DNA of 64,000 nucleotides from Chromohalobacter canadensis. Lineage in GTDB: Bacteria; Pseudomonadota; Gammaproteobacteria; Pseudomonadales; Halomonadaceae. Positions 1 to 64,000 of the stretch are shown here, piece after piece. The stretch's first letter is position 1, and each line of letters opens with the position of its first letter. The stretch covers positions 1,302,001 through 1,366,000 of the forward strand of contig NZ_CP140151.1 of the NCBI RefSeq assembly GCF_034479555.1, read 5' to 3'. The position numbers and the translations under genes are program-made. The notes under the pieces are model-generated. The model had not been told where the DNA came from. It searched no databases and saw only the letters and a list, made by a program, of their open reading frames with translations.

Positions 1-1207
<1,207 letters not shown>

Positions 1208-1360
1208 GAAAGTCTGATAGTCCGTTGAGCGGACCAAACTTGGTTCAAGACTAAAACGTTCTCAAAAAGATCCGAAGATCCTTGACGAGTCGTTTGCCTT
1301 GATAGGTCGTGACTGGCACCCCTATCCTGAGCAAACGCCCACATGAATTACCTGATCGAT

Positions 1361-1372
1361 TGTTAAAGAGCT
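1361..1372 (-). promoter_or_regulatory. boxA antitermination site of the rRNA leader
   Basis: The minus strand reads AGCTCTTTAACA, which matches the boxA element bound by NusB/S10 in rRNA leaders. It lies about 155 bases upstream of the 16S 5' end and downstream of both promoters, as expected for an rRNA antitermination leader. Confidence 0.85.
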
Positions 1373-1411
1373 GCTTGCGTGTGCCCGATGGGCGCCTCGC
1401 AAGGAAGGCGT

Positions 1412-1439
1412 ATTCTACCGAAAGCGCCGTGATTGTCAA
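1412..1439 (-). promoter_or_regulatory. rRNA promoter, proximal
   Basis: On the minus strand a perfect -35 TTGACA (1434-1439) and a -10 TAGAAT (1412-1417) are separated by 16 bases, directly upstream of the boxA leader. This is a strong sigma70-type rRNA promoter by sequence. Confidence 0.8.
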
Positions 1440-1514
1440 GGCGTTAGCCGAGGTGACAATCGCTGACATCGCTTTGAACCGCGGCGTTGTCAGGGGCCTT
1501 TCGAGGTGCGGCGC

Positions 1515-1542
1515 ATTTTACCGAATCCGGCGTCACTGTCAA
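1515..1542 (-). promoter_or_regulatory. rRNA promoter, distal
   Basis: A second TTGACA (1537-1542) with TAAAAT (1515-1520), again with 16-base spacing, lies about 103 bases upstream of the proximal promoter. Both share the surrounding pattern CGG before the -10, which suggests a tandem duplicated P1/P2 arrangement. The rest of 1208-1703 holds only leader and promoter sequence; I see no gene there. Confidence 0.75.
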
Positions 1543-1684
1543 GCGAGAAAAACCAACCAACGATTCGAATTTCTCAAGCAAGTCAGCCACTTGCGCCACC
1601 CTTCCACCGCTGGCCACGAGGTCCGTCGCCGGCAGCGGATGCGTACTTTACGATCCACAGAGGATGAACGCAAGGGTATGATTT

Positions 1685-1715
1685 AAAAATAGTTGCCTGG
1701 CTCTTATGTGGCAAC
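1685..1715 (-). terminator. Terminator overlapping the stop codon of the D-lactate dehydrogenase gene
   Basis: On the minus strand GTTGCC (1710-1715) pairs with GGCAAC (1692-1697), followed by TATTTTT. The TAA stop codon of the dehydrogenase (1704-1706) lies in the 12-base loop. The stem is short (6 bp) but the T-run is good. It would separate the lactate operon from the rRNA promoters about 140 bases downstream. Confidence 0.55.
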
Positions 1716-4559
1716 GTTTTCGGCCACACAGGGACGACTGACTTCATGGAGCAGATCGAGAATCGAGCGGTAGGGAATACCAGCATGCTGGCTCAGCCCC
1801 ATCTCACAGGTGCGCGAGTTGGAGTAGCCCACCTCGCAGCCACGCACCGCGTCGGCCAGCCCCCGTAGTGCCGCGGCATTCAGCTCAGGAACCATGAAGC
1901 CTTTATCGCCGGCAAATCCGCAACAGGTGATCTCCGGTGGTACCACGACCTCATCGGCGCAGTGTTCGGCGAGAGCGAGAAACTTATCGCCCAACCCCAT
2001 GCACGTGCTTGAGCAGGTGATGTGCAACGCGATGCGTGCCCGCTTCGGCGTAATCTCCAGGCGCGGCAGCAGGTGGTCGTGTGCGAACGCGACAGGGTCT
2101 TGCACCGTCAGGCGCGCATCGAGCCGCTCACTCATGCGCTGCGTACAGGGGCTGGTATCGCATAGTACCGGATAACGCCCATTCTGAGAGGCCATTAACA
2201 ACTCGCGGTTGAGCTCGCGCGCCTTGTGATCCGCCTCGTCGAAATAGCCCCGAGATTGAAATGCCATGCCACAGCAAAGATGCCCAATCATCGCGGGAAT
2301 GACCACCTCGTAACCGGCCTTCTCGAGTAGCGCCAGGGTCGTGCGCGTCACGGCATCGTTACCCTTATCTCCGCGCGAGACACCGAAGACTCGCGTAGCG
2401 CACGCCGGTAGGTAGACGACCTTGTCACGCTTGCCACCGACCGCCTTTCCCGCCCGACGCTCCAGAATGCGCACAGGTGCTGGCCCGGGAAGGCTAGGCA
2501 GCCATTGCGGCAGACGCTCACCGCTGAGTCGACGCACGCCCTGCGTCCAAGCGCTCATCATGCCCGTACCCAGCACACCGTGCGTGGTATCTGCGAGACG
2601 CAACACGCCTCGCCCAATGCGGGTCGTGCCGGAAAAGTGACGCCCGACCAGACGGGCCGTGCCGCCTCGCTCAACGACCTGGCGATGGCGCCATTCACGC
2701 ACGAGATCGCCGGTGTTGATACCGACCGGACACTGCGTGGCGCACAAGCCGTCAGCCGCGCACGTATCGATGCCCTGATATTGGTAGACGTCGCGCAGTG
2801 CCGTCAGACGCGATGCGTCCTCTTGCCCGCCCGACACCTCGAGTCGCGCCATCTCACGCTGGATGACGATACGCTGGCGCGGTGTCAGGGTTAGCTCGCG
2901 GGATGGGCAGACGGGTTCACAAAACCCGCACTCGATGCACTTATCCACAATGGGATCGGCGGCCGGCAACGGCTTGAGGTTGTGGAGATGTAGCTCGGCG
3001 TTGCGACTCAGGATGACATCCGGGTTGAGCAGATGCTCGGCATCGAAGAGCGATTTGATCCGCCACATCAAGGCATATGCCTCGGCGCCCCATTCACGTT
3101 CGACGAAGGGGGCCATGTTACGCCCCGTGCCGTGTTCTGCCTTGAGTGAGCCGCCATACTCGTCGGCCACCAGAGTCGCCACGTCCTCCATCAGAGCAGC
3201 ATAACGCTGCACCTCGGCAGGCGTCTCGAAGCCCTGAGGAAAGACGAAGTGCAGATTGCCTTCCAACGCATGGCCGAAGAGGATGGCGTCGTCATACCCA
3301 TGCCGCTGGAATGTCTCGGTCAGCGCCGCCACGCCTGCCTCGAGGTGCTCGAGAGGAAATGCGACATCTTCGATGATGACCGTGGTACCGACATCGCGTA
3401 TCGCCCCTACCGCAGGGAACAATCCCTTACGCACTTTCCAGTAACGCGCATAGGTTTCAGGGTCTCGCGTGAAGCCCAGCGGTTCCAGCGTCTTGAGCCC
3501 TTCGAGTGCCACATGTACGGCGGCAATACATGCCTCCAGCGCGCTTTCCTCCTCGTCACGCACATCGATGAGCAAAGCGGTCGCACCGGCGGGCAGCGTG
3601 TCGAGGCCTGCCGGCATACCAGGTGCCCCTTCCACGGCGCGCAATGCCGCCCGATCCATCAGTTCCACTGCCGACACCGGCGCCGACTTGAGCGCGAGCG
3701 TGGCACGACAGGCCGTCGCCATGTCAGGGAAGAAAGCCAACGCCGCCGTTTTCAAGGGCGCGTCCGGCACGGTGTCGTAGGTGATGGCACTAATGAAACC
3801 CAGCGTCCCCTCGGAGCCGATCATCAAGTGGGCGAGAATATCGAAGCCATCCTCGAAATCGACCAGGCTATTGAGGGCATAGCCAGTAGTGTTCTTGAGC
3901 CGGTACTTGTGGCGAATGCGCTCGGCCAGCGGCGTATTCGCCCGCGTCTCGCATCCCAACGTCTCCAGCGCCTCGAGCAGTTCGCCATGTGAGGTCCGAA
4001 ACGCCTCGCGGCTCGCCGCATCGCCGGTATCCAAAAGCGTACCGTCGGCCAGAATGACGCGCATATCGCGGAGCGTGCGATAACTGTTCTGTGCCGTGCC
4101 ACAACACATGCCCGAGGCATTGTTGGCAGCGATGCCGCCGATCATGCAGCTATTGATCGAAGCGGGATCGGGCCCGATCTTGCGCCCGTATGGAGCCAGC
4201 AATTGATTGGCGCGCGCGCCGATGATGCCTGGCTGCAATCGAATCGCCCGACCCTCGTCGAAAATCCGGTAATCCCGCCAGCCCTGGTTTAGCTGAATGA
4301 GCACCGAATCGGTCACGGCCTGCCCGGAGAGCGACGTCCCCGCCGTGCGAAACGTCACCGGTAAGCGCCGATGACGGCATTCGGCCAGCACACTCATCAG
4401 CTCTTCTTCACTGTCGGGGCGTACGACCACCTGCGGGATGAGCCGATAGAAGCTGGCATCGGTACCGTAGGCGAGCAGGCGAAGCGGATCGTCGATCAGC
4501 TTATGCGCGGGCAACCTTTCACGCAGCGCTTCAAGCAGCTCTCTATAGGGCGCGTTCAT
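1704..4559 (-). CDS. FAD-linked D-lactate dehydrogenase with C-terminal Fe-S module (Dld-II / GlcD-GlpC fusion)
   Basis: Membrane-associated flavoprotein of 951 residues, expected to oxidise D-lactate (or a related D-2-hydroxy acid) to pyruvate and pass electrons to the quinone pool. The N-terminal half is an FAD-binding PCMH and FAD-oxidase C domain. From about residue 530 there are two ferredoxin-type Cys clusters (CIECGFCEPVCP, and CAADGLCATQCP). The C-terminus has two CCG-type heterodisulfide-reductase-like cysteine motifs (HLCCGMAF, ITCCGFAGDKG). The start overlaps the HAD gene stop by ATGA, so the two are translationally coupled. Partnership with lldD and lldR points to lactate rather than glycolate. 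Other members of this fused family use D-2-hydroxyglutarate, so substrate is inferred from context. Confidence 0.88.
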   Translation of the reverse strand: MNAPYRELLEALRERLPAHKLIDDPLRLLAYGTDASFYRLIPQVVVRPDSEEELMSVLAECRHRRLPVTFRTAGTSLSGQAVTDSVLIQLNQGWRDYRIFDEGRAIRLQPGIIGARANQLLAPYGRKIGPDPASINSCMIGGIAANNASGMCCGTAQNSYRTLRDMRVILADGTLLDTGDAASREAFRTSHGELLEALETLGCETRANTPLAERIRHKYRLKNTTGYALNSLVDFEDGFDILAHLMIGSEGTLGFISAITYDTVPDAPLKTAALAFFPDMATACRATLALKSAPVSAVELMDRAALRAVEGAPGMPAGLDTLPAGATALLIDVRDEEESALEACIAAVHVALEGLKTLEPLGFTRDPETYARYWKVRKGLFPAVGAIRDVGTTVIIEDVAFPLEHLEAGVAALTETFQRHGYDDAILFGHALEGNLHFVFPQGFETPAEVQRYAALMEDVATLVADEYGGSLKAEHGTGRNMAPFVEREWGAEAYALMWRIKSLFDAEHLLNPDVILSRNAELHLHNLKPLPAADPIVDKCIECGFCEPVCPSRELTLTPRQRIVIQREMARLEVSGGQEDASRLTALRDVYQYQGIDTCAADGLCATQCPVGINTGDLVREWRHRQVVERGGTARLVGRHFSGTTRIGRGVLRLADTTHGVLGTGMMSAWTQGVRRLSGERLPQWLPSLPGPAPVRILERRAGKAVGGKRDKVVYLPACATRVFGVSRGDKGNDAVTRTTLALLEKAGYEVVIPAMIGHLCCGMAFQSRGYFDEADHKARELNRELLMASQNGRYPVLCDTSPCTQRMSERLDARLTVQDPVAFAHDHLLPRLEITPKRARIALHITCSSTCMGLGDKFLALAEHCADEVVVPPEITCCGFAGDKGFMVPELNAAALRGLADAVRGCEVGYSNSRTCEMGLSQHAGIPYRSILDLLHEVSRPCVAENVAT

Positions 4560-5194
4560 CGCGGGTTCCGATTATCAGAAGACGGCGGACGCAGTGCATC
4601 GAACTCGGCCAGGGCATCCTGGAGTTCGTCGAGGCCACGCACCTGAGTCGCCGTCATGCCAAGTTCGCAGGCAGCTTCGATGCACTCGGGATTGTCGTCG
4701 AAGAAACGCACCTGATCGGGCCTCACGTCGAGCGCGCGACAGACAAACTCGAAGGCCTCGGGGTCGGGCTTGCGCGCGCCGATCTCATGGGAGGCGAAAG
4801 CCTTCTCGAAGGGCACATCAATACGGTAGTCATCGATCAGCCGCCGCCAGTGAACGGGGTTGGTGTTGCTGAGTATAGCGCGACGGTAGACGGGACGGAT
4901 GCGCTCGACCAGTGCCATCGCGCCCGCATAGGGTCCCCGCATCCAGTCGTCGAACACTGCCAGGAATGCCGTTGGCGACATGTCCAACTCGAGTGCCTCA
5001 AGCGCCGCCCGGGCAAAGCGTGTGCCATCGTCCCCACCAGTTTCGAACGGCGTGATCGCTTCGAAGCCCATCCAGAAGCGCCGCGCCTGCTCGGCATCGA
5101 AACGCCCCTGAGTCAGCTCAACTAGCCCGGATGTGCCACGCCAGTCGACCAACACCCCGCCAGCGTCGAACAGCAATACTGTTTCGTCGGCCAT
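4556..5194 (-). CDS. HAD-superfamily (subfamily IA) hydrolase in the lactate operon
   Basis: Predicted 212-residue soluble phosphatase of the YihX-like HAD type. Motif I is unusual: LLFDAGGVLVDW has the nucleophile Asp but the second position of DxD is Gly (DAGGV), as in other YihX-like or epoxide-hydrolase-N-like HADs. Motif II is SNTN, motif III is the Lys in GARKPD, and motif IV is FFDDNPE. I chose the ATG at 5194 because GGGGAGAG lies 5-7 bases upstream; an ATG six codons earlier has no good ribosome site. It overlaps the dehydrogenase gene by 4 bases and follows lldD, so it belongs to the lactate operon. Substrate is unknown; a repair role on a phosphorylated by-product of lactate metabolism is only a guess. 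Confidence 0.85.
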   Translation of the reverse strand: MADETVLLFDAGGVLVDWRGTSGLVELTQGRFDAEQARRFWMGFEAITPFETGGDDGTRFARAALEALELDMSPTAFLAVFDDWMRGPYAGAMALVERIRPVYRRAILSNTNPVHWRRLIDDYRIDVPFEKAFASHEIGARKPDPEAFEFVCRALDVRPDQVRFFDDNPECIEAACELGMTATQVRGLDELQDALAEFDALRPPSSDNRNPR

Positions 5195-5295
5195 TCGTCT
5201 CTCCCCGTTCATGTCGTCCCATCAGCATGGTGCACGATCGTCTCCCGTTCACGCGCTGACGTTGACATAGCACACCGAGAGTGGAGCACACCCGA

Positions 5296-6450
5296 TCAAT
5301 CAGCGCCGTGGCTTGCACCAGACACCAGTGAACCCGCACCCAGCTCGGCGATGGAGCGCGCCCCGGTAAGCGTCATCGCGACCCGCATCTCCTTTTCGAA
5401 CAACTCGAGCAGATGGGCAACGCCCGACTCCCCGGCGGTTGCGAGTGCATAGATGAATGCGCGCCCCAACAATACAGTATCAGCCCCCATGGCGATCATG
5501 CGTACGACGTCCAGCCCATTACGCACGCCGGAATCGGCCAGAATGGCCAGATCACCTTTAACCGCGTCAGCGATGGCAGGCAAGGCACGCGCGGTAGAAG
5601 GCACACCGTCTAGCTGGCGACCGCCATGGTTGGAAACGACGATGCCATCCGCACCGAAGCGAACCGCATCACGGGCGTCTTCGGGGTCGAGTATCCCCTT
5701 GATGATCATCGGGCCATCCCAGAACTCACGAATCCACTCCAGGTCTTTCCAGGAGATAGCGGGGTCGAAATTGTTACCGAGCCAGGCGATATAGTCCTCG
5801 AGCCCCGTCGGTTGTCCGCGATAGTCCGAGACGTTACCCAAATCATGGGGGCGGCCATGAAAGCCCACGTCCCAGGCCCAGGAAGGATGCGTCACGGCCT
5901 GGAGCATGCGCCGAGCTGCCGCATGCTTGCCGCTCATTCCAGAATGGGCATCGCGATAACGCGCCCCCGGCACGGGCATGTCGACCGTAAAGACCAGCGT
6001 CTTGACGCCGGCGGCCTTGGCGCGCTCCAGCACATGCTTCATGAAGCCCCTGTCCTTCAGCACGTAGAGCTGGAACCAGAGAGGGCGATCGATTGCCGAG
6101 GCCACCTCGTCGATGGGGCATACCGATACCGTCGACAGCGTGAACGGTACGCCTTTCCCGGCTGCTGCACGCGCCGCCTGTACCTCGCCGCGTCGGGCAT
6201 ACATCCCGGCCAGCCCCACGGGGGCAAGGGCCACTGGCATGGCGAGGGATTCGCCGAACAGTTCGGTCTCCAGGGACAAGCTGGACATGTCCTTCAACAC
6301 ACGCTGGCGCAATGCGATACCGGCAAGATCCTCGACATTGCGCCGCAGCGTCTGCTCGGTATAAGCGCCTCCGTCGGCATAGTGAAAGAGAAAGGGCGGA
6401 ATACGTCGCTTGGCGGCTTGGCGATAGTCCGTAGAGGCTGAAATGATCAT
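5296..6450 (-). CDS. lldD: L-lactate dehydrogenase (FMN, quinone-dependent)
   Basis: FMN-dependent alpha-hydroxy-acid dehydrogenase of 384 residues (E. coli LldD is 396) that oxidises L-lactate to pyruvate at the membrane. Visible family features are the N-terminal [21 protein letters not shown] block, the flavin-binding [15 protein letters not shown] stretch, and the catalytic His-Arg motif [10 protein letters not shown]. The phosphate-binding [11 protein letters not shown] segment lies near the C-terminus. It is the first gene of the minus-strand operon lldD-HAD-dld and is divergent from lldR across a 373-base gap carrying two palindromes. No lactate permease gene is in this locus. Confidence 0.95.
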
Positions 6451-6589
6451 GACGAACCCTGTGCAAGTGATGCGCTATCGTTGAATGGCCCTAGAAGAGT
6501 CGTGCCGAACGCTCGGAGCGTGGTGGTAACAGAGTGGTTAAGGCATAGGCGGACGAAGATATGGAAACGGCACCTCACCACCTTTCTCT

Positions 6590-6604
6590 ATTGGTTTTAC
6601 CAAT
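6590..6604. promoter_or_regulatory. Predicted LldR operator 1
   Basis: ATTGGTTTTACCAAT is a perfect 6+6 palindrome around TTT. It fits the FadR/LldR-type GntR operator core TNGTNNNACNA. It lies in the lldD-lldR divergent gap, nearer lldD (140 bases from its start). The 373-base gap (6451-6823) holds no gene. Confidence 0.75.
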
Positions 6605-6756
6605 TTACAAAAATGGATAGATACAACTCTATGAGCGTGTACTGAAGAGTGTCAATAAAGAACCCATCTATTGCACAGAAATGGGTTTAAACTTTAGTCA
6701 AGGCCGTAGTGTCAGGCCCTATACGAAGGCTGGAGTAGCGTGGAAAGATTGCGTAA

Positions 6757-6773
6757 AATTGGTCATACCATTT
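6757..6773. promoter_or_regulatory. Predicted LldR operator 2
   Basis: AATTGGTCATACCATTT carries the same GGT-N3-ACC core with near-perfect flanks. It is 53 bases upstream of the lldR start, so it probably mediates autoregulation. Two sites about 167 bases apart would allow looping as proposed for E. coli LldR. Confidence 0.7.
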
Positions 6774-6823
6774 ATTGGCTGGCTTTACACCTGTCATCAA
6801 CCACCGAGTAACGAGCGACGCTC

Positions 6824-7600
6824 ATGGCCCCACAACACCTCAGACAACCGCGTCTTGCCGACGTAATCACCGAGCGGCTCGAGGCCATGCTGCTCGAAGG
6901 CAGCCTCAAGCCGGGAGAGAAGCTTCCTCCCGAGCGTGAACTGGCGGAGCACTTCGGCGTTTCGCGCCCTTCCCTGCGCGAGGCCATCCAGAAGTTAGCC
7001 GCACGCGGCCTGCTCACCAGCCGCCAGGGCGGCGGCACCTTCGTCTCCGAACAGCTCAGCAACAGCTATAGCGATCCGCTGCTGGAAATGCTGACGCGGC
7101 ACGGAGAGTTCAATCTCGACCTGCTCGAATTCCGCGACGCCCTGGAAGGCATCTCAACCTATTACGCCGCCTTGCGTGCCACACCCGACGATAAGGCCAT
7201 GCTGCAAACGCGTTTCGAGGAACTCGAGGCCAGCTATCGGCACCCCGACCGCAGCAGCGATCCCATGCGCGAGGCCCGTGCCGACGCGGCTTTTCATCTG
7301 GCCATCGCCGAGGCGGGTCACAACGTCCTGCTCTTACACACCATGCGCGGGTTGTTTCACCTGCTGGAGAAAAGCATCGTCGCCAACCTGGCCCATCTGT
7401 TCGAGAAGCCGGACTCCCGCGACCGCCTCATGGACCAGCATCGTGCATTGTTCGAGAGCATCGTCGCCGGCAACGCCGACGAAGCACGGGCACGCGCCCA
7501 CGAACACCTGGCCTTCGTCGAGAAGGGGCTGCTTGAGCTAGAGCGCGCCGAGACACGCGCTCAGCGCGCGCAACGCCGTTCCCAAGGGTTGCCCGAGTAG
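6824..7600 (+). CDS. lldR: GntR/FadR-family transcriptional regulator of lactate genes
   Basis: DNA-binding repressor/activator of 258 residues. The N-terminal winged helix (LADVITERLEAMLLEGSLKP, then PPERELAEHFGVSRPSLREA) is typical GntR. The C-terminal helical FCD domain keeps the D-x3-H pattern (DAAFHLAIAEAGHN) and later histidines that bind the metal or effector. It is divergent from lldD, with two GGT-N3-ACC palindromes between them. By homology its effector is expected to be lactate; PdhR-like or GlcC-like roles are less likely given the neighbours. Confidence 0.9.
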   Translation: MAPQHLRQPRLADVITERLEAMLLEGSLKPGEKLPPERELAEHFGVSRPSLREAIQKLAARGLLTSRQGGGTFVSEQLSNSYSDPLLEMLTRHGEFNLDLLEFRDALEGISTYYAALRATPDDKAMLQTRFEELEASYRHPDRSSDPMREARADAAFHLAIAEAGHNVLLLHTMRGLFHLLEKSIVANLAHLFEKPDSRDRLMDQHRALFESIVAGNADEARARAHEHLAFVEKGLLELERAETRAQRAQRRSQGLPE

Positions 7601-7633
7601 CCTACTCGACGCTGCCTCGTCAGGCGCGCCAGG

Positions 7634-8305
7634 TCATAACCATGACGCCACGCCCCGATTCACCAGCGCCAGCAACGTGGGCCAGGGCGGTAACCACGGC
7701 GCCAGGGCAATGCCCAACAACAGCCACAGCACGGCGTTGCCAGGTTCGCGGTAATCGAAGAGTTTGAAGGCGGTACCGAAGGAACGCTTGAGCCGCGAGC
7801 CGACCAGATCAACGCTGTACAGCTCGTCGAGCAAGAGATGGACCAGCGCCCCCCCGCTCAGCGCCAGGCCTTGGGCCCAGGCCATCGGTGCAGGCTGAGC
7901 CAGCAAGTGGAAACTCATCGCCGCTGTGCCCATGCCGCACAACAGGCTCGCGAGCAACGAGTGCCAGATGCCGCGATGCACGGTGAAGCGCTTGAAGATT
8001 GCGCCGGCCAGGTAGCGTACGCCGAGATACAAACCGCCACATGCCAGGACCAATGGGCCCGGCGCCAGGCGCGATTGCAGCCATAGCGCGCCGGCAATCA
8101 CTGCCAGGACGGCCAGCAGGGTGAAAATCAGACGAATGGCGTGTGAATGATCGGAGTCGATATCGGGCAGGATGCCGCCAAACGCCGTCAATACCGCCAG
8201 AGGCCAGCCCTCGTTGAAGCTCCAGAGGCTTGCCTGCCAGCCGGCATAGGCGGCCAACGCGCCACCCCCCAGGGCAACGCCGAAATGTGTACGAAAGTTG
8301 GCCAT
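7634..8305 (-). CDS. YdjM-like inner-membrane protein (metal-dependent hydrolase family)
   Basis: Hydrophobic 223-residue protein of the YdjM/DUF457 family, predicted inner-membrane with about five membrane segments. It keeps the family histidines and acidic residues (MANFRTHFGVALGGG at the N-terminus, ILPDIDSDHSH, VHRGIWHSLLASLL, LLLDELYSVDL). I placed the start at the ATG at 8305 because family homology begins exactly there and the upstream extension is uncharacteristic. E. coli YdjM is LexA-regulated; no LexA box is evident here. Biochemical function is unknown. It stands alone, convergent with lldR and downstream of the carbonic-anhydrase gene. Confidence 0.8.
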   Translation of the reverse strand: MANFRTHFGVALGGGALAAYAGWQASLWSFNEGWPLAVLTAFGGILPDIDSDHSHAIRLIFTLLAVLAVIAGALWLQSRLAPGPLVLACGGLYLGVRYLAGAIFKRFTVHRGIWHSLLASLLCGMGTAAMSFHLLAQPAPMAWAQGLALSGGALVHLLLDELYSVDLVGSRLKRSFGTAFKLFDYREPGNAVLWLLLGIALAPWLPPWPTLLALVNRGVASWL

Positions 8306-8434
8306 GGCCCGCCCGGGACGCCCTCGACAATACTGGATGAAAAACCAGATTATGGGGCTTTGTGACGAGACAAAACAATGCGTTAAGCAAGAAAATACCG
8401 CCTCGGGCGGGCCCTGGCACACGCGGGCGTGTCG

Positions 8435-8974
8435 TTATACGGGTGGCTGGGCCAGGTACTCGTCCTTGAGTTTTACGTAATTCCCCGCCGTGTAAGTGAA
8501 GAACGCTCGCTCGGCTTCCTTGAGCGCCCTGAGCGGCTTCGCGGGATTGCCCGCATAGACCTGCCCGCTTTCCAGGTGCTTGCCCGGCGTTACCACCGCC
8601 CCGGCGGCAATGATCACCTCGTCCTCGACGATTACGCCATCCATGACCGTAGCGCCCATTCCCACCAGCACATGGCTGCCAATGGTGCATCCGTGCAGCA
8701 GTGCCTTGTGGCCCACCGTCACATCATCGCCGAGCGTCAGTGGATAGCCGTCAGGGTTGTAATCGCTGGCATGGGTAATGTGCAACACGCTGCCATCCTG
8801 AATGCTGCAACGCGCGCCGATACGGATACGATGCATATCGCCACGAATCACGGTCATCGGCCATACCGAGCAATCGTCACCCAAGGTGACATCACCCAGC
8901 ACGACACACGCCGGATCGATATAGACACGCGCACCCAGGCGCGGCGTCGTCCCTTTGAACGTCCGCAATGTCAT
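8435..8974 (-). CDS. Gamma-carbonic anhydrase-like protein (YrdA/PaaY family)
   Basis: Left-handed beta-helix protein of 179 residues with repeated hexapeptides (for example DDCSVWPMTVIRGD, IGSHVLVGMGATVMDG). The zinc ligands expected in gamma-class carbonic anhydrases are present: His in SVLHITH, His in TVGHKALLHG, and the following His. Length equals that of E. coli YrdA. The family is widespread and its physiological role is often uncertain; CO2 hydration is inferred from ligand conservation. It is monocistronic or follows the NSS transporter gene by 55 bases. Confidence 0.9.
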   Translation of the reverse strand: MTLRTFKGTTPRLGARVYIDPACVVLGDVTLGDDCSVWPMTVIRGDMHRIRIGARCSIQDGSVLHITHASDYNPDGYPLTLGDDVTVGHKALLHGCTIGSHVLVGMGATVMDGVIVEDEVIIAAGAVVTPGKHLESGQVYAGNPAKPLRALKEAERAFFTYTAGNYVKLKDEYLAQPPV

Positions 8975-9029
8975 CCACTCTCTCCTTTATTCCATTCATG
9001 GTGACCAGGCAGTTAATGGTGGACGGGCA

Positions 9030-10370
9030 TCACCATAGCGCCGACAACAGCACGATGACGACCAGCGGAATCGACACGTAGCGTACCAGTCCACGCCATA
9101 GCCGGAACCCGCCGGGGCCCGCGTCCAGCGAGCGCATGGCGGTGTTCGCCGGCATGACCCAGGCGGCGAAGATGGCGATCAATAATCCACCGATGGGCAG
9201 AAAGAACTCCAGCGGCACGGTGGTCACCAATTCGAAGAAATTCATGCCCGCCAGCCATTTCACCTCCGACAGACTCGAGAACGAGAACACCGACAGTAAG
9301 CCGACCAACCACACCGATGAGCCGATCAGCGCCGCCGCCTTGCCGCGCTTGAGCCCGGCATCGGTAAGGATCGACACTAACGGCTCGGCCAGGTTGATCG
9401 ACGAGGTCCATGTCGCCAGCAGCAGCAGCAAGAAGAAAACACCCAGCCACAACGGCCCGCCCGGCAGGTCAGAGAAGGCGATGGGCAAGGTCACGAACAT
9501 CAACCCCGGCCCCTCGGCGGGATCCATCCCCTGCGAGAACACCACCGAGAAGATCGCGATGCCCGCCAGCAACGCCACGGCGACATCCAGCACCGCCACC
9601 GCCGCCACGGCACGCGGCAGACTCTGGTGATCGGGCATATAGGCACCATAGGCCATCAGCGCGCAGGCGCCTACCGCCAGGGTAAAGAAGGCGTGACCCA
9701 TGGCATTGAGCACCACGCTCAAGGTGATGGCCTCGAGATCGGGTGTGAACAGCCACGCCATCGCGGTGCCGAAACCGTCGGTGGTCACGGCGTAACCGAC
9801 CAGCACCACCAACAGGATGTAGAGTAACGGCATCAACAGGTTATTGAGCCGTTCCAGACCGCCGGAAATACCAGCCGCGACCACCGACATGGTCAGCAAC
9901 ATGAACAACGTATGGTTAAACGTCATGCGCAGCGGATCGGCGAGGAAGGCATCGAAACTGGCGCCGATCTCATCCGGCGTGCGACCGCTGAAGTTACCGT
10001 TGACCGATTCTATCAGGTACTCGATCGACCACCCCGAGACCACCGAATAGAACGACAGGATTAAGAACACCGTCAGCGCCCCGAACAGTCCGAGCCAACG
10101 CCAATGCGGCGACACTCCCGCTTGGCGCGCCAGATGCGCCAACGATTGCATCGGCCCGCGACGGCCGGCTCGCCCCACGAGGATCTCGGCCATCATGATC
10201 GGCAGCCCCAGGATCAGCACGAACACCACATACAGCAGCAAGAACGCCGCCCCGCCGTTTTCGCCCGTCATGTAGGGAAAGCGCCAGATATTGCCCAGGC
10301 CGACCGCCGCCCCGGTCACCGCGAGAATGAAGGCGCGTCGTGACCCCCAGCGTTCCAACGTTTCACTCAT
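9030..10370 (-). CDS. Sodium-dependent NSS-family transporter
   Basis: Integral membrane symporter of 446 residues of the neurotransmitter:sodium symporter (SNF) family, which imports amino acids or similar solutes with Na+. The signature of transmembrane helix 1 is clear (TGAAVGLGNIWRFPYM, then GENGGAAFLLLY). About 11-12 membrane segments follow. The start is the ATG at 10370 with GAGGGGAA upstream; the family starts with MSETLERWGSRRAF-like sequence. Na+ coupling suits a halophile. Substrate cannot be read from sequence. Confidence 0.9.
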   Translation of the reverse strand: MSETLERWGSRRAFILAVTGAAVGLGNIWRFPYMTGENGGAAFLLLYVVFVLILGLPIMMAEILVGRAGRRGPMQSLAHLARQAGVSPHWRWLGLFGALTVFLILSFYSVVSGWSIEYLIESVNGNFSGRTPDEIGASFDAFLADPLRMTFNHTLFMLLTMSVVAAGISGGLERLNNLLMPLLYILLVVLVGYAVTTDGFGTAMAWLFTPDLEAITLSVVLNAMGHAFFTLAVGACALMAYGAYMPDHQSLPRAVAAVAVLDVAVALLAGIAIFSVVFSQGMDPAEGPGLMFVTLPIAFSDLPGGPLWLGVFFLLLLLATWTSSINLAEPLVSILTDAGLKRGKAAALIGSSVWLVGLLSVFSFSSLSEVKWLAGMNFFELVTTVPLEFFLPIGGLLIAIFAAWVMPANTAMRSLDAGPGGFRLWRGLVRYVSIPLVVIVLLSALW

Positions 10371-10524
10371 GGCGTTGTTCCCCTCGTCGCACGACTCATG
10401 GCGCACCCGCGCCGAAAGCGCCAAGCCTAGCAGGCGCGCGGTTGACGGCCAATTGCCGTGACATTGAAAGCGGCCGGCCCCACCCCCACTTATGCTCCAT
10501 TCACACGTTCATATCGAGGTGCCC

Positions 10525-12576
10525 ATGTCACGCAACCCCTTGCTCGAATCGCATGTCCTGCCGCCGTTCGATGACATCCAGCCCGAGCATGTGGTGCCGG
10601 CCATCGAGCAGCTTCTGGCGGAAAACCGCCGTGACATCGAGGCCCTCGCCAACCAATCACAGGTCAGCTGGGAGAGTCTCGTAGCGCCGCTTGAGGCTCT
10701 CAACGACCGCCTCTCGCAGGCTTGGTCGCCGGTGTCGCACCTCAATGCCACCATGAACAACGACGCGCTGCGCGAAGCCTATCAAGCGTGTCTCGCCATG
10801 CTCTCCGACTACAGCACATGGCTGGGGCAGCATCAGGGTCTCTTCGACGCCTTCACGCGCCTGAAAGAAAGCGACGAGTACGCCCGCCTCGAGGAAGGCC
10901 AGCAGCGCTCCATCGACAATACCCTGCGCGACTTCCGTCTCGCCGGGGTCGATCTGGCCGAGGACAAGAAGCGCCGCTACGGCGAGATTCAGGCACGCCT
11001 GTCGGAGCTGGCCAACACCTTCTCCAACCATGTGCTCGACGCCACCCAAGCATGGCACAAGGATTTGCCCGACGACTCGCGCCTGGCCGGTCTGCCGGAA
11101 AGCGCACTGGCAACGCTCAAGGCCAACGCCGAAGCCAAGGATGTCGAGGGGTATCGCATCACGCTCGACTTCCCGAGTTTCTACCCGGTGCTTTCCTTCG
11201 CCGACGACCGCGCGCTACGCGAAGAAGTCTATACTGCCTTCGTGACTCGCGCCTCGGACAAGGGCCCGCAGGCCGACCGCTTCGACAACGCACCGATCAT
11301 CGAAGAGAGCTTGCGCCTGCGCCGCGAATTGGCCGAACTGCTCGGCTTCGCCACCTACGCCGACTATTCGCTGGCCACCAAGATGGCCGACTCGCCCGAG
11401 CAGGTACTCGGCTTTCTCAACGATCTGGCCGAGCGTGCGCACCCCCAAGCCCAGCGCGAATTCAACGAACTCGAAGCCTTCGCCCGCGAGTCACTGAGTC
11501 TCGAGACGCTGAAGCCGTGGGATATCGGCTATGCCAGCGAGAAGCTTCGCGAGGCACGCTATGCCATCTCGCAAGAACAGCTGCGCCCCTATTTCCCGGC
11601 CCCCAAGGTCATCGAGGGCCTGTTCCAGGTAACCGGCACGCTCTACGGCATCCGCTTCGCCGAGCGCGACGACGTGCCGCGTTATCATTCCGATGTACGC
11701 TATTTCGAGATCCTCGACGGTGACGCCCCGATCGCCGGCTTCTATCTCGACCTTTACGCCCGCGAGGGCAAGCGTGGCGGTGCCTGGATGGACGAATGCC
11801 GTGTGCGCCGTACCCGCGAGGACGGCAGCCTACAATTGCCGGTCGCCTATCTGACCTGCAATTTCACGCGCCCCGTGGGCGGCAAGCCGGCGCTGCTCAC
11901 CCACGACGAAGTGCTCACACTCTTCCACGAATTCGGCCATGGCCTGCACCACATGCTGACGCGTCAAACTGTCGCCGATGTGTCCGGCATCAACGGCGTC
12001 GCCTGGGACGCGGTCGAGCTGCCCAGCCAGTTCATGGAGAACTTCTGCTGGGAGCGCGAAGGGCTGGACATGATCGCCGCGCATGTCGATACCGGCGAGA
12101 AGCTCCCCGATGCTCTACTCGACAAACTGCAGGCCGCGCGCAACTTCCAGTCGGCCATGGGCATGATGCGCCAACTCGAGTTGTCACTGTTCGACTTCCG
12201 CCTGCACCATGAACTCGAAGCACCCGATGCCGGCGAGGTCCAGGCCCTGCTCGACGACGTACGCGACCAAACCTCCGTCACGCCGCGCGTCGACTTCAAC
12301 CGTTTTCAAAACGGGTTCGGGCACATCTTCGCCGGTGGCTACGCGGCGGGCTATTACAGCTACAAATGGGCGGAAGTGCTCTCGGCGGACGCCTACAGTG
12401 CCTTCGAAGACGCCGGCATCTTCGATGCCGCTACGGGCAAGCGTTTCCGTCAGGAAATTCTCGAACGGGGCGGCTCGCGCGACGCCGCCGCGCTGTTCAG
12501 CGCCTTTCGCGGCCGCGCGCCCAGCATCGAACCGCTGCTTCGCCACTCCGGCATCGAGAATGCCGACGCGGCCTGA
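10525..12576 (+). CDS. prlC: Oligopeptidase A (M3 metallopeptidase)
   Basis: Cytoplasmic zinc oligopeptidase of 683 residues (E. coli PrlC is 680) that degrades short peptides, including cleaved signal peptides. The M3 zinc motif HEFGH is at residues 468-472, and the third ligand Glu lies in the downstream ELPSQFMENFCWE segment. The start at 10525 follows a GAGGTG ribosome site. It is followed 67 bases later by yheV, and a GC hairpin (12601-12621) without a T-run separates the two. Confidence 0.95.
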   Translation: MSRNPLLESHVLPPFDDIQPEHVVPAIEQLLAENRRDIEALANQSQVSWESLVAPLEALNDRLSQAWSPVSHLNATMNNDALREAYQACLAMLSDYSTWLGQHQGLFDAFTRLKESDEYARLEEGQQRSIDNTLRDFRLAGVDLAEDKKRRYGEIQARLSELANTFSNHVLDATQAWHKDLPDDSRLAGLPESALATLKANAEAKDVEGYRITLDFPSFYPVLSFADDRALREEVYTAFVTRASDKGPQADRFDNAPIIEESLRLRRELAELLGFATYADYSLATKMADSPEQVLGFLNDLAERAHPQAQREFNELEAFARESLSLETLKPWDIGYASEKLREARYAISQEQLRPYFPAPKVIEGLFQVTGTLYGIRFAERDDVPRYHSDVRYFEILDGDAPIAGFYLDLYAREGKRGGAWMDECRVRRTREDGSLQLPVAYLTCNFTRPVGGKPALLTHDEVLTLFHEFGHGLHHMLTRQTVADVSGINGVAWDAVELPSQFMENFCWEREGLDMIAAHVDTGEKLPDALLDKLQAARNFQSAMGMMRQLELSLFDFRLHHELEAPDAGEVQALLDDVRDQTSVTPRVDFNRFQNGFGHIFAGGYAAGYYSYKWAEVLSADAYSAFEDAGIFDAATGKRFRQEILERGGSRDAAALFSAFRGRAPSIEPLLRHSGIENADAA

Positions 12577-12643
12577 GACAGCCTTTTGCAAGCCTTTTCC
12601 AACCGGGCCTCGCGCCCGGTTGCCATCGTGAGAGGACTCCAAA

Positions 12644-12904
12644 ATGACGGCCAACCCCAAGCGTTTCATCGCCGGCGCCATATGCCCGCGCTGCGCGGCC
12701 ATGGACCGCATTCGTGCCTGGGAGCATAACGGCATCCGCTACCGGGAATGCGTGTCCTGCGATTACCTGGAGCAGCTAGCCATCGATGAGAATGGCTTCG
12801 CCGAAAACCTCACCACGCGCGTCAACCAGCCACGCGAGGACGACACCTCCGACGACATCCAAACCGTGCGTCTAATCGATCCGAGTGACGGCAAGACGCA
12901 CTGA
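12644..12904 (+). CDS. yheV: YheV-like putative zinc-ribbon protein
   Basis: Small 86-residue protein with two CxxC pairs (CPRCAAMDR and CVSCDYLEQ) forming a likely zinc ribbon, and an acidic C-terminal tail. It matches the YheV/DUF2387 family, whose role is unknown. A strong ribosome site (GAGAGGACTCC) precedes the ATG. It is probably co-transcribed with prlC. Confidence 0.85.
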   Translation: MTANPKRFIAGAICPRCAAMDRIRAWEHNGIRYRECVSCDYLEQLAIDENGFAENLTTRVNQPREDDTSDDIQTVRLIDPSDGKTH

Positions 12905-12944
12905 TCCCTGACCACGCCGCATCGCTGCGGTATAAAGCAAGACG

Positions 12945-13614
12945 ATCGAGTAGGAGGGGGAGTTGCCTCCCCCGTCCTCTCACACCACCGGGCATACGGA
13001 TCCGTACCACGGCGGTTCCTGTACCCCATTATTGGGCTGAGCTTCGTTCCGCTGAATTCGCCCGCCTGTGTGCTCTGAGCGCTTCGACAGTCTTTGGGCT
13101 TCCGGCCCGCCATACAGTTATCGAGAGCCCTCCGAGGAGGCTTCTGCTCGTACACACCAGAGAGCGGTCAACTATCCACTCGTGACAGGTTCAGCCCTTC
13201 AGCTCTTGGTTAGAGAGCCTACTATGGCCTCTGCTGACTCCTGTTCGCCCATCCCGACACCTCACGGTGTCGGTAGCCAATGGCAGGCGAACAGGCCTCC
13301 CAGGGTAAGACGCGCGACCTTCCTCCCATCTACCCGCCGCATCTACTTCCACATCTTCCGGATAGCTATTGGGCTTCGAGTTTCATGGCCCTCTCGCCCA
13401 GATGTGGCTGCCTCATATGCGATTCCTGTTCGTCGGGCCAGGAGTTTGCCTACAGCTTCCTTCAGATTCCGCCTCGCGGCGGACACCCTTGCTGTTCAGC
13501 TAACGGTTCCCGCTATCAGGGTCCGTAGGGGACTTTCACCCCCAAGTCATCCAGCCCACCACCACGGCGGACCGGATAGCGCCTAATCGGCGCTACGCGC
13601 CATGCCTGGCGCAC
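12945..13614 (-). mobile_element. ORF-less group II intron (class C), about 670 bases
   Basis: On the minus strand the element starts GTGCGCC (13608-13614), the group II 5' consensus. It continues with domain I sequence containing GGATGACTTGGGGGTGAAAG and the block AGTCAGCAGAGGCCATAGTA that normally precedes the maturase start. It ends with domain V (GAACCGCC ... GGTGGTGTGAGAGG, complement of about 12990-13020) and a domain VI hairpin finishing CCTACTCGAT near 12945. The reverse-transcriptase/maturase reading frame that normally lies in domain IV is missing; only about 130 bases separate the pre-ORF block from domain V. It is inserted directly after the sodC terminator followed by TTTTTCATG, the classic class C target. 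Splicing would need a maturase in trans. Between yheV and sodC nothing else is visible. Confidence 0.85.
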
Positions 13615-13619
13615 CATGA

Positions 13620-13645
13620 AAAAGGCTCCCGTTGAGGAGCCTTTT
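13620..13645 (-). terminator. Rho-independent terminator of sodC
   Basis: AAAAGGCTCC (complement of 13636-13645) and GGAGCCTTTT (complement of 13620-13629) form a perfect 10-bp stem with a 6-base loop and a T-run on the minus strand. It lies 30 bases after the sodC stop, and the group II intron begins 5 bases further on. Confidence 0.9.
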
Positions 13646-13675
13646 GGTTACCTACCTACTGTGTCGAGAAAACGA

Positions 13676-14206
13676 TTACTCGGACAACGTTCCGCAAGCG
13701 ACGCGCTTGCCTCCGCCACCCAGTTTGGGCTCATCGGAATAATTGTCACCGCCGGCATGAATCATCAGGGCACGGCCTTCCAAGTCGGAGGCTTCAAGAC
13801 GCGGCGCCAACACCGGTGTCGTAGCGTTGCCATCCTCGTCGACCATCAGCACCGGCAAGTCACCGAGGTGTCCTTCCGCGTAGGGGCCCTGGTGCGTGCC
13901 CGTGTCTTCGGGGTCATAGTGACCGCCGGCGGCACCTCCCGGCACCGTCTCACCGTCTTGCTCCGACGGCTGGCAGCTCGGGTTCATATGCACGTGAAAG
14001 CCGTGCATCCCCGGCTCGAGGTCCGAAAGATCCGGTGTCAGCAGCAAGCCGTGATCGGTGTCCTTGAGCGTTACGCTGCCGACGCTGTCGCTGGTGCCCT
14101 GGGCATCGACCTGGTGCATCTCGATGTCATGTTCCGCTGCCTGGGCGCTGCCCAGCATCAACAGGGCACTGCCGATACCGAGCGCAATACGAGGGGTACG
14201 TAGCAT
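13676..14206 (-). CDS. sodC: Cu/Zn superoxide dismutase, periplasmic
   Basis: Secreted 176-residue enzyme that dismutates superoxide in the periplasm. A Sec signal peptide (about residues 1-23, cleavage after SAQA) is followed by the SodC fold. Copper ligands are in GFHVHMNPSC, zinc ligands in AGGHYDP and the GHLGDLP segment, the C-terminal copper His is in MIHAGGDN, and the active-site Arg/Cys are in RVACG. The two disulfide cysteines (NPSC and VACG) are present. It has its own terminator and appears monocistronic. Confidence 0.96.
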   Translation of the reverse strand: MLRTPRIALGIGSALLMLGSAQAAEHDIEMHQVDAQGTSDSVGSVTLKDTDHGLLLTPDLSDLEPGMHGFHVHMNPSCQPSEQDGETVPGGAAGGHYDPEDTGTHQGPYAEGHLGDLPVLMVDEDGNATTPVLAPRLEASDLEGRALMIHAGGDNYSDEPKLGGGGKRVACGTLSE

Positions 14207-14278
14207 GCCTTTCTCCTATCCATGGGTGAGACGTCTACCCCTGTCAGGCTAGACGAAGAGCACGCTAGACGCCATGCA

Positions 14279-15127
14279 TCAGCTATCGCAGCGCAGGTTG
14301 TCGAGCACTCGCAGCGCCGGCGTCGCCTGGTTGAGCGTATAGAAATGTAGCCCCGGGGCGCCGCCGTCGAGTAGACGCTGACAAAGATTCGACACCACCT
14401 CCTCGCCGAACGCCTGGATGCTTTCGCTATCGTCGCCGTAGGCCTCGAGCTGCTTGCGGATCCAGCGCGGAATGTCCGCCCCGCAGGCATCCGAGAAACG
14501 CGCCAACTTGGTGTAATTGCTGATCGGCATGATGCCCGGCACGATCGGCGCCTCGACCCCCAGCGCGCGGGCCCGCTCGAGAAAATGGAAGTAGGCGTCG
14601 GCGTTGAAGAAATACTGCGTGATGGCGATATCGGCACCGGCTTGCATCTTGCGCACGAAATTCTGCAGGTCGTGCTCGTAACTGGGCGCCTGAGGATGCG
14701 CCTCGGGATATGCTGCCACCGCGATCTGGAAATGATCGCCGGTTTCATCGCGGATAAACTCGACCAGCTCGTTGGCGTAACGCAGCTCGCCCATGCCGCC
14801 CATTCCCGAGGGTAGGTCGCCGCGCAGCGCGACCAGGTTGGTGATTCCCGCCTCGCGGAAACTATCCAGACGCTCGCGCAACTCGCCCTTGTCGCTGCCG
14901 ATGCAGGACAAGTGCGGCGCAGTGTCGATGCCACACTGGCGCACTGACTTAACGGTCTCGAAGGTCCGTGCCTGAGTCGAGCCCCCAGCGCCGTAGGTGA
15001 CCGAAAAAAAACGCGGGCGCCGCTCGGCAAGCGTGTCTCGCACGCCTTTCAGCTTTTCCCGTCCGGCATCGGTATTGGGCGGAAAGAATTCGAAGCTGAT
15101 GCCCAACGGATGTTCGCGAGTACTCAT
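14279..15127 (-). CDS. metF: 5,10-methylenetetrahydrofolate reductase
   Basis: FAD enzyme of 282 residues that makes 5-methyl-THF for methionine synthesis. Family motifs are FEFFPPNTDAG near the N-terminus, SVTYGAGGST, LVALRGDLP, and ITQYFFNADAY. The start at 15127 (ATG AGT ACT) has GAGGG eight bases upstream; longer frames begin before the conserved region. The 156-base gap to the cation exporter gene (15128-15282) shows no convincing riboswitch. Confidence 0.95.
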   Translation of the reverse strand: MSTREHPLGISFEFFPPNTDAGREKLKGVRDTLAERRPRFFSVTYGAGGSTQARTFETVKSVRQCGIDTAPHLSCIGSDKGELRERLDSFREAGITNLVALRGDLPSGMGGMGELRYANELVEFIRDETGDHFQIAVAAYPEAHPQAPSYEHDLQNFVRKMQAGADIAITQYFFNADAYFHFLERARALGVEAPIVPGIMPISNYTKLARFSDACGADIPRWIRKQLEAYGDDSESIQAFGEEVVSNLCQRLLDGGAPGLHFYTLNQATPALRVLDNLRCDS

Positions 15128-15282
15128 CGATGCAACCCTCTTCATGACATGGCGCGACCGGCATCGGGTCACGTTCGTATTCGATGCCGCGCATTCTGCC
15201 GATCCCCGCCCGCGCTGACCAATGAAAGTTTCGCGGCTTGGCATTAATCCGGGTCATGGTGCCCGATGTCCCGCTGCGCGCC

Positions 15283-16287
<1,005 letters not shown>

Positions 16288-16344
16288 GCCGTCCTGCCTC
16301 TCGGTAGCTTTCCTCCAGTGTAATGTCTGGAGTGGACTTCAGGG

Positions 16345-17241
16345 TCAATCCGTCGATCCAGTGCCACGTCGAGGCACGCGTAACCAGCCACTGCCGATGA
16401 GCATACCTAGCGTGATCAGGCCCGCCGCCAGTACCAGCCAGGCGGTTGCCGAGGCATAGCCGGTCGCGATCAACACCAGAGTGGATAGCAGAGGCGTAAA
16501 ATAGGCCAGCAGCCCTAGCAAGCGCAGATCGCCATGCTTGACGCCCACATCCCAGGTAAAGAAAGCGCTACCCACCGGGCCGAGGCCCAGACCAATCACG
16601 CCCAGCCATCCGATGCCTTGCGGCCACCGTGAGGGCTCGAACAACCAGTGACACAACGCCGCCAGCACGGCCGTCGCCAGGCAGAATCCGCCCACGGCCG
16701 CCGTGGGCACCGCGCGATTGGCGCGCGACAAAACGGAGTAACCGCTCCACAGGAAGGCGCAGGCAAAGGCAGCGACGTAGCCCACGGCGCTCCCCGAGGC
16801 ACTGACATCGCCTCCCACCAGCAAGGCAGCGCCCACGAAGCCCAACAGCGCTCCCACGACGTGGCGTGCACGCAGTCGCTCACCGGGCAGCAGCGCCACG
16901 AACAACACAATCAAAAGCGGCCATAGATAGCTGATCAACCCGGCATTGGCCGGTGGTGCATTCTGCTGGGCGACGAAATACAGGGCGTGATAGCCGAACA
17001 GCCCGCCGACACCCAACGCCCAGACGCGCGGCGGCTGACGCAGCGGCGCCCGCAGCGACTCGCCGCGTAGTCGCAACCAGACCATGAAGCACACGAACGC
17101 CAGACCGAAGGCCAGCGCGGTGAGCAGAAACGGCGGCACCGGCCCCGCCAATTGCGTCAACGCCGCCAGTAATGCCCAGTTGAGTACCGTGGTGGCACCG
17201 ATCAGCGTGGCCCGGCGAGACGCGGACGACTCGAGCGACAT
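16345..17241 (-). CDS. EamA/DMT-family inner-membrane exporter
   Basis: Ten-helix drug/metabolite transporter of 298 residues with two EamA repeats. It resembles the YddG-type aromatic amino-acid exporter subgroup (NAPPANAGLISYLWPLLIVL in the first repeat; LGPVGSAFFTWDVGVKHGDL in the second). The start at 17241 gives the usual short N-terminus. Substrate is not certain. It is divergent from the AEC carrier, with 189 bases between them. Confidence 0.85.
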   Translation of the reverse strand: MSLESSASRRATLIGATTVLNWALLAALTQLAGPVPPFLLTALAFGLAFVCFMVWLRLRGESLRAPLRQPPRVWALGVGGLFGYHALYFVAQQNAPPANAGLISYLWPLLIVLFVALLPGERLRARHVVGALLGFVGAALLVGGDVSASGSAVGYVAAFACAFLWSGYSVLSRANRAVPTAAVGGFCLATAVLAALCHWLFEPSRWPQGIGWLGVIGLGLGPVGSAFFTWDVGVKHGDLRLLGLLAYFTPLLSTLVLIATGYASATAWLVLAAGLITLGMLIGSGWLRVPRRGTGSTD

Positions 17242-17430
17242 GATTAACTCCCATGTGACATGAACGCGAGCTCCCAGGCTGCCACGCCCACACGCCACAA
17301 ACTTGTCGAATCCTGACCCGAGGACTGCCGCATTAGGTGCATTACAAGCGCCTCAGGGACAGGTCAAATCCAGGGCTGCCCAACAAGGCGCATAACGGGC
17401 ATCATGGGCGTTCATCATCAGGAATGCCGC

Positions 17431-18360
17431 ATGTCCCAAGTCGACCTTTCCCAACCGCTGTGGATGCTGCTGATCTTCGTGGCATTGGGCTGGCTCTGCG
17501 CGCGCCGACTGGCCATCGATCCACGCCCCATCGCAACGTTGCTGATCTACCTCATCGCACCGCTGACGTTCTTTCGCGGGCTCTATCTGGGCGAGCCTTC
17601 ACCGGCCTTGCTCGGTCTGACGGCGGGCATGTTCGCGCTGGCCAGCGTCCTGTGCCTGGCTACCCACGCCGTCGTGCGGCGCTACTTCGCCCCGCAGGAA
17701 GCCGCACTGTTGGCATTTTCCGCCGGCACCGGCAACACCGGTTACTTCGGACTGCCCCTGGCCATGGCGTTGCTTCCGCCCGAGGGCGTCGCCGCCTACC
17801 TGTTCTGCCTGCTAGGTGTCACGCTCTTCGAATTCAGCGTGGGCTTTTACATCAGCGCCCGAGGTCAATTCTCGGTCCGCGAGAGCCTTGGCAAGATCAC
17901 CCGTCTGCCGTTGCTCTATGCTTTCATCGCCGCCCTGCTCGCCTATCATCTGCCCTGGTCGGTGCCCGGCGCCGTGATCGAAGGGCTCGACTACTTCCGC
18001 GCCAGCTATACCGTACTCGGCATGATGATCATCGGCATGACGCTAGGCGGCGTCTCGATGCGCGCGTTCGACGGGCGCTTTTTGGGTGTCTGCATCGCCG
18101 CGCGCTATGTGATGTGGCCCTTGGTGATGCTAGGCCTGGTGCTCGCCCTGCAAGCGACAATGGGTATTTCATCGACGCTGGCCGGCGCACTGCTTTTGCT
18201 GGGTGTGGTGCCCATGGCGGCCAATGTCGTGGTCATCGCCATGGAACTGAACATCCGCCCCGCCAAGGGCGCCATCGCCGTGCTGCTGACGACCGTGGCG
18301 GCGCCGCTGATCATTCCGCCCTATCTCGACCTTCTCTGGCGAATCGCCGGACTCGGTTAG
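17431..18360 (+). CDS. AEC-family (auxin efflux carrier-type) transporter
   Basis: Membrane protein of 309 residues and about ten helices, of the AEC family that includes malonate and other organic-acid carriers. Family features are the first half ending near GNTGYFGLPLAMALL, and the C-terminal repeat with VPMAANVVVIAMELN. The start at 17431 has AGGA upstream. Substrate is unknown. It is convergent with the AraC gene, 14 bases away. Confidence 0.85.
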   Translation: MSQVDLSQPLWMLLIFVALGWLCARRLAIDPRPIATLLIYLIAPLTFFRGLYLGEPSPALLGLTAGMFALASVLCLATHAVVRRYFAPQEAALLAFSAGTGNTGYFGLPLAMALLPPEGVAAYLFCLLGVTLFEFSVGFYISARGQFSVRESLGKITRLPLLYAFIAALLAYHLPWSVPGAVIEGLDYFRASYTVLGMMIIGMTLGGVSMRAFDGRFLGVCIAARYVMWPLVMLGLVLALQATMGISSTLAGALLLLGVVPMAANVVVIAMELNIRPAKGAIAVLLTTVAAPLIIPPYLDLLWRIAGLG

Positions 18361-18374
18361 CGTATTGGCTATCG

Positions 18375-19097
18375 TCAATCTGCCGACTGGTGGCACTGCC
18401 GCCACTCGCGTGGTGACAACGCATGGCGTGCGCGAAAGGCACGCGAAAAATGCGCGCTGTCGTGAAACCCGCATGCCTGGGCGATCTCGGTAAGGGGACG
18501 GTGGGCATCCTGCATCAGCGTGCAGGCGCGTTGCAGACGACGCTCGATCAGCCAGGCATGCGGCGAGGCACCGGTGAGGGCGCGAAAACGCCGCGCGAAC
18601 GCCGCCTCCGCCATGTGACAGCGCACCGCCCAGTCACGCACACGCCAGGGTGCCGCCAGATCCGCCTCAATCTCCGGCAACAAACGCAGTAAGCGCAAAC
18701 GCGGCTCGGTATGCGTGGTACGCCCCATTTCGAGCAGCGCATGAAGCCGCCTCGCCAGCACGTCAGGACGCGCGTCGACGAGGGCAGAGACATCCGCGCG
18801 CACGGTCGACGGCAAGCGGCACGATGTGACATCGCCAAGCCCCGCCGCCTCGCACCACGCGACGGGCAGGTCGAGCACCAGCGTACGGTTGTGGCCCGGC
18901 GCCAGATAGTGGTGCTCGTTACCGCTGGAGATAGTGATTAGCCGCCCAGCATCCACGTGCGCGCCACGTCCGCCAGCTTCCAGCTCGACAACCCCCTCGA
19001 GCCCGATCAGCCACTGGTGAAAGCCATGACGATCGGTCAGCACACGGTCCGGGTAGCGACGTGTCTCGGCGGTAGGCAGTAAGCATTCATTCGACAT
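18375..19097 (-). CDS. AraC-family transcriptional regulator
   Basis: Regulator of 240 residues with an N-terminal cupin-like sensing domain (SGNEHHYLAPGHNRTLVL) and a C-terminal double helix-turn-helix (WAVRCHMAEAAFARRFRALT; LTEIAQACGFHDSAHFSRAF). It begins 15 bases after the azlD stop, so it is probably the last gene of the cupin-HTH/azlC/azlD operon and may take part in its regulation. Confidence 0.9.
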   Translation of the reverse strand: MSNECLLPTAETRRYPDRVLTDRHGFHQWLIGLEGVVELEAGGRGAHVDAGRLITISSGNEHHYLAPGHNRTLVLDLPVAWCEAAGLGDVTSCRLPSTVRADVSALVDARPDVLARRLHALLEMGRTTHTEPRLRLLRLLPEIEADLAAPWRVRDWAVRCHMAEAAFARRFRALTGASPHAWLIERRLQRACTLMQDAHRPLTEIAQACGFHDSAHFSRAFRARHALSPREWRQCHQSAD

Positions 19098-19111
19098 GGC
19101 AACGGCTCATC

Positions 19112-19438
19112 TCAATCGGCCAGCACCCAGCCGGCCGCACCATAGACGCCAGCGCCAACCAACGTGGCCAGTCCCACGTTAGGCGTCAAACGCTGCACCA
19201 GCAACACTGCCGTCGCGCCCAGACCCAAGCGCACCCCGCCACGCCAGTGCGGCGCCTGCCACCATAGATCGCTCATCGAGAGAACGATCAAAGCCGCGAT
19301 GGCGGCAAGTCCCAGCGCCCCGAGGAAGCGGCTCAGCCTGCCCTCACCACGCGCCAGGCGCGTCCCGGAAAGCAGCGGCAGATAACGTATCAGAAACGTA
19401 CCCGCCCCCGCCGCGATCACGATGCCCCACCATGTCAT
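19112..19438 (-). CDS. azlD: AzlD-type small subunit of branched-chain amino-acid exporter
   Basis: Small membrane protein of 108 residues with four predicted helices, typical of AzlD (MTWWGIVIAAGAGTFLIRYL; ALGLAAIAALIVLS). It pairs with AzlC to export branched-chain or other amino acids. The start at 19438 is fixed by GGAGGTG six bases upstream and by an ATGA overlap with the azlC stop. Confidence 0.9.
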   Translation of the reverse strand: MTWWGIVIAAGAGTFLIRYLPLLSGTRLARGEGRLSRFLGALGLAAIAALIVLSMSDLWWQAPHWRGGVRLGLGATAVLLVQRLTPNVGLATLVGAGVYGAAGWVLAD

Positions 19439-20163
19439 GTCGTCACCTCCTGAGCGCATTGGGTACGGGATTGACGGCTACCCACCAAGGCACCCGCTAG
19501 CATGCCGACCAACATGGCTACATGCCCCGGCCACCACATCATTCCCAGTAACGTGGTGCCGGCCGCAACCGCCACCACCGGCCATCGCGCGCGACGCCAC
19601 GCCTGCGCCAGCAAGGCCAGGAACAGCGCAGGGAGCACGAAGTCGAGTGCCTGCGCCACGTAGCCGCCCTCGCTTGCCCACCCTGCCCCCACGCAGGCCC
19701 CCAGCGCCGTCCCCCCGACCCAGGCCAGATAAGCACCCGACGCCAGGCCCAGGCACCAGGCCGGCTCGAGAGGCCGCGCCGCCCCCTTGGCCATCGCCGT
19801 GGCAAAGACTTCATCGGTCAGCCCAAACGCCAGCCAGGGCGCCAGGCGACGCGGTAGTGTCACGAGGCGTGTCGCCAGGGCCGGGCCATAGAACAAGTGG
19901 CGTAGATTCATCATCAACACCGCCGACAACACCGTGAGACCGCCGCTCCCCGCTGCCATCATCGCCACCATCACGAACTGACTAGCGCCGGCGAAGACCA
20001 GCAACGAAATACCCACGGCCTGCCATGGTGTCAGCCCAGACTGCACGGCGATGACCCCAAACGAGAACGCGATCGGCGCATAGCCCACAACCAGCGACAA
20101 ACTCTCGCGCAGACCTTGGCCGACTGAGCGCCAGGGCGACAAGCTACCCCGTTCGGGATTCAT
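19435..20163 (-). CDS. azlC: AzlC-type large subunit of branched-chain amino-acid exporter
   Basis: Membrane protein of 242 residues, AzlC family (ygaZ-like in E. coli), with the signature FAGASQFVMVAMMAAG and MNLRHLFYGPALA. It overlaps both the upstream cupin-HTH gene and azlD by 4 bases, so all three are translationally coupled. Amino-acid export is the family function; the substrate here may be branched-chain amino acids. Confidence 0.92.
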   Translation of the reverse strand: MNPERGSLSPWRSVGQGLRESLSLVVGYAPIAFSFGVIAVQSGLTPWQAVGISLLVFAGASQFVMVAMMAAGSGGLTVLSAVLMMNLRHLFYGPALATRLVTLPRRLAPWLAFGLTDEVFATAMAKGAARPLEPAWCLGLASGAYLAWVGGTALGACVGAGWASEGGYVAQALDFVLPALFLALLAQAWRRARWPVVAVAAGTTLLGMMWWPGHVAMLVGMLAGALVGSRQSRTQCAQEVTT

Positions 20164-20696
20164 TGAGCCACCTCGTCATGCGGATACACGATGCTGACCA
20201 CGAGCCGTGTGGTGTCCAGCAGGGCTTCATAGCGATGCTCGACATCCGCCGCGAACTCGTGCCCTTCACCCGGCCGGCAAACGGCCAGCGCATGGAGCGC
20301 CCCCACGCGCAACGTGCCCTCGACTACCATGACATGCTCCCGCACGCCTCGCGGATGCGCTCGCGAGGTTTTCACCTCCCCCGGCGCTAGCCGCATGAAG
20401 TAGACCTCCACCCGAGGCGACTCTTGCCCCCGCGCCATCAGTTGCACATTTCCGCCACCGGGTTCGCTGACGGTCATGCCATCTTCGCCCTCGGCGAGCA
20501 GCTCACTGAAAGCCACGCCCAACGTATTGGCTAGCGTCCAGAGCGTTTCGATGGTGGGGTTGCCCTTGCCGGCTTCGAGTTGCGAGAGCGTCGATTTGCT
20601 GATTGCGGCCCGCTCGGCCAGCGCGCTCAATGAATAACCCCGCATCTCGCGGAGGCGGCGCAAGTTGGCAACAATGGCAGGACTCGGTGATGGCAT
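20160..20696 (-). CDS. XRE-type HTH regulator with C-terminal cupin domain
   Basis: Regulator of 178 residues. The N-terminal HTH (MRGYSLSALAERAAISKSTL then SQLEAGKGNPTIETLW) is joined to a cupin sensor domain (ARGQESPRVEVYFMRLAPGE; VREHVMVVEGTLRVG). Such proteins commonly control adjacent amino-acid exporter genes. It is the first gene of the operon with azlC and azlD. A large dyad lies directly upstream of its start and is the probable operator. The start at 20696 follows family homology; longer frames are implausible. Confidence 0.92.
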   Translation of the reverse strand: MPSPSPAIVANLRRLREMRGYSLSALAERAAISKSTLSQLEAGKGNPTIETLWTLANTLGVAFSELLAEGEDGMTVSEPGGGNVQLMARGQESPRVEVYFMRLAPGEVKTSRAHPRGVREHVMVVEGTLRVGALHALAVCRPGEGHEFAADVEHRYEALLDTTRLVVSIVYPHDEVAQ

Positions 20697-20700
20697 GGTG

Positions 20701-20740
20701 CGTTCACTATAAAGAACGTTTCCGTTCTTTTTAATGAACG
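20701..20740. promoter_or_regulatory. Nested palindrome upstream of the cupin-HTH regulator
   Basis: The inner repeat AAAGAACG (20711-20718) / CGTTCTTT (20723-20730) and the outer repeat CGTTCA (20701-20706) / TGAACG (20735-20740) share the same centre at 20720.5. The dyad begins 4 bases upstream of the regulator ATG. It is a strong candidate for an autoregulatory operator. Confidence 0.75.
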
Positions 20741-20750
20741 ACAGGCTAAA

Positions 20751-20780
20751 AATCAAGGGCGCCGGCTGGCGCCCTTGATT
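20751..20780 (-). terminator. Terminator of the TRAP transporter operon
   Basis: A perfect 13-bp stem (20751-20763 with 20768-20780, loop GGCT) is followed on the minus strand by TTTTTAG. It lies 40 bases after the TRAP permease stop and just before the cupin-HTH promoter region. Confidence 0.9.
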
Positions 20781-20820
20781 ATCAATACGCATTATCGACA
20801 TGCGCAGTCGCACCCGCCTG

Positions 20821-22992
20821 TCACGCCGTCTCGGGTTGCGTCTTCTTGGCCAGCAGGAACAAGAAGGCCGTAATTGCCGCACCGACGATATCGCTGATCA
20901 AGCCAGGATAGATCAGTGTCAGCGCCCCAACGGCTGCCAGCAGACGCCAGAACGGATTGAGCGGCCGACGCAGATAGCCTTCCACCGCCACGGCAAGCAA
21001 CAAGACGCCGACCACACCGGTGACGATCACCAACAGGATATCGCCCAACGTGGCATCGATCATCAGCATGCTGTGCGCGAACACGAACATATAAGGCACC
21101 ACGAACCCGGCGACAGCCAGTTTCATGGCCTGAAAGCCCGTGGCATTGGGCGAGCCACCGCTGATGCCGGCACCAGCGTAGGCTGCCAGGGCCACCGGCG
21201 GAGTCAGGTTGGCGAACAACCCGAAATAGAACACGAACATGTGCGCCACGAAAATCGCCGTCTCGTTACTACCCGCCAATTCACGGAACAACGGCAGGTT
21301 GAGCAGGATCGGCGCCGCCATGGTACTGGTGATGATGTAGGTGGGAATGCTCGGCAGCCCCATCCCCAGCACGATGGACGCGATCATGGTCAGAAACAGC
21401 GTGACCAGAAGCTGAATCATGGGGATCGGAATCTGCTGCCCCAGAGTGACCACGGCATCGGCAGCGTCCAGGGCGATGCCCGTGAGCGTGGCGATACCCA
21501 CGATGATGCCCACCGCGCCACAGGCGACCGCCACCGGAATGGCATTGCGTACGCCATCGTGCATGGCATCACGGCACTCGGCGATATCCATTTTTTCCGC
21601 TACCAGGCCGAGCTTGGCACGCACGGCGTTGAGCGCCACCGGCACCGCAATGATCAGGAACAGTGACCAGCGACTGACCGGCATATTGGGCTGTGCATAA
21701 CCGGCAAACAACGCACGCAATTGCGGCTCGAAGATCAAAAGCGCCAAAATCGCGCTGACACCCACGGTGACCCGACGCGTGCCGCAGATCAGCACGGTGG
21801 CGGCAATCGACCAGAAGGCTGCGAAGAACGGCGCCCGGCCATCGAACAGCAACCACAACAGCACCACCATCGGCACCAGCAGATGGCCTCGCTTGAGCAT
21901 CACAGCCTTGAGCGGCGTCAGCTCGGAGCGCGGAATCCCTTCAAGGCCATTGCGCAGGGCACGCAGGTGCACCTGGAACAACACGCCCAGATAGAACAGC
22001 AAAGCGGGGATGATCCCGGCCAGGACCACCTGGGTGTAGGGCACCGACAGGACTTACGCCATGATGAAGGCAGCCGCCCCCATGATCGGCGGCAGGATCT
22101 GTCCACCGACACTCGCCGAGGCCTCGACGGCACCCGCAAAATTTGGCTTGTAACCGGTGCGCTTCATCAACGGAATGGTGAAGGCCCCGGTGGTCACCAC
22201 ATTAGCGATCGCCGAACCGTTGATCGAGCCCAGAAAGCCGCTGGCGATGACCGCCACCTTGGCCGGCCCGCCGCGTGTATGTCCGGCCACAGCGAGCGCC
22301 AAGTCGTTGAAGAGCTGGCCCAGCCCGGATTTACCCAGGAAGGCACCGAACAAAATGAACAGGATGATATAGCTGGCCGATACGCCGATGGCGGTACCCA
22401 GCAAGCCCTCGGTGATGAACACCAGATGCGACATGACCTGACGGCAGGTCGCCAAGATGACCGACTCGTTCAACTGCGGATAAAACGACAACTTGGCGTA
22501 AAACCCGTAGACCAGGAAAATCGTCGCCAGCAGCGTCAACCCCCAGCCAGTCGCACGCCTGGTGGCATCGAGCACCAGCAGAATGGCCAGAAAGCCCACC
22601 AGCATATCGACGTCGTTGATGCGCCCCGCCGAGGCGATGACGCGATCGGACACCACCAGCATGTAAACGCCGACGCCAAACGCCAGCACCGCCAGAATGG
22701 CATCCCCCCAAGGCACCCGGTCACGCGCGCCCTTGCGAGTCAACGGGTAGAGAATAAACGTCAGACCCAGCAGGGTATACAGGTGGATACTGCGCTGTGC
22801 CACATCGACCAGCGGTCCCGCGAACGAGGTATACAGGTGAAAGAGCGCCAGCAATACCGCCAGGCCGGTGACGAATTTGATCACCATCCCCGGCAACGCA
22901 TCGCGTACCAAACTTTCACGGTCAAACTTTTCCAGCGCTTCCTGGACCGCCTTGTCATCATCGGCGGCTGGTGCACTTTTATCTTGAGACAT
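20821..22992 (-). pseudogene. TAXI-type TRAP transporter fused permease (4TM-12TM), interrupted by an in-frame TAA
   Basis: The region encodes one continuous TRAP permease in a single frame. The small-subunit-like DctQ part and first half of DctM (to AAAFIMA) end at a TAA at 22054-22056. The same frame continues at once with VLSVPYTQVVLAGIIPALLF, exactly where family members continue (…FIMAE-x-L-x-VPY…). A single G-to-T change in a Glu codon would explain it. The downstream part can only start at GTG 22044, which has no ribosome site. The complete product would be about 723 residues. The start at 22992 is preferred. It is the last gene of the operon TAXI receptor-DUF1850-permease. Either the transporter is inactivated in this strain, or this is a sequencing error or readthrough. 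Confidence 0.85.
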
Positions 22993-23021
22993 AGGGATCT
23001 TCATCCTCGCAAGGCGAGTCA

Positions 23022-23519
23022 TTACGACAACCAGGGCCGCACCAATGCCGGCAATACGCGCCAGAGTGGGGCCCTGCGGACGCTAAACGTATAAATCGGC
23101 GGCGGAGAGGCATGCGATAACGCGAACATATGCCCGGCATAGCGCATGCGATAATGCTCAGCGGGGGCTGCCTGCACGGCGAGAGGATCAACGACACGGT
23201 CGATGCCCGTCATCACCACCCAGCCATCCTCGAGGTGTGTTTCCTTGCCTGCCGATGCCGGTACGCCCGCCCCAAAGGTTTTGAAACGGGTGCCAGTGAT
23301 CTCGATTGCGCCACCTTCGCTCACCTCGAACCACTCCTCCCAGTCTTCCTTCTCGACCGAGTGAGTCCAGCGCAAAGTGAACGATGTCCCTTCCCAGCCC
23401 GGGAAGGCATAGCGCCATTGCGACCCTTCGCGTACCGCCAACCAAGGCCATGGATACAACACGGTGGCGATCACCATGATCGCCACCGTGCCGCCGATCC
23501 ACCAACGCTTACGCGGCAT
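23022..23519 (-). CDS. DUF1850 protein of a TAXI TRAP operon
   Basis: Protein of 165 residues with one N-terminal membrane anchor (about residues 8-28) and a periplasmic beta-rich domain containing LRWTHSVEKEDWEEWFEV, the DUF1850 signature. Such genes lie consistently between the TAXI receptor and its permease; the role is unknown but presumably in transporter function. Here it is 26 bases from the receptor gene and abuts the permease gene. Confidence 0.88.
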   Translation of the reverse strand: MPRKRWWIGGTVAIMVIATVLYPWPWLAVREGSQWRYAFPGWEGTSFTLRWTHSVEKEDWEEWFEVSEGGAIEITGTRFKTFGAGVPASAGKETHLEDGWVVMTGIDRVVDPLAVQAAPAEHYRMRYAGHMFALSHASPPPIYTFSVRRAPLWRVLPALVRPWLS

Positions 23520-23545
23520 AGTGCATCATACCGCCAGGCCTTGCA

Positions 23546-24697
23546 TCAGGATTGCGCGTCGTCGTCATCCTCGCTCGACGCTTCATCGCTCGCATCGTCA
23601 GCATCACCGTCCTCAGAGGACAACGAATCATAGAAAGCCTGAGCCCCCGGATGCACCGGCGCCACCAGGTTCTGATTCATGGTGTCGGGATCGAACTGCT
23701 TGAGAGCGCCGACCGAGACGTTCTCGGAATTGAGATAGTCATGGAAACGCTGGGTCAGCTCTTCGGCGACGTCATCGCGCATATCGCCACTGACGATCAA
23801 CATGTTGCGGATCGCCACGGTGTCGACTTCTTCGCCAAGATCATAACGTTCGGGTGCGCCCGCCGGCAGCGTATACGTCTCGTAATACGGATAGGCTTCC
23901 AGCAGCTTGTCCGCCACGTCACCGCTCACCGGTACGAAGGTGATGTCGGTGCTTTGCATCAAGCCTGTGATGCTCGAGTTGGGCACGCCGGACGTAAAGA
24001 AGGCCGCATCCAGATTGCCGTTGCTCATGCTGGTCACACTATCGGCATACCCGGTATGGCTGACCTGGGCCAGGTCGTCATAGCTCAAGTCGGCGGACTC
24101 GATCACTTTCTGCGCACTCTGTTCAACGCCGGAACCGACCTTGCCGACACCAACACGCTTGCCTTCGAGATCAGCAATGCTCTCGATGCCACTGTCCTCG
24201 GTGGCCACGACCTGCACAACGTTGGGATAAAGCCCAGCGAGCGCCTGAATATCGGCGGGCTGACCATCGAACTGGTTTTCGCCGTTGACGGCATCGTAGG
24301 CGACATCGCTCATCACGATGGCGATCTGGTTGAGGCCATCGGTGATGTTGTTGATGTTCTGCACGGACGCACCGGTGGAGACGACCTGAACGCCATCGAC
24401 GAGATCACTGGCTTCGAAGACACCCTTCAAGGCGCCGCCGATGGGATAGTAGGTGCCACCCGTACCGCCGGTGCCAAAGATCAGGCTGACCGGATCGGCA
24501 CTCGCGGTCTGCGTGTCGCCTTCGCCATTGGTGTCACTGGCCTCGCCCGAGGCCTGTTCTTCGGACGCCTGCGAGCTCGACTCGCCGTTTTGCGTTGCCT
24601 CTTCGGCCTCGGAGTCATTCCCGTCGTCACCGCATCCGGCCAACAGGGCACCAGAAAGGCCCAGCGCCGCGACCAACACGCCTGTGCGTAACATCAT
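23546..24697 (-). CDS. TAXI-family TRAP solute receptor (lipoprotein)
   Basis: Periplasmic solute-binding protein of 383 residues. A lipoprotein signal with lipobox LLAGC (Cys at about 22) is followed by a roughly 45-residue Glu/Ser/Asn-rich linker. The TAXI domain begins with LIFGTGGTGGTYYPIGGAL. The C-terminus ends in a strongly acidic tail (Asp/Glu/Ser), consistent with halophile surface chemistry. TAXI receptors bind compounds such as glutamate/2-oxoglutarate or other carboxylates; the ligand is not known here. First gene of the operon with DUF1850 and the interrupted permease. Confidence 0.92.
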   Translation of the reverse strand: MMLRTGVLVAALGLSGALLAGCGDDGNDSEAEEATQNGESSSQASEEQASGEASDTNGEGDTQTASADPVSLIFGTGGTGGTYYPIGGALKGVFEASDLVDGVQVVSTGASVQNINNITDGLNQIAIVMSDVAYDAVNGENQFDGQPADIQALAGLYPNVVQVVATEDSGIESIADLEGKRVGVGKVGSGVEQSAQKVIESADLSYDDLAQVSHTGYADSVTSMSNGNLDAAFFTSGVPNSSITGLMQSTDITFVPVSGDVADKLLEAYPYYETYTLPAGAPERYDLGEEVDTVAIRNMLIVSGDMRDDVAEELTQRFHDYLNSENVSVGALKQFDPDTMNQNLVAPVHPGAQAFYDSLSSEDGDADDASDEASSEDDDDAQS

Positions 24698-24821
24698 TAT
24701 TCACCCCGTCATTTGAACGTCATCGACTCATTCGGCCGAAGAAAAACTCAACACAATGAAGGATAGAGTAAGGAACGCCCGGCGCCGATACCATGCCTGA
24801 ACCGATAACCACTACTAAAGT

Positions 24822-26069
24822 CTAACCTCCTTTGGAGTTTTGAGGTAAAACGTGCTGAACGAGGCGGCCGATCGTCAAGCCCTGAGCCAGAATCGAAAAA
24901 AGAACGATGATGTAGGTCACCATCACAATGGTGTTGCGATAGTCGCTCTCGGGCAGCCCCAGCGCCAGCGCCACCGATATGCCACCGCGCAGCCCACCCC
25001 AAGTGAGGACTCTCGTGGTCCCGCGGCGATAAGGCACCCAACGCCTCAATACGAATATAGGTAGGCCAATAGTGAGCAGGCGCGTCACCAGCATGACGCC
25101 TATTACCGGGCCCGCAACGATAAAATATGACCATTGAAAGGGAATCAGCAGCAACTCGAGTCCGATCAGCACGAACAACACCGCGTTGAGAATCTCGTCG
25201 ATCAGTTCCCAGAAGCCATCGACATAGCGGCGAGTGGTGTTCGACATGGCATGTTCGCGGCCGCGATTACCGATGAATAAACCGGCGATGACCATCGAGA
25301 TCGGCCCCGAGACGTGCAGATGCGTTGCCAGCGTATAACCGCCCAGCACCAGCGCCAGGGTGACCAGCACCTCGATCTGATACTGGTCGATGCTCTTCAT
25401 CATCCAGTAGGCGATGTAACCCATGACCAAGCCGAGCAGAATGCCGCCGCCTGCCTCTTCCAGAAACAGCATCGCGGAATGCGTGACCGTCAGCGCTTCA
25501 GTCGCCGTCGCCGCCCCCAGCATCATGGTGAACACCACCACCGCGACGCCATCATTGAACAGCGACTCGCCGACGATCTTGATCTCCATGTCCTCGGGCG
25601 CACCGGCACTGCGCATGATGCCGAGCACGGCCATCGGGTCTGTCGGCGAGATCAGCGCCCCGAAGACCAGACAGTAGAGATAAGGCACCCCTACATGAAA
25701 GGTGGCGAAGAGCCACCAGGCCGCACTGCCGATCGCCACCGTCGAGATCAACACGCCGATAGTGGCCAGAAAGCCTATCGAATAGCGGTAGCGTTTGAGC
25801 TTGTGAAAATCGACATGCAACGCACCCGCAAACAACAGAAACGACAGCATGCCGTCCATCAGCAAGGCGTTGAAGTTTATCTGCCCCAGCCAGGCTTCGG
25901 CCCAATCGGTAATCGCGTCGAAACCGAAGTGACTCAATGCGATCAGCAACACCGACGCCAACAGCGAGATACACATCACACCGATCGTCGCCGGTAGTTT
26001 GATGAAGCGGTAGTTGAACCACGCAAACAGTGCGGTGATCGTGATGAAGACTGCTGCGATTTCCAGCAT
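24822..26069 (-). CDS. Na+(K+)/H+ antiporter, CPA1/NhaP family
   Basis: Inner-membrane antiporter of 415 residues with about twelve helices. CPA1 signatures are GALHVDFHKLKRY, the discontinuous helix region FGALISPTDPMAVLGI, the ion-binding ESLFNDGVAVVVF, and TWGGLRGGISVALAL. It exchanges Na+ (or K+) for H+ in pH and salt homeostasis. The start at 26069 follows GGGAAG. The N-terminal extension upstream is not conserved. Confidence 0.92.
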   Translation of the reverse strand: MLEIAAVFITITALFAWFNYRFIKLPATIGVMCISLLASVLLIALSHFGFDAITDWAEAWLGQINFNALLMDGMLSFLLFAGALHVDFHKLKRYRYSIGFLATIGVLISTVAIGSAAWWLFATFHVGVPYLYCLVFGALISPTDPMAVLGIMRSAGAPEDMEIKIVGESLFNDGVAVVVFTMMLGAATATEALTVTHSAMLFLEEAGGGILLGLVMGYIAYWMMKSIDQYQIEVLVTLALVLGGYTLATHLHVSGPISMVIAGLFIGNRGREHAMSNTTRRYVDGFWELIDEILNAVLFVLIGLELLLIPFQWSYFIVAGPVIGVMLVTRLLTIGLPIFVLRRWVPYRRGTTRVLTWGGLRGGISVALALGLPESDYRNTIVMVTYIIVLFSILAQGLTIGRLVQHVLPQNSKGG

Positions 26070-26195
26070 GTAAAGACTTCCCTGTCGCCGCCGACCATGG
26101 CGAATTGTCGATGGAGCCCTCGCCTCCACCACTCAACGATAGTGGCTCTTGAAGGAGGCGACCATGATGCGGGGTTATGGCGTGGGTAATTAACC

Positions 26196-26228
26196 AAAAA
26201 AGCGAACCCGGAGCCCCGGATCCGCTTT
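26196..26228 (-). terminator. Terminator of metK
   Basis: On the minus strand AAAGCG ... CCGG, loop GGCT, CCGG ... CGCTTTTTT forms a stem with a small internal loop and ends in a six-T run. It is about 70 bases downstream of the metK stop. Confidence 0.85.
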
Positions 26229-26296
26229 ACCCTCGCTTGCCGATCAGACCTTACAAGTCAGGCCTTATACGTCGGACTCTACCGCTAGACATCCCT

Positions 26297-27517
26297 TCAC
26301 AGACCAGCCGCCTTCCGCAGGGCTTCGGCGCGGTCGGTCTTCTCCCAGGGGAAGGCCGTGAAGGTCTCGGTCTGCTGCTTGCCGTTGGCATCGGTCCAGG
26401 TGTAGCTATGCTCGAACGGCTCGCGGCCGAAGTGTCCGTAAGCCGCCGTGAGTTGATACATGGGATGCAGCAGATTGAGCATGCTGGTAATCGCGTTCGG
26501 GCGCAGGTCGAAGTGCTCACGGACCAGCTCGACGATCTTGGCATCGCTGATCTTGCCGGTACCGAAGGTATCCACCGAGACGGACGTTGGCTCGGCCACG
26601 CCGATGGCGTAGGAGATCTGAATCTCGCAACGCTCGGCGAGACCGGCGGCAACGATATTCTTGGCCACGTAACGTCCGGCATAGGCAGCACTGCGATCGA
26701 CCTTGGACGGATCCTTGCCCGAGAACGCTCCGCCACCATGGCGTGCCATGCCGCCGTAGGTATCGACGATGATCTTGCGCCCCGTCAGGCCGCAGTCGCC
26801 CACCGGGCCACCGATAACGAAGTTGCCGGTCGGGTTGATGTGGTACTTGGTGTTCTCGGTCAACCACTCGGCGGGAATCACCTCTTCGATGATCTCGCGC
26901 TTGATCATATCGCGCAGTTCGTCCTGGTCGATGTCCGGATCATGCTGAGTGGAAAGCACGATGGCATCAACGCTGCACGGCTTGCCTTGAGCGTCGTAGC
27001 GGAAAGTCAGCTGGCTCTTGGCGTCTGGACGCAGCCACGTCAACAAGCCGTGCTTGCGCAACTCGGCCTGGCGTTCCACTAGACGGTGAGAATAGTGAAT
27101 CGGCGCCGGCATATAGGATTCGGTCTCGTCGGTAGCGTAGCCGAACATCAACCCCTGGTCGCCCGCGCCCTGATCTTCGGGCTTGCTGCGATCGACGCCT
27201 TGGGCGATATCCACGCTCTGCTTACCGATCAGATTAAGCACGCCACAGGTGTTTCCATCGAAGCCTACTTCCGAGGAGGTATAACCGATGTCATTGATGA
27301 CGTTACGCACCAAGTCTTCCAGATCCACCCAGGCGGACGTGGTAATCTCGCCGGCGACGATGGCGACACCGGTCTTGACCAGGGTTTCACAGGCCACGCG
27401 CGCCTGCTTGTCGCGGGCAATGATGGCATCCAGCACCGCGTCGGAAATCTGATCGGCGATCTTGTCCGGGTGCCCCTCGGAGACAGATTCGGAAGTAAAC
27501 AGGGAGTATTCGCTCAT
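26297..27517 (-). CDS. metK: S-adenosylmethionine synthetase
   Basis: Cytoplasmic enzyme of 406 residues that makes SAM from methionine and ATP. Signature segments are [33 protein letters not shown], and [19 protein letters not shown]. The start at 27517 follows GAGGACGCC; the eight extra upstream codons are unlikely. In Pseudomonas and related genomes metK lies next to tktA, epd, pgk and fba; here it is 8 kb from tktA. I see no SAM riboswitch in the 223-base upstream gap. Confidence 0.97.
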
Positions 27518-27740
27518 GGCGTCCTCGACTCTCTCAATCACATGCTGGCGAGCCGGAACACGACCGCCATCATTAAGGAGATGAAATTACGCCGTCAGCC
27601 GATGGCGATTTCGGCACGACGCATGACAGGTCCGGCACGAGACGAGGCCGGCTCGGGGATGCAAAGTTTACACGCTGGATGACTAGCTGCCTAGCGATTG
27701 GCCCTCGGCGGCATTGCCTTACAGCAACCGCAGCATCATG

Positions 27741-28574
27741 TCACTTGCCGCCATATTTATGCACGATACCCGCCAGCCGTTCGATGCCTTGGGTTACGCT
27801 CTCGCGCTGCCAGGCATTGCGCCCGAAGATCACGCCTCGGGCGCCATTACCCAATGCATCTCGGGTGAAACGTGCCAATGCTGCGTCATCATTCATCGCC
27901 GCCCCACCCAGAACGAGCACCGGAACCGGACAACTCTGCACCAAGGTCTGCATGTCTTCGGGGTTTCCGGTGAACTGCGCCTTGATCAGATCGGCCCCCA
28001 GCTCGGCACCGACCCTCGCGACACGCGCGATCCGATCAGCATCGAGTCGCCCGCCTTCCCGACTGCCCCACACCACCGCTTCGACGATCAACGGCAACCC
28101 GATCGCCTCGCACTGATGGGCGGCCTCCGCCACCGCTTCGAGATTGTCGGCTTCACGCCTGGGATCGTCGTAACCAGAGATCAGGCACATCACCACGGCA
28201 TCCGCCCCCATAGCCTGCGCCTGGGCGGGCGTGGCGATCATGCGGTGATGCTCCTCTCCCGCCAGGGTGAAGTCGCCCACCATCGGGTAGTCGATCCGCA
28301 GCACGATGCTGGGCGCCCGGCTATCGGCAAACAGGTCGCCGCAGGACTTGAGCACGCCCGGCGACAGCAGCACCGCTTCCGGCCCGGCCGCGACGATCGC
28401 CTCGCAGGCTCGGCGCGCATCGATTGCATGTTCCACTGGCCCCGCCAGCAAAGTGCGGTCAAACGCCACCATGCAGCTCAGGCCGGTGTCACGACGAAAC
28501 AGCCGCCCTGTGCGCATTCCGCTCGCAGAGACAGTAGCCTTGGAAACAGCCGTTGTGGAAAAGGTGGCAGTCAT
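27741..28574 (-). CDS. DhnA/LsrF-type class I aldolase in the polyol operon
   Basis: TIM-barrel protein of 277 residues related to DhnA/LsrF/FbaB class I aldolases (DeoC/LacD superfamily). The Schiff-base Lys is expected in the segment ADLIKAQFTGNPEDM; VLVLGGAAMNDD and RGVIFGRNAWQ form the phosphate-binding end. The start at 28574 overlaps the EryB-like gene stop (ATGA), so it is the third coupled gene after the kinase and dehydrogenase. It is clearly separate from the two glycolytic FBP aldolases at 55.6 and 60.5 kb. Likely substrate is a phosphorylated ketose made by the operon, possibly a tetrulose phosphate; this is inference. No EryC-type epimerase is present, so it may take that step's place or open a different exit. 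Confidence 0.82.
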   Translation of the reverse strand: MTATFSTTAVSKATVSASGMRTGRLFRRDTGLSCMVAFDRTLLAGPVEHAIDARRACEAIVAAGPEAVLLSPGVLKSCGDLFADSRAPSIVLRIDYPMVGDFTLAGEEHHRMIATPAQAQAMGADAVVMCLISGYDDPRREADNLEAVAEAAHQCEAIGLPLIVEAVVWGSREGGRLDADRIARVARVGAELGADLIKAQFTGNPEDMQTLVQSCPVPVLVLGGAAMNDDAALARFTRDALGNGARGVIFGRNAWQRESVTQGIERLAGIVHKYGGK

Positions 28575-30340
28575 GATGCGGCCTCCGAGGCTCGGGTTGG
28601 CGAATGACCGTGTTCCGGCATCAGCGAAACGCCATGCAGGCGTGTCGCGATCTCGCACACCGCGTCGATTTCCTCCCGGCGACGTGCCTCGGCCCAGCCA
28701 AGCGACGCGCCGCACAGGCTCGCAACCTCATTGATCACCACGCTGTCGAGCTGGCCCGAGAGCGCAATGGGCAGACGCCGGAACAGCACGTCGGCCAGAT
28801 GCTCGACGCGTTCGAAACGGCAGACAAAATCGATCTCGCCTACACGATAATCGGTAAGCGATACAAGCGAGCGCTGCCGACACACGCCCTCGGCGCTCAT
28901 CCTCGCGCAGTGCCGACCCACCTCTTCGCCCCGTGTACCGTAGCGATCCAGCAGCGTGATCGCCCGGTACCGGTCGCCCTCGCAGAGCGCCGTCACGCGG
29001 GAAAGCCACGTCTCTCGCGACGCAGAATCGCGGGGGTAATCCCGCCCCCCGCCGATGGCCAACTGCCGAGTATCGATCTCGCGGCGCCGACCGAGCCTGG
29101 AGAGCACGCCGTCCGCCACCTCTTCTGCAAAGCCACGAAAGGTGGTCCACTTGCCGCCCACCAGCGACAGCACCGACCAGTCGTGGATGCGATCCTCGAC
29201 GATGGCATGATCGCGGCTGACCTGGCCCGGGTCGGCGGCATCGCTGCGCGGCAGTGGCCGCACCCCGCTGTAGCGATAGCGCACCTGATCAGGCCCAATC
29301 GTCACGTCGGGAAACAGGTAGCGCACCGCTTCGAGCATGTAGTCGCGCTCGGCATCGTCGCAGACAGCCTGATCAGGATCGATGCAACGAATGTCGGTGG
29401 CACCGATCAGCACGTGGTTCATGAAAGGGTATACCAGGCAGATTCTCCCATCCGGCGCACCGAAGTAGATCATGCGGCCATCGAGTTGCTCGCGAATCTT
29501 CGGCACATCGACGATCAGGTGCCCGCCCTTGGTACCGCCGATATGCTGCGTTTCCCGTCCCAGTTGACGGTTGATCTCATCAATCCAGGCGCCGCCGGCG
29601 TTGACGATGATCTGCGGCCTCACCGTGAACGCGTTGCCCTCTTCGTCTTCGAAATTCACCCCCCCGCCATCGCCACCGGTCAAGTTGACGTGGTTGAGCG
29701 CCATCGCCCCGCGGTGGATTCGACAGCCATCGTCGATCAGCTCGAATCCCAGACGCTCTGCCTGACTGATCGCCGCGTCGTAGTAAGTGTGCAGCGCCCG
29801 CACGTCACGCCGTATATCCGGAAGCGATTCACGCACCCTGCGGCCCAGCATCACCGAATGACGTGGCATGCTGCGAAAATGACGGCCGAAAAAGTCGTAG
29901 AGTGTCAGCCCCACTTCACTGATCAGAATGCCGCGATCATCCATCTTTGCCGGGCGGCGGAAAAAACGCTGGATCGACGGCCAGATGCCGCCCCACCAAC
30001 TGTGGGTCGGCATTGCCGTACGCAGCGGATGCACCACGTGTGGCGCGTTGCGCAGCAGCAGGTTGCGCTCACGAGTCGACTGCGCCACCAGCCGGAACTC
30101 GCCAGTTTCCAGATACTTGAGACCACCGTGGATCAATCGTGAAGGCGCGGCGCTAGCCCCGGCGCAGAAGTCCTGCTTGTCGACGATCAGGGTATCGACG
30201 CCCTGCAGCGCCAGATCACGAAACAGCCCGGCGCCATTGATGCCGGCGCCGATGATCAGCACCGAGACCGAGGGGTTGGCTCGCAGGCGTTCCAGCATCT
30301 GCTGACGAGTCAGCGGTGGTGAATTCAGAGATTCCATCAT
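28571..30340 (-). CDS. EryB-like polyol-phosphate dehydrogenase (GlpD family)
   Basis: FAD-dependent dehydrogenase of 589 residues of the GlpD/GlpA family. The FAD-binding motif is at about residues 27-40 (VLIIGAGINGAGLFRDLALQ), followed by CAGASAAPSRLIHGGLKYLE, and the conserved GVRPLPRSD and GGKWTTFR segments. GlpD itself oxidises glycerol 3-phosphate; in erythritol loci the homologue EryB oxidises erythritol 4-phosphate. Its place directly after an EryA-like kinase (ATGA overlap) and not next to glpF/glpK supports the EryB assignment. True substrate remains to be shown; another polyol phosphate is possible. Confidence 0.82.
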   Translation of the reverse strand: MMESLNSPPLTRQQMLERLRANPSVSVLIIGAGINGAGLFRDLALQGVDTLIVDKQDFCAGASAAPSRLIHGGLKYLETGEFRLVAQSTRERNLLLRNAPHVVHPLRTAMPTHSWWGGIWPSIQRFFRRPAKMDDRGILISEVGLTLYDFFGRHFRSMPRHSVMLGRRVRESLPDIRRDVRALHTYYDAAISQAERLGFELIDDGCRIHRGAMALNHVNLTGGDGGGVNFEDEEGNAFTVRPQIIVNAGGAWIDEINRQLGRETQHIGGTKGGHLIVDVPKIREQLDGRMIYFGAPDGRICLVYPFMNHVLIGATDIRCIDPDQAVCDDAERDYMLEAVRYLFPDVTIGPDQVRYRYSGVRPLPRSDAADPGQVSRDHAIVEDRIHDWSVLSLVGGKWTTFRGFAEEVADGVLSRLGRRREIDTRQLAIGGGRDYPRDSASRETWLSRVTALCEGDRYRAITLLDRYGTRGEEVGRHCARMSAEGVCRQRSLVSLTDYRVGEIDFVCRFERVEHLADVLFRRLPIALSGQLDSVVINEVASLCGASLGWAEARRREEIDAVCEIATRLHGVSLMPEHGHSPTRASEAAS

Positions 30341-31905
30341 CGGGTGGCTCCCGCCGTCAGCCTGGATTGAGATTCGGATTCAGCGTCAGGCGCCCCTGGC
30401 GACGAGGCGTTGGCATCGAGCATCTGCCACAGCGGGCGCAGGCACTCGATCAACCGCTGGTAACGTTCGAAGCCTTGCTGGCACTCGGCCTGGCGACGGG
30501 CATCCGGTATATAGCGGTGATCGACCTCGCACAGCCGTGTGGCTGCCTCGATCGACGAGAACGCACCGGCCGCAACGCCCGCGCAGATCGCCGCGCCCCA
30601 GGCCGCCGCCTCCTGAATGCGCGAGGTTTCCAGCGGCCGGCCGAGCGAATCAGCGAAGAGCTGGGCCAGCCGCGGCGAGTGACTTCCACCGCCGGTGATG
30701 CGGATGCGGTCGATGGCAAAGGTCGACGCCAGGGCATCGACATGCACGCGATGATTGAACACCACGCCTTCCAGAATCGCGCGCAGCACATGACCGCGAC
30801 CATGCCAGCCCTGCAGACCGAACAGGCCCGCGCTGGCCGGCTCGTCATAGGGCGAGCCATAGAGAAAGGGGTGATAAACCAGACGCGATGGGCTCCGGAA
30901 TGCCTCGTCCAGCGCCTCCTCCATGTCAGCGAGAAACGCCCCGGCACCGCCATCTCCGGTCCGGCCCCACTGGCGGTGAAACCATTCGAGATTGCTCGAC
31001 GACGCCGGTGAAATCGCCATGTTGAGCCACTGGCCCGGGCGCAGGCCGTTGCGGGTTGCCCAGCGCGGATCGGGGTTCGGCGCGTCGGAAAAGACTTCGT
31101 TGATGCTGAAGGTGCCAGCTGCAATGGTCAGCGTATCCGATTCGATATTGCCCAGACCCACCGCGCTGGCCGTGACATCGTGAAGCCCGGTCGCCACGGG
31201 AATCCCTGCCTTCAAGCCGGTCTCGCGGGCCGCCGCTTCGCAGACATGCCCGGCGATCTCGTCGGGCATACGCACCTCCGGCAGTGCATCGAAGACGCCA
31301 TCAATCCCCAGCATCGACAGCGCGTCAAGGCTGTAGCGCTGAGTGTTAACGTCGGTATAGCCCGTACTAGCCTCGGTGAAATCGGTCGCTACCGTGCCGG
31401 TCAGCTTGAAACGCAGCCAGTCCTTGCAGGTCAGTACATTCCCGAGCGCGGCAAACCGCTCAGGCTGACGATCCTGCATCCACGCCAGCAAGGTCACCGG
31501 AGAGAAAGCGAAAGGCGTCTGCCCGATCCTCGCCAGCGCTTCGTCACGCACGTCCTCCTGGCACCAGCGCTCCACCATACTCGCCGCGCGGCTATCCAAT
31601 GAGGTGATCGCGTGACCGAGCGGTTCGCCCTTGCGATCGAGCGGATAGAGCCCGTCGCCATGCGCCGTGACGCCGATCGCCAGGATTTCACCACCGTCCA
31701 GCTCGGCCGCTTCCAGAGCGCCGCGTATCGCCGCTGCAGCGCTCACCCAAGCGGCGTTCATGTCACGCTCGACCCAATGCGCCTGAGGATGTTCGAGACA
31801 GCACGCCTCCCGCCCGACGCCCATGACATTACCCGTGGTATCGAAGATCACCGCCTTGGTGGAACTGGAACCGCCATCGAGCCCCAGCAGATAACCGCGT
31901 GACAT
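30337..31905 (-). CDS. FGGY-family carbohydrate kinase, EryA (erythritol kinase)-like
   Basis: Kinase of 522 residues with the ATP phosphate-binding loop LDGGSSSTKAVIFDTTG at the N-terminus, and the FGGY second signature ITGGGSHSPRLAQLFADSLG in the C-terminal domain. Length matches Brucella EryA (about 520). It is first in a tightly overlapping kinase-dehydrogenase-aldolase operon, divergent from the binding protein/EltD/DeoR operon. By analogy it phosphorylates erythritol or a related polyol. A xylulose- or ribulokinase role is less likely because of the partner dehydrogenase. Confidence 0.82.
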   Translation of the reverse strand: MSRGYLLGLDGGSSSTKAVIFDTTGNVMGVGREACCLEHPQAHWVERDMNAAWVSAAAAIRGALEAAELDGGEILAIGVTAHGDGLYPLDRKGEPLGHAITSLDSRAASMVERWCQEDVRDEALARIGQTPFAFSPVTLLAWMQDRQPERFAALGNVLTCKDWLRFKLTGTVATDFTEASTGYTDVNTQRYSLDALSMLGIDGVFDALPEVRMPDEIAGHVCEAAARETGLKAGIPVATGLHDVTASAVGLGNIESDTLTIAAGTFSINEVFSDAPNPDPRWATRNGLRPGQWLNMAISPASSSNLEWFHRQWGRTGDGGAGAFLADMEEALDEAFRSPSRLVYHPFLYGSPYDEPASAGLFGLQGWHGRGHVLRAILEGVVFNHRVHVDALASTFAIDRIRITGGGSHSPRLAQLFADSLGRPLETSRIQEAAAWGAAICAGVAAGAFSSIEAATRLCEVDHRYIPDARRQAECQQGFERYQRLIECLRPLWQMLDANASSPGAPDAESESQSRLTAGATR

Positions 31906-32216
31906 GGCTGCCTCCCTGCTATCGCCTTCGTTGAATCATTCACTAGCGCCTTGCACAAACGTCACTTGTGGTCATTTCTAACATTATTCTGTGACACAAA
32001 GTCGTTAGACGTTAGTTTTAAAAACTTTTATAATTCAAAACAAACCATAAATATCAATCAGTTATTAAATTATAGCCAGACAGAAAACTTATCCAAGACC
32101 AAAGTTATACGGCAATTTGTCACTTCTTGATGTTATTTATTACCTACCGGCCACGGTTGCGATAGTTGCCGGAGACCTTCAATAAAAAACCCGCCTCCCC
32201 ACAGGAGTTCGCCGTC
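31906..32216. promoter_or_regulatory. AT-rich divergent promoter region of the tetritol block A
   Basis: This 311-base gap between the kinase (minus) and the binding protein (plus) is strikingly AT-rich; the row 32041-32100 has 18 G/C of 60. It contains the small palindrome TGAATCATTCA (31932-31942). It shares the 10-mer ATTCACTAGC (31938-31947) with the block B upstream region (42690-42699). No gene is seen. Confidence 0.55.
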
Positions 32217-33182
32217 ATGCCCAACGCCATACTTCGCAACGTCTTGCACGCGCTGCCATTCGTTCTCGGCACGGCCTCCATCGCCGCCACGACCACCACG
32301 GCAAATGCCGACAATGCCCAGAGCGAATATCGTTTCGTCGTGGTCCCCAAGGTCGTTCACCCCTGGTTCGACCAGCTCAACGAAGGTGCACAGGAAGCCG
32401 CCCGGGAAATCCACCGCCTGACCGGCGCCGAAGTGACGGTTCAATACACTGCTCCGCAGAGTGCCAGCGTCGCTGAACAGAATCAGATCCTGGAGCGCGC
32501 TATAGCCACGCGTCCCGATGCCATCATCACCGACCTGCTCGACCCCACCGGCAACCGCACTGTGGTCCGCGAAGCCCTGGATCAGGAAATCCCCGTCTCG
32601 GTCATCGACGACAAGGGGATCGAGGATATGCACTTGCCCGTCGTCGGCAGCGACTACTGCACCCAAGCAAAGGTCGCGGCAGAACGCCTGGTCGAGCTTC
32701 TAGATCAGAAAGGCAACGTGGCGATCATGATGGGCGTACCGACCGCCTCCAACCATGCGCAGCGTGCCAAGTGCAGTCAGGCGGTATTCGATAGCTACCC
32801 CGACATCGAAGTGGTCGCCACCGGCGTCGACAACGACAGCATCTCCACGGCTCAGAACCAGGCCGCTGCGATCATGCAGTCCCATCCCGACCTGGACGGC
32901 TGGGTGCCCTCCAACGCCGCCGGCCCCATCGGCATCGGCCAGGCGGTCAAGGAAGCCGGCAAGGTAGGTCAGGTCAAGATCGTCGGTATCGACGACCTCA
33001 ACCAGACCTTGGATCTGATCCAAGAAGGCGTGATCGACTCCACCTCCGCCCTGCGGCCGAGAATGATGGGCTACTGGTTCATCATCAGCGCTTGGCAGCG
33101 TGCCAACGGCGCGGAGGTGCCCGAGTACATCGACACCGGGCATGTATTCATCGACCAGAACAACGTCGAAGAATACCTGTGA
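32217..33182 (+). CDS. Periplasmic sugar/polyol-binding protein (paralogue 1)
   Basis: ABC-transporter solute receptor of 321 residues, Peripla_BP_4 (RbsB-like) family. The signal peptide ends about residue 30 (AATTTTANA). The mature start YRFVVVPKVVHPWFDQLNEG is shared almost word for word with the two paralogues at 37.8 and 41.5 kb. Start at 32217 is fixed by AGGAG; upstream codons are not signal-like. It is followed by EltD and a DeoR regulator with no permease or ATPase, so it probably feeds the transporter encoded in block B. Expected ligand is a tetritol. Confidence 0.88.
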   Translation: MPNAILRNVLHALPFVLGTASIAATTTTANADNAQSEYRFVVVPKVVHPWFDQLNEGAQEAAREIHRLTGAEVTVQYTAPQSASVAEQNQILERAIATRPDAIITDLLDPTGNRTVVREALDQEIPVSVIDDKGIEDMHLPVVGSDYCTQAKVAAERLVELLDQKGNVAIMMGVPTASNHAQRAKCSQAVFDSYPDIEVVATGVDNDSISTAQNQAAAIMQSHPDLDGWVPSNAAGPIGIGQAVKEAGKVGQVKIVGIDDLNQTLDLIQEGVIDSTSALRPRMMGYWFIISAWQRANGAEVPEYIDTGHVFIDQNNVEEYL

Positions 33183-33231
33183 ATCAGCAACCTGCTTGCG
33201 CACTTCCCATATGCCAGCTCAGGAGACCATC

Positions 33232-34323
33232 ATGACGCTTCCCGAAAGCATGCAAGCCGTGGTCTGCCGTGGCCCCGGCGACTATCGCCTGGAGCGCGTA
33301 CAGACGCCTCAACCCGGCCCGAGCGAACTGGTTCTCAAGATCCAGGCCTGCGGTATCTGTTCGAGCGATCTGAAGTGCCGCGATGGCGCCGCCATGTACT
33401 GGGGTGACGGAGATCGCTTCCCGCCTTTCGTCAAACCGCCGATGACCGTTGGCCATGAATTCGCCGGTGAAGTGGTCGCGATGGGCGAAGGCGCAAAAGC
33501 ACACTTCGGAGTTGCGCTGGGTGACCGCGTGGTGCCGGAACAGATCCTGCCCTGTCGACAGTGTTTCTATTGTCAGCGCGGCCACTACTGGATGTGCGAG
33601 GTGCACAACATCTTCGGCTTTCAAGGCGGCGTCGCCGAAGGTGGCATGTCGGAGTATCTACGCGTGCCAGCCAATGCCGTGTTGCATGCGGTCGATCCAC
33701 GCCTGAGCGTCGAGGACGCTGCCTTCCTCGAGCCGTTGGCCTGCGGCATCCACGCCGTCAATCGGGCCGACATCCAGTTCGACGATACCGTAGTGATCGC
33801 TGGCGGCGGACCGATCGGCCTGGCGATGGTCCAGCTAGCCAAGCTCAAAACGCCCAAACAGCTGATTCTGGTCGACACTCATGACGACCGCCTGGCGCTG
33901 GCCCGTGACTACGGCGCCGATCACGGCTTCAATCCGCACCGCGACGACATTGCCAAGGAGATAAGGGCACTCACCGGTGGCTACGGCTGTGAGGTCTATA
34001 TCGACGCCACCGGCTCATCGAGTGGCGTGGCCCAAGGATTGGAAGCCCTGCGCAAGCTCGGCCGTTTCGTCGAATTCAGCGTGTTCAAGGAACCTACCAC
34101 CGTCGACTGGTCGACCATCAGTGACCGCAAAGAGCTGGATATTCGCGGCTCGCATCTTTCACCACACACGTACCCGGTGGCGATCAGCCTGCTGGCTCGA
34201 GGCTTGGTGACGACGCATGGCATCGTCACGCACCAAGTTCCGCTGACCGATTTCGAGCGCGGCTTCGAAATCGCCGCCCAGCGTGATTCGATCAAGGTCG
34301 TGCTGATCACTGACCACGCCTGA
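33232..34323 (+). CDS. eltD: Zinc-dependent erythritol/L-threitol dehydrogenase-like (EltD)
   Basis: Medium-chain dehydrogenase of 363 residues that oxidises a tetritol to erythrulose with NAD. Catalytic zinc ligands are Cys43 (CGICSSD), His75 and Glu76 (VGHEF). The structural zinc cysteines are 108, 111, 114 and 122 (PCRQCFYCQRGHYWMC). The Rossmann motif is VIAGGGPIGLAM. The opening MQAVVCRGPGDYRLE and the segment ASDLKC/SSDLKC-x-GAA-x-YWGD resemble what I recall of M. smegmatis EltD. Start at 33232 follows CAGGAG. It is the middle gene of binding protein-EltD-DeoR. Confidence 0.85.
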   Translation: MTLPESMQAVVCRGPGDYRLERVQTPQPGPSELVLKIQACGICSSDLKCRDGAAMYWGDGDRFPPFVKPPMTVGHEFAGEVVAMGEGAKAHFGVALGDRVVPEQILPCRQCFYCQRGHYWMCEVHNIFGFQGGVAEGGMSEYLRVPANAVLHAVDPRLSVEDAAFLEPLACGIHAVNRADIQFDDTVVIAGGGPIGLAMVQLAKLKTPKQLILVDTHDDRLALARDYGADHGFNPHRDDIAKEIRALTGGYGCEVYIDATGSSSGVAQGLEALRKLGRFVEFSVFKEPTTVDWSTISDRKELDIRGSHLSPHTYPVAISLLARGLVTTHGIVTHQVPLTDFERGFEIAAQRDSIKVVLITDHA

Positions 34324-34406
34324 CACATCCAATTCTCCAGGATCAGCAGGCTGAGGTAAGCTGTGCCGGCTCTATTGCCAGCGTCTACGTTCGCCACGGG
34401 AGAAAT

Positions 34407-35216
34407 ATGACCTCGCTCGATACCACTGCGCCCCGTACCAAGGCTCACATCAAGGGCGCACCGGCACGTCGCCAGGCGATGCTGGATTACCTTATTCAAG
34501 CCGGCTCGGCGCAGGTCGACGAGCTGGCCGAGCGGTTCGGCGTCAGCCGCATGACGGTACATCGAGACCTCGACTCGCTTTCCGAACAGGGCATGGTCAA
34601 CAAGCAGCACGGAGGCGTCACCACTCGCTCCTCCAGCGTGTTCGAAAGCAACTTCGCGCTACGCTCGCATATCGCGGCCCGGGAGAAGCAGGCGCTGGCC
34701 CGAGCAGCACTGGAAGAGATCGCGCCTGGCCAAGCGGTGATGCTCGACGATTCCACCACGGCCAGCGAGCTGGCCTCACTGCTGCCCACCCGCGAACCGC
34801 TGACCGTGATCACCAACGGCCTGGAAAGCATCGGTCGCCTGAAGGCCGCCAGCGGTATCAAGTTGATCACTCTGGGCGGAGATTACCAGCCACGCTTCAA
34901 CGCGACGTTCGGCCTGCTATGCGAGCAGACGCTCGCCAATCTGCGGGCCAGCGTCGCGGTGCTTTCTGCGTCAGCCATACTCGGCACCACGGCTTACGTG
35001 CAGGATCCGGCAGTGACCCAAATCAAACGCGCCCAGATGGCAGCGGCCGAGCGGCGTATCTTGCTGATTCACAGCGCCAAATTCGGCCATAGCGCATTGC
35101 ACCGACTGGCCGATCTCTCAGAATTCGACCTGGTGCTGATCGATGCTGGGCTTTCCGCCGAGCATCGCGCCGCGTTGGATGAGGCGGAAATCGTTTATCG
35201 ATTGATCAAGGCTTGA
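34407..35216 (+). CDS. DeoR-family transcriptional regulator
   Basis: Regulator of 269 residues. N-terminal DeoR HTH (RRQAMLDYLIQAGSAQVDEL then AERFGVSRMTVHRDLDSLSE) and a C-terminal sugar-phosphate-binding DeoRC domain (VMLDDSTTASELASLL; VITNGLESI; HSAKFGHSAL). Members usually respond to a phosphorylated pathway intermediate, here possibly a tetrulose phosphate. It closes the plus-strand operon of block A and is the only transcription factor gene in the whole island, so it may also control block B. Brucella EryD belongs to a different (SorC) branch. Confidence 0.9.
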   Translation: MTSLDTTAPRTKAHIKGAPARRQAMLDYLIQAGSAQVDELAERFGVSRMTVHRDLDSLSEQGMVNKQHGGVTTRSSSVFESNFALRSHIAAREKQALARAALEEIAPGQAVMLDDSTTASELASLLPTREPLTVITNGLESIGRLKAASGIKLITLGGDYQPRFNATFGLLCEQTLANLRASVAVLSASAILGTTAYVQDPAVTQIKRAQMAAAERRILLIHSAKFGHSALHRLADLSEFDLVLIDAGLSAEHRAALDEAEIVYRLIKA

Positions 35217-35422
35217 CCGTTCATCGTCAGAAATCCTCGGTGCTCGAAACGCCGGATGCCTTCACGAGGCGGTAATACGCTGACCACACGCATGGCAGGA
35301 TGCGTCGATGGGCACTTACCGGTCAATGGCCACCTCCGACATTTGATGCCACATGGCTTCTCGGCGACAATACCCAACCGAATCCCGGGGCCCGCACAAG
35401 CGGCGCCCCGCGCTCGATATCG

Positions 35423-35488
35423 GCGGCGTAGGAAAGAGTAAGTAAAACCGACGACGCGCTCACGCGCCGGGGCTCTTTCCTACGCCGC
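35423..35488. promoter_or_regulatory. Long inverted repeat in the tktA leader
   Basis: A perfect 16-base inverted repeat, GCGGCGTAGGAAAGAG (35423-35438) and its complement (35473-35488), encloses a 34-base loop that itself contains a CGCG/CGCG mini-hairpin. It ends 32 bases before the tktA ATG and 20 before its GAGGAG ribosome site. No T-run follows. It could be an mRNA leader structure or an operator. The rest of 35217-35422 shows no gene. Confidence 0.6.
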
Positions 35489-35520
35489 TTTACCCGATGC
35501 CGCAGGCGAGGAGCTAGCTA

Positions 35521-37524
35521 ATGCCGTCCCGTTTCGAAATGGCCAATGCCATTCGTGCCCTATCCATGGATGCCGTCCAAAAGGCCAACTCCGGCCACCC
35601 CGGCGCCCCCATGGGCATGGCCGACATCGCGCAGGTGCTGTGGAATGACTACCTCGCGCACAACCCGGCCAATCCGCACTGGGCCAACCGTGACCGTTTC
35701 GTGCTCTCCAACGGTCACGGCTCGATGCTGCTCTACTCGCTTTTGCATCTAACGGGCTACGGCATCTCGCTGGAAGACCTGCAGAATTTCCGCCAGTTGC
35801 ACTCGAAAACCGCCGGCCACCCGGAGCTCGGCTACGCCCCGGGCATCGAGACCACCACCGGTCCGCTTGGCCAGGGGCTGGCCAACGCCGTGGGCATGGC
35901 CATCGCCGAGCGCACCTTGGCCGCGCAGTTCAACCGCCCCGGCCATGACATCGTCGACCACTATACCTATGTCTTTGTCGGCGATGGCTGCTTGATGGAA
36001 GGCGTCTCGCACGAGGTTTCCTCGCTGGCCGGGACCCAAGGGCTGGGCAAGCTGATCGCCTTTTACGATGCCAACGGCATCTCCATCGATGGCGAGGTCG
36101 ACGGCTGGTTCACCGACGACACCGCCAAGCGCTTTGAAGCCTATGGCTGGCATGTGGTCCCCAATGTCGACGGTCACGACCCCGAGGCGGTCAAAGCCGC
36201 CATCGAATTGGCCCGTACCAACGACGACAAGCCCAGCATGATCATCTGCAAGACGATCATCGGCTTCGGCGCGCCCAACAAGCAAGGCAAGGAAGAGAGC
36301 CATGGCGCGGCACTCGGCGAAGACGAAGTCGCCGCTGCCCGCGAGCAGCTCGGATGGAAGCATCCCCCCTTCCACGTGCCGGAAGACATCTATCAAACCT
36401 GGGACGCCACCCAACGCGGCCGCGAGGCCGAAGCCGACTGGGACGAGCGTTTCGCGCGCTATCAGGCGGCCTATCCGGAAGAAGCCCGCGAACTCGAACG
36501 CCGCCTCAAGGGTGAACTGCCGGCGGCGCTGACCAGCGAAAAGCTGATCGAAGACGCTCAGGAAAAAGGCGAAAGCCTCGCTTCGCGCAAGGCCTCGCTG
36601 GCGTGCCTCAACGAGCTCGGGCCGCAACTCCCCGAATTGCTGGGCGGCAGCGCCGACCTCGCGCCCTCCAACCTGACCTTCTGGAAAGGCGCAAAGGCCA
36701 TCACGCAGTCCGAGCCCAGCGGCAACTACCTGCACTACGGCGTGCGCGAGTTCGGCATGGCCGCCATCATGAATGGCATCGCCCTGCACGGGGGCTTCGT
36801 GCCCTACGGCGCCACCTTCCTGATCTTCATGGAATACATGCGCAACGCCGTGCGCATGGCCGCCCTGATGGGGCAACGAGTCATCCACGTCTTCACCCAT
36901 GATTCCATCGGGTTGGGCGAAGACGGTCCGACGCACCAGCCGATCGAGCAGCTCACTACGCTGCGCTCGACGCCCAACCTCTCCACCTGGCGCCCCTGCG
37001 ACGCCGTGGAAACTGCTGTCGCCTGGGACACGGCGCTCAAGCGTCAGGCCGGCCCCTCGGCGTTGGTGCTCTCGCGTCAGGGCTTGCCCCATCAAGCCCG
37101 TGACAAGCAGCAGCTGGCCAACATCGAGCGCGGTGGATACGTCCTCAAGGACTGTGACAGCACGCCGGAGCTGATCCTCATCGCCACCGGCTCCGAGGTG
37201 GGGCTAGCGATGGACGCCGCCGCCGAGCTGGAAAACGCCGGCAAGCGCGTGCGCGTGGTCTCCATGCCCTCCACCGACACCTTCGACACTCAGGACGCCG
37301 ATTATCGCGAATCAGTACTGCCGCGTAACGTCACCGCACGCCTGGCCATCGAAGCCGGGCATCGCGATTTCTGGTTCAAGTACGTGGGACTCGACGGACG
37401 CATCGTCGGCATGACCACCTTCGGTGAATCCGCGCCGGCTGGCGATTTGTTCAAGCACTTCGGCTTCACCGTCGACAACGTCGTCGCCGAAGCCGAGCAA
37501 CTGCTCGACGACGCGGCGGTCTGA
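35521..37524 (+). CDS. tktA: Transketolase
   Basis: ThDP enzyme of 667 residues (E. coli TktA 663) that moves two-carbon units between pentose, tetrose and hexose phosphates. N-terminal substrate-binding segment [13 protein letters not shown], ThDP motif [12 protein letters not shown], and the pyrimidine-domain [16 protein letters not shown] are all intact. It consumes or makes D-erythrose 4-phosphate, the product expected from the flanking tetritol genes. It carries host-like GC (42 of 60 bases at 36001-36060). A GAGGAG site precedes the ATG. A homologue normally lies next to epd-pgk-fba, here 20 kb away. Confidence 0.97.
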
Positions 37525-37555
37525 GTCTGCTCGGCCTCTCAGCCTTTTAGAACAC

Positions 37556-37585
37556 AAAAGGCACGGCCAATCGACCGTGCCTTTT
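37556..37585 (+). terminator. Terminator of tktA
   Basis: AAAAGGCACGG (37556-37566) pairs with CCGTGCCTTTT (37575-37585), loop 8 bases, T-run TTTTT on the plus strand, 31 bases after the tktA stop. The following 37586-37792 holds no convincing gene. Confidence 0.92.
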
Positions 37586-37792
37586 TCCTGCTACCTTATA
37601 CATTGTTGCACGAGGGAGACTGCTTAGCGGCACACATAAAACAATGTGCAGCTACTACATGGCCACTTCCTCAAGGCAAGGGAAAACCTCCCCCGAAGGT
37701 GATGGCACTCTTCGGCGAAGGCGCGTCCAAGCTCAAAAGCGTCTCGGCATTCTTGCCGATGCTGGCTAGAACTGACTTTTTCTGCCCACAAC

Positions 37793-38803
37793 TCACTGAA
37801 AGTCGTCAAGCTTATCCCGAGTGATTAGATCGACACCGGTATCCATGTAGTCGGGAGGCTTGATCCCCAGTGACTGCTGCCACAGGGCCTGTACGGTCCA
37901 ATACCCTTGTGCTTCGGGCCGATTGGCAACGGACGAGTCAGCAACCCCCTCTTCGATCAACTGTAGCATCTCCGGGAGCTTTTCCAGACCAACTAGCTTG
38001 ACCTCGCCAACCTTGCCAGCTTCCTTGATCGCTTGAGCTACACCAATGGGGCCGGAAGCTTCCGACACGACCCAGCCATCAAGCTCTGGGTTCGACTGCA
38101 TTAGAGCGGCAGCCTGCTGCTGAGCTTTGGCAATACTGTCATCATTGATCGCGGTGCCTATAACCTGGATATCGGGGTGCTGCGCAAACACCTCTTTATG
38201 GCAGCGCACGCGAATAGCGTGGTTCGGCGCTGTCGGCGTACCCATCATGATGGCCACCTGGCCTTTCTCGCCAAGCCTCTCAACTAGCCGCCGAGCGGCA
38301 ATTTTGGCCTGCTCACAAAAATCATTGCCGACGCTACTGACCTCCAACCCCTCCGGTGCGGGCGAATCAAAAATGACGACATTGATGCCCTGATCGAGCG
38401 CCTCCTGAAGAATGGCCCGGTTGGCATTAGCGTCTAAAGGATCTACGGCAATACCGTCCGGCCGGGTCGCTATAGCCTGTTCAAGAATCTGATTCTGGAC
38501 GGCCACTTGGGATTGCTGCGGTGCACTGTATTCAATTTCTACATCAGCACCACTTTGCGCCTCAATCATCTCCGCCGCTCGCTGCGCCCCCTCATTAACG
38601 CTATCAAACCAAGGCGCTACAGCCTTGGGTACAATCACAAAGCGGTAATTGTCCTTGCCCGTAAAAGAAGAAGACAGCGGCTGCTCATTGGCATGAGCCT
38701 GCTTCGCCAGCATCGGCATTATCAACACGGCGACAACAAGTAATGCCAAGCACAACCAGTGAGCACGCGTCACGTAAAATCGAAATTGGTTATTATTAAA
38801 CAT
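37793..38803 (-). CDS. Periplasmic sugar/polyol-binding protein (paralogue 2)
   Basis: RbsB-type receptor of 336 residues. The long signal sequence ends near LAKQAHA, and the mature start is YRFVIVPKAVAPWFDSVNEG. It keeps the family EQAIATRPDG, GTPTAPNHAIR and LDGWV motifs but is the most divergent of the three paralogues (for example SEASGPIGVAQ versus SDAAGPIGIGQ). The start is uncertain: the ATG at 38803 has GGGGGAGG only one base away, while a GTG at 38824 has no ribosome site. It is last in the block B transport operon, 96 bases after the permease. Lower GC than flanking genes. Confidence 0.87.
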   Translation of the reverse strand: MFNNNQFRFYVTRAHWLCLALLVVAVLIMPMLAKQAHANEQPLSSSFTGKDNYRFVIVPKAVAPWFDSVNEGAQRAAEMIEAQSGADVEIEYSAPQQSQVAVQNQILEQAIATRPDGIAVDPLDANANRAILQEALDQGINVVIFDSPAPEGLEVSSVGNDFCEQAKIAARRLVERLGEKGQVAIMMGTPTAPNHAIRVRCHKEVFAQHPDIQVIGTAINDDSIAKAQQQAAALMQSNPELDGWVVSEASGPIGVAQAIKEAGKVGEVKLVGLEKLPEMLQLIEEGVADSSVANRPEAQGYWTVQALWQQSLGIKPPDYMDTGVDLITRDKLDDFQ

Positions 38804-38861
38804 ACCTCCCCCTATTCTTGTCACTCTAACTTAGTCTCGTTATCGAGCCTTCCTTCAAACA

Positions 38862-38879
38862 GGGCCAACTTCTTGGCCC
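38862..38879 (-). other. Intercistronic hairpin between permease and binding protein 2
   Basis: GGGCCAA / TTGGCCC with a 4-base loop forms a perfect 7-bp stem in the 96-base gap. No T-run follows on either strand. Such hairpins often stabilise or process ABC-operon mRNAs so that the binding protein is made in excess. Confidence 0.55.
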
Positions 38880-38899
38880 AAGATTGACTAATATCGGAA

Positions 38900-39859
38900 T
38901 CAATCTCGCTTAAAGTAGCGCCGCGAGATCGAGTCAAGTGCGATAGCGACAACCACGATGGCACCCGTAACCATCGCTTGCCAGTAAGGCGACACCCCAA
39001 TCAGTACGATGATGTTTTTGATTACACCAATGATCGCCGCACCAAAGATCGCCCCCAATGGTGTACCAATACCGCCAGTCGTAGGCACACCACCAATGAC
39101 CGCGGCAGCAATTGGGCCCAGTACCCAAGAGTCACCGATCGAGGGTTGCGCCGACCCCAGTCTCGCTACCATCAACATACCAGCCAACGCCGCCAAGAAG
39201 CCGGCGAAAGCGAACACACCAACGCGTACTCTATCGGTACGAATGCCCAGCATCTGTGCCGCGGGAAGATTACTACCTACCGCGTACATATAGCGCCCGA
39301 AAGGTGTTTTCAAGGTGAGGAAGCAAGCCAGCGCCAAGAATACCAACATGACCCAGAACGGAACCGGCATACCTAACCAAGTGCCACTACCCATAAAGCC
39401 AATGTCGGCAGGGATCCCTGTAATCGCCACCCCTTTAGTGATAACTAGGTTAAGGCCCCCATAAACACCCGCCATGCCGATAGTAAGCACCAACGATGGC
39501 AAGCGCAAAAGCGTAACCAGTAAGCCATTTATTACCCCGAAAAGGGTTCCGATCACCAGGCAGAGTCCGAAAGATAGCCATGGGTTAATCCCCATGTTTA
39601 CCATCATGATCCCACCGATAACACCACAGAAACCACCAATAGCTCCCAAGGAAAGATCCAGCTCACCGAGAATCATTAACATCGACTGCCCAATGGTAAT
39701 AAGACCAATAAATGCTAGTGTCCTGGAGACAATAACCAAGTTATAACTATTGAGGAAGTTCTCTGATAAAATAGATGCGGAGACCAATATGATCACTAGA
39801 ACACTAATCACCCCACTGAGAGGGTTGCTGACCATGAATCCCATTAATTTACGCAGCAT
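38900..39859 (-). CDS. Sugar/polyol ABC transporter permease
   Basis: Membrane protein of 319 residues of the RbsC/BPD_transp_2 family with about ten helices; the ITIGQSMLMILGELDLSLGA segment is typical. It forms the channel with the adjacent ATPase. I place the start at ATG 39859 because GGAGGA lies seven bases upstream inside the end of the ATPase gene (11-base overlap). Low GC: 28 of 60 bases at 39001-39060. It is the only permease for three binding proteins in the island. Confidence 0.9.
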   Translation of the reverse strand: MLRKLMGFMVSNPLSGVISVLVIILVSASILSENFLNSYNLVIVSRTLAFIGLITIGQSMLMILGELDLSLGAIGGFCGVIGGIMMVNMGINPWLSFGLCLVIGTLFGVINGLLVTLLRLPSLVLTIGMAGVYGGLNLVITKGVAITGIPADIGFMGSGTWLGMPVPFWVMLVFLALACFLTLKTPFGRYMYAVGSNLPAAQMLGIRTDRVRVGVFAFAGFLAALAGMLMVARLGSAQPSIGDSWVLGPIAAAVIGGVPTTGGIGTPLGAIFGAAIIGVIKNIIVLIGVSPYWQAMVTGAIVVVAIALDSISRRYFKRD

Positions 39860-41354
39860 CACCATCTCCTCCGTGGCCATGAATGGCACCAACCAAGTCG
39901 GCACCAGTAGCGTTCTCAATGTTGAAATCACCACTAATGTGCCCTTCATACATTGTGATAATTCGATTGGCACAGCGCTGGAGCTCATCCATCTCCGACG
40001 ATACTAAAATGATACCGACGCCACGTTCGGCAAGCTCTTTCATCAACCTATAAATCTCCATCTTGGTACGCAGGTCGATTCCCTTGGTAGGCTCATCAAA
40101 AATGAGCACTTTGGGGTTGCACGCCATGGCCCGGCCAATGATCGCCTTCTGCTGATTCCCTCCGGATAAAAAAGTAATATCCTTATTAAGTGTCGGCGTC
40201 TTGATATCGTAATCGCGGACGATCGCGCTGACTCGCCCACGTTCTTTACGAGAATCAATAAAACCTCTTACTGCGGTTTCGCTAAACAGTGCCATACCGA
40301 TGTTTCGGCGCACACTCTGCCCAGGAAAAATACCGTGATACTTTCTTTCTTCGGAAAGATAAAATAATCCATTATGAACCGACTTACTTGTATTACCGAG
40401 CTGCCATTCCTGACCTTCGACTCGTAACGTACCGGCACGGGCGGGAAGGTACCCGAACAACGTCTGCATGACTTCGGAACGGCCGGCACCCACCAACCCG
40501 GCAAAACCCAAGATCTCGCCGCGTTGCAGTTGAAACGAAACGTCCTCGAACCTCTTACCGCTTAATCCGACCACCTCGAGCAGAACCTCATGAGCGCTAT
40601 CACTCTCATCCGGCTGCAGCTGAGCATCGGTCTTAATTTCCTGACCGGACATCAGCTTAACCAATTGCTTATCATCCAGCTGTGAAACGGGTTGGGTATC
40701 AACCTTCTGCCCATTACGAAGTACACTTATAGTGTCACTGATCGCAAACATCTCATCGAATTTGTGCGAAATGAACATTACCCCACAACCTTTCGCCACC
40801 ACGTCGCGCACTACACGAAATACTCGCTCGACTTCAGTTTCCGTCAATGATGAAGTCGGCTCATCGAGTATCAAAATTTTCATCGATTCGTTGGTGCAGG
40901 CTCGCGCAATCTGCAGAAGCTGCTGGTCGGAAATCGAGATGTTGCCCACCTTATCGCTAGGCTGGGCAGCGATATTGAAACGCTCTATCCAGGATTGTGC
41001 TTCCCGCTCCAACTGGCGGCGCCGAAAGATCATGCCGCCATGATGCGAGCGGGAAAAAGGCATGAATAGGTTCTCGGCCACTGTCAAATTAGTGAAGAGG
41101 TTGATTTCCTGAGGCACATAGGCAACGGTCTTATACAGATGCGAATGTTCAGCAGCATCCTCGCCGTCAATTATCAACCTGCCTGACGTTGGACGCTCAG
41201 TACCGGTCAGAATCTTTACCAGCGTCGACTTACCTGCCCCATTCTCCCCAGCCAGTGTATGCACCTTGCCCATCTCGATTTCGAGCTCGATATCATCCAG
41301 CGCCGTCACTCCAGGAAAGGTCTTGCCTACGTGGTCTACATACAAATAAGCCAT
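39849..41354 (-). CDS. Sugar/polyol ABC transporter ATPase (double-domain)
   Basis: Two-domain ATPase of 501 residues, RbsA/MglA type. First Walker A GENGAGKSTLVKIL, Walker B LILDEPTSSL, and signature ISISDQQLLQIAR. The second domain lacks a canonical Walker A (GLVGAGRSEVMQ, as in the family) but keeps SGGNQQKAIIGRA and LIFDEPTKGID. It energises uptake of the tetritol. It overlaps the permease by 11 bases and follows binding protein 3 after a hairpin-containing gap. Confidence 0.93.
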   Translation of the reverse strand: MAYLYVDHVGKTFPGVTALDDIELEIEMGKVHTLAGENGAGKSTLVKILTGTERPTSGRLIIDGEDAAEHSHLYKTVAYVPQEINLFTNLTVAENLFMPFSRSHHGGMIFRRRQLEREAQSWIERFNIAAQPSDKVGNISISDQQLLQIARACTNESMKILILDEPTSSLTETEVERVFRVVRDVVAKGCGVMFISHKFDEMFAISDTISVLRNGQKVDTQPVSQLDDKQLVKLMSGQEIKTDAQLQPDESDSAHEVLLEVVGLSGKRFEDVSFQLQRGEILGFAGLVGAGRSEVMQTLFGYLPARAGTLRVEGQEWQLGNTSKSVHNGLFYLSEERKYHGIFPGQSVRRNIGMALFSETAVRGFIDSRKERGRVSAIVRDYDIKTPTLNKDITFLSGGNQQKAIIGRAMACNPKVLIFDEPTKGIDLRTKMEIYRLMKELAERGVGIILVSSEMDELQRCANRIITMYEGHISGDFNIENATGADLVGAIHGHGGDGDAA

Positions 41355-41374
41355 CAGATCCCCCTTACCACTTC

Positions 41375-41406
41375 AGTTCGGACGCCATTCGGGAAGCGCC
41401 CGAACT
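41375..41406 (-). other. Intercistronic hairpin between binding protein 3 and the ATPase
   Basis: AGTTCGGACGC and GCGCCCGAACT form an 11-bp stem with one mismatch and a 10-base loop, with no T-run. The position, right after the binding-protein gene, fits a transcript-processing or attenuating element that keeps the receptor more abundant than the ATPase. Confidence 0.6.
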
Positions 41407-41462
41407 CGACTCAGGCCTGTCATGGGTCATCAACAGACGTGACAGAACAACAGCAGCAACCC

Positions 41463-42434
41463 TTACTGCTTGTTGTACGAGTCGACATTATCCGGCGTGA
41501 TCATCACATTACCGGTATCGATATGATTAGGTGTGACGGCGCCGGTGGAGTCCTGCCACATGTTCATTACCGCCCAATATCCCTGCATGTTGGGACGTGA
41601 TGCTGAGGAGGAATCCGCTACGCCTTCCTTGATAAGTTCCAGCATTTGGCTGAGATCATCGAGGCCAACTAGCTTGACCTTGTCTGTCTTGCCAGCTTCT
41701 TTGATTGCCTGACCGATACCAATTGGTCCAGCAGCATCAGAGGCTACCCAGCCATCAAGCTCGGGATTCGCCTGCATGATCGCAGAAGCCTGTTGCTGCG
41801 CCGTGCTGATATCGTCATTGTCGACCCCCGTTGCCACAACCTCGATACCCTCTGCAGTATCGAATACTTCCTGTGCACAACGCGCACGTTCGGCATGGTT
41901 GGGAGCCGTGGGGACACCCATCATAATCGCCACCTGGCCCTCTCCATCGAGCAGCTCCACCAAACGATTGGCTGCCATATTGGCCTGCTCACAGAAGTCA
42001 CTACCCACGGTAGTCAGGTGCATGCCGTCCGGATTACTAGAGTCGAACAATGTGATCGGGATTCCCTGGCTCTTGGCATCACGCAGCACACTACGGTTGC
42101 CGTTAGGATCCAGCAGGTCCACGATCAGGCCATCTGGACGCGTGGCAATAGCACGTTCGATGATCTGATTCTGCTCGGAGACACTGGCGCTTTGGGGGGC
42201 AGAATACTGAATTTCGACCTCAGCACCGGTTTGGGCTTCAATAGCCGCCGCGGCCTGCTGAGCGCCATTATTGACCTTATCGAACCATGGATGGACCACT
42301 TTGGGCACCACCACGAAACGGTAGCTATCGGCAGTTTTGGTTCCCGGGCTATCGGCCGCCTGAGCTGTAGTAGCAAGCGTTACGGAAGTCAGCACACTTA
42401 ACGCCAACACCATACCGGCTTTGGTGATTTTCAT
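41463..42434 (-). CDS. Periplasmic sugar/polyol-binding protein (paralogue 3)
   Basis: RbsB-type receptor of 323 residues; signal peptide ends about residue 27 (ATTAQAAD). The mature start YRFVVVPKVVHPWFDKVNNG and the later GVPTAPNHAERARC and SDAAGPIGIGQAIKEAGK are very close to paralogue 1. It heads the block B operon: binding protein 3-ATPase-permease-binding protein 2. Ribosome site GGAGAGG. Likely ligand is a tetritol or erythrulose. Confidence 0.9.
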   Translation of the reverse strand: MKITKAGMVLALSVLTSVTLATTAQAADSPGTKTADSYRFVVVPKVVHPWFDKVNNGAQQAAAAIEAQTGAEVEIQYSAPQSASVSEQNQIIERAIATRPDGLIVDLLDPNGNRSVLRDAKSQGIPITLFDSSNPDGMHLTTVGSDFCEQANMAANRLVELLDGEGQVAIMMGVPTAPNHAERARCAQEVFDTAEGIEVVATGVDNDDISTAQQQASAIMQANPELDGWVASDAAGPIGIGQAIKEAGKTDKVKLVGLDDLSQMLELIKEGVADSSSASRPNMQGYWAVMNMWQDSTGAVTPNHIDTGNVMITPDNVDSYNKQ

Positions 42435-42544
42435 GGCACCTCTCCTGACTTGATTATGATTTTGGGTAATTGGAGGCCTGCAGCATCAGGCTTCTGAAAT
42501 GGCGCCTACCCTAATAGGCACCTAGGGTGCATATGAAATTTGAC

Positions 42545-42753
42545 TGATCATATGTATAGCGCATTTAGCCATGAGTAAAGGTCACGAAAGACAATGACGC
42601 AATCTAGACTTTAGTGGGCATGCCGCCAACTCACTAACATGCATGGATAAATTCACAATTCAGGCGCCACCTTGTTAGCAACAGGCGAAATTCACTAGCA
42701 CTCAGATGATCATAATACGCAACATATGATCATCACTGACCAACCTGATCATG
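42545..42753. promoter_or_regulatory. Cluster of TGATCA motifs upstream of binding protein 3
   Basis: Four TGATCA palindromes lie at 42545, 42707, 42727 and 42746 within the 353-base gap between rpiB (ends 42788) and binding protein 3 (starts 42434). Two form an exact inverted pair of the 10-mer CATATGATCA (42723-42732 forward; 42545-42554 reverse). Those at 42707 and 42727 are 20 bases apart, two helical turns. These are candidate operators; nothing else is seen in the gap. Confidence 0.6.
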
Positions 42754-42787
42754 CATTTCAATAGGCTTAGCGCGCCGAAGATAGGGC

Positions 42788-43246
42788 TCAGCGACCATCG
42801 CGCTCATATGCTGCGATGCGATCAACCTTCGCCTGGGAGCTTCCACCCGAAAACTCACTAGACAGGAAGGTCTCAGCAATCATTTTGGCCAACTCGAGCC
42901 CAATGACACGAGCCCCCATAGTGACGATTTGCGCATCGTTACTCTTACGCGCACGCTCCGCAGAATAGGTGTCATGCGCCTGCGCCGCGCGAATACCCGG
43001 CACCTTGTTGGCGGAAACCGCCACTCCTATCCCGGTACCGCATATCAGTACACCGCGATCAACCCGACCCTCAGAGACCGCCTGCGCCACCTCAAGGGCC
43101 ACATCGGGATACAGCACCGGCTTGGCGTCATGAGTGCCGAAATCTTCAACGTCGTACCCCAATGACTCGATGTGCGCGACCAGTACCTGCTTCATGTCAT
43201 AGGCCGCTTCATCACACCCGAGAGCAACTTTCCACTTCTCCGCCAT
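42788..43246 (-). CDS. RpiB-type isomerase, probably D-erythrulose-4-phosphate isomerase (EryI/DerI-like)
   Basis: Isomerase of 152 residues of the RpiB/LacAB family. It keeps the active-site segment ICGTGIGVAVSANKVPGIRA and the AHDTYSAERARKSNDA-QIVTMGARV block. In erythritol/threitol loci the RpiB homologue (EryI in Brucella, DerI in M. smegmatis) turns D-erythrulose 4-phosphate into D-erythrose 4-phosphate, which fits this context better than ribose 5-phosphate isomerisation. The start at 43246 follows GAGAGGTG. It reads away from the kinase gene across a 405-base gap. Confidence 0.87.
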   Translation of the reverse strand: MAEKWKVALGCDEAAYDMKQVLVAHIESLGYDVEDFGTHDAKPVLYPDVALEVAQAVSEGRVDRGVLICGTGIGVAVSANKVPGIRAAQAHDTYSAERARKSNDAQIVTMGARVIGLELAKMIAETFLSSEFSGGSSQAKVDRIAAYERDGR

Positions 43247-43332
43247 ATTCACCTCTCATTGCTAACTTCGATATTGATACCCAGCACCACCGGGCCGCGG
43301 TAACCCACACCAGCATCCTAGACCGAAAACGC

Positions 43333-43539
43333 TCATATGAACAATAAGGTTACACATGATCAAAAACACCGAGAAGAGCGCATGAAAAATTTCGTAAGCA
43401 GGAATGTAAACGCAGACAAACACGCTAAAACCGCTGATCACACTCAACGAAATCCCCAAAGACACCACCAAAGTCGCATATCTATGGCCTTTTCCATCGC
43501 TATGATGGGCCTTAACACAATGCAAAATCATATGAACAA
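43333..43539. promoter_or_regulatory. Repeated operator-like motifs between rpiB and the erythrulose kinase
   Basis: The 12-mer TCATATGAACAA occurs exactly at 43333-43344 and 43528-43539. TGATCA occurs at 43357 and 43435. The motif vocabulary (CATATGA, TGATCA) is the same as upstream of binding protein 3. The whole 405-base gap (43247-43651) is AT-rich and has no convincing gene; it must hold the divergent promoters of rpiB and the kinase. Confidence 0.6.
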
Positions 43540-43651
43540 CATCAGATCAAATCTTCAAAACGAATTATCTTGATAGAAAATCCAATTTCACGGATAGCAC
43601 ACTCCGCCGAAAGGGGCCTTCAAGCTAAGTCATCAACCGGGAGCGTCGGTC

Positions 43652-45382
43652 ATGACACGTCTGCATAACGACCCTGTGAAATTCGTCGAGGAAGCCATCG
43701 AAGGTTTCATCGCTGCACATGCGCAACACGTCTGCCAGGTTCCAGGCGGTGTCATCCGCAACACGCGTAGCGAAAAGGGAACTGTCGCCGTAGTTATCGG
43801 CGGCGGTTCTGGTCACTATCCGGCATTTGCCGGCCTTGTCGGGCAGGGGCTGGCCCACGGTGCAGTGATAGGCAACCTGTTTGCATCACCTTCTGCCCAA
43901 CAGATCTATAACGTCTGCAAAGCAGCCAATAATGGTGGTGGAGTACTGCTAAGTTTCGGCAACTATGCAGGGGATGTGCTGCACTTCGGCCAGGCCCGCG
44001 AGCGCCTGCTTCGTGAGGGGATTCACTGTGAGATTGTGGCGGTCACTGACGACATCTCCAGTGCCAGCCTTGATGAGTTACAGAAGCGACGCGGCATTGC
44101 CGGTGACTTGACTGTATTTAAGACCGCCGCCGCTGCCGCAGAAGAAGGCTACTCGTTGGAAGAAGTTGTCCGAGTCACTCGTGCCGCAAATTTGCGCACC
44201 CGCTCAATGGGCGTAGCCTTCGATGGCTGCACCCTTCCGGGAGCTGACGACGCGCTGTTCCATGTCCCCGAGGACAGAATGGCCGTCGGCATGGGCATTC
44301 ATGGCGAGCCGGGTATCAGCGAACAGGAAGTACCCAGTGCAGACGAACTTGCGGAGTTACTGGTCTCTCACCTGCTCAAGGAAGTCCCTGACGTCCTCGT
44401 CAGTGCTAACGGCTCAAGGGCAGCTGTCCTGCTGAACGGGCTGGGCGCAATCAAATATGAAGAGCTATTCGTTGTCTACCGCCGCGTAAATCAGCTCCTC
44501 AAAGAAGCAGGCATCGAAATCGTCGAGCCAGAGGTCGGAGAACTGGTCACCAGTCTGGACATGGCCGGCACATCGTTGACCCTGTTCTGGCTCGACGATG
44601 AGCTTGAGCGCTTGTGGCGGGCGCCTGTAGATAGCCCGGCCTACCGCAAGGGCAACTCGAAACCGGTCGCCCAGATCGATGGATCCAAGCTCGACACCCC
44701 AGTTGAGGACACCATCCCCCCGGCCAGCGAGGCTTCTAGCGAAGCCGCCCATTGCATCAGCGAGGCTCTGAGCACCATTCGCCAACTCATCGATGACCAT
44801 GTCGATGAGCTCGGACGCCTGGATGCCATTGCCGGAGATGGAGATCACGGTATCGGCATGCAACGCGGCGCCGTGGCAGCATCAGAGGCCGCCAACAAGG
44901 CGCTAAGCAGCAATGCCGGCGCCGGCACCTTGTTAAATCTTTCCGCAAAGGCCTGGGCTGACCGCGCAGGCGGTACGTCCGGAGCAATCTGGGGCGTCAT
45001 ACTTAACGCCTTGAGCGTTACTTTCGGCGACCAAGACAAGCCAACAGCTGACCATTACGCTCGCGCACTTATCAAAGCCAAAGAAGATGTCATGAGCTTT
45101 GGCAAAGCCAAGGCTGGTGACAAGACACTGGTCGATGCACTGATCCCTTTCAGTCAAACGCTTGAGCAGCAGGTCAGCAGCGGTGATGATTTGGCAAACG
45201 CCTGGGACAAAGCCTCTGCGGCAGCCGCCGAAGCGGCCGAGGCAACAGCAGACATGATCCCTCAGATTGGGCGCGCCCGCCCGCTTGCCGAGAAGAGCCT
45301 TGGAACACCTGATCCGGGCGCCAAGTCTCTCGCCATGATCGTGGGTGCCGTTCAAAATATAATTCAAAGTCACCAACGTTAG
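43652..45382 (+). CDS. ATP-dependent erythrulose kinase (DhaK-DhaL fusion; LerK/DerK-like)
   Basis: Kinase of 576 residues with DhaK (about 1-330) and DhaL (about 365-576) on one chain, as in ATP-dependent dihydroxyacetone kinases. Substrate-binding His217 is in MGIHGEPG. The DhaL Mg-ATP motif GDGDHG is at residues 395-400, and GGTSGAIWG follows. In M. smegmatis such proteins are L- or D-erythrulose kinases (LerK, DerK). The neighbouring TPI-like and RpiB-like isomerases make L-erythrulose 1-phosphate the more likely product. Dihydroxyacetone itself remains an alternative substrate. Followed 19 bases later by the isomerase gene. Confidence 0.9.
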   Translation: MTRLHNDPVKFVEEAIEGFIAAHAQHVCQVPGGVIRNTRSEKGTVAVVIGGGSGHYPAFAGLVGQGLAHGAVIGNLFASPSAQQIYNVCKAANNGGGVLLSFGNYAGDVLHFGQARERLLREGIHCEIVAVTDDISSASLDELQKRRGIAGDLTVFKTAAAAAEEGYSLEEVVRVTRAANLRTRSMGVAFDGCTLPGADDALFHVPEDRMAVGMGIHGEPGISEQEVPSADELAELLVSHLLKEVPDVLVSANGSRAAVLLNGLGAIKYEELFVVYRRVNQLLKEAGIEIVEPEVGELVTSLDMAGTSLTLFWLDDELERLWRAPVDSPAYRKGNSKPVAQIDGSKLDTPVEDTIPPASEASSEAAHCISEALSTIRQLIDDHVDELGRLDAIAGDGDHGIGMQRGAVAASEAANKALSSNAGAGTLLNLSAKAWADRAGGTSGAIWGVILNALSVTFGDQDKPTADHYARALIKAKEDVMSFGKAKAGDKTLVDALIPFSQTLEQQVSSGDDLANAWDKASAAAAEAAEATADMIPQIGRARPLAEKSLGTPDPGAKSLAMIVGAVQNIIQSHQR

Positions 45383-45401
45383 TCACCATATAGAGGCATT
45401 C

Positions 45402-46172
45402 ATGCAACGCTCTACCATTACGCTGGGCATCAGTTTCAAGATGTACTTTGGTTATGCTCAGACGCTGACATGGTGCCGCGAGATTGCCGCTTCATTGGAA
45501 AAACATCCGGCTGTGCTCGATGGTCGGGTATCGTTGTTTGTACTGCCCAGCTTCCCCGCAATAGCGCCGGTACTCAATATTTTTAACGACACCCCAGTCG
45601 GCGTTGGCGGCCAAAACCTCTATCAATCAGCCTACGGCGCCTATACAGGTGAAGTGAGTGGCGCCATGCTGGCTGAAATGGGGTGCCGCTATGTCGAGAT
45701 CGGACATGCCGAGCGCATGCGACTCTTCGGAGAAGATATCGAAACCGTGGCTACCAAGGTACAGGTGGCGTTGGCACACCAACTGATACCGGTACTCTGC
45801 ATCGGTGAAGCTGAATGTGGCGCGCCAGAAGCGGCAATCGCGAATTGCCGTGCACAGATCGACAGTGCACTATCATTGGCCACGCCGGAACAATGCCAAC
45901 AGCCGATCATCATCGCTTATGAGCCACACTGGGCAATCGGCGCTTCAGAACCAGCATCACTTGAGCACATTGCTACGGTCTGTCAGGGCCTACGCGAGCA
46001 TATGAACTCACACCCCGCAGCCAGCATCATCTATGGCGGCAGTGCCGGCCCCAACTTATTGACCAAGCTAGCAGGGCAGGCTGACGGGTTATTCCTGGGA
46101 CGCTTTGCTCACGATCCGGCCGCATATAACACCATCGTTAACGAGGCCTCGATACTTGTCGCCTCGCACTGA
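45402..46172 (+). CDS. Triosephosphate-isomerase-like L-erythrulose-1-phosphate isomerase (LerI/EryH-like)
   Basis: TIM-barrel isomerase of 256 residues. Catalytic Lys13, His102 and Glu174 are kept. The motifs differ from glycolytic TPI: SFKMYFG instead of NWKMN (Ser for the active-site Asn11), GHAERM instead of GHSERR, and EPHWAIGASEPAS instead of EPVWAIGTGKTA at flexible loop 6. These changes resemble EryH/LerI, which convert L-erythrulose 1-phosphate to D-erythrulose 4-phosphate. The gene is coupled to the erythrulose kinase. The housekeeping tpiA should lie elsewhere. Confidence 0.88.
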   Translation: MQRSTITLGISFKMYFGYAQTLTWCREIAASLEKHPAVLDGRVSLFVLPSFPAIAPVLNIFNDTPVGVGGQNLYQSAYGAYTGEVSGAMLAEMGCRYVEIGHAERMRLFGEDIETVATKVQVALAHQLIPVLCIGEAECGAPEAAIANCRAQIDSALSLATPEQCQQPIIIAYEPHWAIGASEPASLEHIATVCQGLREHMNSHPAASIIYGGSAGPNLLTKLAGQADGLFLGRFAHDPAAYNTIVNEASILVASH

Positions 46173-46313
46173 AGGCCTACTCCCGCAATCCAGTATCAAT
46201 GGTGTTACGCACGTCATGGCAAAAAACGCAATCTCCGTCGCATAACGCAAACGCCCGGCCTTTGAACTGCACCCCGAAAGTTGGACATCCAATCCAACCT
46301 TCGGGGTGTTTCT

Positions 46314-46853
46314 ATGAAGAACCAGTACAGCGACCAGTTTAAGCTGCAAGTGGTGCAGCAATACCTGAGTGGAGATGTCGGCCTAGAAGTGGTTGCCCAT
46401 CAGTTGGGTCTGGACTATTCCATGGTCAGGCGATGGGTGGAGCAGTACCGGCAGCATGGGCCTTTGGGATGGCGCCAAACACGCCGTCACTACAGCCCAG
46501 CGTTCAAGCGTGAGGTGCTGGAAAGGAGGTGGCGCGACGGCTTGTCGATCCGACAGACCGAGATCCTGTTTGATATCCGTGCTGCTGGCGCTATTGGCAG
46601 ATGGGAGCGTCAGTACCATAGTGGTGGCCTAACTGCCTTGGAACCGAAACGTACGGGACGCCGCCCGATGCCCCAGAAGCCCCCATCGCCAACGCCTGAG
46701 CCTCCCGCCGATGGTGAGCGCTCCCATGAGGAGTTGCTCGAGGAGCTGGCCTATCTGCGGGCAGAGAATGCCTATCTAAAAAAGCTCGATGCCTTGGCCC
46801 GAGAGAAACGGGCGACGACACGGGGCAAAAAGCCCAAGCCGTCCAAGGGTTAA
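46314..46853 (+). CDS. IS3-family OrfA (helix-turn-helix protein)
   Basis: Protein of 179 residues with two HTH modules (EVVAHQLGLDYSMVRRWVEQ; LSIRQTEILFDIRAAGAIGR) and a C-terminal leucine-zipper-like coil (EELLEELAYLRAENAYLKKL). It binds the IS ends and is the upstream part of the OrfAB transposase. The slippery A-AAA-AAG is at 46778-46784, near its 3' end. Confidence 0.93.
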   Translation: MKNQYSDQFKLQVVQQYLSGDVGLEVVAHQLGLDYSMVRRWVEQYRQHGPLGWRQTRRHYSPAFKREVLERRWRDGLSIRQTEILFDIRAAGAIGRWERQYHSGGLTALEPKRTGRRPMPQKPPSPTPEPPADGERSHEELLEELAYLRAENAYLKKLDALAREKRATTRGKKPKPSKG

Positions 46854-47680
46854 GGCATGAGCACCCCCTAGCGCTGCTGCTGCGTGCGGCATCGCTGCCG
46901 CGCAGCACGTTCTACTACCAGCTCAAGGCCCTGAGGGCTGACGATCTGTATGCGCCTCTGAAGGCGCGTATCCAGGCGATCTATGATCACCACAAGGGAC
47001 GCTATGGCTATCGCCGTATCACCGCTGTGCTGCGCCAGGCAGGCGAGGCGGTCAACCACAAGACCGTCCAGCGGTTGATGCAGCAGCTGGGCTTGAAGTC
47101 CCGCGTTCGCCCCAAACGATATCGAGCTTATCGCGGCGTCGAGGGCTATGCCGCTCCCAATACGCTACAGCGTCGATTTCAAGCCCAAGGGCCGAATCAA
47201 CGCTGGGTGACCGACATCACCGAATTCAAGGTCAATGACCAGAAACTCTACCTGTCACCGGTCATGGATCTGTATAACGGCGAAATCATCGCCTTCCAGA
47301 CTGGGCCACGACCGGTATTCGGCCTAGTGAAGCATATGCTGAAGAGCGCCTTTGACCGGCTCAGGCCGGATGATCGGCCTCTATTGCACACGGATCAGGG
47401 GTGGCATTACCGCCACCCTAACTATCGTCGCCTGGTGGCGGAGAAGCGGATACTGCGCAGCATGTCACGGAAAGGGAATTGTCTGGACAATGCCGCTATG
47501 GAGAGTTTTTTCGGCACCCTGAAAGCGGAGTACTTCCATCTGAACCGGTTCGATACCGTTGAGCAGTTGCAGCAAGGCATTGCCGAGTACATCCACTACT
47601 ACAACCATCAGCGGATCAAGCAGAGACTAAAAGGCCTGAGCCCCGTGCAATACAGGACTCAGGCCATGGCCGCCGGTTAA
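46778..47680 (+). CDS. IS3-family OrfB (DDE transposase), expressed by -1 frameshift
   Basis: After a -1 slip at AAAAAAG the frame reads on as an HTH_21 domain (HPLALLLRAASLPRSTFYYQ; GRYGYRRITAVL) and an rve integrase core. Catalytic residues are Asp in VTDITEF, Asp in LHTDQGWHY, and Glu in NAAMESFFGTLK. The OrfAB product would be about 455 residues. An independent ATG start exists only at 47027, within the conserved domain, so frameshifting is the likely mode. Confidence 0.92.
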   Translation, partial: KKARCLGPRETGDDTGQKAQAVQGLRHEHPLALLLRAASLPRSTFYYQLKALRADDLYAPLKARIQAIYDHHKGRYGYRRITAVLRQAGEAVNHKTVQRLMQQLGLKSRVRPKRYRAYRGVEGYAAPNTLQRRFQAQGPNQRWVTDITEFKVNDQKLYLSPVMDLYNGEIIAFQTGPRPVFGLVKHMLKSAFDRLRPDDRPLLHTDQGWHYRHPNYRRLVAEKRILRSMSRKGNCLDNAAMESFFGTLKAEYFHLNRFDTVEQLQQGIAEYIHYYNHQRIKQRLKGLSPVQYRTQAMAAG

Positions 47681-47771
47681 GAGAACTAACCGTCCAACGA
47701 TTGGGGGTCAGTTCACATGGCTTGCCGGGCGTTTTTGTGTGGGCCGCGTTACCGCGGTGTCTCGCCCAAGG

Positions 47772-48827
47772 TCAATCGTCGAGATACGGGCCATGCAGGA
47801 CGCGGTCAGCATGCCCCAGGCGGCTGGAGGCCGTGTTGTGCTGATGCCAGTAGGGATACAGCAGCGCCGGGCGGCTGACTTTCTCGATGGCGGCGATCTC
47901 GTCGGGCTTGAGCGTGAGCTCGGCGCTCGCCAGGTTGTCCTTGAGCTGCTCATCCTTGCGGGCGCCGATCACCTCAGTGGACACGCCGGATCGGGTCAGC
48001 GTCCAGGCTAGCGCCACCTGGGCGGCGGACACACCGTGCCCGTCGGCCACGTCGACCAGCACGTCGATCAAGTCGAAGAGCTTGTCCTCATCGTGGATCG
48101 GCGGCTCGGTCCAGCCCTGACTGAAACGCGTGCCATCGAGATGGCGCTGGTCGCGGCGATACTTGCCCGAGAGCAAGCCGCCCGCCAGCGGGCTCCACAC
48201 CATGGTACCCAGCCCCTGATCGACGGCCGCCGGCATCAGCTCGTACTCGGCGTCACGGGCTTGGGCGGTGTAGTGGATCTGCTGGCAGATCGGCTTGATG
48301 AAGTTGTGCCGTTCGCAGACCTGGAGCGCCTTCATGACGTGCCAGGCGGACCAGTTGGAAACGCCGTAATAGCGAATCTTGCCGTCGCGCACCAGCTGAT
48401 CCATGGTGGCCAACGTCTCTTCCAGCGGCGTAAGGCCGTCCCACTGGTGCATCAGGTAGAGATCCAGGTGGTCGGTCTGCAGCCGTTTCAGGCTGGCCTC
48501 GCACTGGCGCAGAATGTGATAACGCGACAGGCCGTCGTCGTTGGGGCCACCCCCCATCGGGAAGCGCACCTTACTGGCGATCAGCACATCGTCGCGCTTG
48601 GTCTTGAGCGCCTCGCCGAGAATCTCCTCGGAGCGGCCCTCAGAGTACATGTTGGCGGTGTCGAAGAAGTTGACGCCACGCTCGATGGCCATGTCGATCT
48701 GGCGCTGGGCGTCGCCCAGGCCGGTGTCGCCGACGCTGGCCATCTTGCCGACGCCGCCGAAGGTCATCGTGCCAAGCGTCAGTGCAGAAACGCGCAGGCC
48801 AGAATGGCCGAGATGACGATATTCCAT
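47772..48827 (-). CDS. Aldo/keto reductase (1)
   Basis: NADPH-dependent oxidoreductase of 351 residues. The AKR fold is clear: MEYRHLGHSGLRVSALTLGT opening, catalytic Asp/Tyr in GVNFFDTANMYSEGRSEEIL, Lys in LIASKVRF, His in LMHQWDG, and the cofactor segment VIGARKDEQLKDNL. Start at 48827 follows GGAGAG. Substrate is unknown. It neighbours a second AKR gene on the same strand (72-base gap) and may form an operon with it. Confidence 0.9.
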   Translation of the reverse strand: MEYRHLGHSGLRVSALTLGTMTFGGVGKMASVGDTGLGDAQRQIDMAIERGVNFFDTANMYSEGRSEEILGEALKTKRDDVLIASKVRFPMGGGPNDDGLSRYHILRQCEASLKRLQTDHLDLYLMHQWDGLTPLEETLATMDQLVRDGKIRYYGVSNWSAWHVMKALQVCERHNFIKPICQQIHYTAQARDAEYELMPAAVDQGLGTMVWSPLAGGLLSGKYRRDQRHLDGTRFSQGWTEPPIHDEDKLFDLIDVLVDVADGHGVSAAQVALAWTLTRSGVSTEVIGARKDEQLKDNLASAELTLKPDEIAAIEKVSRPALLYPYWHQHNTASSRLGHADRVLHGPYLDD

Positions 48828-48899
48828 GTTAGCTCTCCTGATTGATGACGAAATGGCGACCGTCGCCTTTACCATGCGCGAGGACGGTCGCGCCAGCGG

Positions 48900-49901
48900 C
48901 TACCAGTCCTCCCGCGCGGGAGGTGCCATGAATTCAGGGCCCACGGGGTCCGTGACGTGCTCCTCGATGATGGCATCGATATCGCGTAGATCGCTGGCGG
49001 TCAGCGACCAACCGCCAAGCGCGTCAAGGGGCGTCACCTGATCCGGACGTCGCGCACCCCACAGGGCGATGGCATTGGGATGGGAATCGAGCACCCAGCG
49101 CACCGCCAGGGCCAATACCGGCTTGTCGTGACGCTCGCGCGCGAGTTTCGTCAGCGCCTCGACCACCGCCAGGTACTGCGTGAAACGGGGCGCCTGGAAT
49201 TTGGGATCGGATTTCCGCAGATCGTCGCCGGTGAAAGCCGAATCCGCGTGCATCTTGCCCGTCAACAAGCCGCGACACAGCGCACCATAGGCCAGAAAGA
49301 TCAGCCCCTCACGCTGCGCATAAGGAATGATGTCGCGCTCAGCATCGCGCTCAAACAGATTGAGCGGCGGCTGCACGCTGTGCAGCGGCGCTGCCTGACG
49401 AAAGGCATCGCACTGCTCGGGGCTGAAGTTGCTGACGCCGATCGCACGGATCTTGCCGGCACTATAGAGGCGCTGCATGGCGTTGGCGGTTTCCTCCATC
49501 GGTACCCGGGGATCCGGCCAATGGATCTGGTACAGATCGATCGCTTCGGTGCGCAAGCGCCGCAGCGAGTCTTCCACCTCCTTCTCGATGCGCGCCGCCG
49601 AGGCATTGCGCACCACGCCGTCGCTCCCTTCCTGCCACTCGAGCGCCGTCTTGGTGGCGAGCACCACCTTGTCACGCTGCCCGTACTCAGCCAGCGCCCG
49701 GCCGACGACCTCTTCGGAGTGCCCGAACCCATAGGCCGGTGCGGTATCGATCAGCGTAATGCCGCGATCCAGTGCGGCATGAATGGTACGCACCGCATTG
49801 GCGTCATCGGCACCGCCCCATTTCCAACCACCGATGGCCCAGGTGCCGAGCCCCACTCGTGACGGCGTGAGGTCGGTCCCCGGTATCGTGATGCTTTCCA
49901 T
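48900..49901 (-). CDS. Aldo/keto reductase (2)
   Basis: AKR of 333 residues of a different subgroup from its neighbour. Catalytic residues are visible in GITLIDTAPAYGFGHSEEVV, VLATKTALEW and YQIHWPDP. The cofactor end ALWGARRPDQV is present. Ribosome site GGAGAG. Substrate is unknown. Confidence 0.9.
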   Translation of the reverse strand: MESITIPGTDLTPSRVGLGTWAIGGWKWGGADDANAVRTIHAALDRGITLIDTAPAYGFGHSEEVVGRALAEYGQRDKVVLATKTALEWQEGSDGVVRNASAARIEKEVEDSLRRLRTEAIDLYQIHWPDPRVPMEETANAMQRLYSAGKIRAIGVSNFSPEQCDAFRQAAPLHSVQPPLNLFERDAERDIIPYAQREGLIFLAYGALCRGLLTGKMHADSAFTGDDLRKSDPKFQAPRFTQYLAVVEALTKLARERHDKPVLALAVRWVLDSHPNAIALWGARRPDQVTPLDALGGWSLTASDLRDIDAIIEEHVTDPVGPEFMAPPAREDW

Positions 49902-50127
49902 GTTGCTCTCCTTTGTCTGTCAGCGGCATACGTGCCGCTTCCCCGGAACGCTATCAAGCGTGGCCGCCGGCAGCGGCTTTGACAAGATTTGCAGGAGAGA
50001 AACCGCATACGGGCGAGCGCTCCCGGCGCCCCGCTGCGTCGAGCGGGGGCTTTTATCCGGGTGAAGCGTGTCGATCAGCGCATCATGCGCGCTGGTAGGT
50101 ATTGACTCCGACGTGCTGGCCGCCGGC

Positions 50128-51180
<1,053 letters not shown>

Positions 51181-51206
51181 CTATCGCGCGGGTACGTCGC
51201 CCGGTG

Positions 51207-53396
51207 TTACAGGGTGCAGGACACGCATCCCTCGACTTCCGTGCCTTCCAGCGCGGCCTGGCGCAGACGCACGTAGTACAGCGTCTTGATGCCCTGGCGC
51301 CAGGCGTAAATCTGCGCCCGGTTGATGTCGCGTGTGGTCGCGGTATCGCGGAAGAACAACGTCAACGACAGCCCCTGGTCGACGTGCTGCGTCGCCTCGG
51401 CATAGGTGTCGATGATCTTCTCGGGGCCGATCTCGTAGGCGTCCTGATAATATTCCTGGTTGTCGTCGTTGAGATACGGGGCCGGGTAATAGACGCGCCC
51501 CAGCTTGCCTTCCTTGCGGATCTCGATCTTCGACACCACCGGGTGAATGCTCGACGTCGAATGGTTGATATAGGAAATCGAACCGGTCGGCGGCACCGCC
51601 TGGAGGTTACGGTTGAAAAGCCCATGCGCCATGACCGAGGCCTTGAGCTCGCGCCAGTCGTCCTGGGTCGGCACGTGAATGCCGGCCTTGTCGAACAGCT
51701 CGCGGACACGCGCGGTACGCGGCCCCCACGCCTGCTCGGTGTACTTGTCAAAGTACACGCCGCTGGCATAGTCCGACGCCGCGAAGCCGGCGAAGGCCAC
51801 GCCCCGCTCGATCGCCAACTGATTGGAAGCGCGCAGCGCGTGATAGGTCACGGTGTAGAAATACAGGTTGGTGAAGTCCAACCCTTCTTCGCTGCCGTAA
51901 TGGATGTGCTCGCGGGCCAGATAGCCATGCAGGTTCATCTGCCCCAGGCCGATCGCATGCGAATGCTTGTTGGCCTCGGAGATCGACGGCACCGAATTGA
52001 TGTCGCTCATCTCGGAGACCGCCGTCAGCCCGCGAATCGCGGTCTCGACCGTGGCCCCAAAGTCCGAGGAATCCATGGTCTTGGCGATGTTCAGCGAGCC
52101 GAGGTTGCAGGAAATGTCCTCGCCGATGCGCTCGTAGCCCAGGTCCGCCTCGTAATCGGACGGCGTGTTGACCTGCAGAATTTCCGAACACAGGTTGCTC
52201 ATGTTGATGCGTCCGGCGATCGGGTTGGCGCGATTCACCGTGTCCTCGAACATCACGTACGGGTAACCCGACTCGAACTGGACTTCCGCCAGCGTCTGGA
52301 ACAGCTCGCGCGCGCTGATCTTGGTCTTGCGGATACGCGCGTCGTCGACCATCTCGTAATACTTCTCGGTCACGCTGATATCGCCGAACGGCTTGCCGTA
52401 GACGCTCTCGACATCATAGGGCGAGAACAGGTACATCGGCTCGTTGCGCTTGGCCAGCTCGAAGGTGATATCCGGAATCACCACGCCCAGTGACAGCGTC
52501 TTGATGCGGATCTTCTCGTCGGCGTTCTCGCGCTTGGTGTCGAGGAAACGCAGGATGTCCGGATGGTGCGCGTTGAGATACACCGCACCGGCACCCTGCC
52601 GCGCGCCCAGCTGGTTGGCATAGGAGAAGGCGTCTTCGAGCATCTTCATGATCGGAATGATGCCCGAGGACTGGTTCTCGATATGCTTGATCGGTGCGCC
52701 CGCCTCGCGGATGTTGCTGAGCAGGAACGCGACACCACCGCCCCGCTTGGAGAGCTGCAGCGCCGAATTGATGGAGCGCCCGATGGACTCCATGTTGTCC
52801 TCGATACGCAACAGAAAGCACGAGACCAGCTCGCCGCGCTGCTTCTTGCCGCAATTGAGAAACGTCGGCGTGGCCGGCTGGAAGCGTCCGTGGATGATTT
52901 CATCCATCAACTGCCGAGCTACCGTCTCGTCCCCCTGCGCCAAGGTCAGCGCGACCATGCACACACGGTCCTCGAAACGCTCTAGGTAACGGCGCCCGTC
53001 GAAGGTCTTGAGCGTATAGCTGGTGTAGTACTTGAAGGCCCCGAGGAAGCTCTGAAAACGGAACTTCACATCATAGGCGCGCTCGAACAGCGACTTGATG
53101 AAGGCGAAGTCGTACTGGTCGAGCACCTCCTTCTCGTAGTAGTTCTCCTCGACCAGATACTCGAGCTTTTCCGCCAGCGAATGGAAGAAAACCGTATTCT
53201 GGTTGACGTGCTGCAGGAAGTACTGACGCGACGCCTCACGGTCCGCCTGCAGTTGCAGGCGCCCCTCGTTATCGTAGAGGTTGAGCATCGCATTGAGGGC
53301 GTGATAGTCCAGCGTCTGCGTCGTGCGACTCAGCTCGACGGACGACGCGTTCAAGGACGATGTATTCTCGGTGGTTTCCACGGTGTCATCCAGCAT
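51207..53396 (-). CDS. nrdE: Ribonucleotide reductase class Ib, large subunit
   Basis: Catalytic subunit of 729 residues (E. coli NrdE 714). It has the class Ib N-terminal domain rather than a full ATP cone, the active-site Cys pairs ([18 protein letters not shown]), and the C-terminal redox pair CVSCTL that is reduced by NrdH. It overlaps nrdI by 11 bases. Confidence 0.96.
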
Positions 53397-53790
53397 CTGT
53401 CATCTCCGTCGCCAGGCAGCCATGCACCTTGGCGACATCTTCAGGCGTTCCCATCAATTCGAAGCGGTGCAGCAACGGCACCTGGCACTTGTGCGCGACC
53501 ACGCGACCGGCCAAGCCGAAGGCGGCACCGAAGTTGGTATTGCCGCCGGCCACCACGCCCTCGATCAAAGCCCGGTTGTGGGGATCGTTCAAGAACCGGA
53601 TCACCGGTCCCGGTACCGCCGTACGTGGATCGCCATCGCCATACGTCGGCAAGATCAAGATATAGGGACGTTCCACGCGCAACGGGGCATCGTTACGGCT
53701 ACGCGGGATGGCCTGCGCCGACACGTCGAGCTTTTCGACGAAGCGCCGCGTATTGCCCGATTGCGTGGAAAAGTACACTACATCGCGCAT
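53386..53790 (-). CDS. nrdI: NrdI flavodoxin-like activator
   Basis: FMN protein of 134 residues that supplies the oxidant for the Mn2-Y cofactor of NrdF. The FMN-binding loop [17 protein letters not shown] and the segment [14 protein letters not shown] are clear. It lies between nrdH and nrdE. Confidence 0.95.
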
Positions 53791-53806
53791 GCTGCCCCCT
53801 TCCTTA

Positions 53807-54031
53807 TCACGCGAGTTGGCGAATCAACTCGGGACGAAAACCTGACCAATGCTGCGATTCCGCCGCCACGACCACCGGTAACTGGCGATAGCCCAGCGAT
53901 TCGACGGTGCGTACCGCCTCGGGATCCGTGCTGATATCCACCACCGTGTAGTCGATTCCCTGCTTGTCGAGGGCGCGATAGGTGGCGTGGCACTGCATGC
54001 AATCCGGCTTGCTGTAAATCTTGATGCTCAT
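53807..54031 (-). CDS. nrdH: NrdH redoxin
   Basis: Glutaredoxin-like, thioredoxin-reductase-dependent protein of 74 residues. The active site is CMQC ([14 protein letters not shown]) and the specificity segment is WSGFRPELI. It reduces NrdE. The start at 54031 gives the normal length; a 15-codon extension is not conserved. Confidence 0.93.
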
Positions 54032-54128
54032 GAGAATGATAAGCCTTTGTTTTCGCAAAGAAGTGAGATAAGACAAAAAATAATCGATCAGGGACGACGC
54101 GCCGCCATCTCAGGCACCGCGTCTCAAT

Positions 54129-54174
54129 ACACCATATATGGTAGTACAAACTGGGGAGCCCGCATAGATATTGA
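54129..54174. promoter_or_regulatory. NrdR box pair upstream of nrdHIEF
   Basis: ACACCATATATGGTA (54129-54143) matches the NrdR box closely. A weaker second copy, CGCATAGATATTGA (54161-54174), is centred about 31 bases away, the spacing expected for two NrdR boxes. They lie about 100-140 bases upstream of the nrdH start. Confidence 0.75.
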
Positions 54175-54242
54175 CGGTGACGCAGAAATTCGTTACGCGC
54201 AAATCCGTCGGCAAAACCCATCTATGACGGGGGAGAAACGAC

Positions 54243-55475
54243 TCAGCGACGCGCGGCCGACTTGGCCAGATAGCCTTCCATCAGCCATTGCAGCGGCCCG
54301 GCCCGGCGCGCGGCTCCCAAGGCCAAATGGCGCACGATACGCGCCGGGGGGCGCGTATCGCCGTACAACGCCACCAGCGCTCGCGAGGCATGCCACAAAG
54401 GCAAGATCACACGCTGATGGTGCCGCGCATACACCGCTAACTGCGCTGGCGCCCCGACATCCTCTACCGCCTTGTCGTGATGTGTCAGCGCATCGACCAG
54501 CCGACGCACACTGGCCAACCCGACGTTGAAGCCATGCGCCGTGACCGGGTGCAGCCCCACCGCTGCATCGCCCACCAACGCCACGCGATCGGCGACCAGA
54601 TGCTCGGCACGACTGACCGAGAGCGGATAATCGTGCAACGTGCCACGGCAGCTCATCTCGCCCACGCTGCCCTGGTAAAGGCGCGTCGCCTCCGCCGCGA
54701 ATGCTTCCGACGACAACGCCTTGAGCCATTCGGCGTCGTGTGGCGGGAGCGTCATCACCAGCGACGCGGTATCGCCCGCCAGCGGCAGCAATGCCAAGCC
54801 ACGTTCACCACTGAACCATGACCAGGTCACTTCCCGATGGGGCCGCGCATGCGCCATGCGTCGCACCAGTAGACGCTGGCCGGTGTCGTGAATCTGCGCA
54901 GAGAGTCCCGCCAGGCGGCGCGTCGCCGACAAACGACCATCGGCGGCCACCACCAGACGCGCGGGAATTTGCGCCTGATCGTCGAGCAATACACTACGCC
55001 AGCCAGGGCCGGCGCCCAATGCACTCACCCGGCGTCCGGTGACGAGCTGGATATGTTCGACGCCCTGCACCGCCTCGAACGCGGCACGCCTGATGACATG
55101 GTTAGCGACGAGTTGGCCAATACTGTCTTGACCCTCTCGCCCACGGCCCTCTCCTCGTGCACTGGCCAGGGTCATGCCCCGCGGGCTGGCTCCGTTGTAG
55201 AGACGCGCCTCGCGAATCGGTGCCATCTGTCTTGCGGGGATATCGATGCCCGCCGCCGCCAGTTGCTCGCGCGAGGCATGGGTCAGGGCGATCTCACGTC
55301 CGTCGTCGTCAGGCGAAGCCAACGCCGTGTAAGGCGCGGCATCGATCAACGTGACCGACAAATCCAGCGCCGCCAGCTCCAATGCCAAGCACAACCCGAT
55401 CGGCCCCGCGCCGACGATCGCGACATCTTTGATAGCAACATCCTTAAGAGCGACATCTCTGGCAGGTTGCGACAT
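54243..55475 (-). CDS. FAD-dependent ubiquinone-biosynthesis-type hydroxylase (UbiH/F/M family)
   Basis: Class A flavin monooxygenase of 410 residues. GxGxxG motif VAIVGAGPIGLCLALELAAL, the DG motif VVAADGRLSATRRLAGL, and the GD motif VALVGDAAVGLHPVTAHGFN with the UbiH-type family signature. It should hydroxylate a polyprenyl phenol ring. The exact position (C1, C5 or C6) cannot be set. The N-terminus has three near-repeats of KDVAI encoded by about 15-base DNA repeats. Monocistronic, divergent from nothing close; its 3' end faces the nrd promoter. Confidence 0.88.
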   Translation of the reverse strand: MSQPARDVALKDVAIKDVAIVGAGPIGLCLALELAALDLSVTLIDAAPYTALASPDDDGREIALTHASREQLAAAGIDIPARQMAPIREARLYNGASPRGMTLASARGEGRGREGQDSIGQLVANHVIRRAAFEAVQGVEHIQLVTGRRVSALGAGPGWRSVLLDDQAQIPARLVVAADGRLSATRRLAGLSAQIHDTGQRLLVRRMAHARPHREVTWSWFSGERGLALLPLAGDTASLVMTLPPHDAEWLKALSSEAFAAEATRLYQGSVGEMSCRGTLHDYPLSVSRAEHLVADRVALVGDAAVGLHPVTAHGFNVGLASVRRLVDALTHHDKAVEDVGAPAQLAVYARHHQRVILPLWHASRALVALYGDTRPPARIVRHLALGAARRAGPLQWLMEGYLAKSAARR

Positions 55476-55589
55476 GCGCCCTCCGCGTCAAATGAGCGTA
55501 CCCAGACTAGGCACGCCACCATCATAATCGACACGACGCTCGCGCGTCATAAGCGTGACAATGGGTCGCTATGTACGAAAAGTCGGCAA

Positions 55590-55614
55590 GACGACCCGGC
55601 AAGACCGGGTCGTC
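55590..55614 (-). terminator. Hairpin terminator of fbaB
   Basis: GACGACCCGG (55590-55599) and CCGGGTCGTC (55605-55614) form a perfect 10-bp stem 23 bases after the fbaB stop. On the minus strand it is followed by TTGCCGACTTTT, a weak T tract. Confidence 0.7.
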
Positions 55615-55637
55615 GTCACGTGTCGTTGGGTCGTGCG

Positions 55638-56690
55638 TCAGGCGAGGGTGACCTCGGGGGAGAGGTAGACGTCCTGAATGGCGTTGAGCAGTTCGACGCC
55701 TTCGTTCATCGGCTTCTGGAACGCCTTGCGTCCGGAAATCAGGCCCATGCCGCCAGCGCGCTTGTTGATCACCGCCGTGCGCACGGCCTCACCGAGGTCG
55801 GAATGGCCCTTGGAGCCACCGCCGGAGTTGATCAGCCCGGCACGGCCCATGAAGCAGTTCGCCACCTGATAGCGAGCCAGGTCCACGGGGTTGTCGCTGG
55901 TCAGCTCGTCGTAGACCTTGTCGTGGGTATGCCCGAAACCGACGGCACGATAACCGCCGTTGTTCTCCGGCAGTTTCTGTTTGACGATATCTGCCTTGAG
56001 GGTCGCCGCCATGTGGATCGCCTGGCCGGTCAAGTCCGAGGCGACGTGATAGTCCGTGCCCTCGTGCTTGAACGCCGGATTGCGCAGATAGGACCACAAC
56101 ACGGTGACCATGCCCAGCTCATGCGCGCGCTCGAAGGCCTCGCTGATTTCCTGAATCTGGCGCCGGCTCTCGGGCGAACCGAAGTAGATGGTTGCGCCCA
56201 CCGCCACGCAGCCCATGTCGTGCGCCTGTTCGACCTGCGCGAATAGCGTCTGATCGTAGATCGCTGGATAGGTCAGCGTCTCGTTGTGGTTGAGCTTGAG
56301 CATGAAGGGAATCTTGTGCGCATACCGGCGCGCCACCGAGGACAGCACGCCCAGCGTCGAGGCCACGCCGTTGCAGCCCCCCTCAATGGCCAACTCGACG
56401 ATGTTCTTGGGATCGAAGTAAAGCGGATTGGGTGCGAACGACGCCCCGGCAGAGTGCTCGATCCCCTGATCGACCGGGAGGAAACTCAGGTAGCCGGTCC
56501 CCGCCAAGCGGCCATGATTGTAAAGCGTCTGCATATTGCGCAGCACGTGCGGGCTGCGGTCGTTTTCCGACATCACCCGATCGATGAAATCTGGCCCCGG
56601 CAGGTATAAATCTTCCTTGCGAAACGTCTGGCACTGGTGCTCCAGCAATGTTTCCGCCTCAGCCCCCAAGAGCCTTGCGATATCGGTCAT
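55638..56690 (-). CDS. fbaB: Class I fructose-bisphosphate aldolase
   Basis: DhnA-type class I aldolase of 350 residues (E. coli FbaB 350). Schiff-base Lys is in [15 protein letters not shown]. Family segments are [33 protein letters not shown], and [14 protein letters not shown]. It cleaves fructose 1,6-bisphosphate without metal. A class II enzyme is encoded 4 kb away, so the strain has both. Confidence 0.95.
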
Positions 56691-56886
56691 GTAGCTTCCT
56701 CCCTGTCATCCAAGCCTGGCTATACGCACGGCGTGGCAGCCGACGTCGATCGTCAGGCTGGCACATGCTTGTGGAGCATAGCAATTCACGCTCGCCACGT
56801 AAGCGTCAATGTCGCGTCCGGCATTCGCCACGTGCTCTGGTATGATGCGCATCAATCTCCGGCACACTCATGCAAGGGCCATCCGC

Positions 56887-57252
56887 ATGCTGTCCATCCT
56901 ACGGGGTTTTCTGATTCTGACGGCGTTTTTGATGCTTGGCGACATCACCGTCGAGCTATTCGCACTCCCGCTCTCCAGCGGGGTCGCCGGTATGTTATTG
57001 CTCACCCTCTGGCTGTTGCTGCGCCGCCGCTTGAGCCACGACCTCGGCGCCGCCAGCCAACCGCTGATCGGTATGCTGGCGCTACTCATCATGCCCGGCG
57101 TCGTCGGCATCTTCTTCCAGGCCGACGAATTCAGCGGCCAATGGCTGACCATCTTCATCGCTCTTATCCTGGGCACGCTGCTCAGCTCGTTAACCACGCT
57201 GTGGCTGATGCAACGCCTGGTTGCCTCGCCCCGGGAGCGGCCGCATGAGTGA
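56887..57252 (+). CDS. CidA/LrgA-family membrane protein
   Basis: Holin-like membrane protein of 121 residues with four helices (ALPLSSGVAGMLLLTLWLLL; LLIMPGVVGIFFQADEF is the family signature). It pairs with the LrgB-type protein downstream, overlapping it by 8 bases. In Staphylococcus such pairs influence lysis and in plants glycolate export; the proteobacterial function is unclear. The start at 56887 is preferred over in-frame upstream ATGs. Confidence 0.87.
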   Translation: MLSILRGFLILTAFLMLGDITVELFALPLSSGVAGMLLLTLWLLLRRRLSHDLGAASQPLIGMLALLIMPGVVGIFFQADEFSGQWLTIFIALILGTLLSSLTTLWLMQRLVASPRERPHE

Positions 57253-57973
57253 GCTTTTACTCCGCCTGGAAAGCCTGGCCCACACGCTCCCGCAACGCCC
57301 CGAAACCGCCATCGTGCTCACCCTGGCGGCCTATTTCGCAGGCCTGCGACTCTTTAACTGGCTGCGCTCGCCCGCCTGGTGTCCCCCCATCCTGCTCGCC
57401 GCCTGCCTGCTGGCCGGCTTGCTGGCACTTTTGCCACTCGGCTACACCGAATACCACCGTGGCGTCGGCTGGCTGACCTGGTTGCTGGGTCCCGCTACCG
57501 TTGCGCTGGGCGTACCGCTCTACCAGCAGGTGCATCACATTCGAACATTGTGGAAGCCCATCGTGCTGACCTTGCCCCCTGCGGCGATCCTGGCCGCGGG
57601 CTATGCCGTGGGCATCGCCTGGCTACTGGATGCTCCGCCGACGGTGCTCGCCTCGCTGGCACCCAAATCGGTGACCGCGCCCATCGCCATGGGCATCGTC
57701 GAGGAGCTGCGGGGCTCGGTTCCGCTGTTGATGGGCGCTTTGCTGATCACCGGGGTGATGGCCACGCTCAGCATCACGCTGTTGGCGCGCTGGGGAAACA
57801 TCCACGATCCGCGCGTCATCGGCTTCGCGCTGGGCGTCAACGGCCACGCCATCGGCACCGTGCGTGCCTTCGATATCGGCCCCACCGCCGGCGCCTTCGC
57901 CTCGCTGGGCATGAGCCTGACCGGTGTGTTCACGGCGCTATGGCTGCCAATGATGTGGTATTTCGTGGGTTAG
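57245..57973 (+). CDS. LrgB/CidB-family membrane protein
   Basis: Membrane protein of 242 residues, LrgB family. Signature segments are APKSVTAPIAMGIVEELRGS, and the C-terminal GVNGHAIGTVRAFDIGPTAGAF. Works with the CidA-like protein encoded immediately upstream. Substrate or role is not known. Confidence 0.9.
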   Translation: MSELLLRLESLAHTLPQRPETAIVLTLAAYFAGLRLFNWLRSPAWCPPILLAACLLAGLLALLPLGYTEYHRGVGWLTWLLGPATVALGVPLYQQVHHIRTLWKPIVLTLPPAAILAAGYAVGIAWLLDAPPTVLASLAPKSVTAPIAMGIVEELRGSVPLLMGALLITGVMATLSITLLARWGNIHDPRVIGFALGVNGHAIGTVRAFDIGPTAGAFASLGMSLTGVFTALWLPMMWYFVG

Positions 57974-58111
57974 ATCTCGTCTGTAGTGACATGAGCTCCC
58001 AAGCTGAATCGTGTCATGTCATGCCGACGTCACGCGGTCTTGGGCAAGCGGGGCGTAACTGCGCTAACATCGGCGCTTCACTGTCGAAGCGGGGCTCCCG
58101 AGCGTCTGTCC

Positions 58112-59203
58112 ATGTCCTATCGCATCGCCATCAATGGTTACGGCCGTATCGGCCAATGTGTCCTGCGAGCCCTCACCGAGCGCCATGCGACTGACTTGGT
58201 CGTCGTCGCCATCAACGAGCTTTCCGATCTCGATACCATCGCCTACCTGACGCGCTACGACACCACTCATGGGCGCTTCCCCGGCCAGGTGGAAACCCGC
58301 GACGGCGCGCTGGTCATCGACGGTCATGCCATCCGCGTGCTGTCCGAGTCCGACCCCTCACGCCTGCCCTGGGATGAACTAGGCATCGACCTGGTGCTGG
58401 AATGCTCGGGTAGCTTCAAGGACCGCGCCACCGCCGAGCGGCATATCGCCGCCGGCGCCCAACGGCTGCTGTTCTCGCAGCCCGCCGAGGCCGATGTCGA
58501 CGCCACCATCGTGCATGGCATCAACGACGCCGAGCTGCGTGCCGACATGCGCATCATCTCCGCCGCGTCCTGCACCACCAACTGTCTGGTGCCGCTGTTG
58601 ACGGTGATCGACGAGGCCCTGGGGCTCGAGCATGGCGTGACCACCACCATTCACTCGGCGATGAACGACCAACCGGTGATCGATGCCTACCACAAGACCG
58701 ATCTACGCCTGACGCGCTCGGCCATGCATTCGATCATCCCCGTGGACACCGGCTTGGCCCGTGGTATCGAACGCCTCATGCCGCATCTGGCCGGGCGCTT
58801 CGAGTGCCTGCACGTGCGCGTGCCGACCATCAACGTCTCGGCCATGGACATGGCGCTCTCGGTGCGCGAAACCACCTCGGCCGAGCAGGTCAATGCGCTG
58901 TTGCAAGCCGCCAGCCACGAGCGCCTCAACGGCCTGCTCGGCCATACCCAGGAACCGGTGACGTCGGTCGACTTCAACCACGATCCGCGCTCGGGTATCG
59001 TGGACGCCACCCAGACCCGCGTGGCCGGCAGCCATCTGATCAAGATGCTGTGCTGGTTCGACAACGAGTGGGGCTTCGCCAACCGCATGCTCGACGTGGC
59101 GACGCACTGGCTGGCACTCGCCGCCCAGAACGCTCCCGCTTCGACGACGTGCACCGCGCCCTCGACCTCCTCGTTGTCGTCTGACATCCCTTCATCCAAG
59201 TGA
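58112..59203 (+). CDS. epd: D-erythrose-4-phosphate dehydrogenase
   Basis: GAPDH-fold enzyme of 363 residues. Catalytic Cys in [11 protein letters not shown]. Features matching Epd rather than GapA are the [18 protein letters not shown] segment and [19 protein letters not shown]. It oxidises D-erythrose 4-phosphate to 4-phosphoerythronate for pyridoxal phosphate synthesis, so it draws on the same tetrose pool as the tetritol genes. The start at 58112 follows family homology ([15 protein letters not shown]). First gene of epd-pgk-fba. Confidence 0.93.
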
Positions 59204-59214
59204 GGAACACGCCC

Positions 59215-60378
59215 ATGAACGTGCGCAAGATGACCGATCTGGATCTCGCCGGAAAACGTGTACTGATTCGTGAAGACCTCAACGTCCCCATCAAGGGCGA
59301 CCAAGTCACCAGCGACGCGCGCCTGCGCGCCTGCCTGCCGACCATCCAGGCCGCGCTCGACGCCGGCGCTCGGGTGATGCTGATGAGCCACCTGGGCCGC
59401 CCCACCGAAGGCGAGCCCGCCGACGAGTTCTCGCTCGCCCCGGTGGCGACGCACCTCGGCAAGCTGCTGAACCGTGAGGTCCGCCTGGAAAAGGACTATC
59501 TCGACGGCAGCGTCGAGATCGCCGACGGCGAGATCGTGCTGCTCGAAAACGTGCGCTACAACAAGGGCGAGAAGAAGGACGACGAGGCGCTGGCCAAAAC
59601 CTACGCCGCACTCTGCGACGTCTATGTGATGGATGCCTTCGGTACCGCCCATCGCGCCCAGGCCTCGACCCACGGCGTGGCCCGCTACGCGCCCACCGCC
59701 TGCGCGGGCCCCTTGCTGGCGGGTGAGCTCGACGCGCTGGAAAAAGCCCTGGCCACGCCGGCACGCCCGATGCTGGCCATCGTCGGCGGCTCCAAGGTAT
59801 CCACCAAGCTCGACGTGCTCACCGCACTCTCCGAGAAGTGCGATCAGCTCATCGTCGGCGGCGGCATCGCCAACACCTTCATCGCCGCGGCGGGCTACAA
59901 CGTCGGCAAGTCACTGCATGAAGCGGACCTGATCGATCAGGCCAAGGCCTTCATGGCCAAGGTCGAGATTCCGCTGCCTTCCGACGTGGTGGTCGCCACC
60001 GAATTCTCCGAGCAGGCCGAGGCCACGGTGAAACCGGTCGACCAGGTCGGTGACGACGAGATGATTCTCGACATCGGCCCGGACACCGCCCAGCGCTTCG
60101 CCGAGCTGCTCGAAAACGCCGGTACCATCCTGTGGAACGGTCCCGTCGGCGTGTTCGAGATCGACCAATTCGGTAAAGGCACCGAGACGCTCGCGCGCGC
60201 CATTGCCGCCAGCTCGGCGTTCTCCATCGCCGGTGGTGGCGACACCCTGGCGGCCATCGACAAGTACGGCGTCGCCGACGACGTCTCTTACATTTCCACC
60301 GGCGGCGGCGCCTTCCTCGAATATGTGGAAGGCAAGCAGCTGCCTGCCGTGGCGGCTCTCGAAGCCGCTTCCCGGTAA
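59215..60378 (+). CDS. pgk: Phosphoglycerate kinase
   Basis: Glycolytic enzyme of 387 residues. Signature segments are [64 protein letters not shown] and the C-terminal [14 protein letters not shown]. Start at 59215 follows GAGGAA. It lies 11 bases after epd and 151 before fba. Confidence 0.97.
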
Positions 60379-60417
60379 CCCGGCTCACTACGCCACGACT
60401 TACAACTACTACTCAAG

Positions 60418-60475
60418 CCACTACTTAAAACGACCACTCAAACCACTACTTAAAACGACCACTCAAACCACTACG
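60418..60475. repeat. 25-base tandem repeat in the pgk-fba spacer
   Basis: The unit beginning CCACTACTTAAAACGACCAC is 25 bases long and occurs twice exactly (60418-60442, 60443-60467), then partly again to about 60475. A degenerate copy precedes it. It lies in the untranslated spacer. Nothing suggests CRISPR: no spacers, no cas genes. Confidence 0.9.
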
Positions 60476-60529
60476 TCACGATCGGCGGCCTGCGGGCCGC
60501 CTTGTACTTCTAGAGGAATCACACTCCCC

Positions 60530-61594
60530 ATGGCTCTGATCAGCCTGCGTCAACTGCTCGACCACGCCGCCGAACACGCTTACGGCGTCCCCGCGTTCAA
60601 CGTCAACAACCTGGAACAGATGCGCGCCATCATGGAGGCCGCCGACCGCACCGACTCGCCGGTGATCGTGCAGGCCTCCGCGGGCGCTCGCAAATACGCC
60701 GGTGCGCCCTTCCTGCGTCACTTGATTCAGGCCGCCGTGGAAGAATTCCCGCATATCCCGGTGGTCATGCACCAGGACCATGGCACCAGCCCCGGCGTGT
60801 GCCAGCGCTCCATCCAGCTCGGCTTCTCATCGGTGATGATGGACGGCTCGCTCAAGGAAGACGGCAAGACGCCCGCCGACTACGCCTATAACGTCGACGT
60901 CACCCGTCGCGCGGTGGAAATGGCGCACGCCTGCGGGGTCTCGGTGGAAGGCGAGCTGGGTTGCCTGGGCTCGCTGGAAACCGGTCAGGCCGGCGAGGAA
61001 GACGGCGTCGGCGCCGAAGGCACGCTGGATCACAGCCAGCTATTGACCGACCCCGAGGAAGCCGCCCAGTTCGTCACCGCCACCCATGTCGATGCCCTGG
61101 CCATCGCCATCGGCACCAGCCACGGCGCCTACAAGTTCACGCGGCCGCCAACAGGCGATATTCTCTCCATCCAACGCATCAAGGAAATTCACGCGCGCAT
61201 CCCCGACACCCATCTGGTGATGCACGGCTCCAGCTCGGTGCCGCAGGAATGGCTGGAGACCATCAACGCCCATGGTGGCGAGATTCCCGAGACCTACGGC
61301 GTGCCGGTGGAAGAAATCGTCGAAGGCATCAAGCACGGGGTGCGCAAGGTCAATATCGACACCGACCTGCGCCTGGCCTCCACCGGCGCAGTGCGTCGCT
61401 TTTTGGCCGAAAACCCCAGCGAATTCGACCCGCGCAAGTTTCTCAAGGCAAGCGTCACCGCCATGCGCGACGTGTGCATCCAGCGCTTCGAAGCTTTCGG
61501 CACCGCCGGCCAAGCCAGCAAGATCGCCCCGCTCAACCTCGAACGCATGTTCGAGCGTTACGCGAGCGGTGAGCTAAAGCCAAAGGTGTCGTAA
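60530..61594 (+). CDS. fba: Class II fructose-bisphosphate aldolase
   Basis: Zinc aldolase of 354 residues, CbbA/FbaA type. Zn ligands and active site lie in [15 protein letters not shown], in [20 protein letters not shown], in [11 protein letters not shown], and in [12 protein letters not shown]. The start at 60530 is the ATG of [20 protein letters not shown]; longer frames overlap pgk and are spurious. Glycolysis/gluconeogenesis with the upstream pgk. Confidence 0.96.
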
Positions 61595-61620
61595 GGCCTC
61601 ATCGGTGTAACGGTAGTAGG

Positions 61621-61648
61621 CTTGAGAGCGCCGCCCGGCGCTCTCAAG
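61621..61648. terminator. Hairpin between convergent fba and sugar-binding protein genes
   Basis: CTTGAGAGCGCC and GGCGCTCTCAAG form a perfect 12-bp stem with a GCCC loop in the 69-base gap between the two stop codons. There is no T-run on either strand, so termination may be bidirectional or it may be only mRNA-stabilising. Confidence 0.6.
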
Positions 61649-61663
61649 CGATTCAGGGAAGGA

Positions 61664-62620
61664 TTACTGCTTAAGCACGAACGGGTCGGTGTATTGATCG
61701 GCGTTGTCCGCGGTGATGAGGAAGCAATCGAAAAGCTTCTTCTCGCCGTCGATGCCGGTATCACCATTCTTGATATATTTATCTGCCATGCGCACCGCCA
61801 TTTCAGAGAAGATGGCCACCGGCTGCAGCACGGTATACGCCATCTCACCGGCTTTGACCGCCTCGACCGCGTCGGGAGAGCCGTCGAAGCCTCCCACGAC
61901 CACGTCATCGAGCTTACCGGCTTCTTTCAAGGCCGAGATCGCGCCCAACGCCATCTCGTCGTTACCGCTGATCACGCCATCGATATCAGGGTTGGCCTGC
62001 AACAGGCTCTGCGTCTTGTTGAAGCCTTGGGTCCTATCCCAGTTAGCGACATCGACGCCGACACGCTCTAGGCCGGGATATTGGCTGAGCACGGTTTCGT
62101 AACCGTTGGAACGGGTGGCGGCATTATTATCCGAGGGCGCGCCCTTGAGTTCCACATAGCTTGCCGAATCGCCAACGCTCTTGATCCACTGCTGTGCGCC
62201 CAGCGCCGCACCCTGGGCGTTGTTCGAGACAAGTTGTGCCTGGGCCAGCCCCTTCTCATTGATTTCGGCGTTGATGATAAACACCGGAATACCAGCATCG
62301 ACGGCTTTGCGTACCGCCCCAATAGAGCCGTCAGCATTGGCTGGGTCGAGAATGATGGCCTCTGCCTGATTGGTAATAGCCGTATCGATCTGATTGCTCT
62401 CGGTGTTGGTGTCTCCTTTGTGCGAGTTCACGTTGGCCTCATATCCCAACTCTTCGGCTGTCTCTCGGGCGATCTTACCCTCAGTAAACCAGTAGGGGTT
62501 GGAGGTGTCGTTGACGATAATGGAGATACGTCCTTCGTCCTGAGCCGCGACCCCACCCGCGAAGAGCGGCGCGCTCACGGCCAGTGCAGCTATCAGCAGG
62601 CGTTTTCCTTTCATGAACAT
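61664..62620 (-). CDS. Periplasmic sugar-binding protein of a second ABC transporter (RbsB-like)
   Basis: Receptor of 318 residues; signal peptide ends about residue 26 (GGVAAQD). The Peripla_BP_4 fold is clear (ISIIVNDTSNPYWFTEGKIA; EAIILDPANADGSIGAVRKA; VISGNDEMALGAISALKEAG). It is a different branch from the three tetritol receptors, which open YRFVVVPK. Ligand may be ribose, another pentose, fructose or a polyol. Third gene of ATPase-permease-receptor, 18 bases after the permease. Confidence 0.9.
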   Translation of the reverse strand: MFMKGKRLLIAALAVSAPLFAGGVAAQDEGRISIIVNDTSNPYWFTEGKIARETAEELGYEANVNSHKGDTNTESNQIDTAITNQAEAIILDPANADGSIGAVRKAVDAGIPVFIINAEINEKGLAQAQLVSNNAQGAALGAQQWIKSVGDSASYVELKGAPSDNNAATRSNGYETVLSQYPGLERVGVDVANWDRTQGFNKTQSLLQANPDIDGVISGNDEMALGAISALKEAGKLDDVVVGGFDGSPDAVEAVKAGEMAYTVLQPVAIFSEMAVRMADKYIKNGDTGIDGEKKLFDCFLITADNADQYTDPFVLKQ

Positions 62621-62638
62621 AATCGACCACCTTTACTC

Positions 62639-63790
62639 TTATGATTGTGTACCGGCTTTACCGGCAGTACTTCCCGAGGCCGGCGAACGCTCAACGGCGC
62701 TCTCCGGTTGCGGCGAAGTCGTCTTGCCATCGGAAGAGGCTTGCTGCTTCTTCCGACCGCTGTATTGAATGCTGTTGAGCAAGACCGCGAGAATGATGAC
62801 GGCCCCGGTGAACACGGTCTGCCAGTAGGAAGAAACCCCGATGATGACCAGACCATCGGAGAGGAACCCGATCACGAAGGCCCCCAGCAAAGTGCCGCGC
62901 ACATTGCCGCGGCCACCGGTGAGTGCCGCACCGCCGATGACGACACCGGCAATCGCGGTCAATTCATAGGTCGTCCCGGCCGTCGGCCCTGCCGACGTCA
63001 GCTGGGATGACAGCACCAACCCGGCGATGGCCGCGCAAATGCCTGATAGCACATACACCAGCACTTGCACGCGTTTGACCGGTACGCCCGAAAGCTCTGC
63101 GGCACGGGCGTTACCGCCGGTGGAATACACCCAACGCCCAAACGGCGTGCGCGCCAGCAGCAGGATGCAGGCGATCGCCACGGCCGCCAAAATCAGGACA
63201 CCGACCGGAACCCCGAACAATCGATTGAAGCCCAACCAGTCGAATCCGGTGTTACCCAGCTCAGGGCTACCGCCCAGATTGTTATAGGTCAGGCCGTTGG
63301 TCATCAGTAGGGCGACGCCTCTGGCCACGTACAAGAGCCCCAGGGTCGCCACGAAGGCGGGCACCTTGAAATATGCGATGAGCACACCGTTGATGGCACC
63401 GACCAGAGCGCCCAGTCCACACGTCAGAATGACCACGACCCACACGGGGGGGTAGAACACGACGCCCAGTATTTCGAAAGACACGCCTTGCATCAGAAAG
63501 CCTGCGAAGACACCTGCCAGGCCAAGCGTCGAGCCCACGGAAAGGTCGATGCCGCCCGTCAGGATGACCAATAGCATCCCGAGCGATAGCAACCCGAAGA
63601 TGGCGACGTGAGACGACATGGTCAGGAAATTACTGGTCGAGAAATAGACAGGGGAAAGAATCGAGAAAATGACAATGATCGCGATCAAGGCGAAGAACGC
63701 ACGACCCTCCAGAAGCATGCGCTTTATATCGAAATCGCCGCCGAATAGCTTGCCTCTCTCATTGTCGTTATCTTGGCTGACATCAGACAT
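62639..63790 (-). CDS. Sugar ABC transporter permease (RbsC-like)
   Basis: Membrane protein of 383 residues with about ten helices. Family segments are LVILTGGIDLSVGSTLGLAG and GNARAAELSGVPVKRVQVLVY, plus IAGVVIGGAALTGGRGN. A Ser/Thr/Gln-rich C-terminal tail of about 40 residues extends beyond the last helix. Pairs with the receptor downstream and the ATPase upstream. Confidence 0.92.
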   Translation of the reverse strand: MSDVSQDNDNERGKLFGGDFDIKRMLLEGRAFFALIAIIVIFSILSPVYFSTSNFLTMSSHVAIFGLLSLGMLLVILTGGIDLSVGSTLGLAGVFAGFLMQGVSFEILGVVFYPPVWVVVILTCGLGALVGAINGVLIAYFKVPAFVATLGLLYVARGVALLMTNGLTYNNLGGSPELGNTGFDWLGFNRLFGVPVGVLILAAVAIACILLLARTPFGRWVYSTGGNARAAELSGVPVKRVQVLVYVLSGICAAIAGLVLSSQLTSAGPTAGTTYELTAIAGVVIGGAALTGGRGNVRGTLLGAFVIGFLSDGLVIIGVSSYWQTVFTGAVIILAVLLNSIQYSGRKKQQASSDGKTTSPQPESAVERSPASGSTAGKAGTQS

Positions 63791-63817
63791 TGTGATTATC
63801 TCCGCTTTATAAGTGGA

Positions 63818-64000
63818 TCAAGCGACCACGGCCTCGCCCGAGGCAGCCATAATCTCTTCTTTGTTGGCATCGGCACCGAATTCGGCCGCAATCCGGCCAC
63901 GGCTCATGACGACGATACGATGGGCAATACTCAGGCATTCGCCGACTTCCGAGGTCGAGAACACCACGGCCAGGCCCTGTTGCGCCGCCCCCTCACTCAG
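63818..64000 (-). CDS. Sugar ABC transporter ATPase, C-terminal 60 residues (truncated by window edge)
   Basis: The minus strand reads an open frame into the window edge, with VVFSTSEVGECLSIAHRIVV (H-loop region of the second ATPase domain) followed by MSRGRIAAEFGADANKEEIM and a TGA stop at 63818. The rest lies beyond 64000. It belongs to the same operon as the permease (27-base gap). Confidence 0.9.
   Translation of the reverse strand: MSEGAAQQGLAVVFSTSEVGECLSIAHRIVVMSRGRIAAEFGADANKEEIMAASGEAVVA

Follow-up and report, generated by a model that had tools for sequence, protein, structure and literature searches.

In the Propionibacterium-type erythritol route, a kinase acts first and a polyol-phosphate dehydrogenase second. 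The EltD-LerK/DerK-LerI-DerI pathway of M. smegmatis begins with a dehydrogenase, after which a kinase and isomerases lead to erythrose-4-P, according to the parts of PMC10733421 and PMC12780249 that cite it. A further reference system is the erythritol locus of R. johnstonii and R. leguminosarum (eryABCD-eryR-tpiB-rpiB / eryEFG); the plasmid records themselves carry no ery names, and those used here were assigned from neighbouring genes and Geddes 2013. Here, we analysed a 64,000-nucleotide stretch of the Chromohalobacter canadensis genome (the window), in which polyol-type catabolic genes lie on both sides of the transketolase gene tkt (Table 1).

Results

What the analysis established directly is which genes are present, where the insertions lie, that tkt and a second locus are native, and to which clades the proteins belong. 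Two acquired blocks, A and B, lie on either side of tkt, which is the genus's own metK-adjacent housekeeping gene. The metK-tkt gap spans ~7.98 kb in this genome and 245-352 bp in 9/9 congeners, and both blocks are missing, with contiguous flanks (empty sites), in 7/7 congeners aligned; one congener's alignment at the right side of block A starts only at 35485. Along with these empty sites in close relatives, the trees point to insertion, as the FGGY kinase and the GlpD-like dehydrogenase (GPD) of block A nest inside another genus, Salinicola (97/93 and 98/94, five Salinicola rows). The GC3 of block B is 0.55-0.62 against a background mean of 0.80 (sd 0.05; 12 genes), whereas that of block A (0.73-0.79) touches the background range and the native eryG and eryF are also low (0.70 and 0.73); composition therefore supports the acquisition of B only. 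An earlier note on this DNA had placed a catabolic tktA at the centre of the locus, but the metK-adjacent tkt of 9/9 congeners rules out its membership of the acquired unit here. Elsewhere, tkt stands beside a DhaKL-TPI set in Salinicola (G066 and G101), Kushneria (G015) and Halotalea (G037), where it is the sole match per genome at E<=1e-150; at this threshold 6/7 genomes matched, with two matches in G040 and none in G114. The IS3-family element was rejected as the carrier of block B because it lies in the native terminator. An Rfam scan of 22000-52000 gave no match, and a tRNA scan of the whole window found none.

Table 1 Features of the window, with coordinates, strand and supporting evidence.
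Feature	Position	Strand	Evidence or remark
metK, native left flank	26297..27541	-	94-100% identity in 10/10 genus members, own included
Acquired block A, in the metK-tkt interval	27716..35336		right edge 35326-35336
DhnA-type (DeoC/LacD) class I aldolase	27741..28574	-	PF01791; alignment to 1ojx
GlpD-like FAD dehydrogenase (GPD2 type, not EryB)	28571..30340	-	PF01266+PF16901, identities, tree
FGGY kinase (FGGY2 type, not EryA)	30337..31905	-	PF00370/PF02782, identities, tree
SBP1, periplasmic sugar-binding protein lacking a permease of its own	32217..33182	+	63-66% identical to SBP3
Zn-dependent MDR dehydrogenase, polyol dehydrogenase type	33232..34323	+	
DeoR/GlpR-type regulator	34407..35216	+	
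tkt, native transketolase	35521..37524	+	94-98% identical copy adjoining metK, 9/9 congeners
Acquired block B	37525..46235		left edge 37486-37525, inside or just 3' of tkt end
SBP2	37793..38824	-	
ABC permease	38900..39988	-	
ABC ATPase	39849..41354	-	
SBP3	41463..42434	-	
RpiB-type isomerase, candidate DerI	42788..43252	-	NF051858, 174.7 bits, under cut-off 240
Fused DhaK-DhaL kinase, candidate LerK	43652..45382	+	NF011049, 762.6 bits, cut-off 492
TPI-like isomerase, candidate LerI/EryH type	45402..46172	+	Ser at Asn11 position
Native terminator half	46236-46259		marks block B right side
IS3-family element	46263..47715	+	sits within native tkt terminator
Native EryG-type receptor	61664..62620	-	73-74% to R. 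johnstonii 3841 EryG
Native EryF-type permease	62639..63790	-	75%

Profile matches bore out the genes by family at the coordinates given (DeoC/LacD aldolase, GlpD-like FAD dehydrogenase, FGGY kinase, Zn-MDR dehydrogenase, DeoR regulator, transketolase, ABC permease and ATPase, three receptors, RpiB, fused DhaK-DhaL and TPI-like protein); for the dehydrogenase that the earlier note called EltD-like, this confirms membership of the Zn-MDR family. PDB matches were not informative on the substrate of the Zn-dehydrogenase or of RpiB, and settled no ligand for the receptors. The true start of the permease probably lies further inside its listed ORF, since this overlaps the ATPase ORF.

The labels EryA-like and EryB-like, in contrast, had to be given up. 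The FGGY kinase shares 28-29% identity with EryA (n=3), which forms its own clade (100/100), and the GlpD-like dehydrogenase shares 30-31% with EryB, which is likewise separate (100/100). An EryC epimerase gave no match at E<=1e-8 in this genome, while the positive controls G206 and G464 were detected. The two genes match a second, apparently undescribed FGGY-GPD pair (FGGY2-GPD2) that is seen beside eryEFG in rhizobial loci. Records of R. johnstonii, R. leguminosarum, R. tumorigenes and Paracoccus show this pair next to EryEFG; of the sampled loci at 45-50% GPD identity, 4/5 have it beside EryEFG and EryAB, the remaining one (G533) having partners of the type found in Rhizobium sp. BT03 instead. 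The gene order in G206 is EryG-EryD-FGGY2-GPD2-TpiB-RpiB, and both Aidingimonas genomes read have FGGY-GPD-TPI in one operon and no EryC match. These operons (Aidingimonas, G206) lend some support to the earlier proposal that the two branches share isomerases.

The aldolase keeps the Schiff-base lysine of class I FBP aldolases (DhnA/FbaB), Lys198, in 19/19 aligned sequences. The position of Tyr146 of 1ojx, which we take to be the catalytic tyrosine in a numbering that we likewise assume, is occupied by Val167 in the window (Val in 18/19 and Thr in 1/19), and the Trp144 position is Glu in 19/19. With each of the 8 NCBIfam models listed, the protein scores under the threshold. It was found in this genome, in 16/18 Salinicola genomes and in 0/9 congeners. 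Outside Salinicola, loci of this subfamily among the matches listed have an FGGY kinase within 3.5 kb in 41/65 cases, a Zn-dehydrogenase in 22/65, RpiB in 2/65, and GPD and TPI in 0/65 each; these 65 are 80 of the 334 aldolase loci minus L061-L075, which were set aside (14 titled Salinicola and one Gammaproteobacteria bacterium MFB021). A subfamily that keeps company with FGGY and Zn-dehydrogenase and not with GPD or TPI argues for a general ketose-1-phosphate aldolase. A role as substitute for the EryC epimerase was considered and not adopted. The aldolase had been left without a role in the scheme of the earlier note.

For block B, RpiB is 48% identical to an EryI-type isomerase and scores 174.7 bits with the D-erythrulose-4-P isomerase model (cut-off 240) against 257.7 for the R. 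johnstonii RpiB. The TPI-like protein reaches 185.8 bits with NF000722 (cut-off 293) against 436 for the R. johnstonii TpiB, shares 35-37% identity with EryH-type proteins, and finds its best PDB match in the putative TPI 3s6d, with 11ef ranked lower. Of the Halomonadaceae copies aligned, 17/17 carry serine at the Asn11 position, as do 4 EryH/LerI-type sequences (the PDB 11ef piece included), whereas 2 TPIs taken as housekeeping have asparagine there. In the tree, where branches are long, the TPI-like protein groups with the EryH/LerI rows (98/98), apart from the two presumed housekeeping TPIs, and pairs with the copy of Halomonas halmophila (G114) at 99/97; three block B enzymes are nearest this species.

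A native erythritol-type locus, overlooked in the earlier note, begins at 61664 and holds EryGFE, a Zn-dehydrogenase, RpiB, DhaK, DhaL, a transaldolase and tkt2. An EryG orthologue and a second tkt occur in 10/10 genus members, and the whole locus was read in this genome and one congener. The earlier note knew of no description of the combination in Halomonadaceae; it is not unique, as aldolase, GlpD-like and TPI-like genes occur in 16/18 Salinicola genomes.

Discussion

The reading that we favour, with a probability of roughly 55%, is that two acquired catabolic modules docked at the native tkt, so that a native oxidise-first locus was joined by an L-branch (block B) and a non-Ery phosphorylate-first module (block A). 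We infer the substrates, the stereochemistry and all reactions as follows. First, the native locus would probably convert erythritol through D-erythrulose and D-erythrulose-4-P to D-erythrose-4-P. Second, block B, with its own ABC uptake, DhaKL, putative LerI-type TPI-like isomerase and RpiB, would lead from L-erythrulose through L-erythrulose-1-P and D-erythrulose-4-P to D-erythrose-4-P. As it supplies such an isomerase, which is missing from the native locus, it likely opens an L-erythrulose/L-threitol branch. Third, block A is predicted from its gene families to be a phosphorylate-first module for a candidate C4 or C5 polyol: the FGGY kinase would give a polyol phosphate and the GlpD-like enzyme a 2-keto 1-phosphate, which may be passed to the block B isomerases in the C4 case or, alternatively, be cleaved by the DhnA-type aldolase to DHAP and an aldehyde. 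The acquired blocks probably allow this salt-loving bacterium to use more kinds of small sugar alcohol. The earlier idea of two entries is thus retained in a general form: an oxidise-first set and a kinase/GlpD-like pair do co-occur, but the latter is not the Brucella EryA-EryB-EryC system.

A credible, if not favoured, alternative is that block A is a pentitol module merely adjoining tetritol genes, in which a pentulose-1-phosphate, made by Zn-dehydrogenase and FGGY or by FGGY and GPD, would be split by the aldolase into DHAP and glycolaldehyde. The neighbours of the aldolase subfamily among the matches listed (FGGY in 41/65 and Zn-dehydrogenase in 22/65, TPI in 0/65 and RpiB in 2/65) fit this, as do the rhizobial AKR-GPD-DhnA-FGGY-GMC stretches read, in which no TpiB or RpiB was seen; however, FGGY2-GPD2 lies beside EryEFG and EryAB in 4/5 sampled loci (45-50% GPD identity), with TpiB-RpiB in one, and Salinicola block A adjoins EryGFE.

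We consider it unlikely that the enzyme is a natural erythrulose-1-phosphate aldolase that would release DHAP and formaldehyde from what GPD makes. In the passages cited here, He et al. 2023 state that such an enzyme had been suggested, in the cleavage direction, for P. pentosaceum (on erythritol) and S. meliloti, and recommend studying why it is found together with the isomerases. Aldolase and isomerases do co-occur in the window and in Salinicola, and in L185, a locus from a Propionibacteriaceae search, ~7.5 kb contain FGGY, TpiB-RpiB and a DhnA-type protein, but this DhnA protein is closer to the BT03 branch (29%) than to that of the window. Moreover, the subfamily generally has no tetritol isomerase neighbours among the matches listed, and a formaldehyde-handling gene was recognised in neither block. 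The term 'ketotetrose-phosphate aldolase' was not found in the open-licence literature. A bolder extension, to which we give little credence, would make the FGGY-GPD-DhnA trio the missing genetic form of the Propionibacterium-type route, with a reversible erythrulose-1-phosphate aldolase, LerI-type isomerase, RpiB and transketolase in one cell. This organism and Salinicola would then be natural carriers of core parts of the erythrulose-monophosphate formaldehyde-assimilation cycle, which He et al. 2023 built synthetically and regarded as possible in nature.

Ancestral blocks lost from nine congeners, as the related sets in several genera of the family might suggest, are very improbable given the short metK-tkt gaps in 9/9 congeners, the nesting of FGGY and GPD inside Salinicola and the low GC3 of block B. 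The original scheme of a Brucella-type EryA-EryB route and an M. smegmatis-type route around tktA with the last isomerases in common is hardly tenable either, since both module types are present but identity to EryA/EryB is 28-31% in separate clades, an EryC match is absent and tkt is native.

Our results have several uses. A table in PMC3034673 lists C. salexigens as erythritol-positive, and the native locus could explain this growth, none of the ten genomes being recognised as C. salexigens; candidate genes are thereby available for Chromohalobacter erythritol growth, which was gap-filled manually in a published metabolic model. A second, apparently uncharacterised kinase/dehydrogenase pair is set apart from EryA/EryB in well-studied rhizobial loci, and a DhnA-type aldolase whose active site is unusual is placed beside tetritol-phosphate isomerases, in a gene context where a natural erythrulose-1-phosphate aldolase has been sought. 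In addition, presence and absence of the blocks within a single genus offers a ready genetic contrast.

Compared with known systems, the window aldolase belongs to the fold family of the archaeal-type class I FBP aldolase/LsrF/MJ0400 group and shares its Schiff-base Lys and its Gly-Gly and GRN motifs, but differs from the archaeal-type enzyme at the Tyr146 (Val) and Trp144 (Glu) positions of 1ojx. Like block A, the AKR-GPD-DhnA-FGGY-GMC operon of rhizobia such as Rhizobium sp. BT03 unites GPD, DhnA aldolase and FGGY, but at 30% (aldolase), 42% (GPD) and 38% (FGGY) identity, in separate clades and with GMC and AKR partners. The Salinicola metK-tkt polyol cluster, for which no description was found among the open-licence papers listed, has the same enzymes and the same metK neighbour; stretches rechecked by tblastn hold aldolase, GPD, FGGY and ADH in 10/10 covering those genes, RpiB, DhaKL, TPI-like and tkt in 11/11, the block B transporter in 4/11 and SBP1 in 1/11. 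Unlike the window blocks, it also holds EryGFE, DUF2291 and a second Zn-dehydrogenase, and it sits between metK and tkt, whereas in the window the native tkt splits the set. The R. johnstonii/R. leguminosarum locus has the FGGY2-GPD2 pair (46% and 48-49% to that of the window) and TpiB and RpiB relatives, but it also has EryA, EryB, EryC and EryD, and its 30 kb covered here contain neither DhaKL nor a DhnA aldolase. Finally, with the protein families of the EltD-LerK-LerI-DerI enzymes as we take them to be, and LerK presumably of the DhaK type, to which the block B kinase belongs by family (NF011049), the M. smegmatis pathway and the window, compared by family description, have the same order of steps, to which the window adds two further modules and a kinase of another type.

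Results

All gene families that the earlier note had named for this region, which it read as a hybrid tetritol/erythrulose island around tktA, were recovered by profile matches at the positions it gave, in a source genome of one 3.6-Mb contig, and they are arranged in two blocks on either side of tkt. In block A, the aldolase/GPD and GPD/FGGY junctions have a 4-bp overlap each (GPD, GlpD-like FAD dehydrogenase). SBP1, the receptor of block A, lacks a permease of its own. It shares 63-66% identity with SBP3 and 54-55% with SBP2, the two receptors of block B, compared with about 29% with the native EryG, and the block B transporter may be its docking partner.

Features of the window in order of position
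Feature	Coordinates	Strand	Content
Block A, first part	27716-35336 (whole block)	-	metK before it; DhnA-type aldolase, GPD, FGGY kinase
Block A, second part		+	periplasmic receptor (SBP1), Zn-dehydrogenase, DeoR regulator
Block B, first part, past tkt	about 37525-46235 (whole block)	-	receptor, permease, ATPase, receptor, RpiB
Block B, second part		+	fused DhaK-DhaL, TPI-like gene; IS3-family element after it
Terminator of tkt, left half	46236-46259
IS3-family element	46263-47715
Native erythritol-type locus, first part	60203-64000 onward (whole locus)		gap/epd-type dehydrogenase, pgk, class II fba
Native EryG	61664-62620		match to R. johnstonii EryG
Native locus, next			EryG, EryF, EryE, DUF2291, Zn-dehydrogenase, sugar-binding-domain regulator, RpiB
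Native locus, last			DhaK, DhaL, transaldolase, tkt2 (Pfam and NCBIfam on congener proteins)

The tkt gene itself does not belong to the island as proposed. In the genus sample (ten genomes, own included), tkt of the nine congeners is 94-98% identical to that of the window and is therefore native to the genus, with acquired blocks on both sides. In all nine congeners 245-352 bp separate the matches to metK and tkt, in the window genome 7,979 bp. When seven of the nine were compared by BLASTN, native sequence reached 27715 in every one, restarted in six of them at 35327 or 35337 and in the seventh at 35485, and restarted again at 47716-47720 in six and at 48908 in one; the native pieces flanking the blocks are contiguous or near-contiguous in congeners. 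The terminator hairpin of the native tkt is interrupted by the IS3-family element, its right half lying immediately past it, and this split would therefore place the end of block B near 46235 and make the IS3 insertion a separate event. GC3 is 0.55-0.62 in block B genes and 0.73-0.79 in block A genes, against a 12-gene background with a mean of 0.80 (sd 0.05, range 0.73-0.85); since block A overlaps with this background and native eryG (0.70) and eryF (0.73) are also low, composition marks block B and not block A.

The earlier note overlooked a native erythritol-type locus, which passes the window end and continues to about 74.2 kb (G000:C1:1376197, own genome). A match of at least 67% to R. 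johnstonii EryG is present in 55 of 161 family genomes and in 10/10 of the genus, and a second tkt (tkt2) also occurs in all ten. The full locus was read in the own genome and one congener, neither of which showed a TPI-like gene there; each of the nine congeners has one TPI match at E<=1e-20. The transaldolase of the own genome is 97% identical to that of the congener, and the Zn-dehydrogenase of the locus is 75-76% identical to the Salinicola one. A second DeoC/LacD-family aldolase was also observed near gap-pgk-fba of a congener (locus L180), and a window ORF (55638-56690) lies at the same place.

The aldolase was found in 17 of 161 family genomes, namely the own genome and 16 of 18 Salinicola searched (including one filed as Gammaproteobacteria bacterium MFB021), GPD in 20, and a TPI-like relative at 50% identity or more in 33. 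In Salinicola the gene set occupies the metK-tkt interval, whereas in the window it is divided by the native tkt. Among the 11 Salinicola genomes read, aldolase, GPD, FGGY and ADH are present in all ten stretches covering that part, RpiB, DhaKL, TPI-like gene and tkt in all 11, and EryG with a second Zn-dehydrogenase in 9/11 stretches (EryG lies elsewhere in the other two genomes); the block B permease, ATPase and SBP3 occur in four and SBP1 in one. This tkt is the sole tkt match in both Salinicola genomes tested. In trees with five Salinicola rows each, the window FGGY (97/93) and GPD (98/94) are nested in Salinicola, and the TPI-like protein is sister to that of Halomonas halmophila (99/97), inside an otherwise Salinicola group. 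The H. halmophila set, on a 4-kb contig with no transporter on it, is 95% (RpiB), 85% (DhaKL) and 85% (TPI-like) identical to the window. In Salinicola tamaricis (L046:2127-3975), GPD is broken into three ORFs and an ATPase into two, by either decay or sequencing errors.

The aldolase is a PF01791 member and scored under the cut-off of all eight NCBIfam models listed. Lys198 is kept in 19/19 aligned relatives; at the positions that we take to be Trp144 and Tyr146 of 1ojx (Thermoproteus FBP aldolase), Glu165 is found in 19/19 and Val167 in 18/19 (Thr in one). Neighbours within 3.5 kb were counted at 65 loci outside Salinicola, and the numbers expected were taken from the more distant portions of these loci. 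FGGY kinase (41/65, 13.1 expected), Zn-dehydrogenase (22/65, 1.2) and 2-hydroxyacid-type dehydrogenase (13/65, 2.4) were in excess, DeoR (7/65, 7.1) and AKR (2/65, 2.4) were not, RpiB was a neighbour in 2/65, and GPD, TPI and DhaKL were neighbours in 0/65. In one genome (G017) the third gene past FGGY-GPD encodes a highly divergent protein whose DhnA-type matches are weak, and in Aidingimonas this gene is the TPI-like gene itself. Kinase and aldolase thus form the wider partnership, and the tetritol tie comes from the FGGY-GPD side. The G017 protein (L159:7266-8231) has 321 aa and no Pfam match.

In the TPI-like protein the motifs of the catalytic Lys, His and Glu are intact, and Ser occupies the position of Asn11 of TPI. 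This Ser is present in 17/17 aligned Halomonadaceae TPI-like copies, window included, in TpiB-type proteins of R. johnstonii, genome G206 and locus L185, and in the piece of PDB 11ef; two TPIs taken as housekeeping (H. halmophila G114 and genome G496) have Asn. 11ef, named L-erythrulose-1-phosphate isomerase, shares 82% identity with R. johnstonii TpiB and 37% with the window protein, for which the PDB ranking gave 3s6d, a putative TPI (131.8 bits), 11ef (121.5) and then TPIs from 113.9. Against the model for D-erythrulose-4-P isomerase, which has a cut-off of 240, the window RpiB reached 174.7 and R. johnstonii RpiB, above the cut-off, 257.7, and the TPI-like protein is under the cut-off of the model that R. 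johnstonii TpiB passes; these scores count against a tetrulose-phosphate isomerase reading.

Discussion

The strongest results are that blocks were acquired on both sides of a native gene, that a native erythritol-type locus exists, and that the second kinase-dehydrogenase pair (FGGY2-GPD2) is separate from EryA-EryB. According to the available text on C. salexigens DSM 3043, this strain was scored erythritol-positive and its metabolic model required added reactions for erythritol (PMC3034673). In the available text of He et al. (2023, PMC10733421), EltD and LerK produce D-erythrulose-4-P when the substrate is erythritol and L-erythrulose-1-P when it is L-threitol. Since LerI is needed only for the L-threitol/L-erythrulose-1-P side, the native locus would handle erythritol and block B the L-erythrulose side.

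For the aldolase, pentulose-1-phosphate aldolase and erythrulose-1-phosphate aldolase are both candidate functions, and He et al. (2023) mention that the latter had been suggested for P. pentosaceum and S. meliloti. A genome study of P. freudenreichii, in its available text, failed to find the erythritol genes of that species (PMC4437456), and the Propionibacteriaceae loci that we read gave partial matches only. One locus from this search (L185:8056-15600) has FGGY, a DhnA-type protein and Zn-ADH near TpiB-RpiB, and can be a lead toward Propionibacterium erythritol genes.

The idea of two entries, phosphorylate-first and oxidise-first, survives in altered form with putative substrates, after losing the native tkt as part of the island and the EryA/EryB identity of its kinase and dehydrogenase. 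EryA/EryB were assigned from EryC-/EryD-type neighbours in R. johnstonii 3841 and Paracoccus records, and in R. leguminosarum and R. tumorigenes, where the stretch ends there, EryA was assigned because it shares 70-73% identity with the others. Identity is 28-29% between the window FGGY and EryA and 30-31% between the window GPD and EryB, and these values and a separate tree placement rule out both labels; the pair is closer, also in the trees, to the FGGY2-GPD2 pair beside EryEFG in the same rhizobial/Paracoccus loci (46-49% for FGGY, 47-49% for GPD). EryC had no match in the window genome or 11 other Halomonadaceae, with both positive controls detected, and no description of FGGY2-GPD2 was found in the available text of Geddes et al. 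2013 (PMC3599248).

In a phylum sample of 398 genomes, GPD matches at 45-50% occurred at five loci outside Halomonadaceae. In four of them FGGY2-GPD2 adjoins EryEFG and EryAB, and one of these (G206) runs on into TpiB-RpiB; the fifth (G533) has partners of the Rhizobium sp. BT03 type instead. The AKR-GPD-DhnA-FGGY-GMC operon of that type carries its own ABC transporter (L143:5263-12012; L171-L177). Seven further loci of the sample, at 41-43% GPD identity, are of the BT03 operon type, with AKR and GPD in 7/7 and DhnA aldolase, FGGY and GMC oxidoreductase in 6/7 each.
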